Source of the DNA: Pyropia yezoensis
Taxonomy: Eukaryota > Rhodophyta > Bangiophyceae > Bangiales > Bangiaceae
Reading direction: 5' to 3'
DNA: 64,000 bases
NCBI GenBank assembly: GCA_009829735.1
Contig: CM020619.1
Coordinates: 31,083,751 to 31,147,750 of the forward strand
The notes under the pieces were generated by a model, which ran no database searches, had not been told where the DNA came from, and saw nothing but the letters and a program-made list of their open reading frames with translations. This document shows, piece by piece, positions 1-64,000 of this stretch. A program made the translations under genes and the position numbers. The first letter of the stretch is position 1. Every line of letters begins with the position of its first letter.

Positions 1-2391
1 TGGAGGACGACGCGCCTGTCGGTCCTGACGCCGCGCGTTACGGGGCGAGCTCGTCTGAAGACGACGAGCCTGCGGTGTCCGTCCGTCTGTCGGCCGGAGG
101 ACTGTCGTCCGTGTGCAGCGGCACGACGGTGCCGTCGGCCGGAGGTCAACCCGGCGGTCAACCGCGCGTGGCGGCTTCTACCCCCTCTCTGCCGGCTGCC
201 CGGATGGAGCCTGGTGCCGGTGCCGGCTCACCGCAGCTACCCCAAGATGGCCCGCCCTGCGGCGGAGGTGGCGATCCGCAGCCGACTCCGGCTGGTCAAG
301 GTGGTCCGGGGGTCCGGACGGTGCATCCTCAACGCGACCCCGACGTTGACGCGGGTGGTGGTGGTGGCTCGACGCCCGGGGTGGCCGGTCAAGACGGTGC
401 GGGTGCCTGCCCGGCTGGTGCTCAGGCTCCTGAGGCTGTCCAAGTGCCTCCCCCTTCCGAGACGGGGGCGACGTCGACGGGTGGGGGCGGCGCCGGTACC
501 CTACCCGCGGTGACGCGGGCGTCGAACGGTCACGACGTTCCTTCCCCCATGGCGGTTGACACCGGGAGCTACTCCGGGCGGGCGCCCGCCCTCCTTCTTA
601 CTCCTCGGCCTCGCGCACCTCCGGCGCCGGCCCATCTGCCGGTGGGGCATCCCCCGGCGCTTCCGATTCTTCCTGGTCCTGCCCGGGTTGCCCCGTTGGG
701 TGGCGGCGTCGCCGTGGCGGCGGGTCAACCCGCCATGTCGATGTTCGACTTGGTGGCTCGGGTTCGAGGCCTGTTTGTGCAAGAGGCAATGGAGTCCGAT
801 GGGCGGATGCGGGTGGACTTCCACCTGCCCCATCCCCGTGGGAGTCCTCCCGGCGTGTCAAGGTGGACCCTAGTTGGGAGCGGGAGTTGGTGCGGCTGGT
901 CAACCAGCCGAACGCGGTGCGCGTGGAACACCATTGGATCCTGAGTCAGCCGGACGACCGGCATGCGCAGCTCTGGCGCACTCGGGTCGGACGGGGTGAG
1001 GTCTACCTCGACCCCAACTTCGGGGTATGCGACCTGATTGCTCCCGCGTTGCCGCGGGAGGTGGACTATCCGGCTAGTGCTCGGGGGATTGCGGCGGCGG
1101 CGGAGCCGGTTGCGTTTGGGGAGACGGTGGGCAGTACCGGTCGGTATCCCGACTTTGACTACTACCCGGGGGTACCCCCTTATCTGTCGTTGACGGCTCC
1201 CTACCCGCCTATGGCGGGGTTGAAGTCGGCGTCGAGCTGGCGACGTAACCATGGTGTCATGGCGGATGCGTTTCGCACGGATATAACGTGTGCGTGGCAG
1301 ACCGGCAACGGTCGTGCGCCGGTGTACACTCCCGTGCGCCCGCCGCTATGGCAGGAGGGGTGGGAACCCGCCCCTGCTTTCCGGTTTGACACCGGCTCCT
1401 GTCTCCGCTACTTCGGGAGTGTGTTGGCCTCCCGGCCGGCCCACCCGTTGCAGGGTACCTTCAACCTTGAGGTTACCCTCGGGCAGGCTTCCTCCTTCTT
1501 GCTGTCCGTCCGCCGGCAGGGGCGCCTGTTTCATCTTCCGACGGGTGTCCGTCGGCACATCGCGCAATTGGGCGTGGACCTGATAGCTGCCAAGACCGGG
1601 TTGGCCCGGGAGTTCGAGGCCCTGCTGGCTGTTCACGATGCCGTGAACTGGGCTGGGGTGTTGGCCCTTCCCCCGACCGGGACCCGCAGGCTGGGGCTAC
1701 CCCCTTGCCTCGTCACTCGTTGCGTATCCGGCGTACTCAGCCGGGTGAGCCCAGTTGCCATGGGTGGGCATCCACCGAGGCTGTTGCTGACCTGGGTATT
1801 CCCATGGTCATCCATGACCCTTTTCAGGTCCTTGCCCCGTGGTTCGGTAACCCGATACCGTCGGCGGTTGGCCGTCGTCCCCGAGAGTGGGGCTCTGCGG
1901 GTGGGGAGCGAGAGGTGTCTCGTCGTCGGGCGGAGCCCCGCCGGGTTTACGGTGGAGCCCCTTCGGTAGGGTCCTACAGGGCCTCGTATCAGGTGCCACC
2001 GGCTCCGGTGGTAGCCGTGTCGGCTCCTGTGGCTCCTCTGGCTGCGCCAGTGTCACCTCCCGCCCCTGTCCTGCATGACGGGGGTCCCCGTCTCTGGTAT
2101 GAGGGCGTTGACGCCCTTGTTGCCCGCGCAATGCGGGGGGGTCTCTCTGTTAGCTGGGGGGATATCCCCCCAGGTGCTGCGCTGGTTGGGTCAGCGCGTT
2201 GCTTCGGTGGCGTGCTAGACCGCCTCCAGAAAGCTCTGGAGGACATGGAGGCTGGCCGCAGTACCCTCGTCCAGCTGTGCACCGAGGTGACTCGGGTGAT
2301 AGACCGTCGTGATATTGCCGACCGGTGGAGCACGGAGGTGTACGCGCTTACGCGTGAGTGGCCTCCCTCGGGCAGTGGGTCTACCCACTGA
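1..2391 (+). pseudogene. Unidentified protein remnant, broken over three frames, open at left edge
   Basis: An open frame enters from the left edge with an acidic stretch and a Gly/Pro-rich region. It runs to about 870, where coding character moves to a second frame (about 863-1690, including YPDFDYYPG and NFGVCDLI). It then moves to a third frame (about 1705-2391), which ends at a TGA with a leucine-containing C-terminus (LDRLQKALEDME). The three frames abut without long gaps, which fits one protein broken by two indels. I recognise no family. Its place next to two retroelements suggests a further retroelement-derived ORF, but I see no protease, reverse transcriptase or zinc knuckle. The product is unknown, and an intron at either junction is an alternative to an indel. 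Confidence 0.3.
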
Positions 2392-2844
2392 GGAGTGCTA
2401 TTGTTTGTGAGGGGGAGGGACCCGGTAGCCCTTATGGTGCCCGGGTAGTAGTGAGTATAAACTCATCCCTTTCGGGGGCATTGCTTGCCTCTGTTTGCTG
2501 CCCTGGGGAGTTCTCCTTTTGGCTCAGTGGTGCCTTGCCTCCCGTCCAACTTCTTCCGGTTGGTTCATGCTTGGGGAGGTCATCCTCCCTTCATTGTGTC
2601 TTGGCTTGGGGAGGTCATCCTCCCGTGTAAGCCCCCTAGTTACTTCGATATTATCGGAGTTAGCCTTTACCTTTAAGTTAACTTATTAAGGTTCAGGTTT
2701 CGCTTAGTTACCTAAGCTTGATTTGACTTAGCAACCTAAGTCTGATTTGACTTAGAAACCTAAGTCTGCCGTAACCATGTGACACCCTACTTAGTAGGTA
2801 TAAGCCTCACCCCCCAACAGCCGAAGTCGGTGTTGGTTGGGTTG
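2392..2844. repeat. AT-richer non-coding block with short internal repeats, likely the 3' flank or LTR of the gypsy element
   Basis: No gene is visible here. A 20-bp direct repeat built on the palindrome GGAGGTCATCCTCC occurs at about 2571-2590 and 2605-2624. A unit of about 23 bp with the core CTTAG-N-AACCTAAG recurs three times at about 2704-2768. A C-run near 2811 reads as a polypurine tract on the minus strand, just downstream of the pol stop. This is where a 3' LTR of the minus-strand gypsy element is expected, but I could not match it by eye to a partner near 9.3-9.8 kb. Confidence 0.4.
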
Positions 2845-5800
2845 TTACAGTAGGCGTCGTCGCCTCATGTAAGGCATGAGGAGTTGGCGGGGTATATTCG
2901 CCGCCTGTTCCCAGGTGGGTGAGTCGTATCCGACCCACATAACCTTGACGTACCAGGGTCCTGGTAGGTTCGGGTCGGTGTGTCCGACCACGCTCTCTAC
3001 TTGGTATGGAATCCCATCCGGTCCCACCGGGTCATCTGACCGGTGGGTTGTAAGAGCTTCATGTAGCAACCCAGCCGGTACCGGCTGAGGCTGTTCCGGC
3101 TCCGGAGCTGGTGTCACATCATTGAGGTTGATGCGCTGTATCTCCGTATCGGAGTGCAGGATGACAGAGTGATCATCTCTGTGTAAGATCTGATACGGTC
3201 CCATGACCGGTTGCATGAGCTTATTGCCCCGGAACTTCTGGTGTCTGATGTAGACCCAGTCACCTGTTACCAGGGTTGCGTTGCGCACCCGTAGTCGGGC
3301 GTCGAAGTTCTTCTTGTATCGAAGTTGTGTTCTGTCAAGGGCACCCTTGAGTTTAGGAATCATCCACGATAGCTTGGCCAACCAAGCTAGGTGGATGCGT
3401 TCGGCCGGTCGGCCTTTCGGTGTATCATACCGAGTGCACCTGCCTGGCGGCAGCGTCAGGTTACCGACGCCTAAGGGCATGACCCACTCTAGCGGAGCGA
3501 TGTTCGTGCTCCGATGTGGCCTGGCATTGTATGCCAGGGTGAGTACGGACAGAAGCCTGTCCCAAGTGTTCGTGTGCCCAGCCACGTAGCACTGTAGCAT
3601 CTTGACGATGGTGCGGTTGAACCGCTCCACCTGTCCGTTGGTCTGCGGGTGGTAGTCGGATGCCCGACGTGGTTCGATACCGAACATGCCCAGGACCTTC
3701 GTGCAGAATGCTGACGTAAGGTTTGCTCCGTTATCGGAGAGGAGTTGCTTCATTACTCCGTAAGCACTGATCCAGTGGTCAACCACTGCGTTCATGATCG
3801 TGTATGCCGTATCATTCGGGATGGCTGCCGCTCGTGACAGCTTAGTGAAGCGGTCAGACATGACCAGGATGTACCTGTTCCCTTCTTCCGTTACCGGAAG
3901 AGGCCCGAGTATGTCGATAGCGACTTGCTCGTTGGGCCCATGGGGTGGGAATAGCTTCATGGCAGACGCCAGCCTGTGTAGACTCATGCGGTTACGTGCA
4001 CAGGGGTGGCATCCTGTTACGTGGTCGACCACGTCGACGGCCATTGCTGGCCAGTAGAAGAACCATCGCATTGCTGCGAACATACGAGAACCCCCCGGGT
4101 GTCCGGCTGTAGGGTTCTCGTGTTCTCGTTCCATGACGGCTTGCCGTAAGGACACGGGAACCACGACGTGATGTCGTCCATCGGCGGGTGCCCGCCGGTA
4201 TATGAGTCCGTCTTCGTTCTCGGAGAAGATGCCGGACGTACCGGCCGGGAGGTTAGCGCGATGGCGCTTACAGTCGTCGTCATTGGCTTGTGCCTCGCGG
4301 AAGTCCGCGAGGGTCAGTGGGCATGCTCGGTGTGCCATGGTATGGTCAACCATACCTTGGGTAGCGTTACCCACCATGCAGACCGGTACCACCGGGATGT
4401 CCTCGTCCATCGGGCGGGTATCCCCGCTCGGGGTGTCGAGTCGAGACAATGCGTCTCCGAGATGGTGGGTTGACCCAGCCTTATACACGGTACGGTAGTC
4501 GTGCTCGGCCATCTTCAGCCTCCATCGGGCTAGCCTCCCATGGCTATCGGAATCCTTGTCACCAAGGTTGAGGAGCCATCGTAGGGGTTCGTGGTCGGAC
4601 CTCACGATGAACCTGGAGCCCTCCAGGTATGGGCGGAGCAGTTGCACTGCCCATATAACTCCGAGGCATTCACGCTCGGTGGCACTATAGTTCCGCTCAG
4701 CCGGGTTGAGTGTCCGGCTGAAGTACCCTACCGGACGTAGGTCCGGGATAACGTTATCGGAACCGATCAACGTCTCCCCCTGTAACAGGGTGCATCCCAC
4801 TTGGGTGTCGCACGCATCGACATCGATGACGAAGGTACCCCGTCTGTGCGGTAACGCAAGGACGGGTGGGCATAGTAGGGCTCGCTTCAGCGACTCGAAT
4901 GCCTCCTCTTCGCTAGGCGAAGGGGGTTGGAGTACCTTGGGTAAGGTACTGCTCGTAAGAACCGTCAACGGTTTAGCTATCCGAGCGAAGTCCTTGACGA
5001 ACCGTCGGTATACATTGCACATTCCCAGGAAGCTCTTGAGCTGTGTCTGGGTGTTAGGGAACCGGGCATCCCGGAGTGCCCGGGTATTGGCTTCGAGTAC
5101 CCCTAGTTTACCAGGGGTTATCTGGTGGCCCAGATACTCGACCGTCTGTTGGAAGAAGGCGCACTTCTTCAGACGCAGGGTTACCCCGGCATTCCTCAAG
5201 AGGGTGAGTACCTCGTCAACATGTTGCACATGGTCATCCATGTTACGCGAGAAGACGATGACGTCATCGAGGTACACTAGGCAGTTACGCCACTTCACCC
5301 CCGACAGTATAATGTCGATGGCCCGCTGGAATGTAGCGGGGGCGTTGGACAATCCGAAGGGCATCCTTAGGAACTCGTACACTCCACTGTGACAGACGAA
5401 TGCCGTCTTGGGGATATCCTCGTCCGCCACCGGGATCTGCCAGTATCCGGCATTGCAGTCGATGGTGGTAAACACCGTAGCTTCCTCCAGGGAGTCGATG
5501 CATTCATCCATCCTTGGTAAAGGGTATGAGTCTTTCTTGGTAACCAAGTTGAGGCGTCGATAATCGATGCAAAACCGAGGGGTTTGATCCTTCTTCGGTA
5601 CGATAACGACTGGGGCGCCCCACTCGGACATTGAAGGTCGGATCACCTTAGCTTCACTCATCCTCTTCACTTCTCCATCAACGATCTCTCGTTGCATAGG
5701 TCCCGCTCGGTGCGGTTGTGACCGGGCGGGTCGTGCGCCTGGTACCAGGTCTATACGATGTTGGGTTGCCCCAATGGTACCCAAGGCCCCGCCTGTCCAC

Positions 5801-6936
5801 ATGACGTCATGCTTTCTTAGCATCCGTCGTACCCCTTCGGCTACCGAAGGGGGAAGGTGGTCGAGGTCAGCCTCAGCCAGTGCCTTCAATGCTTCTTGGT
5901 CCTTCGGCGGAATATCCGCCGGTAATGATGGTCGACTAGGCTTCCCGTCATCGGGTTGCTGTCGCTCGGTGGTCTCGGCGACCGCCGGTACCTCAACTGG
6001 TTCCACTTGACCTTCCTTGTCAGGGGTAAGGATATCTCCTTCGTTGAGCTCGGCAATCCCGAGGATAGTTCCCTTCGGGAGGTTGACTGTCTTACGGCGA
6101 TAGTTCGCCATCACTAGGAGGGACGACCCTCCTGCTGGGAGGTCTATGAGACCGTTGGCCATGGTCAACCCATGGCGCTTGTACGTCCGCAGGTTGTACT
6201 GGACTCTGCAGATGCCTGCGAGGTCACAGTTAACCGGGAGGACTGTCTCCGACAACGGCTCAAAGCGAGTTCGCTTGGCCAACCGAAGTGTCTTCGGGTC
6301 GACGCTTGCGTACACCTCAGCCACGTTAACGTGGCGCCCTTGTAGCGTCAGGTCCCTGACGATAGCCGTATGTCCTCGCTTCGTCCCGTCGGCTTCTTGC
6401 AGCTCGACGGTCCTCCGGCCTGGCCGGTTTGCATCGACGTGAACGTTGATGAAGGTGCATCCCAGTATGCAGGGCACCGATAGCGTCTCACATACCAGGA
6501 AGTCAACTTCCGTAGTCAGTTCCCCGATGGTAACCCACAGCGACATCGCTGCGGTCGTACGAATGAGGCGACCATTCGCGTCCTTGATGGTGGGTCCCCG
6601 AGTCACTCTGACTCGCGGAAGCCACTTGTCCGGGAGGGTGTCCTTCCGGATAAGGTTGGGTCCAGCCCCTGTATCCAGTACAGGGTAGTACGATCGTGTC
6701 GACTGGGGGTCAACCCCCAGTGTGGCTGATACCTTGAAGTTTTCCAAGGTGAACAGTACGTGGCCTACACCGATATCCGGGGTAGCTAGGGCATCCTGGA
6801 CAGGGCCCTTGGCTGGTTCAACGTGACGGGGCATCCCGTCCTCTCCTCCCAACCTTGGAGGTTGGTCATCAATCCCCTGACGCCGTGTCGTCGGGGCCGG
6901 AAGGTGTACCCGGGGGTTGATGCGGCGCCGGCTCAA
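2845..6936 (-). CDS. pol: Gypsy Pol polyprotein: protease, reverse transcriptase, RNase H, integrase, chromodomain-like C-terminus
   Basis: This 1,363-residue frame encodes the enzymes of retrotransposition. The aspartic protease motif LDTGAG lies at about residues 87-92. Reverse transcriptase includes RFCIDYRRLN (454-463) and the catalytic YLDD (555-558). RNase H has the acidic strand FVIDVDACD (702-710) and the conserved SDHEPL. Integrase has an HHCC zinc site (H939 to C979) and the catalytic D1008, D1068 and E1104 in a VERFNR context. The end resembles a chromodomain (YVKVMWVGY, TWEQAANIP), a module that in chromoviruses directs insertion to marked chromatin. All key residues are present and no stop interrupts the frame, so it could be active. 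The start at 6936 is only the first Met in the open frame. Pol may instead be expressed by frameshift from gag. Confidence 0.95.
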   Translation of the reverse strand: MSRRRINPRVHLPAPTTRRQGIDDQPPRLGGEDGMPRHVEPAKGPVQDALATPDIGVGHVLFTLENFKVSATLGVDPQSTRSYYPVLDTGAGPNLIRKDTLPDKWLPRVRVTRGPTIKDANGRLIRTTAAMSLWVTIGELTTEVDFLVCETLSVPCILGCTFINVHVDANRPGRRTVELQEADGTKRGHTAIVRDLTLQGRHVNVAEVYASVDPKTLRLAKRTRFEPLSETVLPVNCDLAGICRVQYNLRTYKRHGLTMANGLIDLPAGGSSLLVMANYRRKTVNLPKGTILGIAELNEGDILTPDKEGQVEPVEVPAVAETTERQQPDDGKPSRPSLPADIPPKDQEALKALAEADLDHLPPSVAEGVRRMLRKHDVMWTGGALGTIGATQHRIDLVPGARPARSQPHRAGPMQREIVDGEVKRMSEAKVIRPSMSEWGAPVVIVPKKDQTPRFCIDYRRLNLVTKKDSYPLPRMDECIDSLEEATVFTTIDCNAGYWQIPVADEDIPKTAFVCHSGVYEFLRMPFGLSNAPATFQRAIDIILSGVKWRNCLVYLDDVIVFSRNMDDHVQHVDEVLTLLRNAGVTLRLKKCAFFQQTVEYLGHQITPGKLGVLEANTRALRDARFPNTQTQLKSFLGMCNVYRRFVKDFARIAKPLTVLTSSTLPKVLQPPSPSEEEAFESLKRALLCPPVLALPHRRGTFVIDVDACDTQVGCTLLQGETLIGSDNVIPDLRPVGYFSRTLNPAERNYSATERECLGVIWAVQLLRPYLEGSRFIVRSDHEPLRWLLNLGDKDSDSHGRLARWRLKMAEHDYRTVYKAGSTHHLGDALSRLDTPSGDTRPMDEDIPVVPVCMVGNATQGMVDHTMAHRACPLTLADFREAQANDDDCKRHRANLPAGTSGIFSENEDGLIYRRAPADGRHHVVVPVSLRQAVMEREHENPTAGHPGGSRMFAAMRWFFYWPAMAVDVVDHVTGCHPCARNRMSLHRLASAMKLFPPHGPNEQVAIDILGPLPVTEEGNRYILVMSDRFTKLSRAAAIPNDTAYTIMNAVVDHWISAYGVMKQLLSDNGANLTSAFCTKVLGMFGIEPRRASDYHPQTNGQVERFNRTIVKMLQCYVAGHTNTWDRLLSVLTLAYNARPHRSTNIAPLEWVMPLGVGNLTLPPGRCTRYDTPKGRPAERIHLAWLAKLSWMIPKLKGALDRTQLRYKKNFDARLRVRNATLVTGDWVYIRHQKFRGNKLMQPVMGPYQILHRDDHSVILHSDTEIQRINLNDVTPAPEPEQPQPVPAGLLHEALTTHRSDDPVGPDGIPYQVESVVGHTDPNLPGPWYVKVMWVGYDSPTWEQAANIPRQLLMPYMRRRRLL

Positions 6937-7019
6937 CCGCGCTCTCCGTGGGGCTTTCCCCGCGGTACTCCGGGGTGGCTTGCTTGGGTTACCCCAGCGC
7001 CCCCCGGTCGTCCTTCCTC

Positions 7020-9208
7020 TTACTCGTTTCCCGCCCTTGGTAGGGTGCTGTCCGTCGGGACATCCGGCTGAGGGGGTGCCTCCTCGATGGCCAGTACTCC
7101 ACCTGGAGCTGGCTGCCTACCCGGTGCGGGTCCGGGTGCTCTGGTGGGATAACCACCGGTGGATGCCTTGCGCTGCGCCGCTGCCCGCCGAGACACCTCG
7201 GGGATGAGTGGGCAGGAAGACACCCAGTGTTGGGGATCCCCACACAACATACATCCGGACGTGCCGGTCCCCCCTTGAGTTCGCATCGGGGTAGCCCCGT
7301 AGCTGCGGTTGCCTCCCTCGGGCGCCCGAGTGCCTGCTCCCTGGTAGGCCTTGGGTCCTTGGGTCAACCGGAACATGGACTCCCCCAACCGGTTGGGTCG
7401 GCCCGCAATCTGCGGAGGTGCCTCCGTGCGCACCGCCCATGTTGGCAAGGGTTGGTGAGGGTTACCCGTCACCGGGGAGTACCCCGTAGTCCGTACGTAC
7501 GGGACGCGACGTCCCGTGCCCTCGCTGACCTGGAACTGGGTCCCCGCCGGAGCGATGTACGCTACCGTACCGTGCTCATCAATTACCGGCGTCGCCGGTA
7601 GCAACAAGTGGCCCTGTTGTCAACTAGAGGTTCATCCTCACCCGTAGAGGTATGTTCGGTCGCCATCAGTACTGGTGCGGCCTTACGTTCCACCTTCTCT
7701 TGCCTCGGTACCGGGGTAAGACTGGGCTTGCCTCCCTCACCCTTGGGCTTTGGGGCCAAGGCACATTCCGGGTGTAGCACCCGGTAGGTGCCCCCCATGG
7801 ACTTGCACATATGCATCAGTCGACTGAAGTTCGTCCGTGCCGTGTTGGCGCCCCGTGCGGATATCCGCACGTAGTTGGGTACTCCTGCGAACAGGATGGC
7901 CCGTAGCTCCCCTTCTCCGAGGAGCTTCCCCAGCTCGTAGTCGAGCTCTTGGATCCGGCGTCCAAACATCTCCTTATCCTCCCAGAACTGGGCGGTGGCA
8001 GTGCGAAGGGCCCGGCAGTGGTCCTCGCACTTGTCCTCACTGAGGTAGCTGCTCAGCAGCTCCTTCAATATCCCACGGTAATCCATGGGGGTGGCCGCGA
8101 CCCTCATTCCCGGCATCGGGGATGCCTGGCGAAGAATGCCTCGCACCCGTTCATCAACAAAGAACGGGAGGATCTCCAGGGCCAGCCCCTCGTTGACGAG
8201 CGCCTTGTCCGCGGCTGCCTTGAAGCTAGTCAAGAAGCCAATGACTGCCAACGGACGTCCGTTGGGGCCCCCGAACATAGGGACTCCCTTCATAAGGGTC
8301 TGCATAGAGCGAATCGCTCGATGCGACGTATTACGCATCGATTCCGATACGGTGGTAGAGCGGTCCTCCAAACGATAACGTTCCGGAGTAAGAACCGACC
8401 GGAAGACCTCGTTGACGATCTCCGTGTCAGCGTCCTGGATATCCAGTCGCTTAGCCAGTTGATGAGCGAACTCATCGGACTCCATCCGCTTCAGTAGGCT
8501 CGCAGTTACCTGCGCGGTCATCGCTTCCACCACTGAAGATGGTACTTCAGGCGTCGGCACCTCGGGAACCCGAGTTGCCTGGCCTCCTTCGTCGTGGGGA
8601 TACTGCGAGAGGGTACCCCCTCCCCCAATAACCGACTCTCCCCCGGCGTCAGTATCCGCCGGGTCGTGTCCGCGGAGTCCGATTCGGGTGCTCCGAGCGT
8701 ATCGCTCCGTGTGACTCCGTTCCAATTCTGCCGACGAGTCGGATCCATACCCCATTGTGTCCGGGGGTTGTCCGGGAGTTGCTGCACCGGGGTCGACCCT
8801 GGTGGACTCCGAAAGTAGTCCGTCCGGTTCGAACCGTACCGGTGTGGGAGGAACACGACGGGGTCCCGTCGTGTGGCGTGTCGACATCAACACTGCCATT
8901 GCGTCCTCCGTCCGATCTTGACGAGCGTCGATCCCGGAAGACCGGGCCTCGATGCGCGCCAATGATGCCATCAGGGAATCCCCTGGTGAAGGAGGCGGCG
9001 GAGTGAGGTCGGTCGACGTCAGTTGAGGCGGGCCCCCGCCTCCTGCCGTCCGAGCCGTGCCAAACGTCGATCCGGCACCGGAAAGCATTGGCGTCTCAAT
9101 GTTGTCGATCGGGTTCCCGATCCCGGTTCCCGTAGTCACCTCCGGAGTCGGCGTCGACGCCGATCCGTCATCTTGAACGTTCCCCGTCTCTTGGGCAGAC
9201 ATAGTCAC
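7020..9208 (-). CDS. gag: Gypsy Gag with zinc knuckle, split by a -1 frame change near 7.6 kb
   Basis: The first part (9208-7583, 541 codons) is a Gag-like capsid protein with an acidic, disordered N-terminus and a helical middle. The frame then closes, and a second frame (open from 7619, ending 7020) continues with a CCHC zinc knuckle, CMLCGDPQHWVSSC, of spacing CX2CX4HX4C, which binds RNA in the particle. The two frames overlap by 37 bases and differ by -1. The knuckle must belong to Gag, so the shift is either programmed or a one-base indel. I see no classic slippery heptamer in the overlap. A further frame change separates this ORF from pol. Confidence 0.8.
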
Positions 9209-9779
9209 AATCAGTCAACCGACGTAACAATCACCACGAATAAGAGAGCGGGGGGGTAGTTGGGGGAGAGTAACCGTAGATCGCAGTCAAACGCAACCAC
9301 TCAAACCAATCAACCAGATCGCAGCACCACGAGTACAAGAAAAGTACCGGATCCCTATCCGTGTGCCAGGGCCGAAGACGGCGTCACCACAAGGGTGACG
9401 TAAACCCGTCCCCTGCTGCTCCACCCATGTAGCACAATAGGGATCCGTCGCACGTCCACTCTCAGGGAACACTCACCAAGGGGGATCGGCACCAACGTCA
9501 CCGGGAGGCCAAGGTTGCTGTCCTTGGAGCGCAAGCCACGGGACCAAGATGGGAGCCCAAATGGGGGGGTTTGTTGTTCTACCTTGGCCGGCGGTGGATT
9601 CGCCGCCGGCCCCCACGATATAAACCCTCGGAGACACTACTAACTACCCTCCACCCCAAGATGCAAGTCCCTCTGGTCATACGTAACTTATAGATACCGT
9701 GACCAGTACGGACTCTCAAATTGAAAGTTAAGGATTAGAAGTAGCCCCCCTAATATTAGGGTCACAATACGGACAACCA
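9209..9779. other. Gypsy 5' leader and probable LTR region; no gene seen
   Basis: This stretch lies upstream of gypsy gag on the minus strand and upstream of the copia frame on the plus strand. It has mixed composition and no convincing coding frame. On the minus strand it should hold the 5' untranslated leader, a primer-binding site and the 5' LTR. I could not define their edges. The copia coding frame begins abruptly at its right edge. Confidence 0.4.
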
Positions 9780-12700
9780 TATTGCTACAGGTTTGCGGCA
9801 ACGGTCATTCCCGACTCGGCGGGCGACCCGCACGTCCTCGCCGCGCGCATCAAACTGATGCTGACCACGGGCCCGCCGTCAACGCAACCCACCACGCCAA
9901 CCATGTCAACCACGTCACCCGCCCCCACCGACCCCACCCCGCCCACATCCACGTACATCACGGACCACGCGGACAGCACGGAGCACGTGGCGACGGACAC
10001 CATGACGGTCACCATGGCGGCGGACGACCCGGACGAGCGAAACCGCGTCTTCTACGTCCTCAAGCGCTTCCGTGCCAACTCAACAACGCCGTACCGCACG
10101 GACCGCACGACTGCTCACCCCCACCGCTCATACCGCGGCCCGGGGCCCAACAACCCGTGCCACAACTCTCAAGGAACGGACGACTTTGCGCGAGAGTGTC
10201 CCGCCCTACAAGGCTCCCAGACGCGGGCCCCGCAGAACGTGCGGCTCTCCACCGCGATCGCCCCCCCGACGGGCGACGCCTACTCTCCCCCGCCAATGAT
10301 CGAGCCCCCCCCCATACCCCGCCAAGGCCCGGGCCTGGACCACACCTCCCACATATACTACCTGGCGTCATCCCGGACCGTGTCGGAGCCCGACGCAACC
10401 ACGGCCATCCTGGACATCGGCAGCCCGGGCGACATCGTCGGTGACAAGTGGTTAGCCGCCAACCCACAGCACGTCACAACCCCGATGACGCCAGCCACCG
10501 ACCGCTGGGCAATGGGGCGCGACGTGCCGCAGACCATCGGCTACATTTCCATCCGCATCACGACGACCACTAAGGGCGGCGATGCCCTCAGCTTCAACGT
10601 TCCGCGCGTTTACGTCCTCCGCCACGACACGGTACCCCTGCTGATCGGCCTCCCCTCGCACGGACGGCTCGACCTCCTCGTCCGCGCAAAGACCAAGACT
10701 TGCACCGTTGGCGACGCGAAGGCCCCCGTCCTGTGCACCGTCGTACGCGGCCACCTGATGCTCCCCCCCGCCCCCAAGCCCCGCCCACCCACGACGGCAA
10801 GCTCCATCTACTACACGCGGTCGGAGCTCTCTTTGGCACACCGCCAATTTGGCCACGCCAGCCTGGCCGCCCTGACGGGCGCCTGCCCTCCGCGCACCTT
10901 CTCTCCGTCGGACATCGCCACCCTCAAGGACATCGCCGCTTCCTGCGTGCCGTGCCAAACGCACGCGCACCTACCTCGCCGTCCCAAGTACGCCCTCCCG
11001 CCACGCCCACTCGCCTTTAACCGCGTCATCGCCAAGGACGTCTCCCAGCTCACCCCGACGGCGCCCAAGGTCCTCGACATCACGTGCATGCAGACGGACT
11101 ACGGCCAAGGCCGCTTTGTTCCCGGCATGCGCGGCGAGATTATCTTCTCTCTGCTCTACCTCATCTGTTTAGCCATCTACGGCTGCCCTGAAACGGTCAT
11201 GACGGACCGCGGGTCCGAGTCCGAGAACGACGCGGTCATCAACGCGCTCCACTCCATGGGCATCCACTAGCGAGCCGCGCCCACCGAGGCGCCATGGTCA
11301 ATTGGACGCAACGAGCGCCACCACGGTCCCATCCGTGACGCCTACCTACGCATCATGGCAGAGACGCCCGCCCTCGCGCCGGAGCTTGCCCTCGCCATGG
11401 CGTACAAGGCCCGCAACGACGCGCCACGCGCGCACGGCGTGTCTCCGACCACCCTCGTCACCGGCCAGCCGCCCCGACTGCTCATTGGCAACAACGCGCA
11501 TGACAACCCGTCTATCGCCGCACGCGCGCGGGCCATGCAGGCCGCGCGCTCAACGATGGAGCGGCACACGGCGGCGGACCGCCTCCGCGGCGCGCTCTCC
11601 CACCCCGGCAAGGTCGTCCCGTTCGTGGAGCCCGGCCAGGAGGTACTCTTCCACCGCGAACGACACGGCTGGCTACGCGGCACCGTGCACTCGTTAAACG
11701 GCAAGACCATCAACGTGCGCTGCGACGGCAAGATGTTCTCGTCCCACGAGTCACGCACCAAGCCCTTGGTCTCACGCGCAGCCGCACCCCACCCACCGCG
11801 CCATGATGCCGACGCCCCGCCCCCCGTCCCTCCCGACCCGCCTATTCGGACGCACACTCCCGCGCCGCCGCCGTCCGCGCAACTCCCTCCGGCGGCAGGG
11901 GTGTACGCGGCAGACTGCGTCAACCCCAACTCGCACCGCCACCCGCGGTGGGACGCCGCCAAGAGTACCGAGCTGGCCGTCTTCGACTCCATCGACTGCA
12001 AAAACACGGTCCCCGTCTCCGAGGTACCCGCCAGCACGCAAATCTTCGACTACACTTGGCGCGTCACCCACAAGGCCAACCGCGGCAACGGCAAGCCGGA
12101 CGAGCGCGCACGCTTCTGCATCACCGGCAACGAGGACTGGCACAAAGACACCAACGTCCCAATCTCCCCGGCCACACCGCAGCGCGCCATCCGTGCTATC
12201 GTCGCGGCCGCCGCCATCTTGAACCTGCCCATGCACACCGAGGACTTCCTGCGTGCCGACCTCCAGTCCGACATCCTCGAGACCGCCATCTACGTGCGCA
12301 TCCCGCCCGAGGCCGGCGAGCCCGACGGCTACGTCTGGGCCTTCTACCGCGCCATCTACGGCAAGGACGACGCGGGCCGCATATTCCATTTCGACACGAA
12401 GCGCCGCTTCCTCCGCATCCCGGGCATCATCCTCAGCACGGTGTTCGAAACGATCTACCTCATACCCAAACGAGGAGCCCTCTCCACCTACGTCGACGAC
12501 TCCATGTCCGTCGGCGACAAGGCCTTCATGGACAGCGTCGCATCGGTCATGGCGCAGTACAAGACCCACCGCGTCGACCGTGGCTCGGTGCAGTTCGTCG
12601 GCATCACCGCAAAGACCGACGACAAGGGCATCCACTGCAGCGCGGGCACCTACGCCGACACCATCTGGCCCATCGACGTGCCGGCGCGCGCCAACGACAA

Positions 12701-13472
12701 GCTGCCCGTGCCCAATGACCTGCATTCCCTCGCCGCCAAACTGCTTTGGGTGGGGCGATGCGGCCGCCCCGACGTCCTCACTAACGCGACGCAGCTGGCC
12801 AACCTCAAGGAGCCCACTGGCGCCGACGCTAAGCGCGCCAACGACACCCTCGCCATCCTGCACCACCGCCCCATCACGCTGACCTTCCGCAAGCTGGACC
12901 TCGCATCGCTCCGCGTTGCGGTGTACGCCGACTACTCGGGGTCCACGGTCTCTGCCTTCGCCAAGCGCCAAGTCGGTTTTATCATAGTCCTAACGGACAG
13001 CTCGCACCACTTTGCCCCCCTTCACTGGGCATCCCACCGCCCTTCCCGCGTTTGCCGCGGGACGACGGCGGGCGAGCTGCTCGCCCTCGCCGACGCCGTC
13101 GCCGCCGCCCTTGACATCCGCAAGCTCCTCGAGGAGCTCCTCGGGCAACGCGTGCCCCTCGACGGCGACACGGACTCGGCCACGCTGTAGAACCTCGTCA
13201 CGTCCTTCTTGGACCCGGCCGACATGAGCGGAAAGAACGACCTGCTCGTCCTCCGCCGCTCCCTCCTAACCGGCGTCATGGCCGAGCTCAACCACATCGG
13301 CAGCGAGCACAACCCCGCCGACTCCCTCTCCAAGCCAACGTTCAGCCGCCCCGCCCCCAACAACGCGCTCTCCACGGCGCTCGCCACCGGCGTCCTACGC
13401 ACCCCCGTCACGTCAACCACCACGTCGGACGGCTACCGCAACCAGCCGCGCAGCGACATCAACCTTGGCTAA
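9780..13472 (+). mobile_element. Ty1/copia LTR retrotransposon, 5'-truncated copy with two in-frame TAG codons
   Basis: A single reading frame spans Gag remnant, protease, integrase, reverse transcriptase and RNase H. Integrase before RT is the Ty1/copia order. The frame is open upstream of the first Met at 9858, back to about 9780, so the 5' part of gag and the 5' LTR appear missing or replaced by the gypsy flank. A possible 3' LTR start with TG and an inverted GAGAG/CTCTC is seen near 13691, after a 28-base G-run (13490-13517), but no 5' partner was found. Confidence 0.9.
9858..13472 (+). pseudogene. gag-pol: Copia Gag-Pol polyprotein interrupted by TAG at 11268 and TAG at 13188
   Basis: Three open segments (9858-11270, 11271-13190, 13191-13472) lie in the same frame and are parted only by single TAG codons. 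The Gag zinc knuckle near residue 101 keeps CX2CX4HX4C spacing but has C to S and H to D changes. Protease is at ILDIGSPGD (D186). The integrase zinc site runs from LAHRQFGHAS to CVPC. Integrase has D in TDRGSE and E in GRNERHH, and the first TAG falls between these. Reverse transcriptase has the catalytic YVDD. RNase H has VYADYSGS and ends with HNPADSLSKP, and the second TAG lies inside it. Stops inside integrase and RNase H are not at places known for programmed readthrough, so this copy is probably inactive. Everything else is well preserved, so the stops look recent. Confidence 0.9.
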
Positions 13473-14600
13473 AGTACCGGCCCCCCAGAGGGGGGGGGGG
13501 GGGGGGGGGGGGGGGGGCGGGAGGAGAAAAAGAAGGGGAGCGAGGAAGTGTCGCAAGTACGAGGCCAGCCCCGCCCATCAGGACCGGCAAGGCGACGGCA
13601 ACAAGCCGACCTCGAGCAGACCAAGCCAAGACGTGGACATCGAGCCTACCCGCCCAAAGGCGCACACGCCAGCTGGCCCGACGGGAGGGAAGTGTGAGAG
13701 ATAACTCTCCCGCCACTGCACTTGCTAATTACCTGCATGTCATATCTGCCTGCAATAAAGAAGCCCCGCCCGAGCCCCGGCGCCGGCCAAGCTCGGGTGG
13801 CAACCTTCCAGCGCACGACTATCCACAGCTGCCGCCGCCCCCCCCCCCGCCACCGCCGGCGACGGCGGGCTGGCCATGCCGCGGCGGCAGTGAGTCGTGC
13901 CGCCCCGCCGCCGCGCCTCCCCCCCAGCCTCCACCTCCCCACCCGCGCCCCTCTGCTGCCGCGTCGCCCGCCCCCGCCCGCCCGCCCGCCCAGCCGGCCA
14001 CCCACGCCGCAATGCGGTCCCCGCCGACGGGCAGCCGCCCCCTCCCCGCTCCCCCACCCCCCACGCTGCCGCACCCCCTCCCCGCCGATGGGAGAGGGGC
14101 CCCGCACCACCTGCCGCCCGCCGCCCCCCTACCCCCGACCCTCCCCCCCGTCACAGCGGCGCTACCCCCGCCGCCCGCCCTCCCGCCACGCCACGCGGGC
14201 GGCGGCAGCGGTGTTGGCGCCGGCCGGCGGCCGCGGCGGAGCGTGTCGAGCACGTGGCTCGTTGGCGCGGGCGCCGGCAAGGGGGGTGAGGGGGACTGGG
14301 CACGCCCGCGGCAGCGGTCGCCCGCGCCGACGGGTGGGGGTTGGGGGGCGGGGGGGGGGGGCGGACGCCGCATTGGCGGCCGACCCCGTGGGGGCGGCCC
14401 GGGCGGTGGCGGCGGCGGCGGGGTGGGCGCCGCGGCGGGCGGCGGTGGCGGTGGCGGCGGCGGCGGCGGCGGCGGGGGTGGGGGTGCCGCCGGGGCGGAT
14501 GGTGCCGCCGGGGGCGTTGCCGCCGCCGTCGTCGCTGGTGGCGGCGGCGGGGCGGATGGCGGCGTCGGCGGCGGGCGCGCGCCGCTGGCGCACCGTGTGT
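13473..14600. other. Poly-G run, possible copia 3' LTR start, then very GC-rich low-complexity DNA
   Basis: A pure G-run of 28 bases sits at 13490-13517. A TGTGAGAGATAACTCTC inverted motif and an AATAAAG signal near 13755 suggest the start of a copia LTR with a polyadenylation signal. From about 13.8 kb the sequence is C/G-rich with Pro/Ala/Gly codon runs open in several frames on both strands. None shows convincing protein features. The N-terminal Gly/Ala-rich part of the apyrase gene may begin near the end of this stretch. Confidence 0.4.
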
Positions 14601-16353
14601 GGCGGGCGGTGGCGGGCCGCGGCAGCTGCGACGCGCGGCGGCCGTTGCTGGCCGCCACTGCCGCCGCGGCGGTGGTGATCGCCGTGCTGGCGCTGCTCGA
14701 CCTGCGACTGGTCGTGGTCCCGGCCGATGACGGCGGCCGCCGTGCGGCGCTGACGCTGTCCCTCTCCCCGCGACTGTTGGGGGGGTGGGGGCGGGGGGGG
14801 GGGGTGGCCGCCGCGGGGGGTTGGTGCGGTCGCTGGCGGCCTGGCCCACCTGCCCCTTTCCCGCCATGGCGGCGGCGGCCGCGGCGGCGGCGGCCTCCGC
14901 GGCACTGCGCGCGGGGACGGCACCGCCGTGGGCACGACCGGCCGGCGCGCCCCGCCCCCGATGCTGGCGCTCCCGCCCGGCGCGGGCGCGGCGGGCCCGT
15001 GGGTGTTTGCGCTCGTCGCGGACATGGACCGCCACTCGCGGCGGTACGACCGGCCCGCGTCGGCGGGCTCGCCGTCGTCCAAGCGGTGGGTGAGCTTTCT
15101 CAAGCGCAGGCTCCTGACACGCCTGCCGGACGCGCCGCTGCAAGAGGGGGGGGGGGGGGGGTTGGGGGGCGGGGGGGGGGGCGCGGCCCGCCGCCGCGGC
15201 GGTGAGGGTTGGGGGGCGGCGCCGGCTGACGGCCCAGGTGGGTTCGGCTGGCCGGGCAGCCGCTGCCGCCGCCGCCAGTGCCGCTGACCCTGGCGCCGCG
15301 GCCGCGAGCCATGCGGCGGCGGCGGCGGGCGCGGCGGGGTCACCTGGGCGGGTGTCGGGCTCGGCCGTCTCTGCCAGGCGGGCCAACCACACGGGCGGAC
15401 TTGGCGGGGTGGGCGGGGTCCCCCCCCCCCCCGCCCGTCCCGCCGCGTACGCCATCACCTGGTTTGACACGGGCCCCTGCTCGCTGCTGTGGTCGCGCGT
15501 GAATGAGGACGGGCGGGGCATGGAGCTGTCCGAGCTCGCCATGTACCGCGGCCGCCTGTACGCGCCCGACGACCGCACGGGGGTGCTATTTGAGGTGCTC
15601 TCCCCCCGCGGTGGGCTACCCCACCCGCACGGGGGGCCCACCCCCGGGCGCGCCTCGTCCGTGACCCGCCGGATGGTGCTGGCTGACGGGGACGGCGAGT
15701 CCGCCACCGCCTTCAAGGCCGAGTGGATGGCCGTCAAGCGCGGGGAGCTGATCATCGGGGGCCACGGCCGGGAGGTCACCGCCCCGTCGGATGGCACGGC
15801 GGTGCGGAGTACGGGGCCGCTGTGAGTCAAGGTGCTGTCCAAGGACATGACCGTCTCGCATGTCGACTGGACGGCGCCCTACAATGCGATGCGCGGCGCG
15901 GCGTGTGCGCCCTTCCCGGGCTACCTCCTCCACGAGGCGGGCCTCTGGAGTGACGTGCGCGGCCGCTTGCTCGTCCTCCTCCGCCGCCACTCGGTCGCGC
16001 CGTACGACCCGGTCGCGGTGGAGCGGTCGGGCTGGAACGGCGCCGTCACCGCCGACGAGGGCTTTGCACGCGTCGGCATCAGCGGTCTCGGCGGGGTGCC
16101 CCACGCGGCCGACGGGGACGACGAGCGCGGCTTTTCGTCGTTTGCGTTTGTGCCCGGCTCTGGCGACCGCCACGTCCTGGCCGTCCGCACGGTGGAGCGG
16201 GGGGGGGGGGGGGGGGCGGGCGGGGCGGCGAGCGCGGGGGAAGTGGAGAGATACATCAGCGTCCTCGACACGGCAGAGGGGGCGGCCGGCGCGGCGCTGC
16301 TGCCACAGACCCGCATCGGGCCGGCCAAGTACGAGGGGGTCGAGTTCTTGTGA
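14600..16353 (+). pseudogene. CANT1-like soluble calcium-activated nucleotidase (apyrase), frame broken at poly-G runs and by an in-frame TGA
   Basis: The family (calcium-dependent apyrase, five-bladed propeller) hydrolyses UDP, GDP and similar nucleotides in the secretory pathway. A signal-anchor-like segment (LLAATAAAAVVIAVLALLDL, 14641-14700) follows an Arg pair, as expected for a type II membrane protein. Family motifs follow in order: VADMDRHSR (about 15016-15042), GRGMELSEL, YAPDDRTG, ADGDG, FKAEW, FPGYLLHEAG, FSSFAFVPG and the ending IGPAKYEGVEFL before TGA at 16351. The anchor, the VADMD block and the rest lie in three frames, with changes at G-runs near 14780-14800 and 15146-15181. 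TGA at 15823 stands where the family has Trp in WVKV. Either this is a decayed gene or sequencing or assembly at homopolymers is wrong. The start codon is not established. Confidence 0.82.
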
Positions 16354-16389
16354 GGAGCGGCCATCTCTCAGGGGTGCGAGGGTCGTGGG

Positions 16390-17097
16390 GGGACGGGCGA
16401 CACCCCTCGTGCGTCCCTTGCGTGAAGCTGCTGGTCAGCTCTGGCCAAGGGCGGTGGTGGCTTGGCTTTTGCCGGCTTGGTTACCCCGCCACCGCCCCCG
16501 CCGGTGGCCTCGGCGGGCTTGCCCGCGCCGGCGCCACCGCCGCCGCTCGCCCCGGCCTTCCGGCCGGCGCCGGGCGGTACCCCGCCCTCAGCTCCATTGG
16601 CAGCAGGACCGCCGCCGCTGATGCTATCACTGCTGCTGCTGCGGCGGTCGCCACCGCCACCGCCGCCACCACCATCCCCTGGCTGGTTCGCCGACGGCAT
16701 TGACGACGCCGCTGTCTCGGCCGATGCGGCGGACGCCCTTCCCGGCGGCCGCGTCTGGACCACCCTCCGCCGGTGGTAACGCTGCCGGCGCTGCCGCTTC
16801 TCTGGTCGCTGCCGCTGTTTTGGTCTGCAGCCGCCGCGCCCAGTGCATCGGCGTTGCGTCCGCTCCTGTCGGTGGCCACGTCCGGGTCACCCCCCGCCGG
16901 GGGCGACGGCGCCGGCGCCGGCGGCGCCGGCGCCCTCGGCTCCACGGGAGCTCCTGCTGCTACTGTGCTGGCGCCGTCCCTGTCGGCCGCCGCTGACCCT
17001 GTTTGCCGCCCCTCACGAGAGGTACGCGGCGAGGCGCGTGCTCGCCCCGTCGTCGGCGGGCGTGCCGGTCTGTGGGGACCTAGTCGTGGACACTCAT
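16390..17097 (-). pseudogene. Degraded copy of the Gly/Ala-rich gene found intact at 56095-56721
   Basis: On the minus strand the sequence from 17097 begins MSVHD followed by a stop, where the copy at 56721 begins MGVHEKL. Downstream, both carry Ala-rich then Gly-rich runs ending with alternating Lys/Ala/Gly blocks. Flanking DNA is also shared: a segment with ACCTCGTGCTT and GGCGCTGCGGCA at about 17370-17405 recurs at about 56920-56953. The frame here is broken by stops and indels. I read it as a decayed paralogue. No function is known for either copy. Confidence 0.5.
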
Positions 17098-17099
17098 GG

Positions 17100-18300
17100 G
17101 TTCGGGCGCGCACAACGGAGGGGGGGGGCAGCGGCGGTGGGGACAGAGACTGGGGGTAGTGTTGGAGGGGAGATGTGCGCGGGTGAAGCGTGTGAGGGGC
17201 GGGGCGAGTATCTGAGAAGGGGGTTGGGTGGTGGTGCGGGGGGGTGGGTAGGCGGCGGACTCAGAGGCGGCGGTGCGGCGCCCAGGGGCTGGTGTGATGG
17301 CGCAGAAGAAAGAGCGGCTGTGGCTCTTTTTCTATTTGGCTCTGGACTGGATATTGTAGTACGTGTGGAACACCTCGTGCTTCCCCGCCTGGTGGGCGCT
17401 GCGGCATGTGAAAGGACGACGCTTGGAGCAGCGCCGCCGTTGTGGCAACGGCAGCGCAGGTCCACCACCGCTACGGGCGGCCGCGGCGCCGGTGGCCCTG
17501 CGACGGCGGCGGTCGCCGCGCCGCCGCTACCGCCATCACGGTGCCGCCGTCGTGGCGGGGCGGTGTACAGTACGCGCGGCCGCGTCGGTGGCGTGCGCAC
17601 CGAGCTGCTGTCGACGCGCCCAACGTGTTGCCGTTGTCGCGCCGGGCGCCGCGGCGCGACAGCACAGCGCGTTGAGGTCAATCCTACCGATGGTCCACCG
17701 CGGTAGCGACCGCGCGCTGAGGGACACCCCCACGTGGATGCCGTCAAAACGACGTGACCGCCGCCACCGGCATCGAGCACAGCGCCGCCGGCCGGGACCG
17801 AGTGCAGCAGCGAGAAACAAGCGAGCACGACGGGCGCGGGCAGGTGGCGGAAAGTCAAGAAGGAAGGGTCACCGGGGAGGACGGCCACAGAGTCCCCTAT
17901 CCGCCCCGCGTGTCCGTCGCTACAAAAAGCCATCGACGGCGGCACGGCGGCCGTCCAGGCCGCCGTCGAGGCGGGGGCAGAGTGCACGCGAGCGCCGCGC
18001 CTGGCGCGTCTGTTTACCCGGTGGGCAAGAGGTGCACTAGCTGAGCGCCGCGCCCGGCGCGTCTTTTCACTCGGTGGGCAAGAACTGCACTAGCCGAGCG
18101 CGGCTCGGTTGCCCCATGCGGCAAAAGCAGCTACGGTCTCAGAAGGGCGCGACCGCGGTCGCGGGCGTCGCGCCGTCACGGCCACGGCCACACGGCCCGC
18201 TAGGCACGACCCGCGCGGCGTGCGGCGCCCGCCCAGTGCCCCGCCCGAGCGTGGGGCGGGTTGAAAACCCGCGTGCCACACCTTTTCGGCCGCCAACGTA
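17100..18300. repeat. GC-rich intergenic DNA with a 53-bp tandem pair
   Basis: No reliable gene is seen. Two consecutive 53-bp units lie at 17990-18042 and 18043-18095, sharing GAGCGCCGCGCC, GGTGGGCAAGA and TGCACTAGC, with a handful of differences. The rest is G/C-rich with overlapping open frames on both strands that look like composition artefacts. Confidence 0.5.
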
Positions 18301-18571
18301 TAGCGCGAGCGGCTCCTCTCAACGGTGGCGGGGCGGCGTCTCCCCGCGATCCACCGGGACGACCAACGTCCGTTCCTCCCCCCCACGCCCGCGCCGCCGC
18401 CCGCGCCTCGCGTCGCCGCGTGCCACACCCTGCCCCGCGCCCGGGCCTTCATGGCTCGCGCGCTCCCCCCCACGCAGCCGCCGACGCCCGCCCCCCCTCC
18501 GTCGCGCCCGCCACCGCCGCCGCCGCCGCCACCAGCGTTTGTCACCCTGGCGGGGGCACCGCTCGCCCGCC

Positions 18572-18605
<34 letters not shown>

Positions 18606-19036
18606 GGCGGCGGCGGTGACGCGGCCGCCCAGCTGGTGCGGCGGCGGTGGCGGCGGCGGCGGCTGGCGGCGGCGGCCGCCGCCTGCCACCCACCGGCGGC
18701 TGCGGGGCCCCGCCGCGGCCGCCGCGCGCGATGACGCTGCTGCTGCCGCCGTCGCCGCCGCTGCCGCGGCCGTTGCGCGGGGGGACGGGCACCTGCCGTG
18801 GCGGGTGGCGCCGCCAGCGCCGCTGGGGGGGGGGGGGGGGGGGGGAGTGCCCCGCGTCACGCCGCCTCGGCCACCCGCGGCGCGGGCGGTGACGGCGGCC
18901 GCCGAGGCTGCGGTGGCTGCCGCGGGGGTCGGGGCCCCCGCGGTGGCGGCGGCGGCGGGTGCGGGTCAGTGACCGCGGTCGCCTCCCCCCGCCCGCCCCC
19001 CTCCCAACGAGCTTGGCGCCTGACGGTGACGCGGTC
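18301..19036 (+). other. Ala/Pro/Gly low-complexity DNA upstream of RecQ
   Basis: A plus-strand frame from 18325 to a TGA at 18972 encodes Pro, Ala and Gly runs and contains a 21-base G-run (18825-18845). It ends 64 bases before the RecQ start in a different frame. It could be an N-terminal extension of RecQ joined by a short intron, a separate protein, or promoter-proximal non-coding sequence. The pyrimidine-rich segment at about 18980-19010 would suit a splice acceptor or a promoter. No frame-consistent splice was found. Confidence 0.3.
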
Positions 19037-21136
19037 ATGGCCGCCGCTCGCTCCCTCTTGTCGTCCCACTTTGGGCACACCCACTTTCGTCCCGGCCAGG
19101 AGGCGGTCCTCCGCGCGCTTATCACCAGCGGCCCCGGCCGCGGCGGCGGCTCGGCGGCGGCCATCTTCCCGACCAGCGCGGGCACGTCGCTGTGCTACCG
19201 GCTGCCCGCCCTCCTTCTCGACGGCCTCACCGTGGTGGTCTCCCCGCTGCTGGCGCTGATGAAGGACCAGGTCGACGCGCTCGCCGCAAGCGGCATCCCC
19301 GCCGCCAACCTCGACTCGACGCTCGACGCCGCCGCGGTGCGGGATGTGCACGCGCGCGTCCGCGACGGCTTCCTGCGGCTGCTGTACGTTGCGCCCGAGC
19401 GGTTCAAGAATGACCGCTTCCGCCGCCTCCTCCGCGCCGTCCCCGTCGCGCTCCTCGCCATTGACGAGGCGCACTGCGTGTCCGAGTGGGGGCCCCGCTT
19501 CCGCCCAGACTACCTCCGCCTCGCGCGGGCGGCGGACGAGGTGCGCGCCGCCCGCCGGCTCGCCCTCACCGCCACCGCCTCCCCCGCCGTCACCGCCGAC
19601 ATTGCCGCGCGCTTCCGCATCGACCCGGCCGCGGTCACGCGGACGCCGTTTACGCGGCCCAACCTGACGACGCTCGTCGCAAAGGTGCCCCGCCGGCCGC
19701 CGCTGCCGCCGGGCACGGCCGCGCCGGTCGTCGACGCGCACCGGGTGGCGGTGCTGGTGGACCGCCTCCGCGGCCGCCCGCCGGGGCGGACGGCGGTGTA
19801 CGGCACCACGCAGGCGGGGGTGACGGCGCTCGCCGCGGCGCTGGGCGCCGCGCTCGGCGCCGACGACGCCCCGTGGGCGGCCCGCCCCTACCACGCGGGC
19901 ATGGGCACCGACGAGCGGGCGGCGGCGCAGGAGTGCTTTGCGGCGCCGACGGCGTCCGGCGCCGCCGCGCGGGTCATCGTCGCGACGATTACGTTTGTCA
20001 TGGGCGTGGACGTGCCGGACATCCGCTACGTGTACCACTTTAACGAGCCAAAGAGCCTGGAGGGGTACGTGCAGGAGGTGGGGCGCGCGGGCAGCGACGG
20101 CCTGCGCGCCACGACTGAGCTGCTGCTGTGCGCAGACGATGTGCCGGTGATTGAGGGCTTTGCGTACGGGTCGGTTCCGTCCGCGGCGGCGGTGCGTGGG
20201 CTGGTGGCCACCGTCTTTCCGCCGGGCGTCGCGCCGGGCGACACGGTCTCCCTGTCCGTGTACGACCTGTGTGCGGAGCTGGACATGCGCGACGCGGTGG
20301 CGCAGCAGCTGCTGGCTGCGCTGGACGTTTCTGCTGGCTACGTCCGCGAGAGCACCCCCTTTTACGACCAGGTCACGCTCAAGGCGGGGCCGGCTGCGGA
20401 CACGCCGCTGGCACCCGCCGATGAGGCGCTGCTCGCGACCGCCACCGTCGGGCGGCTCAACACCTCGTTGAGCGTCACGGCGGCGGCAGCCGCGACGGGC
20501 ACCACCGTCGACGCGGTGCTCCACCGCATCGATGCGCTCGTGGCGGCGGACGTGTACGTGTCGGCCAAGGCGGCCAAGGTGCACTCTCGCCTCCGCGTCC
20601 TGTCGCTGCCGGCCGACGCGGACGCGCTCGCGGCTGAGCTGCACGCCGCCGCCGTCACGGCCGCCGAGCAGGAGGTGCGCCGGCTGTGGGAGGTGATTGC
20701 GCTCGCGGGCGGCCGCGGCTGCATGACCGTCGCGCTCGCCGCCCGCTTTGGCGACGGCGCGGAGGCAGCGGCAGCAGCAGCAGCGCCGGCGGCGTCTTTG
20801 GACGGCGTGCCCGCTCCCACGAGTGCGTGTGGCCACTGTGCGGTGTGCGTCGGGGGTGGGGTGGCGGGCATGTTCCCCTGGACGCGCCCTACCGACGTCG
20901 CCGCGTCCGCCGCGGCTGTGGACCCGGCCAGCTGGGCGGACGTGACGGCCGCGGCGTCCGCGGCGGGTCTTCCCCTGGATGACCCCGCGGCGCTAGCCCG
21001 CGTCGCTGCTGGCATTGCGTCTCCCCGCCTGTCGCGCCTGCGACTGACGCGCCACCCGGCGTACGGGTCGTTGGGGGAGGTGGACTACTGGGCGCTGCTG
21101 GCGGCGGCGACGGCGCACTGTGAGGGGCAGGATTAG
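19037..21136 (+). CDS. RecQ-family DNA helicase with substituted Walker A lysine and arginine finger
   Basis: A 699-residue protein with the RecQ layout, a family of 3'-5' DNA helicases in recombination and repair. Motif 0 is FGHTHFRPGQEAVL (12-25). Motif II is DEAHCVSEWG (143-152), motif III LTATAS, and motif V ATITFVMGVD. The RecQ-Ct zinc module is present with CGHCAVC. Two catalytic positions are changed. Walker A, normally GxGKS, reads FPTSAGTS (44-51), with Thr for the ATP-binding Lys. Motif VI reads GRAGSDG (349-355), with Ser where the RecQ arginine finger sits. The protein is therefore probably a weak or dead ATPase unless the reference base calls are wrong. Motif V-VI wording (RYVYHFNEPKSLE) recalls a bacterial-type RecQ clade, so transfer is possible. 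ATG 19037 was chosen because motif 0 follows at once. The stop is TAG. Confidence 0.93.
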   Translation: MAAARSLLSSHFGHTHFRPGQEAVLRALITSGPGRGGGSAAAIFPTSAGTSLCYRLPALLLDGLTVVVSPLLALMKDQVDALAASGIPAANLDSTLDAAAVRDVHARVRDGFLRLLYVAPERFKNDRFRRLLRAVPVALLAIDEAHCVSEWGPRFRPDYLRLARAADEVRAARRLALTATASPAVTADIAARFRIDPAAVTRTPFTRPNLTTLVAKVPRRPPLPPGTAAPVVDAHRVAVLVDRLRGRPPGRTAVYGTTQAGVTALAAALGAALGADDAPWAARPYHAGMGTDERAAAQECFAAPTASGAAARVIVATITFVMGVDVPDIRYVYHFNEPKSLEGYVQEVGRAGSDGLRATTELLLCADDVPVIEGFAYGSVPSAAAVRGLVATVFPPGVAPGDTVSLSVYDLCAELDMRDAVAQQLLAALDVSAGYVRESTPFYDQVTLKAGPAADTPLAPADEALLATATVGRLNTSLSVTAAAAATGTTVDAVLHRIDALVAADVYVSAKAAKVHSRLRVLSLPADADALAAELHAAAVTAAEQEVRRLWEVIALAGGRGCMTVALAARFGDGAEAAAAAAAPAASLDGVPAPTSACGHCAVCVGGGVAGMFPWTRPTDVAASAAAVDPASWADVTAAASAAGLPLDDPAALARVAAGIASPRLSRLRLTRHPAYGSLGEVDYWALLAAATAHCEGQD

Positions 21137-21480
21137 CTAGAGAGTGGGGAAGGGGGGCAATGGGGGGGGGGTGCTGCTGGGGGGGGTTTGCCGCCGCCAG
21201 TGGTCACCTCCGGTACGCGTCGGCAGGGAGGTGCGCCGGCCCCCGTTGGCGACGGCGGCGTGTCAAGTGACCGCGCTCCATTCTGAGATGGAGAAAAAGG
21301 GGGGGTGGACAGCGGCAACACGCTGGCGGCCTCTGCGACAGCCACCCCCGATGGCGTCAGCCGGCCGGCGACGGGGGTGACCCGCTGGGGGCCGGCACGT
21401 GCCGCGCGAGTGACCGCAACGGGCGACGGGGACGGCGGCGGAGGTGGGCGCGGCCCCCTCGACGGAGCGTGTGGCGGCGG
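20990..21480 (+). repeat. Segmental direct repeat, copy 1 (RecQ 3' end and downstream)
   Basis: This stretch of about 491 bp, covering the last 49 codons of RecQ and about 340 bases downstream, recurs at 55017-55510 in the same orientation with only scattered differences. Examples are ACTGGG versus ACCGGG, and C versus T at 21467 versus 55498. The start of identity, GCGCTAGCCCG, is sharp in both copies. Confidence 0.9.
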
Positions 21481-22172
21481 CAGCGGCGGCGGCGGATGCG
21501 GCGACGTCGGCGGCGACGGCGGCGACGGCGGCGGCGGCGGCGGCGGCGCCCGCCGGGGTGGCTCGCCAAGCGGCGCCAGCGGCCGCCCCGGCCGTGTCCG
21601 TGCCCGCCGCCATCGCCGACCTGCTGGCGGCGCTGCTCGGCGGTGGCCGCCGGGGGCCCCCCGAGCCGACCGCCGACGCCCGCGGCGCGACCGCGACGCC
21701 CGCGCCGACCGCAGACCCGATGGCGGCGTCCGCGTCGCCCGAGCCGACGGCCGACCCCCTGGACGCATCCGCGTCGCTCGAACCGACGGGTGACCCCGTC
21801 GACGCGTCCGAGTCACCCGAGCCGACGGCCGACCCCCTGGACGCGTCCGAGTCACCGGAGCCGTCGGCGGACCCCCTGGACACATCCGACTCACCCGAGC
21901 CGTCGGTGGAACCCCTGGACGCGTTCGCGTCGCCCGAGCCGTCGGCCGACCCCCTCGACGCGTCCGAGTCGCCCGAGCCGTCAGCCGACGAGCTTCGCGC
22001 GTCCGCGTCCCCCGCGCCATTGGGAGACCCCCTCGATGCGGCCGCGTCGGCCGCGCCGTCGGCCGAGCCGACGGCCGACGCGGCGCCCGCCGCGGCGGGC
22101 CCGGCGGCCGCGCCGGTGGTGCCCCTAGCGCAGCTGGCGCTGCCGCTCGAGACGCTCGCGCCGACCGCGTGA
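21444..22172 (+). CDS. Ala/Pro/Asp/Ser-rich protein built on a 13-residue repeat
   Basis: The frame encodes an Ala-rich N-terminus, then about ten units of 13 residues of the type ADPLDASESPEPS (about 21715-22070), then a Leu/Pro-rich tail ending LPLETLAPTA. The 39-bp period keeps the frame throughout, and the acidic/Ser/Pro consensus is conserved more than the DNA, which supports real coding. Such repeats are typical of extracellular or disordered linker proteins. I see no signal peptide in this frame, and the N-terminus overlaps the segmental repeat, so the real start may lie elsewhere. Function unknown. Confidence 0.45.
   Translation: MGAAPSTERVAAAAAAADAATSAATAATAAAAAAAPAGVARQAAPAAAPAVSVPAAIADLLAALLGGGRRGPPEPTADARGATATPAPTADPMAASASPEPTADPLDASASLEPTGDPVDASESPEPTADPLDASESPEPSADPLDTSDSPEPSVEPLDAFASPEPSADPLDASESPEPSADELRASASPAPLGDPLDAAASAAPSAEPTADAAPAAAGPAAAPVVPLAQLALPLETLAPTA
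21715..22070. repeat. 39-bp minisatellite, about ten degenerate units
   Basis: Units of 39 bases with the core GACCCCCTGGACGCGTCCGA recur with point differences and no frame-breaking length change. They encode the 13-residue repeat described for the overlapping gene. Confidence 0.75.
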
Positions 22173-23130
22173 GGCGCGCCCACCCCCCCTGCTCTGTGTG
22201 CCGCGGCGCCCGCCGTGCCCACTGTACAGTGCACTGGTAGGAGAAGTAAAAAAACAAAAACGTACCGCGTGCAACGTTCGGTGCGTCGCTGCGGTCGTCC
22301 GACGTGTCGGGGCGGCGGCGTCGTGTCGCCGCTCCCGACTGCTCCTTGCACAATCCGATGCGCCGGCGCCGGTCACGGCCGCCAGCTCGCGCTGCAAGCC
22401 AGCACGGTCCACGCCCCACGGGGCGCCGCGGTCCGCCGCGGTGCCCGCCTGGGGAGCGGCGTCGGCCGCACCGGTGGTGGTGGGCGGGCCGAAAGGGGAT
22501 GGCCGCTCAATGCCCAGCAACAACCCCCCCCCCCGCACCTACGGCGTCCGCTGCGGCAATCGCCACCGCCAGCGGGCCACCGCGGACCGCCGCTACACCA
22601 GTGGCGACGGTGGCGGGGGCAGCGCTGGTGCGGGGGATCTTCGCGGGCGCACGGTGGTCCCTCCTCCCCTTGCGGCAAAGACAATACGAACTATTTAGCC
22701 GACTGGCCGGGTGACGACCGGGCGACCATCTGCGCACGTGTAGGTGCTACACATCTCGTACACTATGGTGCATCCTCGAAAAAGCGCACATAAAGCAAAG
22801 GCTCGGCACGACCCGATACATGACCTGTGTTTGTGCCTTTGCGCGCCTTTGTGCTATGAGGCTCCGCACGCTTCCGGCCATACCGAGGCTGTACGTGACC
22901 GAGGATCGCCGAGTGTGCTTTAGACAAAGCGCAAGACAACGGAGAAAAGTCGCTTGCACGGCCCGGATCACACCAGAAAGCAAGAAACTGTTGGCTTCAA
23001 GCAGTGCATTTGGCCTGTGTAATCGAGTTAAGTTGTCACATAAAAATTAAATTAAATCCCCGACTCCATATAACAATGGGTCATGCCCCAGTTGCACTCT
23101 AAAGTGCTGTTGTCCCTGTTGTCCAGACTT
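22173..23130. other. Intergenic transition from GC-rich DNA to the AT-richer island
   Basis: I see no convincing gene. Composition drops from strongly GC-rich to balanced between about 22.2 and 22.8 kb. A single TCGGCAC motif lies at 22803-22809, just outside the left inverted repeat. An AT-rich patch (23038-23057) immediately precedes the proposed transposon edge. Confidence 0.5.
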
Positions 23131-23150
23131 CCAGACTGGGCCCAGTCTGG
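23131..23150. repeat. Perfect 20-bp palindrome at the left element edge
   Basis: CCAGACTGGGCCCAGTCTGG reads identically on both strands. It sits 12 bases outside the left inverted repeat. A related imperfect palindrome (GGACCAGTCTGGCAGACTG) lies at the mirror position on the right, so both probably belong to the element ends. Confidence 0.8.
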
Positions 23151-23162
23151 GGTAAAGGAACC

Positions 23163-23273
23163 GTGACCATTCGCCGGCACGTAACCATGAAGTGCCCATA
23201 CGGCCTGGAACGGCGGCCAATCCAGGCCATAGAGGCCCTTCGGCACGCTAGATCGGCACGGAATCCGTGCCGA
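23163..23273 (+). repeat. Left terminal inverted repeat of the large island element
   Basis: It shares long uninterrupted stretches with the complement of 49686-49798, including GAAGTGCCCATACGGCCTGG, GGCGGCCAATCCAGGCCATA and GGCCCTTCGGCACGCTAG. I estimate about 90% identity with one small indel. Its inner end is a 21-bp palindrome (23253-23273) with TCGGCAC arms. Confidence 0.88.
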
Positions 23274-26200
23274 AGGCCCCCGTACGGCCTCTCCAGAGGG
23301 GGGGGGGGGATCCGACCTCGCCACGCGAGACCTGGTCGCGGGGCTTTTCTCACGCAGATTGACCGCGTTGTGTGGCGAGAGATGGATACGGGCGCTGTGT
23401 GCGAGCCAGTCTATTGGCCCATTCTCTATGTAAGGTGGCTTTTGCGACCACTAAGACTGCTCGGGTTATGCACGCCGTATTTTATACGAAGCCGCGTGCA
23501 TTTTGCACATGTGAGCAAGGCACCGCTTGGGGGGGCCCGGAGCTGCCATGTGGGTGGGGGGGCGTGGGGCGCTAATACGACGCCGCAGCCGGGTTGCCGC
23601 CGTCGGACGGGGTGGGAGGGCGTGGGGCGCCAGTACCGCGCTGCCGCCGGGCTGCCGCCGCCGGACGGCTTCCGCCACTGATCAACTGTCGCAACGGGCA
23701 GGGGGGGCGGCGCCCGCTGCGGGCACCGCTCGCCAAAGCGCCATCGGAATCAAATCAGTACTGTGAAAGAGGGGGGGGGCTGGCGACGCCGCCCTGCCCC
23801 AGACAGGAAAGACGCCGCCCGGCCCCATACAGGAGAGAGCGCTGGCTTAGGGCGCGAACAAGGAGCGGGTTGTAGTCTAAAGTGAGGTGCGGGGGCTATG
23901 TGCGTCCGGGTGAGCTTCGCGGGGGCTGCTTGCAGGCGCTGGGGTGGTCCCTGGGGGGTGCTGGCGTGAAAGAAGGGAAGTTCTGCGACAGCGACTTTCC
24001 GGGCCCGCGGGTGCGGCGGCAGGGACTGCGCCGGTGATGAGCTGGAAGCAGCAGCGTCGGGGTGGATGCCTCCTCTATCGCCTCTTCCCGGCGTCCTGCG
24101 GTACCTCCTGCACGCCACGAGCACTTGCGCCGCCTCCCAAAACGCACTCCCGCGCTATGATGGCTCTGACGGCCGGCACGACCGTCAACAGGTCCCCCTC
24201 GTCAGGCGGAGGGCCGGGGGGGGCACAGCCCCGGCGGGCGGGCTCCAACGCCTGGTCTCTGCTGAAAATACTCTCAAGAAGCCACGGCGGCAGCGCGCCG
24301 CGTTCCTCCCGGCGCCAGCAGCGCCTTCGAGGGGCGCCTGCGAGTACCGCGGGCGCAAGGAGTTGGCGCAGCTCGGCGGGCGGCGCGGGCAGCGACCCTT
24401 CTGCCGGTGACCGAGGCCGACCGCGACGAGAAAATCGTCGAGTGCGTGTTGTGCGGCGATTGCAGCAACAGGCGACAGAGGTCCGACGGGGTTGGTGGCG
24501 GGTAAGTGGGCGGGGCGGAGGAGGCCGCGGCAAAGGGTTGGGGGGGGGGTTGGTGGGCGCGGCGGGGGGGGTGCGCATGTGCGTGAGGCGGAGGGGGAGG
24601 CCGCGCCGGTTGGCGGGGGGGGACGCGGAGTCGGAGGAAGCAGCGACGCAGGGAGCATGTCGGGAATGGGAGAGGGGCGGAAGGCGTCGGGGAGAGGTCA
24701 TAGTGTCCACAGGCAGGGAAGCTCAGGATGCTCAGACCCCCCCCCCCCCTGAAATGCCGACAGGGCCCAGTGTTGTCGGCCTCGCCGTCGGGCGCGCGGT
24801 GCGATCACGTACCGCCTTAAACCAGGCCGTCGGCACAAACCTTGGCGTCGGCACGATGCTGCGTAAGGCACCCGAGGGAGTCCTTCTGGACAGACTCGCC
24901 GAGCCGATTCTTGCTCATGCAGTACCCATATCCCCGAACCCTGTGTGAAGTTTTAACGCTCATCCAGAGATCTTGTGCTCAGCATTTCCCTGAACTTTAT
25001 GGGCACTCGCGTTTTTGCGCAACAGCGTGATTCGCGTCGGCGCGATGTGATGTTGGTGTCATCCCTCATTTCGGCACGATAACACGCAACTCGCAAGCAA
25101 CCGGCAGACCTTGCCAACACTCGCACTGTTCCGCGGATGTCCCAAAAGGCACCTCACGCAGCGTGTCTCCACGGCGCGGGCGAAGTCGCAACACTCAAGA
25201 AACGAGCCTCGCAGGCGGTGCGACATACGTTGTTACGCCAGCGGGCTTTACCGCAGCGTCGCCGAATCTCGGAGTGTCGACCGGCGGCGCGCCGGCAACG
25301 GCGGCGCCTTTGCGTGGCACCGCCACCTCGGCAGCGGCTACCTCGGTGGTCTCCGCGGCTGTCGCAGTCGCCGCGGCCACCGCCGCCGCCGCGTCATGGA
25401 CTACGGACAGATCTTCTGGTGGTTGCGCCAAACATCGCTGCAGGGGTACTTCGTAGCAGGAAGCCCGCAGCGGCGGGCCACCGATGGGAGATAGAGGCGT
25501 GTCAGGCATGGCACAGCCGTCGCGGTGGCGATAGTGACCTCAACCATTGTCCTGGCCGGCGCCATATTCGCCATAGCCCTCGCCGCTGGCACAGGAGCGG
25601 CACCACGACTACAGCAGACGGCGCCCCGGAGGCCAGCTGAGCCTCACGGCGGCCCGGAGGCCAGCTGAGGCTCGGGTGACGCGGCGACGGGAAGATCCTT
25701 GTTGCAGTTATCAGAAGCGATGCGCGCCTACGCTACTGGGGCAGCCTTGTTGGCGGCAGCTGCATGCAGACCCGCTCACCGCGGCGGCGGCGACGGCAGC
25801 TTGAGCCGCGGTATCGACACGGCGGCCATCACCCGTTCGTGGAAGAAGGCGGCGTGGCAGTGCAGCAGGTTCCCATTGAGCAGGCCCCGGTTGACCGCGT
25901 AGCATCGCTTCGCGGAGGCAGCGGGTCACGCCGTGCTGTCTGGCCCGAGGCGATGCGCGCCCAAACCTGTGAGGTGGCCTCCTTTGCGGTGGTGGCAGCG
26001 GTAGCTGCGGTACATACGCACGGCAGCGGCGGCAACGGCCGCGGCATCCGCACGATTGGCACGCCCGCGGCCAAGACGGCGGTCACTATGGCCGCAATAT
26101 CCGGCGGAGGCGCCCGACCCAGCATTGCCGGGTGGTGCAAAAGTGTTCGTCCTTTCAACTTCACACAAGAGAGCCACGAGCGACGGCAGCTCATGCTCAC

Positions 26201-27359
26201 CACGCACCACTGCCGCTACACTTCCAACAGCAAGGCCGGTCCGTTCTTGGACCAGTCCGCAGTTCCTTATCAGCGATCTCATTTGCCTTCCGCCGGGTGG
26301 ACTGCAGCTGTTCATGCTCTCCAAGCTGTCTTCCCCCCATCTTACGCCGTGATCAGACAGAACGGTGGCAACGCTATTGGGGGCTAGCAGTTCCTGGGGA
26401 TGGTGTGGTGGCGACTGGCTCTCAACAGTTCTTCCCCCCCTCCATCCACCCTGTGACTTCTGGTGCCGATCTCCTGGGCTGCATCTCCACTGCCCACTCC
26501 TGTGCAAGACTTCACAGGGCGGCAGCAATCATCGCCATGATGGCGGCGGTCGTGGCCAGCGGCAATTTACCATTTTTTATTGTCTTCGTTGCAATGATTA
26601 CCTCGTTGTTTTGTATGTTTTGTATGAAGATGTCCATGCTGGCGATGGTCTGGTCGGCGCTTCGCATCAAACTGCGCCTTCCGAAGGTTATACTGGTCTT
26701 CTTTCTTCTTCATCCTCCTCACTGGAAATATCTCAGGTCCCTCCATTCTTCTTGAACAGACTCACTTCCGATGACCATCCCAGCCTGCGCTGAAGCGCAC
26801 AGTGCAACCTTACCTGCATCACTTTCGGTGGCATCCGAGAATGCTTCGGGAAGCGACTTGCCAGAGATGAGCTCCATGCCTGAGTGTTCAGGTGCGGGAG
26901 TTTGTCATGTGAGAGAGGACTTGGCGCTGGGTCTTTTGTGAGGCATCAGGCATCAGGGAGAGGTTCGGCACAAAACAGCTCGGCAGGAACCAGCCTCGCG
27001 GCACAACACAATATTTCGGAACAAAATGCGACTCTCGGGAAAGCGCCGAAAGCACGTCTTCGGCGTAATATGAAACCTCAACGCGAAGGCTTCCGTTGCG
27101 CGGTGCGTGGATTGCCGCGGTGTGGTAACGACCGTCTCCACTCATGCACTCCTGGTGCGCCCTTTGCGTTTGGCGCAGAGATCGTTTGGCGGGCGCCGTG
27201 ACGCCGGCTTTGTCCAGTCATCTCTTCATCTTCAGCTTGCCGCGTGGGCCACCTGCAAGCACGGGAGCGCCGTGCCTGACGACGGTCTTTTCCGCGGCTT
27301 GTGCGACGAAGCCCCTGTACTGTGCTGCGCGGGGCGCGCGTCGACCCCGCACATTTCGC
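23274..27359. other. Island DNA without a recognised gene, carrying several TCGGCAC motifs
   Basis: Overlapping medium ORFs on both strands show no family signature. Features I can support are a G-run at 23298-23308, TCGGCAC at 24830, 24848, 25071 and 26965, and a short Cys-containing coding-like segment (ECVLCGDCSNRR) near 24437-24472 that could be an exon of an unrecognised gene. The last 200 bases before 27360 serve as the 5' leader of the Ulp1 gene. Confidence 0.4.
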
Positions 27360-30300
27360 ATGGCTGATGAACCGCGGAGAGGGCGGCCTTCTCGCTCTTC
27401 TTTCCTTCACGACGCGCCCGTTATCTCTGACGACCCGGACGACATCTTCGTTTCGGCAGCCGGGCGGTCGGACACTTTTGTGGACGCTGACGTGAATCAG
27501 TCATTTTCCGACGCGTCCGAGGACGGAGCTGATCATTTGGGTGGAGGAGGTGGGGAAGGCGGTGAGCGTGGTGATGGAGCAGAAGGAGCTGCTGGACCTG
27601 CGTGCGGTGATGCGGCACACGAAGCCGCTGGTCCTGCGCCCGACGAGGCGGCAGATGGTGCAATTGACCCAGTAGTCGAGGATGGTGCAAACGGAGCCGC
27701 TGTCGATGAAGCCGATGAACAGGGCGGGGCTGTGCCTGGAGGAGGATTAGGAGGAGACTCCCAAGACCACGCCAACGCCGGCGGTGTGGACGGAGCTGGG
27801 GTCGGCGTCGTTGGGGCGCCTGAAACAGACGGCCAGGAAGGAGAGGACGGTGGAGACGACGGCCCGGGCGGGGGATCCGATGCGGGCGACGATGACGGGA
27901 CACTTGGAGCAGAGAGTGGCGAAGACGACGTTGGAGGCCTAGGAGGTCAAGGAGTAGCTGGTGGAGAAGATCCAGGTGGCGCGGGCGGGTCTGACGATGG
28001 GAACGCAGTCGGCGACGGACCGGACGCGCCGCCGCGCCGGAGGCGCCTCCGTCGCATTCAGCGACCTCGGCGGTCGCCATTCACTCCGGAAGAGCTCAAG
28101 GAGTGGTTTGCCTTTGAGCTTCGCGTAATGTTGGAAGTTGACGCTCGCGTTGCTGGGAACGTGTTGGAAAGCAGAATCCAAGGGGCAGGTGTCAGCTGCG
28201 GTGGGGCCTTCGTCACTATTGAGGCAGGTGAGTACATTGTTACGTGGGGATCGCTCGTCAATGGGCACGTAATCGTGCTGTGCTCGTGCGGTGGGGTCCT
28301 TGGACGCGGAGCACCTGCGCCTGGGGTTGAGGTGGAGCATCCAGAGCGGCTTCTTGCCATGGGTAAGGAAAGCTCCTGTCGACACGCGGCGGCTCTCCGG
28401 CAGGCGTACTGTGACGTTTCTTCTGACACCGCCGTTGGCAGTCTGGAGGCCTTGCTTCAACTATACCCAAGCTTGAGCGGACGTGCGGTCCCCGACGACG
28501 ACGACGATTGGGCGGACGATGAGGACGACGACGACCCTCGTGCCTACAAGGTTGGGAACTACGGCCGCAAGTCAGGCCTTCCTGTCTACACTGTGCGGTA
28601 CGAGGGCGCATGGGCTCCAGTCGTGGCCAAGCCCAGAGGGAAGCGGCACAGGCTGGCATTTTGCTTCCAGCTGTCTTGCGCGGCTCACGCGTGGTCGTGC
28701 ATTCACGCCAAGACAATCAACAGGCTTCGACGCGAGGAAGAAGGCTCTGGAAGTTGGGAAGGCAGCCATGCTGCGTCCAGTCTTTGTGGTGGAAGCGACG
28801 AGCAGTCAAGCGAAGAGAGCGAAGGGGAGAATGCGGCCGCAGAGCAAGAGGCAGAAGTAGCCGCGGCAGACGCGGCGATGATGGCGAACCGAGCACTCAA
28901 GCCGCGCCGGAGAGCCCGGAACATGTTTCCCTGCCGCGGGGAAGTGGCTATGTGCACGACGTACCACACGGAGTGTGACCTCCAGCGTGAGGCTGGGATT
29001 TTTCCACGAACGCTGGAAGGCGTCTTTGTCGAGGAGATATGCTTCTCCTGTAACGCCGCGCGAGGTCAGGCGGCATTGTCGCAGCGGCAGGCGGAACTGT
29101 ACACAGTGCGCGGCAGAATGCTCATCACTGTGGCAGACTGGATCTGCGGAGACGGCCACCCTGTTGGCTACGATGGCGCGGAGGACGCCTTGTTTGTGTA
29201 CGAGCCCCGGACGGTGTACATCCGAGTGTTTCTGGACGCTATCCTGGAAACGTGCGTCATCGGGCGGACCACAATGTCTGCAGCGGCCGAGTTGTGGACC
29301 AGCACTCTGCGCAATTCTGCGGCGTACGAGGAAGGTGAGTTTGGTCCAGCGCGACAAGGTCTGTCAGGGGCGTGCGGCGAGTACTCTGACACGCTGATTG
29401 TCCCTGACTTGACTTTTACCTGCACGCGCTGCGGTGAAGATGAGGCGGGGGGCGGGTCGTTCTCTTGCGTGCTATGCGACGGGCAGGTGTTGTCGGTGCT
29501 AGCCGATCACATTGTGGCTATGCGTCGGCCAGGGCAAAATTGCCCGCGTGCCCCCATGCCCATTACCTTTGCTTGCGCCGTGCGGAACGCCGTAGTCCGG
29601 GCCGTCATCCGACGTCGAGTGCGGGCTGCAGTCAGTGGCGCTACGCCACTGTCGGCGCGAGAGCGGGAGCAGTACCGCACGTTTGCTGCCGCGACCGAGA
29701 ACGGGCCGCCACTGCCTCCCCCATTGCCCAACGGTGAGGAAGAGGGTGGTCGGACCCGAGAGGATTCGGAAACCGCTTTACTTTGGGCGGCCTCTCATCT
29801 CTTCTCCACGTTCTTCGTCATCCGCGATGCGGCGGAATTGGCACACGAGAGTGGAGAGGCAAACTCGGGCAGCGTGGCGAGTGACGCCGCCGAGGAAGCT
29901 GGAACAACATCGGGGGACGACGATGCCGCGGACTCTGGTGGAGACCCAAGCTCCGATGAGGAGCCAGTGGACGCTGACGATTTTGGCGTCATGCAGGAGT
30001 GGCGCTTGTTGGACACTGCGCACGCCGACCACGTCGAGGCGCCGGACGCCGACGTTGGAGCCCAAGCTGTTATTGCACCCCTTGTCGGCGTCCTCTGCGC
30101 TGAAGCAGGTACACCCCCGCTCTTCTTGAGCACACCAAGCCCGGCCGGCATGCCTCCGCCAAACCCAAATACTGGCGATGAAGAGGATCCCCTGCAGTTT
30201 TTGCTCTCTGCTCCACAAGAGGCGGAAAGGCAGGCGGCGAAGGCAGCTGGTCCGCTGACTGCCGATGAGTGGAGCGTTCCCCTCAGCATGATTGAGAGCG

Positions 30301-31118
30301 TCGCGGACGGTGCCGCGCCAAGCGCCTCCTGCGTTTTCGTGGACCCCGCGGAGTTTCACTCCGCACTGACGCTCAAGGCGGTCGAAGCGACGAGTGCGGT
30401 CGTCGCTGGGTCTTCTGTGCAAGCAAGACGCAGGAACCTTCGCCCGAAGTCGCGCGGTGCCTCAGCAGCTGGAGAGGACGACTTTATATTGAGAGTTGGT
30501 CGCGTCCCTCTGAAGCGTGGCGACTTCCGACGTATCCTGCCGGGGGAGTGGCTGACAGACCAGGTGATGAACGCATTCGTGGAGCTGCTACGTTATCATC
30601 GTTGTGGACCTGGTGCGGGGACTGGGGGTGCTGGCGCTCCAGGGCGGTTCTACTTTTTTTTTAACTCGTACTTCTACTCGTTGATGAACCAGCATGGGAG
30701 GTACCAGTACGCTGCGGTACGGCGGTGGACTTTGAACCGGAACGTGCTGGACTGCGAGACTGTGTTCATACCTGTCAACTAGGGTAACAACCACTGGGTG
30801 TTGCGCGTGGTGGAATGGACCAAAGGTGTAGTGGGAGTGTATGACTCTTTTGGGAGCAGCCTCGCCGTCGGAAACAACGTTGCCAAGTGGGTCGCCGACG
30901 AGGCGAGCACGAAGGGTCTCCCTGCCCAGACGATTGTAATGGACGAGCGGACCTGCATTCAGCAGCCGAACGGCGACGACTGCGGCGTCTTTGTGTGTAT
31001 GTGTATGGAGCTGCTTGCCAGGGACATGTCTGTCCTGGACTTATCGCCCTTGAGGGGGAAGTACTACCGGCGCCGCATCGCTGCTCAAATTCTCAGCAAG
31101 CAGCTGCTCGGCGGGTGA
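27360..31118 (+). CDS. SWIM/cysteine-cluster protein with C-terminal Ulp1 SUMO-protease domain, interrupted by TAG at 30780
   Basis: Ulp1 proteases cleave SUMO, and KDZ transposons often encode one with cysteine clusters. From Met 27360, an acidic Gly/Asp-rich region (1-220) leads to a basic patch. A SWIM-like CxC-n-CxH follows (C308, C310, C340, H342), then a second cluster (C435, C440, C447, H449). A block with FVEEICFSCNAARG and YDGAEDALFV resembles the N-terminal part of KDZ transposases. The Ulp1 domain opens with GEWLTDQVMNAF near 1093 and has H1145 (NNHW), D1162 (YDSFG), Q1202 and C1208 (DDCGVF). One in-frame TAG (codon 1141) stands three residues before the catalytic His region. Both sides continue in the same frame, so readthrough, a recent nonsense change or a base error are all possible. 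The 27144 start was rejected in favour of 27360, where acidic coding begins. Confidence 0.85.
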
Positions 31119-33175
31119 GAGTGAGTCCTATCCTTTTACTGCGCTTCTTCCGGTAGCGAATACAAGAGCGTGTTGTTGAGACGGACTGGCCGCACATACG
31201 AGTGCGTGCTGCTTATGGTACATGACGAGGACCACAGGCCCCCTGACGTGCCGCGCGCGGGCTCTCGGAGCCACAGCCGCCCGGGAGCCCGCAGGGGCCG
31301 CGGTGGTGCTGGCTGCCGCACCGGGGCAGTCCAAGGAGGCGGCCGCAGAGACAGCGCCGGCGGTGGCGGCGGCCGGCCGGCGGTGGCGGCAGCGAAAGCG
31401 GCGGCTGTGGCGGTGGCGGTTGCAGCGTCGGCAGAGGCGGCGGTTGTGGCGCGCGAGACTACAAGCGGCGTCGGCGACGTTCCGTGGCGTGCCCCTTGTG
31501 TGACGCGCGCACATGCCGCCGGAGATGGGCGGCGCACACGGGTGCAGCGACTGTACTTCATCGGTCGTCACCCCGCTGGAGACGCTGTAGACGCTGCGCA
31601 GGACGCGTGGGCGGCGGCGGCGGTGGTAGTGGTGTGCCTATCGTGTGGCGCGCTCACGGTGCGGGAAAAGAGGTACCTGACCGTCCCCTGGGGCCGGTGC
31701 AAGCAGGGGTACCGCATCCGCCGTTTGACCCTATCGCCTTCCGCCGCCGTTTGGGAGCCCGGCGGCGGCGCCGTCGCCGCAGGCGTCCGAGCCCTGCCGC
31801 GACTCACTAACATTGGACGCTTCCTGGTCAGAGGATGCCGGACTGACTGCAATTGGCGCCGCGCTGGCGGCCAGTTTTTGACTTTCGTGTGTTCTTGGTG
31901 TCCTGCCTCCCCTGTTCGGCGGCACCGGCGCTACCCAGACTGGTCGCCGTCCTCCCTCTACTTTTCTTGAAGGACATGCAAACCACGGCGTTGCGCGGTC
32001 CCACGACACTGCACCGGTTCGCATGCCCGCCCTTCTCCCGGCACTAGCGCTTCATGTCGCCGGGTGTGGGGGGGGGGGTCACGCGGCTTCCCATGTGGAG
32101 GAAGAGAGTGCTTCGGCGTGCTCGTAGCAGCTGAGAGGGCAATTACGGTTGTACTCGTTCACGTACACTTCATCGACATCCGCTCGTGTGTACCCCTTTT
32201 AAAAATCTCGTTCTCTTGGGCGTTCAGCGCAGAAGTGTCCTGGAAGCCGCGTGAGTGGGCGCCGGCTGTGCTTTGTGACTTGAGTGAGGTCGCGTCCTTG
32301 ACGTGGAACACTAGTGCTTGAATCGGCACAATCGTATTATGCCGAAGTGTCAGCAAATCGACTTCCGCTGTGGGGTAGAAAGTACATCGGCAGGAATCGT
32401 ATCGTGCCGAAATAGTCGAGGACGTAGATGCCAAACCGGCCGAGGGGTCCCGAAATAAGCTGTGGTTAGCCCGCGCCTGAGCCGTTGCCGCTGCCCACCA
32501 ATGTGGCCCGCGCAGAGGGGCATAAAAAGGCGGGCAGCCGCAGCGGCCGGGAGTTGGACAGGCATCCCGCCATAGGGGTCGCATCCGCCCTCCATACGTC
32601 GCAACCCTTGGCGGTAATCCGGCCGCGCGACCACGTAGAGATACGGGAGGGTACGGAAGGTGTGCAGCTGCCGCACCTGGGGTGGCCACTACTGCGGGCG
32701 GCAACCCATACAGCGGAGCCTCTGCGACTACCTCCCGTACTTCCCACGCCACCCCCGCCACTTCCGTAGGGGGGAGTTCGAGACCTGGGCACGCAGTGGT
32801 CCTCGCTCTTTCCCGACTCTAGCACTTCACTGGGGTGTCCAGGACGCCACGGACCTGCATGTGGCCACGCGCTTCGTTGCTCTCTGCAACCCTCGTTCGT
32901 CCATCGTGCGAGACCCTTGTCGCCCGGCCCCCCTCCGCTGGGTCGCGCGCTCCCCCTCCACTGGGACTCCCGCCTCCTTCGGGGTCGGTCACGTGCTCCC
33001 GCGCTACTTGGTCGCCCGCCGCCTCCAAAGCTGGGCCCCGTTCCTCCTCTTTCATCTCCCACCCCTTGGTGACGACCTCCTCCCTGTCGCTTGGACGCGC
33101 TCACTTCCTTCGTGCTCCGCCCCACTTGGGCGACATCCTTCCCGTACCCCTCCCCCTGGAAACACTCCCCGTGCA
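31119..33175. other. Island DNA, no recognised gene; TCGGCAC hairpin motifs at 32323-32345 and 32404-32410
   Basis: Ala/Arg-rich open frames near 31.2-31.9 kb look like composition effects. An inverted motif TCGGCAC...TGCCGA (32323-32345) and a further GTGCCGA (32404-32410) lie here. The final 200 bases before 33176 are C/T-rich, like the leader of the SET gene, and may be a promoter. Confidence 0.4.
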
Positions 33176-33676
33176 ATGTCGGTCACGCATGAGTGGTGGA
33201 GCGGGCGTTTCCTGCCGGGGGCATGCGTCCGCGCGAGGCGCCGCAACGGAGGCTACAAAGCGGGGTACATCCCTCGAGTGGAGACCCCGATGATGGCGAG
33301 CCGTAGGGGCACTCTGCGTGAGGGTTTTGTACTTGTCTGTGTTCGGGCGCGCGACCGGCGGTCAAGAGTGGTACGCGCGTTCAAGGCCAGTCGAGTGCGG
33401 TTCCAGGGAGTATCTCGGCTTGCACTGCGTGTGCAGGTGACTCTTAGCCGAGGGGTGTCATTGGAGGAGGAGTTCGACACGGACCAGATTGTTGGGGCTC
33501 CGATGGCCATGGACATGCCCGAGAGTGGAGGCACGGACGCGGACGCCAGCGGCGCTGGCGGTAACAGCGGACTGAACATGCCAGCCTGTGATGCTCTGGC
33601 AGCTGTCGAAGCCGCAGGCGATGCGCAGACGCGTCCTGATGACGATGAAGCTCCCGCTCATGGTTTTCAGCAGTAG
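33176..33676 (+). CDS. Hypothetical protein, basic N-half and acidic C-tail
   Basis: The 166-residue product starts MSVTHEWWSG after a C/T-rich leader. It is Arg-rich up to about residue 90 (including RARDRRSRVV) and then acidic and Ala/Gly-rich. I recognise no domain. A C/T-rich leader immediately before the ATG, as also seen at the SET gene, supports this start. The frame is open upstream to 32660, so an N-terminal extension cannot be excluded. It lies inside the inverted-repeat element. Confidence 0.4.
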   Translation: MSVTHEWWSGRFLPGACVRARRRNGGYKAGYIPRVETPMMASRRGTLREGFVLVCVRARDRRSRVVRAFKASRVRFQGVSRLALRVQVTLSRGVSLEEEFDTDQIVGAPMAMDMPESGGTDADASGAGGNSGLNMPACDALAAVEAAGDAQTRPDDDEAPAHGFQQ

Positions 33677-34636
33677 TTGAAGAGCTCTTGCGGCGCTGGT
33701 GGCCACAACGGCTTCGGCCGTGCTTGTGTGTCGCCGTGAGTTGGTCTGATAAGATTGGTCGTATGCAGGGCTTAGCTCATCTTCCTTCATGCCATGGCAT
33801 GTTGGTCTGTGGCGAGCGCGATATAATGTTTATACGTTTCTCGTTGCGAGCGCATCTCTTGTGCCTCTGGTTAGTACGCTATATGATTTTAGAAAGGCTG
33901 CGCAGTCTGACCTTCTTGTCTTCTGTCCATCAATCTTCTTCTGAGACCTTGCAGCGCTTGGACGTCGACTTTTATCTCAGCCGTCCGGCTTCAGCGCACA
34001 GGGTGGGGCGTACGAGCCACACTGTTGCTCTCATTGCGCTCGTCCGGCGTGTAAAGAGTTGAAGCACATGTGATTTCCGGCAGTATGTGTACGGAGCAGC
34101 TGGTTGTGACGGAGGTGCGTGCGACACTCCGGTATTCACCGGAGTGGGCCACTCCATCCTAGGATGGCAGCGCGAGAGCCTGCAAAGTTCTGTTCGAATC
34201 GGCACGAACATACAGTGCCGAAGTGTGAACAACCGGGATTGTCTATCCACGCGATCGCACCAATTCGGCGTGAAGCACTTCATGCCGACACGGCACAGAG
34301 GACAGATTCGGGGTGTGCCGGGTGGCACCCTCCCCAGCACTTCTCCCTGCGGCAGGCGCACTCGTCTGGGGAGACCAGTGACAGCCCAGTGGCTCCTGCA
34401 TCTTCCCCTCCGTCCTCCAGAGTTGTCCAACAGAAGCGGCACGCCATCCAGGTGGGTACGCACAGGGATGGCAAGGAACTGAGCGGCATGGCGGCGCGCC
34501 CGCAGTAGGCGTCCGCCGGCTCGCGGGCCACGCTGCGCTGCGGGGGAAGAACGCCTGTGGGAGCAGCTGCGCTGGAGGACTGCAAAGAGGCTGCATACGA
34601 AGAAGAAGTTGGGACAGTGGGTACCGATGGGCGCAG
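33677..34636. other. Island DNA with TCGGCAC hairpins; no recognised gene
   Basis: Inverted pairs TCGGCAC/GTGCCGA occur at 34199-34221, with a related pair at 34263-34288. Sequence around the first pair (AATCGGCAC and GCCGAAGTGT) repeats that at 32321-32350. No frame shows a family signature. Confidence 0.5.
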
Positions 34637-35134
34637 CTACGAGGCCGTCGGGGTGGTCACAACGGGTGGCGGTGCGCCGTGCTCTGGATCCATACGGCAG
34701 GATATCCCGGCGGGCGGCGGCGGGCAGTGGCGGTCGTCGAACATGTCGAGACCCGTTGGAGAGGAGTGGCTAAGGCGGTCGTAGGGGGGAAGCTCGTGAG
34801 AGGGCTCCGGGCACTCGAGAGGTAGGTCGCCTTTCTTGCGGCGTGAAGGAATTGTGCGGCGTCCCGGCTCCGTCAGACTCTGCCACCCGCCCCGGGCGCT
34901 GTATGCAGCGACCGTTGACCAGAAGAACTCTCCGGGAGGATGAGTGGCCTGCAAGGCACAATGCTTTTTTCGGCAACGACCTCCAGAGTGCGATACGCGC
35001 TCATCATGAGCCCTCTTGACGATTCGGCAGGTCATGATGAGCTGCCAAATCTTCAAGAGAAGACCGTCACGAGCTCCAGACGGGCCTCGGTGGAGGCGAC
35101 ATGCGAACTCCCCGAGCACGCGCAGGTGCGCCAC
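34637..35134 (-). CDS. Possible hypothetical protein, Pro/His/Ser-rich C-terminus
   Basis: The minus-strand frame ends in a stretch that reads like real protein (GDLPLECPEPSHELPPYD and GLDMFDDRHCPPPP), while its first half is less convincing. It may be the last exon of a gene whose other exons lie upstream on the minus strand, toward the gap at 35.4 kb. No domain is recognised. Confidence 0.25.
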   Translation of the reverse strand: MAHLRVLGEFACRLHRGPSGARDGLLLKIWQLIMTCRIVKRAHDERVSHSGGRCRKKHCALQATHPPGEFFWSTVAAYSARGGWQSLTEPGRRTIPSRRKKGDLPLECPEPSHELPPYDRLSHSSPTGLDMFDDRHCPPPPAGISCRMDPEHGAPPPVVTTPTAS

Positions 35135-35433
35135 AGCACAGGCGAGTTGGCCAAAAAATGGATGCTGAGCAAGTGAACAGCAAGGGACTAGCGGCAGAGT
35201 GCACGCAGCTTGGAGCGACCTGGTACGTTGCGTCGAACAACGCTCAAGGACCGTGACGAATGACAGACAGGGTCGGTGCTGGATTTCTGTGCGTGGCCCG
35301 GCTGTGCAGCTCGTTTCAGGAGCGTCATTTCAGCTGCCACCCATGAAGCTAGCCTCGCCGGACACGCCACCGCGTTTACGGATCGGCAGGCGGCCGTACC
35401 GTTCCGACACGTAGGCTATGTCTGAGTGCCTCA

Positions 35434-35885
35434 NNNNNNNNNNNNNNNNNNNNNNNNNNNNNNNNNNNNNNNNNNNNNNNNNNNNNNNNNNNNNNNNNNN
35501 NNNNNNNNNNNNNNNNNNNNNNNNNNNNNNNNNNNNNNNNNNNNNNNNNNNNNNNNNNNNNNNNNNNNNNNNNNNNNNNNNNNNNNNNNNNNNNNNNNNN
35601 NNNNNNNNNNNNNNNNNNNNNNNNNNNNNNNNNNNNNNNNNNNNNNNNNNNNNNNNNNNNNNNNNNNNNNNNNNNNNNNNNNNNNNNNNNNNNNNNNNNN
35701 NNNNNNNNNNNNNNNNNNNNNNNNNNNNNNNNNNNNNNNNNNNNNNNNNNNNNNNNNNNNNNNNNNNNNNNNNNNNNNNNNNNNNNNNNNNNNNNNNNNN
35801 NNNNNNNNNNNNNNNNNNNNNNNNNNNNNNNNNNNNNNNNNNNNNNNNNNNNNNNNNNNNNNNNNNNNNNNNNNNNNNNNNNNNN
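35434..35885. other. Assembly gap (452 N)
   Basis: The run of N is flanked on the left by GAGTGCCTCA and on the right by AGTGCCTCA, so the two contig ends share at least nine bases. The gap may be artificial or much smaller than drawn. Open frames across it are meaningless. Confidence 0.98.
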
Positions 35886-36992
35886 AGTGCCTCAATTTGT
35901 CAGATGAATGCATCTGATGCACACGAGCTCGTCTGAGCAACGCAGCCACCATGCGAAGGTTACTGCCATAGTGCTGCAAATAGTGCCGTCCGTTCCACAG
36001 TAGAGCCAGCGACCGGCGCGCCCCCCTCAGCCCAACAGACGCATACTGGCGCGAGATTGGCCTGCGTGCGCCACACCAGAGGAGAATGGATCTATGGCAT
36101 TCCCCCCCTCATCGCGCCCCTTCTCCCGCGCCTGCATGCCCAAGGCGGCAATTCTGCTCTTCCATGCGGGCGCCCAACCCACTGCTGCGTCAGGCGGACC
36201 CGCGGGACTGTGCCTCTTTGGGCGCCGAATTGGTATGGACCCCTCTTGCCAAGCTCAGGGCATTTAAGGCTGTCCAGGGAAGCCGTCGGAATCCAGAGGG
36301 CGGCGGAGGCGCCAGCGGCACTGGGGCGTGTGTGCAGTGCAGCACGCTGGGACGGCTGCCGCGGCCGCCACCGCCTCCGCCGCCGCCTCCGCCACTACCA
36401 CCGCCTCTGTCGCCGCCACTGCCTCCGCCGTCACCACGGGCACTTCCTGCAGCATTCGGTTTTGACAAAGCATCACACTTGGAACCTCCAGATGCACAGG
36501 GGTGGCAGGTGACACACGACAGAAAGGGGTGGGGAGAACAGTGCGACGTTGTGAGGACGCCATACAAATGCTAAATTCGCAGCAGTCAGCCTGTGCCCTG
36601 AAGGGCGTGTGAGAGCGACGCAGAAGGGGCAGGGAGACAGAACGCATATGACCCAGGTAATAGCATCCATCAATTGTGGTCAGGAGTTTGGCTTCCGCCC
36701 GATTTTAGTCACGCTGGGCTCCTCTCGATCTTTCCGCGACCCCCGACTTTCTGCACACCCGCTCCCCAGCGACCTTCTGCACACTCGCTTCACATCACAC
36801 TTCTTCACCACTGCCTGGCTCCCCCCTCCCGTCTCACTACTCCAACCTGTTGTAAGCGCATCTCCCCTGTTCCCCTCCCCCATTCTCTGACGCTCAAGCA
36901 TATTCCGCCCAGCGCGGGCGGGCCTCGGGTGGGCTCCCCCGCGGAGGCTTCCGGCATACACTTGCCTTTCTGCCCCGGTTGTCGCAGAGCTC
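35886..36992. other. Island DNA with a CCGCCT-type microsatellite and a pyrimidine-rich leader
   Basis: A degenerate hexanucleotide array (CCGCCT/CCACCG) spans about 36358-36440. A C/T-rich stretch at about 36720-36890 precedes the SET gene and probably contains its promoter. No gene is recognised. Confidence 0.5.
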
Positions 36993-37697
36993 ATGACGCT
37001 GCCGAAGATGGTCACGGCGAGCGGTGGATGGCCGCTGGACTGTGTTCCTGTTCACCACTGGACCAAGGCAGAGCTGGAAGTCCTCCTGCACGTTGCTAAC
37101 AAGGACGACTTGCTGGCGGCGGACGCTGCCGCATGCGGCAGGTTTGTAGCGCCGTCCACTGTTCATGGTCGCGGGGTGTTTGCGGCGCGGCCTCTGCTTG
37201 AGGGGGAGCGTATCCTGCCTTTCTTCGGACAGCTCATGTACAAGGACCTCGACGCGGCCGCGAGCTCCCCTAGCGCCGACAGCGTCATTTATGGGCCCAG
37301 CAGTCTCCCTCGGGCGCTGCGCTGTACTGCAACTGTGTGGCAGAAGACGTCGTTGGAGCTCCGGATGGATCGCTGCTTCTGGTCGCAGCGGCGGGCGCGC
37401 TTTGGCCACTACTTCGTTGCAACGGAGCTCGCGACAAAGACGTCGTTTGCGACGCGGTCACCTAGCAGTCGCTCGTGTTGGGTTGTCCCCGCCTCCTTCT
37501 GTGCTGCGGGATTTGTTAATGACCACCGCCCTCACTACCTGAGCAACGCTCGCTTCTACCAGACTCACGACCCTGTGTCGGCGTCGTCGCAGCTCGTCGT
37601 GCCCGGCTTGTCGTACGTGTATGTGACGCAGACCATTGCCGCAGGTGAGGAGATCCTTGTGAACTATGGGGACGCTTACAAGCACCCTGCGCTTTGA
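36993..37697 (+). CDS. SET-domain protein (putative protein lysine methyltransferase)
   Basis: SET domains transfer methyl groups from S-adenosylmethionine to lysine, often on histones. The 234-residue protein opens the domain with STVHGRGVFAARPL (about 55-68) and then GERILPFFGQL. It later has AAGFVNDHR followed by NARF, matching the family's R/G-FxNHSC/NAxF region, and ends with IAAGEEILVNYGD, which contains the catalytic Tyr. NDHR replaces the usual NH(S/C), a difference also seen in divergent SET proteins. No pre- or post-SET cysteines are visible. It lies inside the inverted-repeat element, so it is probably cargo acquired from a host. Start ATG 36993 follows a short leader. The target is unknown. 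Confidence 0.8.
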   Translation: MTLPKMVTASGGWPLDCVPVHHWTKAELEVLLHVANKDDLLAADAAACGRFVAPSTVHGRGVFAARPLLEGERILPFFGQLMYKDLDAAASSPSADSVIYGPSSLPRALRCTATVWQKTSLELRMDRCFWSQRRARFGHYFVATELATKTSFATRSPSSRSCWVVPASFCAAGFVNDHRPHYLSNARFYQTHDPVSASSQLVVPGLSYVYVTQTIAAGEEILVNYGDAYKHPAL

Positions 37698-40237
37698 GAG
37701 TCGTTTAGAGTTTGTGCGGGGTGCTTTGTGTGCTTGAGGGAGTGAGCGTTGGAGTCGATTCGCGCCTTGGTGCGCCAGACGGCGCACAGTGCTACAAAAT
37801 TCTCTCCTTGTGAATCCTATCGTCCCTCCTCTACTCTCCGTCTCTCCCGTCCCAACCAGAGACCCAAAGTCGTCAATGCAAAGTCGCCCCGCTTCGGTGC
37901 TTGTCGTCGGATGCGCAAGCAAGCAACTTGCGACCTAGATTCTGCCGCGCATACCCAACGCCGTCCACTCGAAGGGCGTGGCGGCTGCAAACAGCGGCAT
38001 CGGAAGGTGTCCTTCCCACAGCTCTTTTGCGTTGGCCGCTGTTGTAGACAAAGGGGGAAGAGGGTCCCTGACCACATGCGGGCGTGCCGTCGCGCTCGCC
38101 TGCACCCGCCCCGACACAAGTGCACACAGACCGGTCGTCCACAAGCAAAGTTCCTCGTTTTGCTGGGACGCCCGTGGGTAGCCCACGAGGCCCGTTCTTA
38201 TCTACCTTCTCGGAGGCGCCCGCCCAGCACGCAGTGGGCCTTGCGCCTCCCCGGGCGTGCTGCCCGGCGGTCCTGCCCCCGGGCCAGCCGCCGGTCGCCT
38301 TGCCGCCTCGGCCTGTTGGCCGACGGCCTTGTTGCTCGGGCGTATTGCCCGTGCAGCCGTCCTCTCCTAGCGAGAACGCCTGCCTGTGGGCAGCACTCCC
38401 GCGCACTCCCCGCACCCTCACCCTCCCCTCGGTGACGTGTGCGGTGTGCACTAGCCGACGGTCGCCCGGCTCCAATTCGCCCGTACGTCATACCCACACA
38501 CAGTGGGTACAGTCCCTCCCGTACAGGGGGGCACCGTCCCAGCCGGCGGCACACAGCCTGCCGGCGGCCCACGTCCGCTCCGCATCCTGCTGCACGTGTC
38601 AGCAGCGGTCCACTCTGGGCCCACTGCCACGTGCCCCTGGGAATGCCGGGGCAAGCCCACGTACTTGGGCCTGCTCCCGCTCAGTCCCGACAGCCGCGAT
38701 TCAGAACGCCACCGACGTTGCCCACACAGCAGGGGTGCTTGGCAGACACGCTTGTGGTAAAGTCACTGCCCGGTGGATGTGGCTGCTGGACACGTGTGGC
38801 AGCGGTGGTAGTGCTTGGGCCAACGGCAACGGCGGAGCTCTTCCACCGCCGGCTTCTGTCCAGCGCTAGAGTGTTGCTTCACGCTTGGCTCGCTGTGAGT
38901 GCGTTATTCAATGATCCAAGCGGAAAGGCGGCGGAGCGGTATTCGCAGTCGTCCGCGCCGCCGACAGTCACCGGTCTAAAATGAAGTTTCGCTCTTGCAG
39001 CGATGGCAGAGGCAGAGACTGCCTGGTAGCTGAGCATACTCGATGATGCCGAGGAGGGGGTCGGAATTCGTGCCGTCGGCAGTGCCACCGCGTGCTCAAG
39101 CTGCGAGAGTTCTTTTAAGAAGTACAATCTGAGCATACTTCATGCCAATCTCGTGGGGAACCATGCGCTTCGATGAGCCGATACGGCGGTCACGTCTCAC
39201 GTGATTGGCAAACGCGAGTTCTCAGGGATAAGAATTTAGGATCTCGTGTGGTAAGTCACAGTCAGCGGCATGACATGCCCTGTAGCTGCTGTGTAACTCA
39301 TCCTGGTCATCGCTCTGACGCCCGTCTGAAGCGCTGGCGGCCGGCAGACGCACCGGTCGCCCTTCAGCGAGTGCTGCCGTAGTGTTCCTTCTGCGGGTGG
39401 GTCAGCCCCCAGGTACACTTCTGACGCTTCTCATACTGCTGCTGAAGGCAGTGCGGCAGGAAGCCCCTCGTGCGACCTGGCCCTGAGAGGGTGGCGGGCT
39501 GTCTCCCAATGGGCTCGGGAAGAATGGAACGCAACGTCCGATCTGCAGGCTGTGACTGTGGCGGTCTGCAAGTGAGCGGGAGAACGGAAAGAGCGACGCG
39601 TAAGGCAAGATTGATGAGGCGACAATCTGGTGTTGCGCCGTTGTGCGCGAGAGGCATGTAGCGATGCACCTCTATCGTTGCAGGTGTCTGTGGGTATAGG
39701 TATAGCGCGGCTGTGCCCCCCCCCCTAGGCCTGGGGGTGGAGTACCCCTGACGTCGCCAAGCTGTCCGTCAACAGTCGAGCAGTGGCGGCCATACCGTGC
39801 GTCGGACGTCCTTCGCGAATGCACGTGGGGGGGTGCGCAACGGCAATGCTGTGGCCCATCTTGTGGCTGAAGCAAAAACAGTGGGTCAGCTCCCCCCCCG
39901 GACCAGCGCCCCCCGGACCAGCGGGGGTGGGGGGTGGCGGGGAATGGCTATGACTGCCGCCGGGATGGGGGGAGTGACAGTGCCCCACGCGCGCCCTACG
40001 ACGCCGGTGATCTTGCGTGCAATCGAGCCGGATCGGCCGGTGTCGTGCGTGACAGAGGCGTAGGCGTTCTGGAAGACGTTCTTGTGACTGTGGGGGACGC
40101 GCTGGAAACTATCCTTACACCTCTCGTCGAGAGTTCTTCTGCTGCAACAGTATGTATTATGCGGTAGCGGCACACGCCGAGTTTAAATGGTCCTTAGCTC
40201 TGGCCACTATCATCGGCCTCACCTACGCACTACCCAG
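37698..40237. other. Island DNA, no recognised gene
   Basis: Many overlapping frames exist on both strands between 37.8 and 39.0 kb, Pro/Arg/Ala-rich, with no signature. A repeated GGGCGT/TGCCCG pattern lies at about 38250-38360. From 39.0 to 40.2 kb I see nothing coding. This could be long non-coding cargo or genes with introns that I cannot resolve. Confidence 0.4.
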
Positions 40238-41686
40238 TCAAAGCTTCTTCTCGAGGCCAAGCGATTGACCTGCAGGGATGCCTTCCCGGCAACTGCAGCC
40301 CGTCACCTCGCAGCGGTCAACCATGGCCTTGTGGTAGTATGACTCTACCGTCTGGTGCTGGATCTCCAGCGGCACGAGCGCCTGGTTGGCCGCGCGGGCA
40401 ACAACGCTTTTAGCCATGGCTTCCCGCTTCTGTGACACGCGAATGTTGTTGCACGCCGCCATGTATCTTGAGCGCACGATAAAACGGTGCTGAGACATGT
40501 AGGTCAGGGATGACTTGGACTTCTTCTTGATGGAGTGTTGCCGCTCGGCGCTTGACGTGTCATGTCCCCGCGAAATCTCGGGATACTCGTCGGCCTCAAA
40601 AACAGGTGAGCACACGTGCCCGCATTGATGGAAGCGGTCGATGAAGAAAGAAACCTCCTCTTCAGTCAGGAGCCAGGGTACGCGGCGAAGCGCATTCCCC
40701 TGTGTTTGGCAGGCAGTGTCGCAGTACACCACTCGCGGCATCCGCACAAAGCGCTGAGCAAGCGCTGCGACCAGGTGGGCCGGACTCTCCGTCTCCCTTA
40801 GCAGCTCGAACCCGATGATGTAGCCACATCCACACATAAACGTTAACACCCCCGGTCCGCGAATGAGCGACTTGGGGTACCCGTGCCGGCAGTTATCAGC
40901 GTCCCAGGTGCACCGCTGTCGGGTAAGCAGCCTGTTGTTCGGGCGACGACGGCGGCGACGCTGTACGGGCCGAGGTGTCCGGCGGCGTCATCGTGCAGCT
41001 CTCCGTCGGTCTCGCACTGCTGTCGCATCCTCAGGGTAAGGTCTTACCAGCTTCCGGCCTGGCCACGCTTGACCCGTCCGCTCTTCTTCGGCTTGCTCCA
41101 GAATGCGAGCTTGGACTGCTGCGTGGCCAACAATATGGGTCACAGCTGGCTCCACGCCTTGGGCCGCTGCCCACTCTTGATACTGCTCCGCCGATGTGTC
41201 CTGCCACATGGCGCGATACTCCTTTGCGGCTTCTGACGCCTTGGTCTCCCACAGGTCCGTCGCAGCAGGGCCCCGGGAAGCAGCAAAGAGAATGAGCTCT
41301 CCAACGGCGTGCGCCAACAGCGGATCTTCGTCCATGCGCCTCTTGACCAGCAGAAGAAAGTGCCAAACGAAGACGACATTGCGGACATACTGCGCCAGGC
41401 CCAGCCACTCTGAACTTGGAACACCATTGGCCAACGCATGTCCTTGAAGCTGCACATCCACGAGGTCACAGCCGCCGAAGACGTTGAGGGCTGGCTCTGC
41501 CAGCATGGCCGAGAAGAACAGGCGCACTTTTCTCCATCGGTCTGCCGTGACGTCAGGGTTTTCGGAAGGAGGAAAGAAGTTCGACGGCAAGCACTGAAAG
41601 CGCGCGGGTCGAGCAGCGGGTGCTGCGGCTTGCTCTTCTGCAGCAGGCGTAGAGTGCCCCGATGAGCCGGGTCCCGACGAGCTCAT
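40238..41686 (-). CDS. KDZ-type (Zisupton-like) DNA transposase core, two exons
   Basis: KDZ transposases have an RNase H-like catalytic fold. From Met 41686 the protein has a Pro/Ala-rich start, a helical region, then the core: WDADNCRHGY, MCGCGYIIGFELL, VVYCDTAC (acidic residue), FIDRFHQCGHVC (His/Cys cluster), and a candidate catalytic Glu in SSAERQHS followed by FIVRSRYMAACNN. It ends with a Cys-rich tail (CEVTGCSC). The two open segments are in one frame but separated by a TGA at 40988. A GTAAGA donor (41047) and a CTTACCCGACAG acceptor (40916) would remove that stop and an Arg-rich stretch, in phase. The cysteine-cluster N-terminus usual for KDZ proteins is absent here. It resembles the separate gene at 27360. 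Encoded opposite to the Ulp1 gene. Confidence 0.72.
40916..41047 (-). other. Predicted 132-bp spliceosomal intron in the KDZ transposase gene
   Basis: The donor is CTG|GTAAGA and the acceptor is CTTACCCGACAG|CGG. Both exon ends are at codon boundaries, so splicing keeps the frame and removes the only stop. The intron translates as an Arg-rich stretch unlike the rest of the protein. Confidence 0.65.
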
Positions 41687-42254
41687 CCTGGTGACATGCA
41701 AAACTCGCCAAAGTCGTTGCAAGTGTGTTGTCGAAAGAGGAGGAAAATCACGACAAGCGCTAATCGGCTCGAGGTGCGCCGGGTGACAAGGGTGGACACT
41801 GCTTGCACAGGAGCGTGAGTGACGTGTTGCCGACACGACACCAAGGCGCGAGAGGCGGTGCCATACCAAGTGGCGTAGAGTGTTGATTTCGTGCCGAATT
41901 ATGCTGTTAACGTGTTTTCGGCACAACACTGGTCGATCTAAAGCGTTCTAAAGAAGCCGGTTCGGCACAACGTATTACGCCGAACTGGCACGAAGCAGAG
42001 CATCGGCACTACTTTCTCACCAGTGAGCCTTCACGTCACCGCTACTCGTAGAGAACAATCTCTGCCGTCCGACAGCGCCCGACCTGTTGCCTCCCGACCT
42101 GTTCCTGTTGCCTCGGAAGTGTTACTTGACCACCGAAGCGACGGTGGCCGTCTTGACGTGCACACGTTAACAAAAGGACGACCTTTAGAAAATCACTTAA
42201 GAAAGAGGACTAAGAACGTCTTAAAAAGAAAAGCAAACAAGGAGCCACTTCGCG
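41687..42254. promoter_or_regulatory. Divergent spacer with a dense cluster of TCGGCAC/GTGCCGA motifs
   Basis: The spacer upstream of the KDZ gene carries GTGCCGA at 41891, TCGGCAC at 41918, 41962 and 42003, and GCCGAA at 41979, giving two nested hairpins within 120 bases. A cluster directly upstream of the transposase would suit a transposase- or regulator-binding site. No gene is seen between the KDZ start and the 3' end of the Ala-rich gene. Confidence 0.45.
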
Positions 42255-45200
42255 CTATTTCTTCGTACGGCGGGTCTTCATTGGAGAGGAAGGCTCTCCC
42301 TCAGAAGCACACTCGGCGTCCTTTTGCCGCTTACGGGTTCTCCCTGCGACGAATGTGCTGACATTACCGCCGACAGGTGCGGAGGCAGATGTCAAGCCCC
42401 GTCCAGTGCCCTTGGGCGGTGCAGTCTGCGTCTTTGTGGGCGCCGACCTCTTTGCAGGCCGAGGGGAGCGCGGGGATTGAGGTCGATCAGCAACGGAGGA
42501 CGCACTGCCAGTCTTCCCCGACCGGGTCTCCATGGCGCTGTCTGGAAGCTTCGCGTCAAAGTGCACGGAGCGAGCCCCGGATGTCGTATGCTTGCCCACG
42601 CCCGGCTGCTGCGACGTTCCACTGCGCAGGGTACGGGCAGTCTCAGGGGCCGCAAGAGCACCGGGAAGCCGTTGTCCTTCAGTGCGTTGACGATCGCCGC
42701 CGTCTGTGTCGCCTCTGGCAACGGAAGCATCACTGCCCGCCGTTCTCTCAGCGTCCTTCAAGCCAGCAGAAGATACGGTCGGCACATCCGAGTCAGTGCC
42801 ACATGTCGTCTCGACGACAGCGTGCCTCGCTGGGGCGGCAACTGCAACCAAAACCGAGTCCTCCAATGTTGTCGAAGACGCTGCAGTGCGCCCTCTGCGC
42901 AAAGTGGGCGGTGACATTGGCACGGCCTTGACGCCTGCTTGCGCGCCCGCAGGCTCCTCCCTGGCCTTCACAGCCTTCTTGACAGTGATACCCGTATTCT
43001 TGCCCGCCAGTGTATGCGAGGGTGCTTCCGCCCCCCCAGAATTACCCCCCAGCGCGTCCTGAGCGCCTGCCTCCCTGCCAGAGTGTGCAGCCACGCCAGG
43101 TACCGTCTGCGCCTCAGCTGCGTCTGCTACCCGGGCCAGCGTACGTAGCCCACGAGCCGCTTCGAGAGCTACGGTACTCTCTCCTGCAGGCTCTGCCGAC
43201 TCTTCAACGGCCGATTTTGATGGTGGAGCGGTAGCTGCCTGAATTCCGGCCGTTGCCAACTGCCTTGTGTCGTTCTTCGAGATATTCGCCGTGAAGGAAA
43301 TGGTGGCCACCGGTGCAACTGATTGAGCCGGACGCGCTGCAGGGCCTCGTCGGGCTGCTGACGCCAACCGGGACGTGGGGGCCTGCGGGGGCGATGCAGC
43401 TCGCTGCGAAGACCGTGCAGCCGCCGTCCCGGTGACACCTGTTGTGGGAATCGTTTCGGCCGCCATATTCTCCACAGAGGCGCAGGTGGCTGCCGTCCGA
43501 GTCCTTGCCTGTGCCTCAGAGCCATCGGGAGCCTTAGCGGCCGCTATCTCCGATAGAGCGTTGACGACCGGCGCGGCCGCCGCTGGTGCCGCTGTCGCCA
43601 CCGCCGGCGCGGCAGTCTGGGCAAGAGGACTCGCGACTATCGCTTCGGTTCCAGTCCCCGTGGGGGGTGTGGGAGCAAGGAAGACAGCCGCATCTGAAGA
43701 CATGCTCAACGCTGGAGTTGCGGACCGAGGTGAGGAAGCCGCGGCCTTCTGCCCAGCGGCTGTCGCCATCTCGATTGACGCGGGAGGCTGGGCAGGCTCC
43801 TTCTCAGATGTCGCCACCGCTGCCTTGAATCCTTCCACCGAGGAGGCTGCAGCTGCCAGTCCAGCGGCCTCGGCGGAAGAAGCCGCTCCTGAAGGCGGCT
43901 TGCCCGCAGTCGATGGAGCCTTGGGCCCCTGAGCAGCGGCTGCGTGTGAGGCCGAAGCGGGCGCCGTTGGCAACACCCCAGGCGATGGGCGGACGACGGG
44001 TTGCGGAGGATGCCATGCTGGTCGCCCAGGCGGCTTTCGCAGCGGCGGTATGCGCTTTCGTCCTGTTGCAGTACTCTTTCCAATGGTCGGCCGGGCACCA
44101 CCAGGCTGTTCAGCTGCTTGAGATGAAGTTGTTGCACGAGGGGGCGCCTTCGAAGGGCCCCCCGCGGCAAATTCCGCCCTCGCGAGCCGGGAGGATTTAG
44201 CCTGCTGCTTGCCCTTCTTGACCGTCTTCGTCGGAGAGAGCACTTTGAACTCAAGTTGAAGCACACCCGCCGCTGCTCGTTTTGCAGCTGCAACAGCCGT
44301 GGCAGACTGCCGCGCGTCTTCTTCCGCCGAGGTATTTGCCCCAGCCGCAGCATCACCGTCACTCGACGGTGCAGAGCGCGAGGATGAGCCGACTTGTGCC
44401 CCTGCCCCGGATGACTGGGGAGAGCCCTTTCCACGGGGTCCTTTCGCAGCCTTGACTGAGCGCACCGCAACTGCCTTCTCTCTCTTCTCTCGTTCTTGCT
44501 TGCGGCGCTTGGCCGCAGCAGCTGCCAAAGCAGTGCGTGCTGTCGAAGATGCGAATTTCGACGCCTTTTTCGTCGTTGCGCTCGTTGAGTAGCCGGTCGT
44601 CGGGACAACCGCCGCGGCCACCGAGCCACGCGTGGACGGATTCTCCTTCATGGCCACTGAGTCACCCGCCGAGTCACGAGCCATCTCACCCGCCGCCTCT
44701 CCCGCCACGTCCTCCGCCGACTCCATTGCCGCCTCGTCCGTCGGCTCGACCGCCAGCAATTCCGCCGGCCCTTCCGGCCGCACGCCAGAGCGCTCACCAA
44801 GCGGCGTGTCCTCCGTCGCCACCGCCGCCGCAGCCGCCTCCGCGCCCGCAGCCGACGCACCCGCCGCGCCCGCCGCCGCCCCCGCAGCCGATGCGCCTGC
44901 CGCGCCCGCCGTCGCGCCCGAGGTCGACGCGCCCGCCGTGCCGCCCGCCAATGTGCCAGCAATTGCGCCTTCATCGCGTGCTTTCTCGCCATAGCCAGAT
45001 AAAGCAGCCACGAGAGGCACTCGCGAGGACCCGGACTTGAGCAGCAAGGCACGATCCAGACCATCAACAAAAATGCTCACGGCATCTAGCGCACGCGGCT
45101 CCTTGGTCATTTGCAGAAGAAGGTCGCCAACCCGCTCCGCGACCGATGTTGCACGCGCTCGTGATGCGTGGAAAGTGGGAACCACCACAGACTGCTCACC

Positions 45201-46430
45201 TGTCAATGGGCGATGCTTGCCGTCTGCGAGAGCAGCAAGCTCATTCGGGACGACCACTTGAAGTGGCCATACATTGCGGGAGTCCGGACGCCGAGGCCAC
45301 CACGGTAGCGATAGGCGCGCTCGCCTTGTCGACAGGTCTTGAGCGATCTCTTTCGACGCCACAGTTAACGCAGCCCGCAAGTGCGTAAGGGGACACTTTG
45401 ACTTCTCGAACAGCGCTTGCGCGACTGCTGATGCTTCTGGCGAGGGAGAGACAGCTTCAGGTGGGTGCTCGCTAACAGGACAGACGGGCACAATCCGCGT
45501 GCCTACCTTGACAGCCTGGCGCCGACGAGCCTTACTGCCAACCGAAGCACGACTTAAATACGGCGCGGGCACCGACGGCGATGAGGAAGATGAGGAGCTG
45601 CCTGCAGCCGCCGCGGCAGCAGCGGCAGCAGCAGCAGCAGCAGCAGCAGCAGCTTCACCAGCACTGGCAGGCGCTGATGCAGCCCCCTTATCTCCGTCCT
45701 TGATTGACGAAGCTCCCTTCTTAGCCGACAAAAAGGCCGCCGATGTCGCGTTTGCCGCCGCCGGTGCACCCGTGGCCGTAGAGGCCGCCTTCGCACCAGC
45801 GATTGCTGCCGCTGCAGCTGCGTCGGCAGGTTGTACGTCTGTTGCTCCCGCACCGCCCTTCGTCGCCGCCTTCGCAGCGGCTGCGACAGCTTCTGCTGCA
45901 TCGTCCGTGGGAGGGTGAGCCGCTGCCGCCTCATCGTCAGCGGCGAGCGCCGCCGCCGCAGGCCCCAATGGCTTTTCAGCACCCGCTGCCTTGTCACCTG
46001 CCGACGGCCCCCCCCCCCGGTGAGAGGCCTTGTCACCAGGGCGTCCAACTCCGGCAGAACTTCGAGGCGGTCGGTCTCTCCCTTTTCCCACATTCGCACG
46101 GGAGAGCAAGGCGTGCGAAGTCCCCACCATGCTCGGGCCGCTCTCGACGAACCGATACACCATGCTGAGCACGCGGCGGGCAGGGCTCTGGAGAACGCCG
46201 GCATCTTCCCACACAGGGAGCTAAAACACCTTGCCGGCCTTGTCGTACCCCGAGAGATGCACATGCCACGTGAGCGACTTGCTCGAATTGGCGAGCACCT
46301 CTAGGTTCTCCATCAGCTGTTCCAGCTCCGGCGACGGCAAGTCGGATGCGCGTTCCTCCCCGACGGACGACAGGAGGGAGCGCCGCACGCTCTGCGCGGA
46401 CGCACGCGCCGATGGACGCACCATCGTCAA
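42255..46430 (-). CDS. Very long Ala/Ser/Thr/Pro-rich basic protein, one in-frame TAG near the N-terminus
   Basis: The frame from 46214 runs about 1,319 codons. A 69-codon segment (46430-46221) precedes it in the same frame, parted only by TAG at 46221-46223. The N-terminal part has ordered-looking sequence (WHVHLSGYDKAGKVF, RRVLSMVYRFVESGPS). The middle has a short conserved-looking region (CPLTHLRAALTVASKEIAQD, VSIFVDGLDRALLL). The remainder is low-complexity, and the C-terminus carries nuclear-localisation-like clusters (GRTRKRQKD, MKTRRTKK). A GCA triplet run (about 45617-45652) encodes poly-Ala. No enzyme domain is visible. A nuclear, chromatin- or DNA-associated role is inferred only from the basic, disordered composition. 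If the TAG is real, translation may start at Met 46166. Confidence 0.6.
45617..45652. repeat. GCA trinucleotide run (poly-Ala in the minus-strand gene)
   Basis: An imperfect GCA/GCG triplet tract of about a dozen units lies inside the Ala-rich gene. Such tracts change length easily by slippage in steps of three and keep the frame. Confidence 0.85.
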
Positions 46431-47315
46431 GATTGCGAACGCGTTCGAAGTCGGGAGGGGGAGGGCGCCGAGGGTTGACGCACCGGCACAAAACGTGGTT
46501 CGGGTCGCGCACGGCAGAGATGCGCCTGCCTTGCCGAAGAGGTCCGCTGCTCAGGGGCACTAGGGGCAAGAAACAAGCCGAAGCACGTCGATTGTCGGCC
46601 GGCAAGCGGCCGACGCCTCAGCCTGCCACAGCACGCAGGCAGGAGGGGGGGAGCCCAGCGTTCACGCACCGGCACAAAAAAATCGGTCCGGGTTTCGCCC
46701 GGTCTGGGGCCCTCGGCGCAAGATGCGCGCCGAAGCACGTCGATGAACGGCCGGCATACGGCCCACGCGCCAGCCTGCCACCGCGCGCAGGCAAGCTGCA
46801 GGGAAGCCACCAGCCGAGGCATCTGGTCGAAATTGTGTGCCGACACGTGTTTCGTGCCGACACATACGTTTCCGTTTCGTGCCGACGCAGCCAAACCACT
46901 ACTCACGACGTTGAATTCGATACCTTTTGAATGAGCCACATACGCGGGTTCCTCTGGGAACTAGTCGTGCCGAATGGCGCGTCCAGCGAAGGCTCGTGCG
47001 CGCTGCCGTCCCCTGAGCACCTCGCCCACGGCATCCTCGCCCGCTGCCACCCTGAGGCAACGGCACCTGCTCACTTTGAAATGGTCCCTGCCCCACATTC
47101 TCGTACAAGCGGATTTTATGGCGGTTGCCTCTAGGTCGGCACGGTACCAAATACAAGGCAGGCGGCAAAATGCCGACAGCATGCACAGCCTACATAGCGG
47201 TGTTGCCGGGGCGGCACAAGTATACAGGCCCCTGCTTGAGACAAGGCGAAAAGCACTGGAGATGTGCGCTGAAGTAAAGCAAAAGCGCAACGATGGCGCC
47301 TCGACGGAGGCACAT
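46431..47315. repeat. Non-coding tandem duplication and GTGCCGA cluster
   Basis: Two imperfect units share ACGCACCGGCACAAA (46478 and 46664), GCCGAAGCACGTCGAT (46578 and 46729) and CAGCCTGCCAC (46619 and 46771), giving a period of about 150-186 bases. GTGCCGA follows at 46837, 46854, 46879 and 46967, and TCGGCAC at 47136. I see no gene. The unit's repeated structure could be transposon subterminal DNA or a non-coding RNA gene. Confidence 0.6.
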
Positions 47316-48215
47316 TTACTGGCTACAGGAAAAACGCTCGTTGTCGTTGAGGTACTCCTCCACGATCCTTGTGACATGCACAGGGCATGTCGCATGGTTC
47401 GACAGCCACAATTCAATCTCCTCCCTGTGAAAAGCGCACCAACATGGGAGGCGGAGCAGCTCCTTCGCCCCACCCAAAGAGTCAAAGCATATAGCACAAC
47501 GAGCCACTCCATCTGCCAAGTCCCGCGTGCTCAAGAAAAAACGATGCAGCTGACGCATCACGCTCGGAGGCACCCCGTCACGGTTGGCGTCCAGACCACC
47601 AGCAGACGCGGGGGCCGCCCACGCGGAGTCTAGCGCCGTGTCCTCGTAAGTGTATTCAATACGCAGGCGAGTAGATGATGGTGGAGCAGGAGCGACGGGC
47701 CCGCCTGAGCCCGCCCGCCGAGACGACCGCCAGCTATCCATCGCTTCCAGGACGGCAGTGACAGACGGTAGGATGGGGCCCACATCTGAAGTGACAGAGG
47801 CAGCGACGAGATCCCTCGCCCTGGGCGGCACAACTGCGTCAACATACATGTACCGCGTGCGACGCTGGGTTGCCACTCCGCCCTCGTCGGACCCCGAAGG
47901 ATTGGCATTGGCTGGGTCCCCCATGTCACTAGGCGTCCCCACCGTGTCCGCCAAGCCGGCGGCAGGCGTCTTGGCGGTTGTCCGCAGCACAGCCCGCCGT
48001 GTGGTCGATGACGCACGTCCCGAGGCCCGGGTGGCACGCGACGACACAGGGGCCCCCCCCGCAGCGACTGCCGTGTCGTGGGCAGACGACCCGGCGGCCA
48101 TCTGGTCGCTCTCCCGACGGCGCAGCCGGTGAGAGCGTCGGGCGGGTCGGACGAGTCCGGACGTCCCTCGGACGCTGTCAGGCCGGCTACGTCTCGTCCG
48201 TCGGTGGGGAGGCAT
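47316..48215 (-). CDS. RING-like zinc-finger protein (degenerate RING-H2, possible E3 ubiquitin ligase)
   Basis: The 299-residue protein has a basic, disordered N-terminal half and a C-terminal finger: CAICFDSLGG, then LPCWCAFHREEIELWL and HATCPVH. This matches RING-H2 spacing, including the Pro-Cys near the seventh ligand and the hydrophobic/Trp position that contacts E2 enzymes. The fourth ligand is Cys rather than His, the sixth is Glu instead of Cys, and the eighth is His instead of Cys. Zinc binding may thus be altered, and ligase activity is uncertain. ATG 48215 is chosen because the Arg-rich coding starts there. The frame is open upstream to 48308. It lies inside the inverted-repeat element and is transcribed toward the Ala-rich gene. 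Confidence 0.6.
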   Translation of the reverse strand: MPPHRRTRRSRPDSVRGTSGLVRPARRSHRLRRRESDQMAAGSSAHDTAVAAGGAPVSSRATRASGRASSTTRRAVLRTTAKTPAAGLADTVGTPSDMGDPANANPSGSDEGGVATQRRTRYMYVDAVVPPRARDLVAASVTSDVGPILPSVTAVLEAMDSWRSSRRAGSGGPVAPAPPSSTRLRIEYTYEDTALDSAWAAPASAGGLDANRDGVPPSVMRQLHRFFLSTRDLADGVARCAICFDSLGGAKELLRLPCWCAFHREEIELWLSNHATCPVHVTRIVEEYLNDNERFSCSQ

Positions 48216-48308
48216 TCTCAAGCGCCCGCGGGGTTCGTGAAGGGAGAAGATGAAGACAAGGTGAGAGGCATGGGGGAGTTGGAGGGGACAGCCGCGCGTG
48301 CGCCACAA

Positions 48309-49685
48309 CGGTGAGAGTGCAACGGTGAGGACGTGCCGCGAAGGTGAAGGTATCTGGTCGGCGGACCGCCCGTGTTCTCAGATAGCCTGCTGCACTGCAG
48401 AGGAAAAAGCGTGCGGGCTTCATGTGAACAGGTGTGTCAACAAATGAACCGGTCCTGAGTGACCGGTGGGTGGGGGTCTACTGCCTGGCTAGCTTGTTGA
48501 CTCACGAGCTCCAGGAAAACGTACGGGCGCAACACCACAACAGAGTGGGGCCGTGTCCGAGTCCCGCACGAGGCAGATCCGAGCGCAAATCGGCCGAGGT
48601 CCTTGCGAGCAAATCAGATGCTGCCCGCCACGGCCTGCTGGCCTTGGCAGCGGCGTGCCGTACATCGTCACGATGTAGTATCGCGCCGAAACAGCATGTT
48701 CAGCCCAGGTCGTCGGCAGTGTCGTCACTATGCGGTATCGCGCAACCAGGATTCTAACGAAATGTCGACCAAACAGACTACGCACATCTGTTCCAATCAA
48801 CAAACACGACAAATGCGAGTGAAACTGAATTTGAATTTCAGCGCACATTAACTTTGCTGTTCTCATATATTCTTTCTCCACTGTCCACCACGACCGATAA
48901 TGGTGGGTGGTGCTGGTGGACATGCTGCGTGCATGTGCTCACTTCGGCACCATTGTGCCCAACCCCAGTCGGCAGGATCGTGCAGAACTCGTGCTTCGTG
49001 CCGACAAGAGTCAGGGGTACCGCGGAGGATGGCCCTGCAGTGGCCACCCCCCAGCTCGCCGGAAGGACGTGCAGGCGATGCACATTTGGCCGACGCGCAC
49101 CCGTTCCAACCGTACTGAGACACCACCCCCTCTCCCTCTTGCACGTCCGGCCCCTGCCGACCGCTCCAGGTACCGCTGCAGCCACCCCCCCACTTGACGG
49201 TCGTCGAGCCTCACTCTCTGCTTGCCATTGCGGTCGCCATTGCATACACCGTGGCTCGCTTCTGGCCAGCTAAAACGACGTGCCCCTCCTTCTCGCCCAC
49301 ACCTCGCCCGCCCCGTCCGGCCGCCCCCTTCCGCAAAAAAAAACCGAGTCGCCCCAGCTCCCCCTGTCCGCACACAGATCAACCCCGATATTGCGTACCG
49401 CACGGAGAACATGCACATGATGCACGCACTGTAAAGCAAGCATTGAGCACGGAGGCGGTTCCACGGATTCGCACACCCGGCGAGCCACGTGCGCCACGTG
49501 CACGCAACGCCCCGCCACGTGCCCCACGTGCACGCCATGCCCCCGGTAATGCGGCAATAAGGACGCCACGTTCCCCACGTGGCTGGCGACGTGATCGACG
49601 CCGGGGCGGCCCGAAATCAGCAGTCCAGACTTAAGAAATCTCTCGCTTCCTATAGGTCGAGCCATGACTGCGTGTGCTGGAATTG
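48309..49685. other. Island DNA near the right end, no recognised gene
   Basis: Motif copies TCGGCAC at 48946 and GTGCCGA at 48998 are present. A run of GCCACGTGC-type repeats (about 49485-49545), containing the palindrome CACGTG, lies 150 bases inside the right inverted repeat. Open frames here are short and lack signatures. Confidence 0.45.
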
Positions 49686-49798
49686 TCGGCACGGACCTAT
49701 CGTGCCGATCTAGCGTGCCGAAGGGCCTCTATGGCCTGGATTGGCCGCCATTCCAGGCCGTATGGGCACTTCGTCGTTTCGTGCCGGCGAATGGCCAC
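49686..49798 (-). repeat. Right terminal inverted repeat of the large island element
   Basis: The complement of this segment matches 23163-23273 with about 90% identity by eye. It carries three TCGGCAC-type motifs (49686, 49702, 49715) at its inner end, mirroring the left repeat. Confidence 0.88.
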
Positions 49799-49841
49799 TT
49801 TTCCTGGACCAGTCTGGCAGACTGTCCGTGCGTTGCCTGCA

Positions 49842-49872
49842 GGCACCTACAGCCCCAGCTGGGGTAGGTGCC
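49842..49872. repeat. Hairpin-forming inverted repeat just outside the right end
   Basis: GGCACCTAC pairs with GTAGGTGCC around an inner CCCCAGCTGGGG. The stem would be nearly continuous with one extra A. It lies 15 bases beyond the proposed right edge and has no counterpart at the left edge. Confidence 0.7.
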
Positions 49873-49939
49873 GCGTCATGCGCCGAGGCGCTCTGCTGCG
49901 AACCTCCGACTCTGCAGGCCTGCACCGGCTCTGCCGCAT

Positions 49940-50080
49940 CCGATTCACGCTGCGGCCTCCCACCAACGCTGCGACCTCCCATCGACGCCACGGCCTAACA
50001 CCGGCGCTGCTGCCCACCACCGACGCTGACGCCCCCCACCGATGCTGCTGCACCGACGCTGCCGCTTCCCACCGACGCAT
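49940..50080. repeat. Degenerate short tandem repeat (about 19 bp units) upstream of the NTPase gene
   Basis: About seven units with the core CCACCGACGCTG follow one another with small variations. They end just before the leader of the NTPase-nuclease gene. Confidence 0.55.
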
Positions 50081-50112
50081 ACGTCGTGTCTCCGGGCAAG
50101 TTTCACTCTGTA

Positions 50113-53100
50113 ATGGTGGACGAGCGCTTCTTTGGCCGGAAACGTGCTCAACATGCGGCTTTTGTCAGATCTGGGCATCCATGGCCTCGCTTGCTACATG
50201 GCCCCGTGCAGCCTCGCCCGGAGTCGGCCGTGAACATGGCTCGTCCGACTCTACGTCAGCCCATCACTACAAGACGTGTCATCGTGATGAGGGATGGCTC
50301 CACAGGAGCACCGGAGGAGGGTTCATCTCTGCCAGGGATACGTGAGCTGGAGTTGAGAACCCTCTCGCTGAAAATCGGCCAGATGGAACACGATGTGGCA
50401 GATGCTAGGAAGCGGGCCGAGGTGGCACAGCAGCAATGGGAGACATCGGTCGGTGCAAGCAAGGAGGTATTCGGTTCAACGTTGATACGTCACAATGCGG
50501 AGGTGACGGATGGTCTGCAGGTTCTTGGGCAACTTCGGCAACGCGAGCAGCAGCTGAGATCTGGACAGCAATACCAGGTCAAGGACGTACGTGACGATCA
50601 ACAGTTTCCTGATTCGAGAGCACAGGTACGTCATCGCGAGGAAGACAGACTTTGGGTATCGGAAGGATGAGTTCGTGTAATTGCTGCTGTGGCGCTTGCG
50701 GATGCTTATTGTTCATGTCTCTCATCTTCCCTTTCCTTTTTGTTGTGTCTTGTTGTGATATCCCTTGACAGACGGACCAACTTGCTGTAGCAACGAAGAT
50801 GACAGTGCAGGACCTATTCGAGTCGGTTGGTCTAAGCCTTCACAGCGATCCACTCACTGTATGGACCAACATCTTCAAGACCAAGCCCACATGGCGCCTG
50901 CGCGATTCTACCGGCATGTCTTCTCTGCGCTGTCTGCTGGCCGTAGCCCAGCAGGAGCACGTCCAAGCGGAGAGAGATCGACTACAGGAGCAGGAAGTTG
51001 GTGTTGGGCGCACAGACGTCGAGCACTCGTGCGATTCCCATGTCATACCCACGGACTCGCTTGTCGCGCGACTGAGCCTGCTGTTTCTGACGGCTTTTCC
51101 AGGCAGCGGCAAGTCGCACCATCTTCGACTACTGGGAGAGCAGGTGAACAAGCTTCGCGCCGGCGATGATGTCGCTGCCAGGAACCTCTTGGACGCGCCC
51201 AACTTGACAACTGAAGCCGAGGATGGGAAGTTTGTCAGTGCAGAAGACTCGGGGACGCCGCGTTTTGATCAGTCCACTCTCCAGTGGGCCAAGAAGCTGA
51301 AGCTGATTGGCGTCAATTTCAACAGCGAGCGCTGGTCTCTGAACGAGTCGGGGAGCGACGGTTCCATGGCTCGGCATCCGGGCGGCGCCCTTTCCCCGCT
51401 CCACCTGCGCATCCTGTTCTTTGCTTTAGCGGACCTCAACGATGCCGACGCTGCAGAGACAGTCTGGTCGGACTTGGGCACCAAGTGTGCGAAGGCTTTC
51501 AATGCGGGGACGCTGTCGCCACATGACTTGGAAGTGGCTGTCGTGGCCCTCCTCCGCCGCCGGTGCGGAGCGGTAGCGCCGCACGCTCCTCTATTGATTC
51601 TCCTAGACGAGTTGAGCAAGTGCGACGGCTTTTGCGCTGACGTCTATGCGAAGGACGTCAAGCGTCCGACTGCGCCCAAGGCTTTTCGCTCTGCGGCCTG
51701 CAGTCTGGCAAACAAGGTCAACGGCCGCGTGCTGCTCGCCAGCCTTGACGATGAACTTCCTCGGACCGAGACACAGTCGTCTGGACGTGTGCCGGTCGAG
51801 GCTGTAAAGCTCCCTCCGTTTCCGATGGTGGAGCTGTTTACGTCGGTTCTTGGCGAGCTCTCAGTCTCTAAGGACTTGCACCTCAGCTACCGAGGCCACC
51901 TTGTCAAGGCTGGTACGCAAGGTGGACGTCCGCAAATTGTTGCTCAAGCAGAGGCGCTTGCGAACGTTGTGGGAGCTGACGTACGGCATGCAGCTTACTT
52001 AGCATCCTTCCTGTCTTCCGCTTGCAGCGGTCAGAAGCTGTCGGCTATTTTGCGGAGTTCTGCGCGGTCTGCCAACCTTTCGTACGCTGACATATGGTCT
52101 CATTCCGACTGTGACTTTATCTTCGCCCACTCCCTGCGGTGCGAGTATGTCCGTGCTGCAGACACGCTACCAAGTGGATGCACGTGGGACTCCGTGCGAC
52201 GGTCTGGTCTTATCCAAGCCGTAGGAGGTCCGCGCTTTCATGTCAAGCTTCCTCTGTACGTCGCATGGGTCCTGCATGCATGTGATGGGACTGGCCGCAT
52301 TTTCCCGAGGACACTGTACAACATGATCGGCGGAGTTGACGGACAACTGAGATGGCGAGCCTGGGAGGCCATATGGGTCAACCTGGAGGTCTTGCTGCCT
52401 TACGCCCGTTCTTTGGTGGCCAACTCCAAAGTCGGTGACCTCGCCGCAACAAGCCGCAAGTGCGACGCGCTCGTGAAGTTGTTTCCTTCCACGTCCCACT
52501 TTGGCAGGAAGCTGGTGTCGCGCTGCGAGAACCCGGCGTTTCTTCCCTTACGTGTCGAAGAGCGGTCATTACCGAAGCTCTTGCTCAGGTTCCTCAACCA
52601 AGATAGGTCGTTAACGTCGGTCGTCTGGCAGACGGAGGACAACACTGCCGCCGTTGATAGCTTGCTGTTCGCCGTCAACGAGGACTACCAGATGGTCATC
52701 CGCGCCTCTCAAGTGAAGCAGACCACAGCCGTCGTTCAACAACCTTTATCGTGGGGCCAGGCTCGTGACCTAGTGCAGAACATGCGGCTTTGGCTGGCGA
52801 TAGCCACCTGGCTCGCCCTCAGTGGCGACCCTATGATTCAAGGCTACTCCAAGGCCGAGGAATGGAGGACTCTTCGTACTGGGTTCCGAACGGTCTTTCC
52901 AGCAGTGGCAGATGAGCCTAACGACGCGGTCGTGGATGAAGAAGCTGTATTGCGCGCTTATTTGACTGCCAACTGGGCTCATCTTCCGCGTACTCCTGCC
53001 AGTATTGAGGATGTGCTGGTTGCCGTGTTCTCTGTGCTGCAGAAGAGTTCTTTCGTTGTGGCTCTACAGCGCCCGCGTGGTGCGAGCTTCTTCCACGACC

Positions 53101-53264
53101 GACGCGTTCACTTGAGGTCGTACATGGATGATGCCATTGTGATGACCCAGGAGGACCTGCCTGAACACGCCGGGTCGTTTCTTTCAAGTGTCGTCACAGA
53201 CTGTGGCCGCACTGCCAACACGTTTTTTTCGGCGGAGCCAACTGTCTTCGACATTGACCAGTAG
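50113..53264 (+). CDS. Crinkler/RHS-type P-loop NTPase with C-terminal PD-(D/E)XK-like nuclease, two exons
   Basis: Proteins of this class (CR type) couple a P-loop NTPase to a restriction-endonuclease-fold domain. They occur in transposons and as effectors or self/non-self factors. Exon 1 (to 50586) encodes a coiled-coil-like region (LSLKIGQMEHDVADARKRAE). Exon 2 (50772-53264) starts TDQLAVATKM and, numbered from Met 50799, has Walker A AFPGSGKS (99-106) and Walker B LLILLDE (265-271). A candidate nuclease triad follows: E523, D620 and QVK (638-640). The NTPase lysine and acidic residues are intact, and the frame has no other stop. Met 50236 (MARPTLRQ) is an alternative start. The gene lies about 290 bases outside the right inverted repeat, so it may be an adjacent independent element. 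Confidence 0.78.
50587..50771 (+). other. Predicted 185-bp spliceosomal intron in the NTPase-nuclease gene
   Basis: The donor is GAC|GTACGT and the acceptor is CCCTTGACAG|ACG, preceded by a strong polypyrimidine tract (about 50705-50765, much richer in T than its surroundings). The two exons are in different frames (phase 0 on both sides), and splicing joins two convincing coding stretches. Confidence 0.8.
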
Positions 53265-54248
53265 CCATCGTTTGAACATCTCTGTCTTCTTGCGGCGTGC
53301 CGCTCGACGCGACCGGCAGGGTGCTGTCGGACGGGGAAGGAGAGGCGGGAAAGGGCGGCGGGGGAAGCATGTGCGGGGCGGCCGCCTCCGCCGCCCGCAT
53401 GGCCGCGGCGCTGCGGGCGAGTCGGGCGCTCACGTGGGGGGGGTGCCCGCGTCGGCTGGCTGGGATGGCGAAAGGACAAGGGGGCGGCTGGGTGGCGAGG
53501 CCGCCGCTAGTGTGGCTACTGCCACCGCCGCGGCGGGGTCGGGCGGCGGCGGCGACGCGGCGATGGGGGGCCAGGAGAGTGTGGTGCGCTGGCCGCTGCG
53601 GGGCGCGGCGGCAGTCGCGGCGGCGTTCGCGGCGGCCGCCGCCGCTGGGCCGCCACGGGGAGCCGCCAGTGCCGCCGCACCCTCGGTGGGAGGGGACCCC
53701 GCCAACTGGCGGGGCGCCCTCCCTGGCGGCTCCACCGCCGCCGCCGCCATTGCCGCGGGAGATGCGGCGCCGGCCGATGCGCTCGCAGCGGTGGTGGCGG
53801 CCAGCGGCGGGGGTCGGGGCGGCGCCGACGTTGCCGTTGCGGCCGCCGCGACGCGCGCGCATGGTCGCCTCGGCTCCTTCTGCTTCGGCCATCGGAAACT
53901 TCCCTGGCACGAGCGGGCACGACGGTGTCGTCCTCGTCCACCGGCAGCGCCGCGTCGGCGGCGGCGGCGGCCGCCGCGACAGCTGAGGCGGCGACGACAA
54001 CGCTGGCGGCCGCGACCGCCGGGTCGGGCGGCAGCAGCAGCGCCCAGGTTGGCAGCGGGGGGACCGCGCGCCCGGCATTCGCCGGTAGCACAGCCGCAGC
54101 AGCGGTGACGGGCGGCGCAGCGGCCACAGGGACGGCGGCAGCTCGATGAGGCTGTCTCCATCTTTCGGGCCACATCGGTGGCAGCGGCGGCGGCAGTGGC
54201 GGCGGCGGCGGCGGCGGCGACTGCGGCATTCACCCGCTCGCATCTCGC
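53265..54248. other. GC-rich low-complexity DNA at the right boundary of the island
   Basis: Composition jumps back to very GC-rich at about 53.3 kb. Gly/Ala/Pro/Arg frames are open on both strands, so none can be trusted. A plus-strand Ala/Thr/Ser-rich frame at 53925-54149 could encode part of a repetitive protein. Confidence 0.35.
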
Positions 54249-54783
54249 GTGACGGCCGCCGCGGCGGTGGGCGGCTGTAGGGGTCCGGGCGGGGGGGGAG
54301 GCGCAGCCTACAGGTCGGTGAGCATCTCGCGGCCAGCGACGGCGGCGGAGCCGTCCTCGTCTGAGGCGGTGGCGGCTAAGGCCCGTGCGTGGCCACCGAT
54401 CGCTCGCCATTTGGCGGGGGACCTCCATCCCATCGCACTCTTTACCTTACCCTTTACCTCCGTGGCGCGGTCCGCCGGCGCCCGCGTCGCGGCGACGGTG
54501 GCAACGCCGGGTGTAGCGGCCGCGGTGGCCCCGCCGTTGTCCTGGAGCCAGTCGGACACTGCCGCGGTCGCTGCTGCTAGCGCTGCGTACGCGGCCGCTC
54601 GCAACCAGGCGAGGCGAGCCGGTGAAAGGCGCCCCAGCGGAGCCCGAGGTGAGCGTGCTGCCCTGGGTGGACTCTCGGGCGGCGGCGGACCGCCACCCCC
54701 GGCGCGCCGAGTGCTACGCCGCGGCGCTGGTGGAGGCACTCGGGCAGCAAACCAAGCGGGAGGCAGCCGTGGGAGCCTGTTGA
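54249..54783 (+). pseudogene. Possible Ala-rich protein with a frame change before its C-terminus
   Basis: The frame from 54249 encodes an Ala-rich helix-prone stretch (SDTAAVAAASAAYAAARNQA). Near 54635 the coding character moves to another frame, which reads VSVLPWVDSRAAADRHPRR and ends EALGQQTKREAAVGAC at TGA 54781. The following 200 bases are T-rich and resemble a 3' untranslated region. The product is unknown. An intron beginning at the GTGAGC near 54649 could also explain the change. Confidence 0.25.
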
Positions 54784-55016
54784 CGACTTGCTGGTTGGTG
54801 GTGGTGGCCGTTGTTGCAAACTTGTGCCGGACCGTGGCGGTGATACGATGATGCAGTTGCGTCTTGAGACCCCGTGTATTGTCATGTACTGTGCTGGAGG
54901 TTGCTGGTGCGAGTACGCTTCGTGTGTTTGTGTCTCTGTCTCGATGCTTGTTTTTGTACCACGTAAGCGCCACGACGACCAGCCCATGCTCCAGCACCCC
55001 AGCCGCCAACCCTGCC

Positions 55017-55510
55017 GCGCTAGCCCGCGTCGCCGCTGGCATTGCGTCTCCCCGCCTGTCGCGCCTGCGACTGACGCGCCACCCGGCGTACGGGTCGTTG
55101 GGGGAGGTGGACTACCGGGCGCTGCTGGCGGCGGCGACGGCGCACTGTGAGGGGCAGGATTAGCTAGAGGGTGGGGTAGGGGGGCAAAGGGGGGGGGGGT
55201 GCTGCTGGGGGGGGTTTGCCGCCGCCAGTGGTCACCTCCGGTACGCGTCGGCAGGGAGGTGCGCCGGCCCCCGTTGGCGACGGCGGCGTGTCGAGTGACC
55301 GCGCTCCATTCTGAGATGGGGAAGAAGGGGGGGTGGACAGCGGCAACACGCTGGCGGCCTCTGCGACAGCCACCCCCGCTGGCGTCAGCCGGTCGGCGAC
55401 GGGGGTGACCCGCTGGGGGCCGGCACGTGCCGCGCGAGTGACCGCCACGGGCGACGGGGACGGCGGCGGAGGTGGGCGCGGCCCCCTCGACGGAGCGCGT
55501 GGCGGCGGCG
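55017..55510 (+). repeat. Segmental direct repeat, copy 2 (fragment of the RecQ 3' end)
   Basis: This copy holds the last 49 codons of the RecQ gene, including the TAG stop, and the same downstream flank, without the rest of the helicase. Identity with 20990-21480 begins sharply at GCGCTAGCCCG and fades in GCGGCG repeats. It is a non-functional gene fragment. Confidence 0.9.
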
Positions 55511-55519
55511 GCGGCGGCT

Positions 55520-55556
<37 letters not shown>

Positions 55557-56094
55557 GTGAAGCTGGGGCGGGCCGCACCCACGTGCCTGCGGGTGGGCCA
55601 CCCGGGTGGCCGCGGGAGTGGCACTCTGCGTGCCCGCGGGTAGGGCACTGGCGGCGCCGCTGGGGTGGCCGTCGCGCGGGCAGCGGCGAGCAGCGGCGTG
55701 GGCCGGGCACGGACAGTGCCCAATGCGCCGTTGGGGAAGTCACACTTGGAAGGAAAACAAGACAGCACGCGATCGCCCAAGGCCCAATCATGCGCAGCAC
55801 GTGCGCGTGGCGGCCGTCGCTCGGCGGGGGGTGGGACGGGGGAGGACGGCTGGCATCCACTGTGCGCCTGTCGCCGCAACGCCTGCTGGCCAGCCGTTAC
55901 CAAGGATGGCGGCGGGTGGGCGACGGCGTTGAACGCGGAGATCGACGGCGCCTCCCTGGACGTTGCGCGCAACTGGGCAAGCAAATGGGAGGCAAGCAGC
56001 GAGTGACGCGTGGCCTGGCGCGGGGCCGACCCGCCCCCCCCAGCTGTCCCCCCCCCCCCCCCGCTTCCCCTCCCGCTCCTATCAGCTCCTTCCT
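55511..56094. other. GC-rich intergenic DNA; no gene assigned
   Basis: A GGC triplet run (about 55503-55556) is followed by mixed GC-rich sequence. One frame reads acceptably (GDGVERGDRRRLPGRCAQ) but has no signature. C-runs lie at about 56043-56062. Confidence 0.35.
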
Positions 56095-56721
56095 TCACTC
56101 ACCAAAGTCCAGGCCCTCCCCGTTCCCCCCGTCCCCCCCGTCCCCCCCCGACAGCGCGGCGGCCACCCCCTTGGCGAGCAGCTTGCCAGCCGCCTTGGCC
56201 GCCCCCTTCTTCGCCTCCCCGTGACCTCCGGCCTTGCCGTCGCCGACCTTGCCGCCACCGCCCTTGCCGTCCCCGCCGGTGGCGTTGCCACTCGCAGCGG
56301 GGACACCGCCGGCGTCAACACCGCCGCCGCCGCCGCCGCGGCCGCCGCCGCTGCCGCCACCCCCACCCGGCCGGTTCCCCGATGAGGCCGCTGCCTTGGC
56401 CGCCGCGGCCGCCTTGGCCGCCGCGGCGGCCGCCGCGCTCAGGGCCGCGGCCTTGCGGCCGCCCCCGCCGGCCACCGCATCGGAGCTCCCTCCCGCAGGG
56501 GGTGACGCCGCCGCCGCCGCCGCTGCCGCCGCCGCCGCCGTTGCCGCCGACGACGTTGTCGGCGCCGCCGCAGGGGCCCCCGCCGTGGCCAGACGTCCGT
56601 CCCCGCCGGCTGTCGTGCTGCCCACTGCCCCCGCTGCCGATGAGCGGTACGCGTCGAGGCGCGCGCCCGCAACGTCGGCGGCGGTCGTGCGGGCGGCGCG
56701 GAGCTTTTCGTGTACGCCCAT
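56095..56721 (-). CDS. Gly/Ala/Lys-rich protein of unknown function
   Basis: The 208-residue frame starts MGVHEKLRAARTTAADVAG, an amphipathic-looking segment. It continues with an Ala/Ser/Thr region, poly-Ala (KAAALSAAAAAAAKAAAAAK), a Gly-rich stretch, and an end with alternating Lys/Ala (AKKGAAKAAGKLLAKG) and DGGDGGNGEGLDFGE. A decayed paralogue lies at 16390-17097, which supports this being a true, duplicated gene. The Lys/Ala part resembles linker-histone-like or hydrophilin-like sequences in composition only. No function is proposed. Confidence 0.5.
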   Translation of the reverse strand: MGVHEKLRAARTTAADVAGARLDAYRSSAAGAVGSTTAGGDGRLATAGAPAAAPTTSSAATAAAAAAAAAAASPPAGGSSDAVAGGGGRKAAALSAAAAAAAKAAAAAKAAASSGNRPGGGGGSGGGRGGGGGGVDAGGVPAASGNATGGDGKGGGGKVGDGKAGGHGEAKKGAAKAAGKLLAKGVAAALSGGDGGDGGNGEGLDFGE

Positions 56722-58018
56722 GGCGTCGGGTGAGCGCGAGGGTGAGGGAGGGGGACGAAGAGGGGGTGAGCCGGCTGGGGGTGGGGGCGCGCAACTGGGA
56801 GCCAGGGGCGGGTGTGGTGGGGCGCAACGAGCGAGGCCGGGGCTCTTTTGCTGAGTCTGGACTGGTGGGGCACCTGGCCAAGGCCACGGCGGTCCGCTGT
56901 AGCACGTGCGCATGGAGGACCTCGTGCTTGCCCATCTGGGGGGCGCTGCGGCACGAGGCGGCACAAGACCGGCGTCGGCACACGAGCGGCCTACACCAGA
57001 GGGGCCTCCCGCACCAAAGGGCAAATGAATGGGGGGACATACGCGGCGACCCCGTTTGGCTGAGTTGGTTGCGGAGAGCGCGCCCCGCACGCAGACCGCC
57101 GTGACGTGGCGGCCCAGGGGGACCGGAACGGTGCGTCCGTACAGTACAGTATCAATCCGCCAGACAGCATCGGCGCCCACGGACTCAATGACCTGCATTG
57201 GCGTGGTCGATGGACGGCATGGTCGACCCAGGGACGGTCACGGGGAAAGGGCGGCGGGGTGGACCAGCCGCGAGTGCGCGACGCATAGGGGGGGGCGGGG
57301 GGGCGCAAGGCGGCTCCTCCACTGGGACGCCTCCCACCTAATCTACCAACGGGAGGGCCAGCCCGCACGGCCTGCCCGCCAGCCGCCGCTTCTCCCAAGG
57401 TGAGCTATGCCCCGGGGTGCCCGAGACGCGGACGTGCGTTCCCGCCGCTCGGGCTGGCCGGTGTCAACGGAGCGCGCGGACTCTGGTCATCACGGGCGCG
57501 GTGTGGCGCTCAGCCGACACAATCAAGGGACGACGGCCCTGGCGAGGCAGGCAGCCCCAACCACGGGTGGCCATAGGCGGCCTGGGCAGTGAGCGCGCAA
57601 CGCCTGGCCCCCCACGGGCGCCGCCTCTTTTGGGGGGGGGGAAGGTGTCCGCCCCCCGGTGCAGCTGCCGGCGGGTTCCACACGCCGCAGCCGCCGACGC
57701 CGCCGTCGGCAGCCCGCAGCGCCCGCCACGCCCGCCCGCGCCAGGTCTGCACGCCGCGACGCGGGGGCGTGGCACGGCGGGCACGCAGTGGGGACGCAGC
57801 CGCACCCCACGACCGCCCCCCACGCTCCATCGCCGCGCGCGGGGGCGAGCAGGCCCATCCAAAGTTTAGTAAAAGCGCTGGGGGCGCACGCCGTCCCCCG
57901 CCCGCCGCGTGGCGTCGTCCCGTCACGGGGGCCGCCGGCCGTCCTACATGTACATCCCCCGACGCCAGCTGGCGGGTTCACGCCCGTCCCACATTCCTCT
58001 CAGCGCGAGCGGCGGCCT
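56722..58018. other. GC-rich intergenic DNA; no gene assigned
   Basis: Open frames on both strands are Arg/Pro-rich shadows of each other. The part at about 56840-57000 is shared with about 17290-17430. G- and C-runs occur at about 57289-57302 and 57632-57641. Confidence 0.4.
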
Positions 58019-58600
58019 CTATCCCCTATTCATGCCCCCCCCCCGACCCGGGCGCGGCTCAGGCCGGCAGCCGCTCTGCAGCAACGGGCACCCCCCCCGG
58101 CATCTCGCCCCCCCCCCCCCCTCACCAAACGGCACCACCCACCGCACCAGCCGCACCACCGCCCCCGACGGCAGCGCCACCGCCGACACCACCAACGTCC
58201 CACCGCCGCCGCTGCCGCCGCCACCACCCGCCGCCCGCGTCGGCGACGAGGAGAAGAGCGGGTAGGGGGGGATCGTGCCGGGGGGGCGTGGCCACACCAC
58301 CTGCACCACCCACCACGCGGTGGCGCCGGTGCGAGCGGCGCCCGCCGCCGCCGCCCCAGCCGCCGCCCCAGCCGCCGTGGGGGGAGTGGCCGCCAACGCC
58401 ACCCCGGCGGGGAGCCAGCCACCCGCTGCAGCGTCCGTGGCGTCCGCGGCGGCCGACGCGCGCGCCCGCCCCGCCGCGTCGTCGCCCCAGAGCGTCACCC
58501 GCGCGACGGGCAGCGCCGCGTCGACGCCGGCCGCTCCCCCCACCCACACAACGTCGACGGTATCGGCCCCCCCCCCCCCGCCCCGCGTCCCCGCCCGCGA
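58019..58600 (-). CDS. Possible gene for an Ala/Val/Gly-rich protein, frame uncertain at C/G runs
   Basis: The minus-strand frame contains stretches with ordered, beta-like character (VDAALPVARVTLWGDD, TAWWVVQVVWPRP, TLVVSAVALPSGAVVRLV), unlike the Arg/Pro shadows around it. Homopolymer runs at 58567-58579 and about 58110-58121 probably break the true frame at both ends. No family is recognised, and the start and end are not established. Confidence 0.35.
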   Translation of the reverse strand, partial: SRAGTRGGGGGADTVDVVWVGGAAGVDAALPVARVTLWGDDAAGRARASAAADATDAAAGGWLPAGVALAATPPTAAGAAAGAAAAGAARTGATAWWVVQVVWPRPPGTIPPYPLFSSSPTRAAGGGGGSGGGGTLVVSAVALPSGAVVRLVRWVVPFGEGGGGARCRGGCPLLQSGCRPEPRPGRGGGMNRG

Positions 58601-58617
58601 CGCGGTGCCATTCCGCC

Positions 58618-59557
58618 CACGCCTAGTTAAGAGGGCCCTTTTTGTGAAGCCTGGGTTTCACGGGCTCCCTCGTCTCCTCATTGGCCGACGAAGATCAATT
58701 CGATCGGTCTGAGGGGCCATTCTGTCACCGCATTGGCTCAAGAGCGAGGTGTCAAGTCTTTTTCTTCCTTTGGGCCACAGGAAGTTGAAGAGTGTACACG
58801 TGTTCACCTGCACCCGTTGTCGCGGCCGTGTGGGGCAGGTGAGAATAGAAAAGATTAGAAAAGAATGCACAGTAGAGAGTCAACCGGAACGAAACACCAC
58901 ACCTTGGTGAAGTGCCACCCACCCCACCTCATCCCCTCGCACAGCGCCCAAAGGCCACCACCCTCGCCCGGCGCACCCCCCAAAGGCTCATTACCCGCCA
59001 CACCCGGGGTTGGCGAGGTCAAACAGGGGTGGGCCCGGCGCAGGGGGCGTCTTTTCACGTCTCGGGGAAGGTGCAGTCCCCCCATGACTGTGACTTTACC
59101 ACCTGTGGCGGATATACTGTCCTCTGCATCTCGGAGGCTTTTCGACCCTCATAGTACACCTGCAGACGCTTCCCCGGAGCATCTTAGAGATGTCTGAGAA
59201 TGCCCGGGGTAACAGCGACAGGAGTGGAGTTATTGATGGGGGAAAGGCTGACACCTTCAGACTCCGGCGGGGGGGGGTTGGAGGGGGAGGCGTCAAGGCG
59301 ACGGGAGGGGGGGGAGGGGTGGAAATGTCGTGCAAGGGGTTGGGTAGATTCACTCGCGGGGACACACGCATGCGCAAGATCTGGGTGGCCGCGTCACCGG
59401 GGCTGCGCCCGACCGTCCCTCACGGCCTCTGTGGCGTGGGGTGAAAATTGGGGTCATGAAAAAACCCCAATTTTCTTCCCAGCCACTCACAGGGCTGCAC
59501 GTTTCTTTGAAAAGGCTAGTGTAAAGAAACCCAGGCGGCACTCCTTAACTAGGCGTG
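58618..59557. mobile_element. MITE-like non-autonomous DNA element (about 0.94 kb)
   Basis: The left end CACGCCTAGTTAAG (58618-58631) is exactly inverted at the right end (59544-59557). A second inverted pair CCTGGGTTTC/GAAACCCAGG lies a little inside (58650-58659 and 59526-59535). The interior is clearly less GC-rich than both flanks and has no convincing gene. Spacers between the paired blocks differ in length (18 versus 8 bases). No transposase is encoded, so it would depend on one in trans. Confidence 0.65.
59443..59475. repeat. Hairpin inside the MITE-like element
   Basis: GAAAATTGGGGT pairs with AACCCCAATTTTC around an 8-base spacer that ends in an A-run. It could be a structural end of a nested element or a transcript terminator-like fold. 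Confidence 0.75.
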
Positions 59558-60250
59558 CGCCCCGCCCCCCCCTCCATCCCGTTGCGCCCGTGGCCGTGGC
59601 CGCCGTGCGCGTGGTGCGGGTGCGGCAGCAGCCACCACCAGCCGCCGCCAGTCCAGCCGTGGCCGCCGCCGCCGCCGCGGCCGTGGCCGCCGCCGTGCCA
59701 GCGGCCGTGGACGGCCACCGCGTGGGCGGTCCCCCCCCCCCCCCCCCCCCCCCTCGCGGGCAGCCGCCGCCGCCGCCGCCGCCGCCGCCCCCCCCCCGCC
59801 CCCCCGCCGGACACACTGCATAAACAGCAGCTGCTGCATGCACGTGTCGGCCGCCTCACAGCACGGCACGTCGAGCGCGCACACCCCCCCGGGGATGCCA
59901 CACCGCGGCGTCGGCGCCGGCACCGCCGCCGCCGTGCGGCGACCGCCGCCGCCCGCGGCGGCGGCCGCCGCGTAGGGCAGCGGCAGCGGCGGCAGCGGCG
60001 ACCGCGGGATGGGCGGCGGCGGCGACGCCAGCGGCGCCGCCGACGCCGCGACCGAGATGCCCGCCACCGCCGCGGCGAGGCCCGCGGCGGCACCCCCCAC
60101 GCCGCCGCCGCGGCGGCGAGGAGCGCCACGAGCGTCACCGCCGCGGCGGCGGCGGCGCGGGGGAGCGCGTGCGCGGCGCGGCGGGTGCCGGGGGGGGGGG
60201 GGCGGGTGCGGGCAGCAGCGGCGTCGCCGGCGTGGCCATGGCCATGGCCA
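59549..60250 (-). CDS. Possible secreted cysteine-rich protein, frame uncertain at G/C runs
   Basis: On the minus strand, the block 59902-59813 encodes six cysteines with the spacing C-x6-C-x5-CC-x5-C-x8-C (CGIPGGVC, DVPCCEAADTC). This arrangement, with a central CC pair, recalls small disulfide-rich domains of cystine-knot type. A hydrophobic stretch in a nearby frame (AAAAAAVTLVALLAAAAAAW) could be a signal peptide, but a G-run and GC repeats lie between. The rest is poly-Ala/Gly/Arg. Function unknown. The cysteine block itself is the only convincing coding part. Confidence 0.35.
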   Translation of the reverse strand, partial: WPWPWPRRRRRCCPHPPPPPRHPPRRARAPPRRRRRGGDARGAPRRRGGGVGGAAAGLAAAVAGISVAASAAPLASPPPPIPRSPLPPLPLPYAAAAAAGGGGRRTAAAVPAPTPRCGIPGGVCALDVPCCEAADTCMQQLLFMQCVRRGGGGGAAAAAAAAAAREGGGGGGGDRPRGGRPRPLARRRPRPRRRRRPRLDWRRLVVAAAAPAPRARRPRPRAQRDGGGGGAHA

Positions 60251-62742
60251 TGGCCACCGCCGGGGGGGGGGGGCAAGGCAGAGAGAGGGACGACCGCCGT
60301 GGGGGGTGGAGAAGGACGGGGCAGCGGGGGGGAGGGGCACGGAAGGTAGGGGGGGGGGGGAGTACGGTGGGGGGGGGGGGGGGTGGCGGCGGCGGTTGCA
60401 GAGCGCGCGCGCACCCCGCGACGGACCTATGGGCGCAGCGACGGTCGCGGGGGGCGGGCCGCCGCGGTGCTGGCGCGACCACGACGGCGCCGGGCAGCCG
60501 CCGCCAGCCACGCGGCGCGGCGCGGAGGGTGGGTGCACCCACGGTCGCGCTTGGCGGGACGAGGGGGGCGGACTCGCGCGGCCCAAGATCCCGTCGAATC
60601 GTCGCACGCCGTTGGCCTGTCGACACGGTCGGGCGGGTCTCGCGGCGGCCGGCCGACCGCGCGCGGTGGCCGTTGCCGGTCGATCGCGGGGAAGGGGGGG
60701 GGGGGGGGCGGCGCACGCGCGACCCCCACGCAGCCGACCGACCGGCGGCGGCCGGGGGGCACCCGCGGAGGCGAGTAGGGCGGTGGAGGGGGTGGAGCGG
60801 GGCGTGTAGACAAGAAAAAAAAGAAACCGGCGTGGTCTGGCGGCCGACGACTGTCTGGTGGACGCCGCCCTCGCGCTCGCCGAGGCGGAGGGGAAGCCGA
60901 CGTCTGTGACGCGGGTGTGGGCAGCGGGCGGGGTGGCGTCGGGCAGGCGGGACAGGCACCGGCGCTGGCGGGAGGGCGCGACCATGGTCCGTGGGGGCGG
61001 CGGCGAGGGGACGCTGCGCGCATCCTTCCGCCGCGTCGGTGGCGCTCGCGACCACCCGTGGGTGACCGCGCGGCCTGTTCCGGGTGCTATGGTTTCCTAC
61101 TCCTAGATACCGGTGGCAGGGACCTGTGCGCGGCTACAGGTCCCCGACCCCCACCCCACGCTGCCCTCTTTTCTTGGCGGGTGCCGCACCAGCTACTGCG
61201 TTGTGGGATTGGCGCTCGGCGGCTGCAGCCAACGGGAGGCGTGCTCTTCATGTGCAGCGTGATGCAGCCCTCGCTCCCCACGTCTACCTTTGCCACGAGT
61301 GGGAAATGGGTTCCCATCCCGATGGACCCAAGAATGTGCCTCGTGGTGCTCTTCAAACGAAGTGTATAATACCTGTTCTTCTGTCAGACAATTGCGCGAC
61401 GATACAAAGCACAGCACAGAGACGCGATGCGGGTGGACGCCGACCCGTGACGATGCGATCTTTGTGCGATTCCCCACCCAACCCGCCGCGCGACGCACCG
61501 TCTCCCGGTCGCTCCTCTCCCCCATCATACTTCGTTCGCCACGGATCCTTGGACGAGCCACGGTCGAGCCAACTGTCACCCGCTGCAGATTGGGTGGTGT
61601 GGCTGTTTCGGGCCTCTGTTGCGGTGGCCCTCCGGCTCGGCGAGGCGAGGCGGCACTGTGCGTCTCCGCGGGGGCGTGGTTTGTCATTCGTCAGGAGCGG
61701 GTCCGACCTACGCCGCTGCTGGTCGTCCGTTTCCACCCGTCACCCGCCGCCATCGTGGCCCGTAAGGTGCGGGCCACCTGTCATCGTACCGCCCCGGCCT
61801 ATGGCCTCGGCCGCTGCGCACGGACCCGGCGCGACGGCGCCCCAGCGCTGTAGCTACCCGTTGAGTCATGTTGGCGCACCCTATCGGGGGACCTGGAGCC
61901 GCCGGCTCTGCACGCACCCGCGGCTGCTGACTCCCCTCGCTCACCCCTTCTTCTGCCCTGCTCGCCGTCGCACGTGGCGGTGACTCCCGTACGGCTTTGC
62001 CAGAGAGCCGTCCATATCGGCCGGGACGGCATACTTTATTGGCCTCGCGCGCATGCTTGACGCCTCGCGGCCCGTCGGCTGCGGTGCTGTCATGCTGGCG
62101 ATTCCCAAGGGTGGCTGTGGGACCCGTCAGTGGCGCGAGCGACCGCCACTCTTGACGGATGATGTGTCCACCTGCTCTCGGAGGTGAGGCGTAGGCGGTG
62201 CCGTCGCCGCGGCAAGATGCACGGCGAGACGGTGATGGACATGGGGTGGCAATCTGTACCCGTTCTACCTGTTTGTTTACCGCCGGCCTGCCCACGCGTC
62301 CTCCCCTCTCTGCCATATCGTTGACTCGCGCTCTCCGAAGCATGTGGGAGCGTGTGGGGCGTGGAGGTGGTGTCACGGCTCTTTCCCGAGAGGACCACCG
62401 GCGTGGGGGGGGGTGGGACTCGATAGCCAGCGACTTACCCTTTGGCCGTCTCGATATGGCCCGCCCGAGGTGGCCTGCGTTGCGGTCGGGCGCCGCTGTG
62501 CCGACCGCAGCTGACCCCCAGCGGCAGAGGTGCTTTTGTGGGGGTGCGGGGGCCTGCGCCGACCGCCCTGTGCCAGGCTGTGGGCGTTCCGCCCCGTGCT
62601 GGCCTGGCGAAGGGGCAAGGCCAAGCTTGGCTGGCGGTCGCCGCGGCCCGGCCGTGGCGCCACGGTCTATATGGGTGCTGTGAGCGCGAAACGGGGGAGG
62701 AGGGGTGATGTTGGCGACCGACGGCGACCCGTGCTTCACTGA
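60251..62742. other. Intergenic DNA, GC-rich to 60.8 kb then mixed; no gene assigned
   Basis: G-runs (about 60349-60361 and 60369-60382) and Arg/Gly shadows fill the first part. From 60.85 to 62.7 kb composition is more even and several medium ORFs overlap on both strands. A plus-strand stretch at 60855-61106 (ALALAEAEGKPTSVTRVW) reads acceptably but is unrecognised. Upstream exons of the ABC transporter gene may lie here. Confidence 0.35.
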
Positions 62743-62880
62743 GGGAGATCATCCGCACCAACCCCTGCTCTTGCGGACGCCGAGACGCTGCTGTCATGGT
62801 GCGCTCTGATTGGTGCCGGCCGTGTGCGCCAAGACGGCTACGGCTCTCGCATCGACCCGCGCGGCGTGGACCTTCCCGTG

Positions 62881-64000
62881 ATGGTATGGCACGGCAGAAC
62901 GGTTACCGGCGCGGAGGGGCTCTCGCTGGTCACTGAAGTTGCTGATGTGCCCCCCCTCGGGACCCTCCCTGCCAACAAAGTTGGCGGCAACGGTGGTGGC
63001 GGTGGTGCTGGCCGTGCCGGTGGCGGTGGTCGTGGCGGCAGTGGTGGCGGGGGCGGTGGCGGCAGCGGCGATGGCGGCAGCGGCGATGGCGGGAGCGGCG
63101 GCAGCGGCCGCAGCGACAGCAGCAAGCATAGCAGCGACTCGTCGACTAGCGGTGAATCCAGCAGCGGTGCCATCAAGCCGCCGACGCTCGTCGACGCCCC
63201 CCTCCCTCCGGTGTGCACCCTTGAGCTTTTCCGCTTTGCCACCCCTACGGAGGGGATGCTCATGGCACTGGGTGTGTTGGCGGCCCTTGTCCACGGCACC
63301 CTCGCACCCATTGGCATTGTTGTGCTTGGTGACGCCTTCGCGTCGGGTACTGGGGGCGCTCGCGGGGAACTGGACGCGGATACGCGAGCTGAGCTCAACA
63401 AACTGGCCGTCCGGCTGGTGTACCTCGCTGTCGTCGCGTTTGTCGCCTCCTTTGCGCAGGTGGCGTGCTTTACGCATACGGGTACCGCCCAGGGCGCGCG
63501 TATCAGGAAGCTCTATCTGGCGTCGCTGCTGAGCCAGGAAATGGCGTGGATGGACGCCAATGACCCGGGGGAGCTCACCGCCCGCGTTGCGTCGGATGTG
63601 GACGTGATGGTCTTCGGGATGGGCCCCAAGATGGCGTACGCCGTCCAGCACATGTCCACCTTCCTCTCTGGCCTGATCGTCTCTTTCGTGGTAGGCTGGC
63701 AGCTGGCGCTCGGTGTCCTTGCCATCATTCCAGTCCTGTTCAGCTCTGCTGCGTTTGTTGCCCGTTCCGTGGCCCGCTCCACGACAGCATCCCAGACCTC
63801 CTACACGGCCGCCGGTGGCGTCGCGGCCGAGGCGTTTCGACTGTTCCGCACTGTCGCCGTGTTTGGCGGGGAGGAGGCCGAGACCGCCCGGTACGTGGGC
63901 CTCTTCCGCGGCGCCGCCGCAGACGCCGAGCGCCAGTGCCACGTGAAGGGCCTGGGCAACGGCCTGACGCTCGTCCTCACAAAGGCCAGCTACGCGTTCT
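62881..64000 (+). CDS. ABCB-type (MDR/P-glycoprotein-like) ABC exporter, N-terminal part, runs off the window
   Basis: ABCB exporters pump lipids, peptides or drugs across membranes. From ATG 62881 the protein has about 35 residues, a Gly/Ser/Asp-rich insertion (about 35-90), then LELFRFATPTEGMLMALG, the usual entry to membrane domain 1. TM1 (ALGVLAALVHGTLAPIGIVV), TM2 (VYLAVVAFVASFAQVACF), the family loop QEMAWMDANDPGELTARVAS and TM3-4 (FLSGLIVSFVVGWQLALGVL) follow. Nucleotide-binding domains lie beyond the window. The frame is open upstream to 62743 with plausible coding (AETLLSWCALIGAGRVRQDG), so the true start may be earlier or an upstream exon may join there. Confidence 0.88.
   Translation, partial: MVWHGRTVTGAEGLSLVTEVADVPPLGTLPANKVGGNGGGGGAGRAGGGGRGGSGGGGGGGSGDGGSGDGGSGGSGRSDSSKHSSDSSTSGESSSGAIKPPTLVDAPLPPVCTLELFRFATPTEGMLMALGVLAALVHGTLAPIGIVVLGDAFASGTGGARGELDADTRAELNKLAVRLVYLAVVAFVASFAQVACFTHTGTAQGARIRKLYLASLLSQEMAWMDANDPGELTARVASDVDVMVFGMGPKMAYAVQHMSTFLSGLIVSFVVGWQLALGVLAIIPVLFSSAAFVARSVARSTTASQTSYTAAGGVAAEAFRLFRTVAVFGGEEAETARYVGLFRGAAADAERQCHVKGLGNGLTLVLTKASYAF

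Follow-up and report, generated by a model that had tools for sequence, protein, structure and literature searches.

Introduction

The closest described systems are the KDZ transposons (Kyakuja, Dileera and Zisupton). According to PMC12730594, Kyakuja elements have 7-bp target-site duplications (TSDs) and CA..TG ends with no terminal inverted repeats (TIRs), and 8-bp TSDs are given for Zisupton and a Dileera family; the same text cites fungal KDZ elements with TET/JBP and Phytophthora HarbingerS and MuDR elements with SET. For a red alga, PMC6431247 describes EnSpm/CACTA elements of Chondrus crispus that span 16–20 kb and hold 4–5 ORFs.

Here we analyse a window of 64,000 nucleotides from Pyropia yezoensis (the whole stretch of DNA, to whose positions all coordinates refer), which contains a DNA transposon of 26.7 kb with five long genes or frames. 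The element resembles KDZ transposons in a putative KDZ catalytic domain, linked to theirs through a chain of profile comparisons, and in a weakly matching CxC-like cysteine cluster, and it differs from them in that its transposase lies over two opposite-strand genes and in that its 26.7 kb also hold SET and RING-like genes. Going by sequence comparison, we consider it probable that this is a giant cut-and-paste-type transposon of the KDZ superfamily, whose split transposase would assemble in trans on its 110-bp repeats. To our knowledge, no DDE transposase has its catalytic triad divided between two genes, and a search of open-access papers on split transposases gave none of this kind as judged by title and abstract. 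Like the Chondrus crispus elements, this is an enlarged multi-gene DNA transposon of a red alga; going by the description of those elements, it belongs to another superfamily.

Limits, copies and empty sites of the element

The element and its ends comprise the following features.

23151–49810, no strand: whole element, DNA transposon of 26,660 bp (TIRs, TSDs, four other two-ended copies, empty sites for copy E5)
23144–23150, no strand: left 7-bp TSD, AGTCTGG (flank comparison)
23151–23260, + strand: left TIR (inverted-repeat search)
49701–49810, − strand: right TIR (inverted-repeat search)
49811–49817, no strand: right 7-bp TSD, AGTCTGG (flank comparison)
35434–35885, no strand: N block of 452 bases flanked by 9-bp direct repeats AGTGCCTCA (missing from the four other copies)

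The initial annotation had placed the element at 23131–49827 between repeats of about 112 bp and had left the TSD to be defined. The repeats stand, while the limits, now set exactly from the target duplications, are corrected to 23151–49810 and the arms to 110 nt; the TSD is the 7-bp AGTCTGG, flush on both sides. The arms are 92% complementary and the longest among the best 25 of 221 inverted-repeat pairs in the window, the termini read S-GTAAAGG...CCTGGACC, and the motif CGGCACG occurs eight times across both 150-bp element ends combined. A search of Rfam gave no match. The contrast in base composition that had been noted for the block holds on the left, with a G+C content of 63% in the element versus 75.7% in the adjacent 9 kb, but not immediately to the right (58% in 49811–53264).

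A genome search for repeat-bounded copies, as the initial annotation had proposed, found four others with both ends in the same Pyropia yezoensis genome. They are 96–98% alike and align along the element, save for inserted and absent segments of roughly 1 kb at most, and all five copies are flanked by flush 7-bp target duplications. Single ends gave 29 genome matches for the left and 33 for the right, two lists that overlap because the two ends resemble each other; with these matches and the four other copies, the arrangement is not a product of chance. Empty sites were sought for three of the five copies, E1, E3 and E5. Across the E5 junction, 31 of the 41 rows continue without interruption, starting at base 3 or earlier and reaching base 243 or beyond, at up to 98% identity, while the search with E1 returned its own flanks only and that with E3 its own flanks and a single partial match (84%) to its right flank, giving no empty site for either. 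The locus hence combines TIRs (110 nt, 92%) with a TSD of constant length (7 bp in 5/5 copies) and empty sites for E5, as TIR DNA transposons do; its limits, duplications, empty site, copies and gene order are all direct observations. The earlier idea of one giant transposon is borne out by the four further copies and the empty sites, which have the same limits; nor do the repeats turn out to be a widespread short sequence independent of the genes that they enclose. Measured against the descriptions in PMC12730594, the element shares the 7-bp TSD length of Kyakuja, differs from it in its 110-bp TIRs and in its termini, which are not CA..TG, and differs from Zisupton and Dileera in that its TSD is 7 bp, not 8 bp, in 5/5 copies.

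At least one gene is damaged in each of the five copies. Since the window copy has stops in both transposase halves, it is, as judged from its frames, dead, and the N block at 35434–35885 is, by comparison of the copies, an insertion specific to it. Changes among the five copies are spread equally over all codon positions in most frames, which is expected after insertion and is uninformative on selection before insertion.

A KDZ transposase apparently divided over two genes

The putative transposase features are as follows.

27360–31118, + strand: ORF-A, SWIM-like and CxC4-like cysteine clusters, putative D1 half of a KDZ transposase and C-terminal Ulp1 (sequence and profile comparison)
29037–29309, + strand: CxC4-like cysteine cluster, weak, below the Pfam cut-off (residues 560–650 of P0001)
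29478–29480, + strand: putative first catalytic Asp (D1), motif CVLCDGQ (alignment)
30546–31070, + strand: Ulp1 (Peptidase_C48) domain (Pfam)
40238–41686, − strand: ORF-B, putative D2-E half of a KDZ transposase, 482 codons (profile comparison with one-chain relatives)
40718–40720, − strand: putative second catalytic Asp (D2), motif VVYCDTACQ (alignment)
40544–40546, − strand: putative catalytic Glu, motif SSAERQHS (alignment)

One-chain KDZ proteins, among the relatives in this genome and elsewhere, run in the order cysteine cluster, D1, D2, Glu. Those of this genome and P0075 of Porphyra umbilicalis (named a SWIM-type domain-containing protein in its source) have the same domain order as the element's proteins, with 27% and 36% identity to the halves, and differ in carrying D1, D2 and Glu in a single chain. 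Residues 114–704 of the one-chain relative P0053 match ORF-A 235–826 (E 7e-58, 27%) and residues 775–1198 match ORF-B 27–475 (E 6e-101, 36%) without overlap, and a comparison of ORF-A with ORF-B gives nothing (E 0.21). The break between the two, which are encoded some 10 kb from each other on opposite strands, falls in a linker of the one-chain protein. The KDZ relationship claimed in the initial annotation is supported by profile comparison with one-chain relatives, with the correction that the transposase is split over two genes, ORF-A and ORF-B. Likewise, the Ulp1 is carried by the element, not as a separate gene but as the C-terminal part of the D1-bearing protein.

Pfam matches to the separate domains are uneven. 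None of the window's own frames, ORF-B included, has a Pfam KDZ match; when the ORF-B relatives P0007, P0008 and P0033 were scanned with PF18758, only P0033 responded, with 25.7 bits against a cut-off of 26.6. With E no higher than 1, the same profile finds 4/15 one-chain relatives; among the genome relatives it exceeds the cut-off in 3/9 places. CxC4 is matched in 4/4 ORF-A proteins at E 0.0097–0.07, all under the Pfam cut-off, and, with E again no higher than 1, in 14/15 one-chain relatives (best 8.6e-8).

The same two halves recur in relatives at about 50% identity. All members of the ORF-A relative set, which consists of four proteins only, have the D1 half alone plus Ulp1. The D2-E half alone is found in 45/45 ORF-B relatives, a count partly set by protein length, as the search returned only proteins of about 265–843 aa; two ORF-B-like proteins of the element, P0009 and P0011, are publicly annotated as hypothetical proteins of Pyropia yezoensis. 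A one-chain search found both halves in 35/38 proteins and Ulp1 in 0/38, although a one-chain locus of this genome, L039, has Ulp1 after Glu (Pfam), and L041 looks alike by eye. Viral contigs scanned with the ORF-A and ORF-B profiles held no relative.

Gene arrangement follows the same division. Among 21 genome D1 matches of at least 46% identity, 12 have a D2-E match within 20 kb, in 11 of these downstream on the opposite strand, and six have none within 60 kb; the exceptions are same-strand pairs at C1:28.16 Mb (4.5 kb apart) and C3:7.85/7.88 Mb (34 kb apart). In 13 of the 14 cases where D1 matches at 35% identity or less, a D2-E match follows it downstream and in the same orientation, no more than 1.1 kb away in 12 of them. 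Trees of each half contain one split clade with support of 100/100. The split relative to one-chain proteins, its recurrence in diverged relatives and the single split clade are observed directly; by alignment only, the D-D-E triad of KDZ is spread over two proteins and departs from the one-chain form of the relatives outside the split clade. A KDZ transposase thus appears to be divided over two genes, each with a predicted part of the catalytic site.

One could suppose that A and B transcripts are trans-spliced into one mRNA, so that the protein is not split. The position of the break in a linker would suit this, but ORF-A runs unbroken into its own Ulp1 domain within an open frame of 1251 aa and ORF-B starts with a Met and ends in a stop of its own, and we give trans-splicing hardly any credence. 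These frames are broken in the window copy, by a stop at 30780–30782 in ORF-A and at 40988–40990 in ORF-B, the latter position being open in the four other copies. The presumed Ulp1 catalytic codons (His 30792, Asp 30843, Cys 30981) all lie beyond the stop, up to which the window frame matches Ulp1 at E 0.041, below the Pfam cut-off; a 98%-identical open protein matches at E 1.5e-26.

In an alignment of 46 rows the D1 column holds Asp in 44/44 rows having a residue there, and DGQ is present in all three groups aligned; from this conservation and its context we infer that the DGQ Asp of ORF-A is D1. A forced global alignment also puts Asp (4/4) and Glu or Asn (three and one) of ORF-A proteins in the D2 and Glu columns, which we take as forced because in local comparisons ORF-A shows no D2-E half and because its C-terminus is Ulp1 (E 1.5e-26). 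As the D1 assignment does not come from structure, D1 might instead lie inside ORF-B, the split then only separating a DNA-binding/Ulp1 protein from a complete catalytic one. AlphaFold models, built for a one-chain relative from 15 alignment rows and for ORF-B from 22, stay below pLDDT 50 over most of the catalytic part and are too poor there to place D1. Even so, the first strands of at least three residues predicted for ORF-B (284–288 and 294–299, in the low-confidence catalytic part) come just before D2, with helices preceding them, and together with the presence of DGQ in all three groups this makes a complete catalytic ORF-B very unlikely.

KDZ-related genes are numerous in the genome, several of them in one-chain form, and the copies examined carry broken frames of their own. 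Hence, a one-chain transposase from elsewhere might move the element, ORF-A and ORF-B being regulators left after complementary loss, with no joint catalysis. However, the D2 and Glu motifs persist in 42/45 and 41/45 ORF-B relatives at about 50% identity and D1 in 4/4 ORF-A relatives, none of which a regulator would need, and we regard this explanation as unlikely.

Proposed mechanism

In the reading that we favour, a split transposase, convergent genes would produce protein A, with cysteine clusters, D1 and Ulp1, and protein B, with a helical domain, D2 and Glu. The two would assemble in trans, the D1-bearing strand of A completing the RNase H-like fold of B, and the A–B complex would act catalytically on the 110-bp inverted repeats, presumably excising the element and leaving 7-bp duplications upon insertion. 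By analogy with its family, Ulp1 may strip SUMO from the transposase complex or from host silencers. On balance we also lean towards the broader view that two proteins with separate genes (D1 with a fused SUMO protease; D2 with Glu) jointly make up this DDE core and that a marine algal lineage has kept them as an obligate pair; transposition would then need two opposite-strand promoters firing together. If the halves assemble, the pair would be a natural split recombinase and a way of requiring two signals for transposition, as well as a starting point for a genome tool in two parts.

SET, RING-like and Ala-rich genes

Three further long frames bring the gene count of this red-algal KDZ-type element to five.

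36993–37697, + strand: SET-domain gene, from first Met, frame open from 36891 (Pfam E 9.6e-7, over cut-off)
42255–46163, − strand: Ala-rich frame whose C-terminus is basic, from first Met (no match in Pfam)
47316–48215, − strand: RING-like gene, from first Met (Pfam E 8.9e-7, over cut-off)

The SET and RING-like genes had been named in the initial annotation, and both are confirmed by Pfam; in the RING-like protein, one classical RING metal ligand is replaced by Glu in 5/5 copies. Judged by their families, the two proteins may act on chromatin or on the turnover of proteins; the remodelling of host chromatin or repair at insertion suggested in the initial annotation is likewise conjectural. 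A chromatin-modifying passenger gene is shared with the transposons with captured chromatin genes cited in PMC12730594, the difference being that here SET, a RING-like gene and Ulp1 occur together in a red-algal KDZ-type element. In the genome, no diverged relative of SET (0/66) or of RING (0/29) was found at 15 kb or less from a KDZ match, where about 1.2 and 0.6 would be expected by chance. Because of this the two genes look like passengers that live also outside KDZ elements; a role of SET and RING in the KDZ machine itself is not supported by these counts, which are weak, given such low chance expectations. SET is nonetheless present in one diverged split element, at C3:4.96 Mb.

The Ala-rich frame is a fifth long frame beyond the genes initially listed, and it has a 39%-identical match at the corresponding place in a diverged split element.

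Copies of the element and their target sites

Each end of the element, a KDZ-related DNA transposon (23151–49810), was searched separately against the 107.48 Mb of the genome (11 contigs, among them C1, C2 and C3). The inverted repeats proposed in the initial annotation proved to be real in a repeat search of the window, and four further copies bounded by the same repeat accompany the window copy, E1:

E2, C1:11.58 Mb, both termini
E3, C1:41.49 Mb, both termini
E4, C3:0.95 Mb, both termini
E5, C1:12.69 Mb, both termini

The alignments of E2–E5 span E1 end to end in pieces that are 94–99% identical, except for gaps no longer than about 1 kb, an N block in E1 and five large insertions of 7.5–12.4 kb, three of which possess 5-bp flanking repeats and TG..CA ends, as in LTR retrotransposons. 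Counting substitutions alone, the copies diverge from E1 by 2.2–3.6%; E1, E2, E3 and E5 differ pairwise by 2.2–2.4% and each of them differs from E4 by 3.5–3.6%, a pattern that fits a single burst. In a sixth copy (C2:6.03–6.08 Mb), the outermost 95 bp of the right end are missing. The N block of E1 (452 bases, 35434–35885) is flanked by 9-bp direct repeats, AGTGCCTCA, and is missing from E2–E5; it is an insertion with a 9-bp duplication specific to E1. A 500-N gap in E5 (C1:12.70–12.71 Mb) has the same stretch of about 4 kb of element sequence on both sides, likely an assembly error.

All five copies are flanked flush by a 7-bp target-site duplication (AGTCTGG, GTAAAGC, CCGGTTC, CGACGGG and TCGTCGC). 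The comparison with empty sites suggested initially was borne out within this genome for E5 and not for E1 and E3. E5 sits within a repeat, and its flanks, joined with one duplication, match unbroken elsewhere in the genome, with 31 of 41 matching rows spanning the junction from base 3 or lower to base 243 or higher. A genome search with the joined flanks of E1 and E3 gave no second copy of either site. The motif CGGCACG occurs eight times in the two 150-bp ends, which are copies of each other, as compared to 0.12 expected occurrences, and is a candidate binding site. It is also apparent immediately upstream of ORF-B (41890) and at 46853–46966, between the Ala-rich and RING-like genes.

Gene content across the copies

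The putative catalytic residues of the KDZ transposase (D1, D2 and Glu) are distributed over two of the element's genes, which also include SET and RING-like genes:

27360–31118, + strand, ORF-A: cysteine clusters, D1 and Ulp1
40238–41686, − strand, ORF-B: D2 and Glu
42255–46163, Ala-rich frame

The order ORF-A, SET, ORF-B, Ala-rich, RING-like and the strands are constant in E1, E2, E4, E5 and the C2:6.03 Mb copy; E5 carries part of the set twice, around its assembly gap, and E3 shows the same arrangement save a deletion in the Ala-rich gene. Matches to all five genes, some partial, are retained at C1:12.13 Mb and C2:30.76 Mb. A stop lies immediately ahead of the presumed protease histidine in ORF-A of the window; its relative P0001 (1251 aa, 98% identical) has an uninterrupted frame with a full C-terminal Ulp1 domain, whose top matches among known structures are Ulp1 and SUMO (sentrin) proteases. 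The single stop in ORF-B of the window is an open codon in E2–E5, and in E3 all 482 of 482 ORF-B codons are open. The annotated proteins of Pyropia yezoensis include two ORF-B relatives (P0009 and P0011). A diverged split element (46–49%, C1:29.51–29.54 Mb) has ORF-A, ORF-B and Ala-rich matches ordered as in the window element, with no SET or RING match among the matches listed.

A KDZ transposase apparently split into two genes

A census of the 35 D1 hits in the genome, 21 with at least 46% and 14 with at most 35% identity, reveals that the position of the part with D2 and Glu (D2-E) relative to D1 goes with family. Among the 21 closer hits, 12 have a D2-E match within 20 kb, which in 11 cases lies downstream on the opposite strand, mostly about 10 kb off and further where insertions intervene; the exception (C1:28.16 Mb) has it on the same strand at 4.5 kb. 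Two of the other nine have an opposite-strand D2-E at 21 kb and 49 kb, both to one D2-E hit, one, in rearranged surroundings, has a same-strand D2-E at 34 kb, and for the remaining six no D2-E lies within 60 kb. For the 14 diverged hits, D2-E is found downstream on the same strand in 13 (12 within 1.1 kb, one at 20 kb), and one is without a D2-E match.

Single-chain proteins are also present in this genome. Five KDZ-related frames (L035, L037, L039, L041 and L042) contain DGQ, YDVACK and AAEV in order in one chain, and L039 harbors a Pfam Ulp1 domain C-terminal to these motifs. Used as query, L055 (C3:19.44 Mb), the closest of the one-chain relatives, whose frame contains a short internal duplication and, ahead of the segment used, a single stop, retrieved 38 proteins, of which 35 contain both halves and none Ulp1. 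In a profile comparison the one chain maps onto ORF-A plus ORF-B without overlap, the split point being a linker (P0053 residues 704–775). The D2-E half is absent from all four ORF-A relatives, and the D1 half from all 45 ORF-B relatives of the sizes that the search admitted.

In a tree of each half, the split proteins form one clade (support 100/100 in both) among one-chain proteins, and the genome's other KDZ frames are set apart across the midpoint root. The nearest one-chain sister is not the same in the two trees, with support of only 82–86 and 82–90. Because one-chain proteins stand on both sides of the split clade, the simplest reading of these sequences is that the split would have arisen once, from a one-chain ancestor, and been retained while the proteins diverged by about 50%.

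The RNase H fold has D1 on its first strand and D2 on its fourth. The ORF-B model has strands directly before D2 and helices ahead of those strands, with low confidence in the catalytic part. ORF-B thereby contributes the strands adjoining D2; the conserved DGQ comes from ORF-A. Since both ORFs are on opposite strands in all nine close family copies with both halves within 20 kb, a single transcript cannot carry both senses there, and the simplest reading is thus that ORF-A and ORF-B would assemble in trans.

SET and RING-like genes

Of the SET motifs, NYG is retained in four of five copies and NH is present as a variant, and the RING-like finger has Glu at the position of the classical sixth ligand in all five copies and an internal stop in two. 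At five genome loci (C2:27.71, C1:42.18, C2:7.52, C3:14.69 and C3:4.37 Mb), a diverged SET and a diverged RING relative meet the 15-kb distance limit, with spacings of 5.6–12.2 kb; 0.54 such loci are expected by chance, and 500 shuffles gave at most 4. No diverged SET or RING relative was found at 15 kb or less from any KDZ hit of the set used, where chance would give 1.2 and 0.6, respectively. Hence, SET and RING together appear to be carried by other elements as well. Three of the five loci show near-equal spacing, which is perhaps indicative of another giant element. One SET is located 18.8 kb from ORF-B of a diverged split element (C3:4.98 Mb).

Literature and surroundings of the element

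In the portions of the open-access literature searched, which covered KDZ, split, giant and red-algal transposons, transposon SET genes and the Pyropia genome (including PMC12730594, PMC7423979, PMC6431247 and PMC8226300) and had the founding KDZ papers and most subscription papers outside their range, no description of a split KDZ transposase or of this gene set was found. The open-access search likewise returned nothing on a Zisupton with Ulp1.

To the right of the element, a 58% G+C block contains an open frame of 821 aa (50799–53264) with a P-loop-like PGSGKSHHLRLLG and no Pfam match. To its left are a gypsy-like and a copia-like reverse transcriptase gene (2848–6936 and 11355–13187) and, in a high-G+C stretch between these and the element, a DEAD helicase gene (18959–21133).
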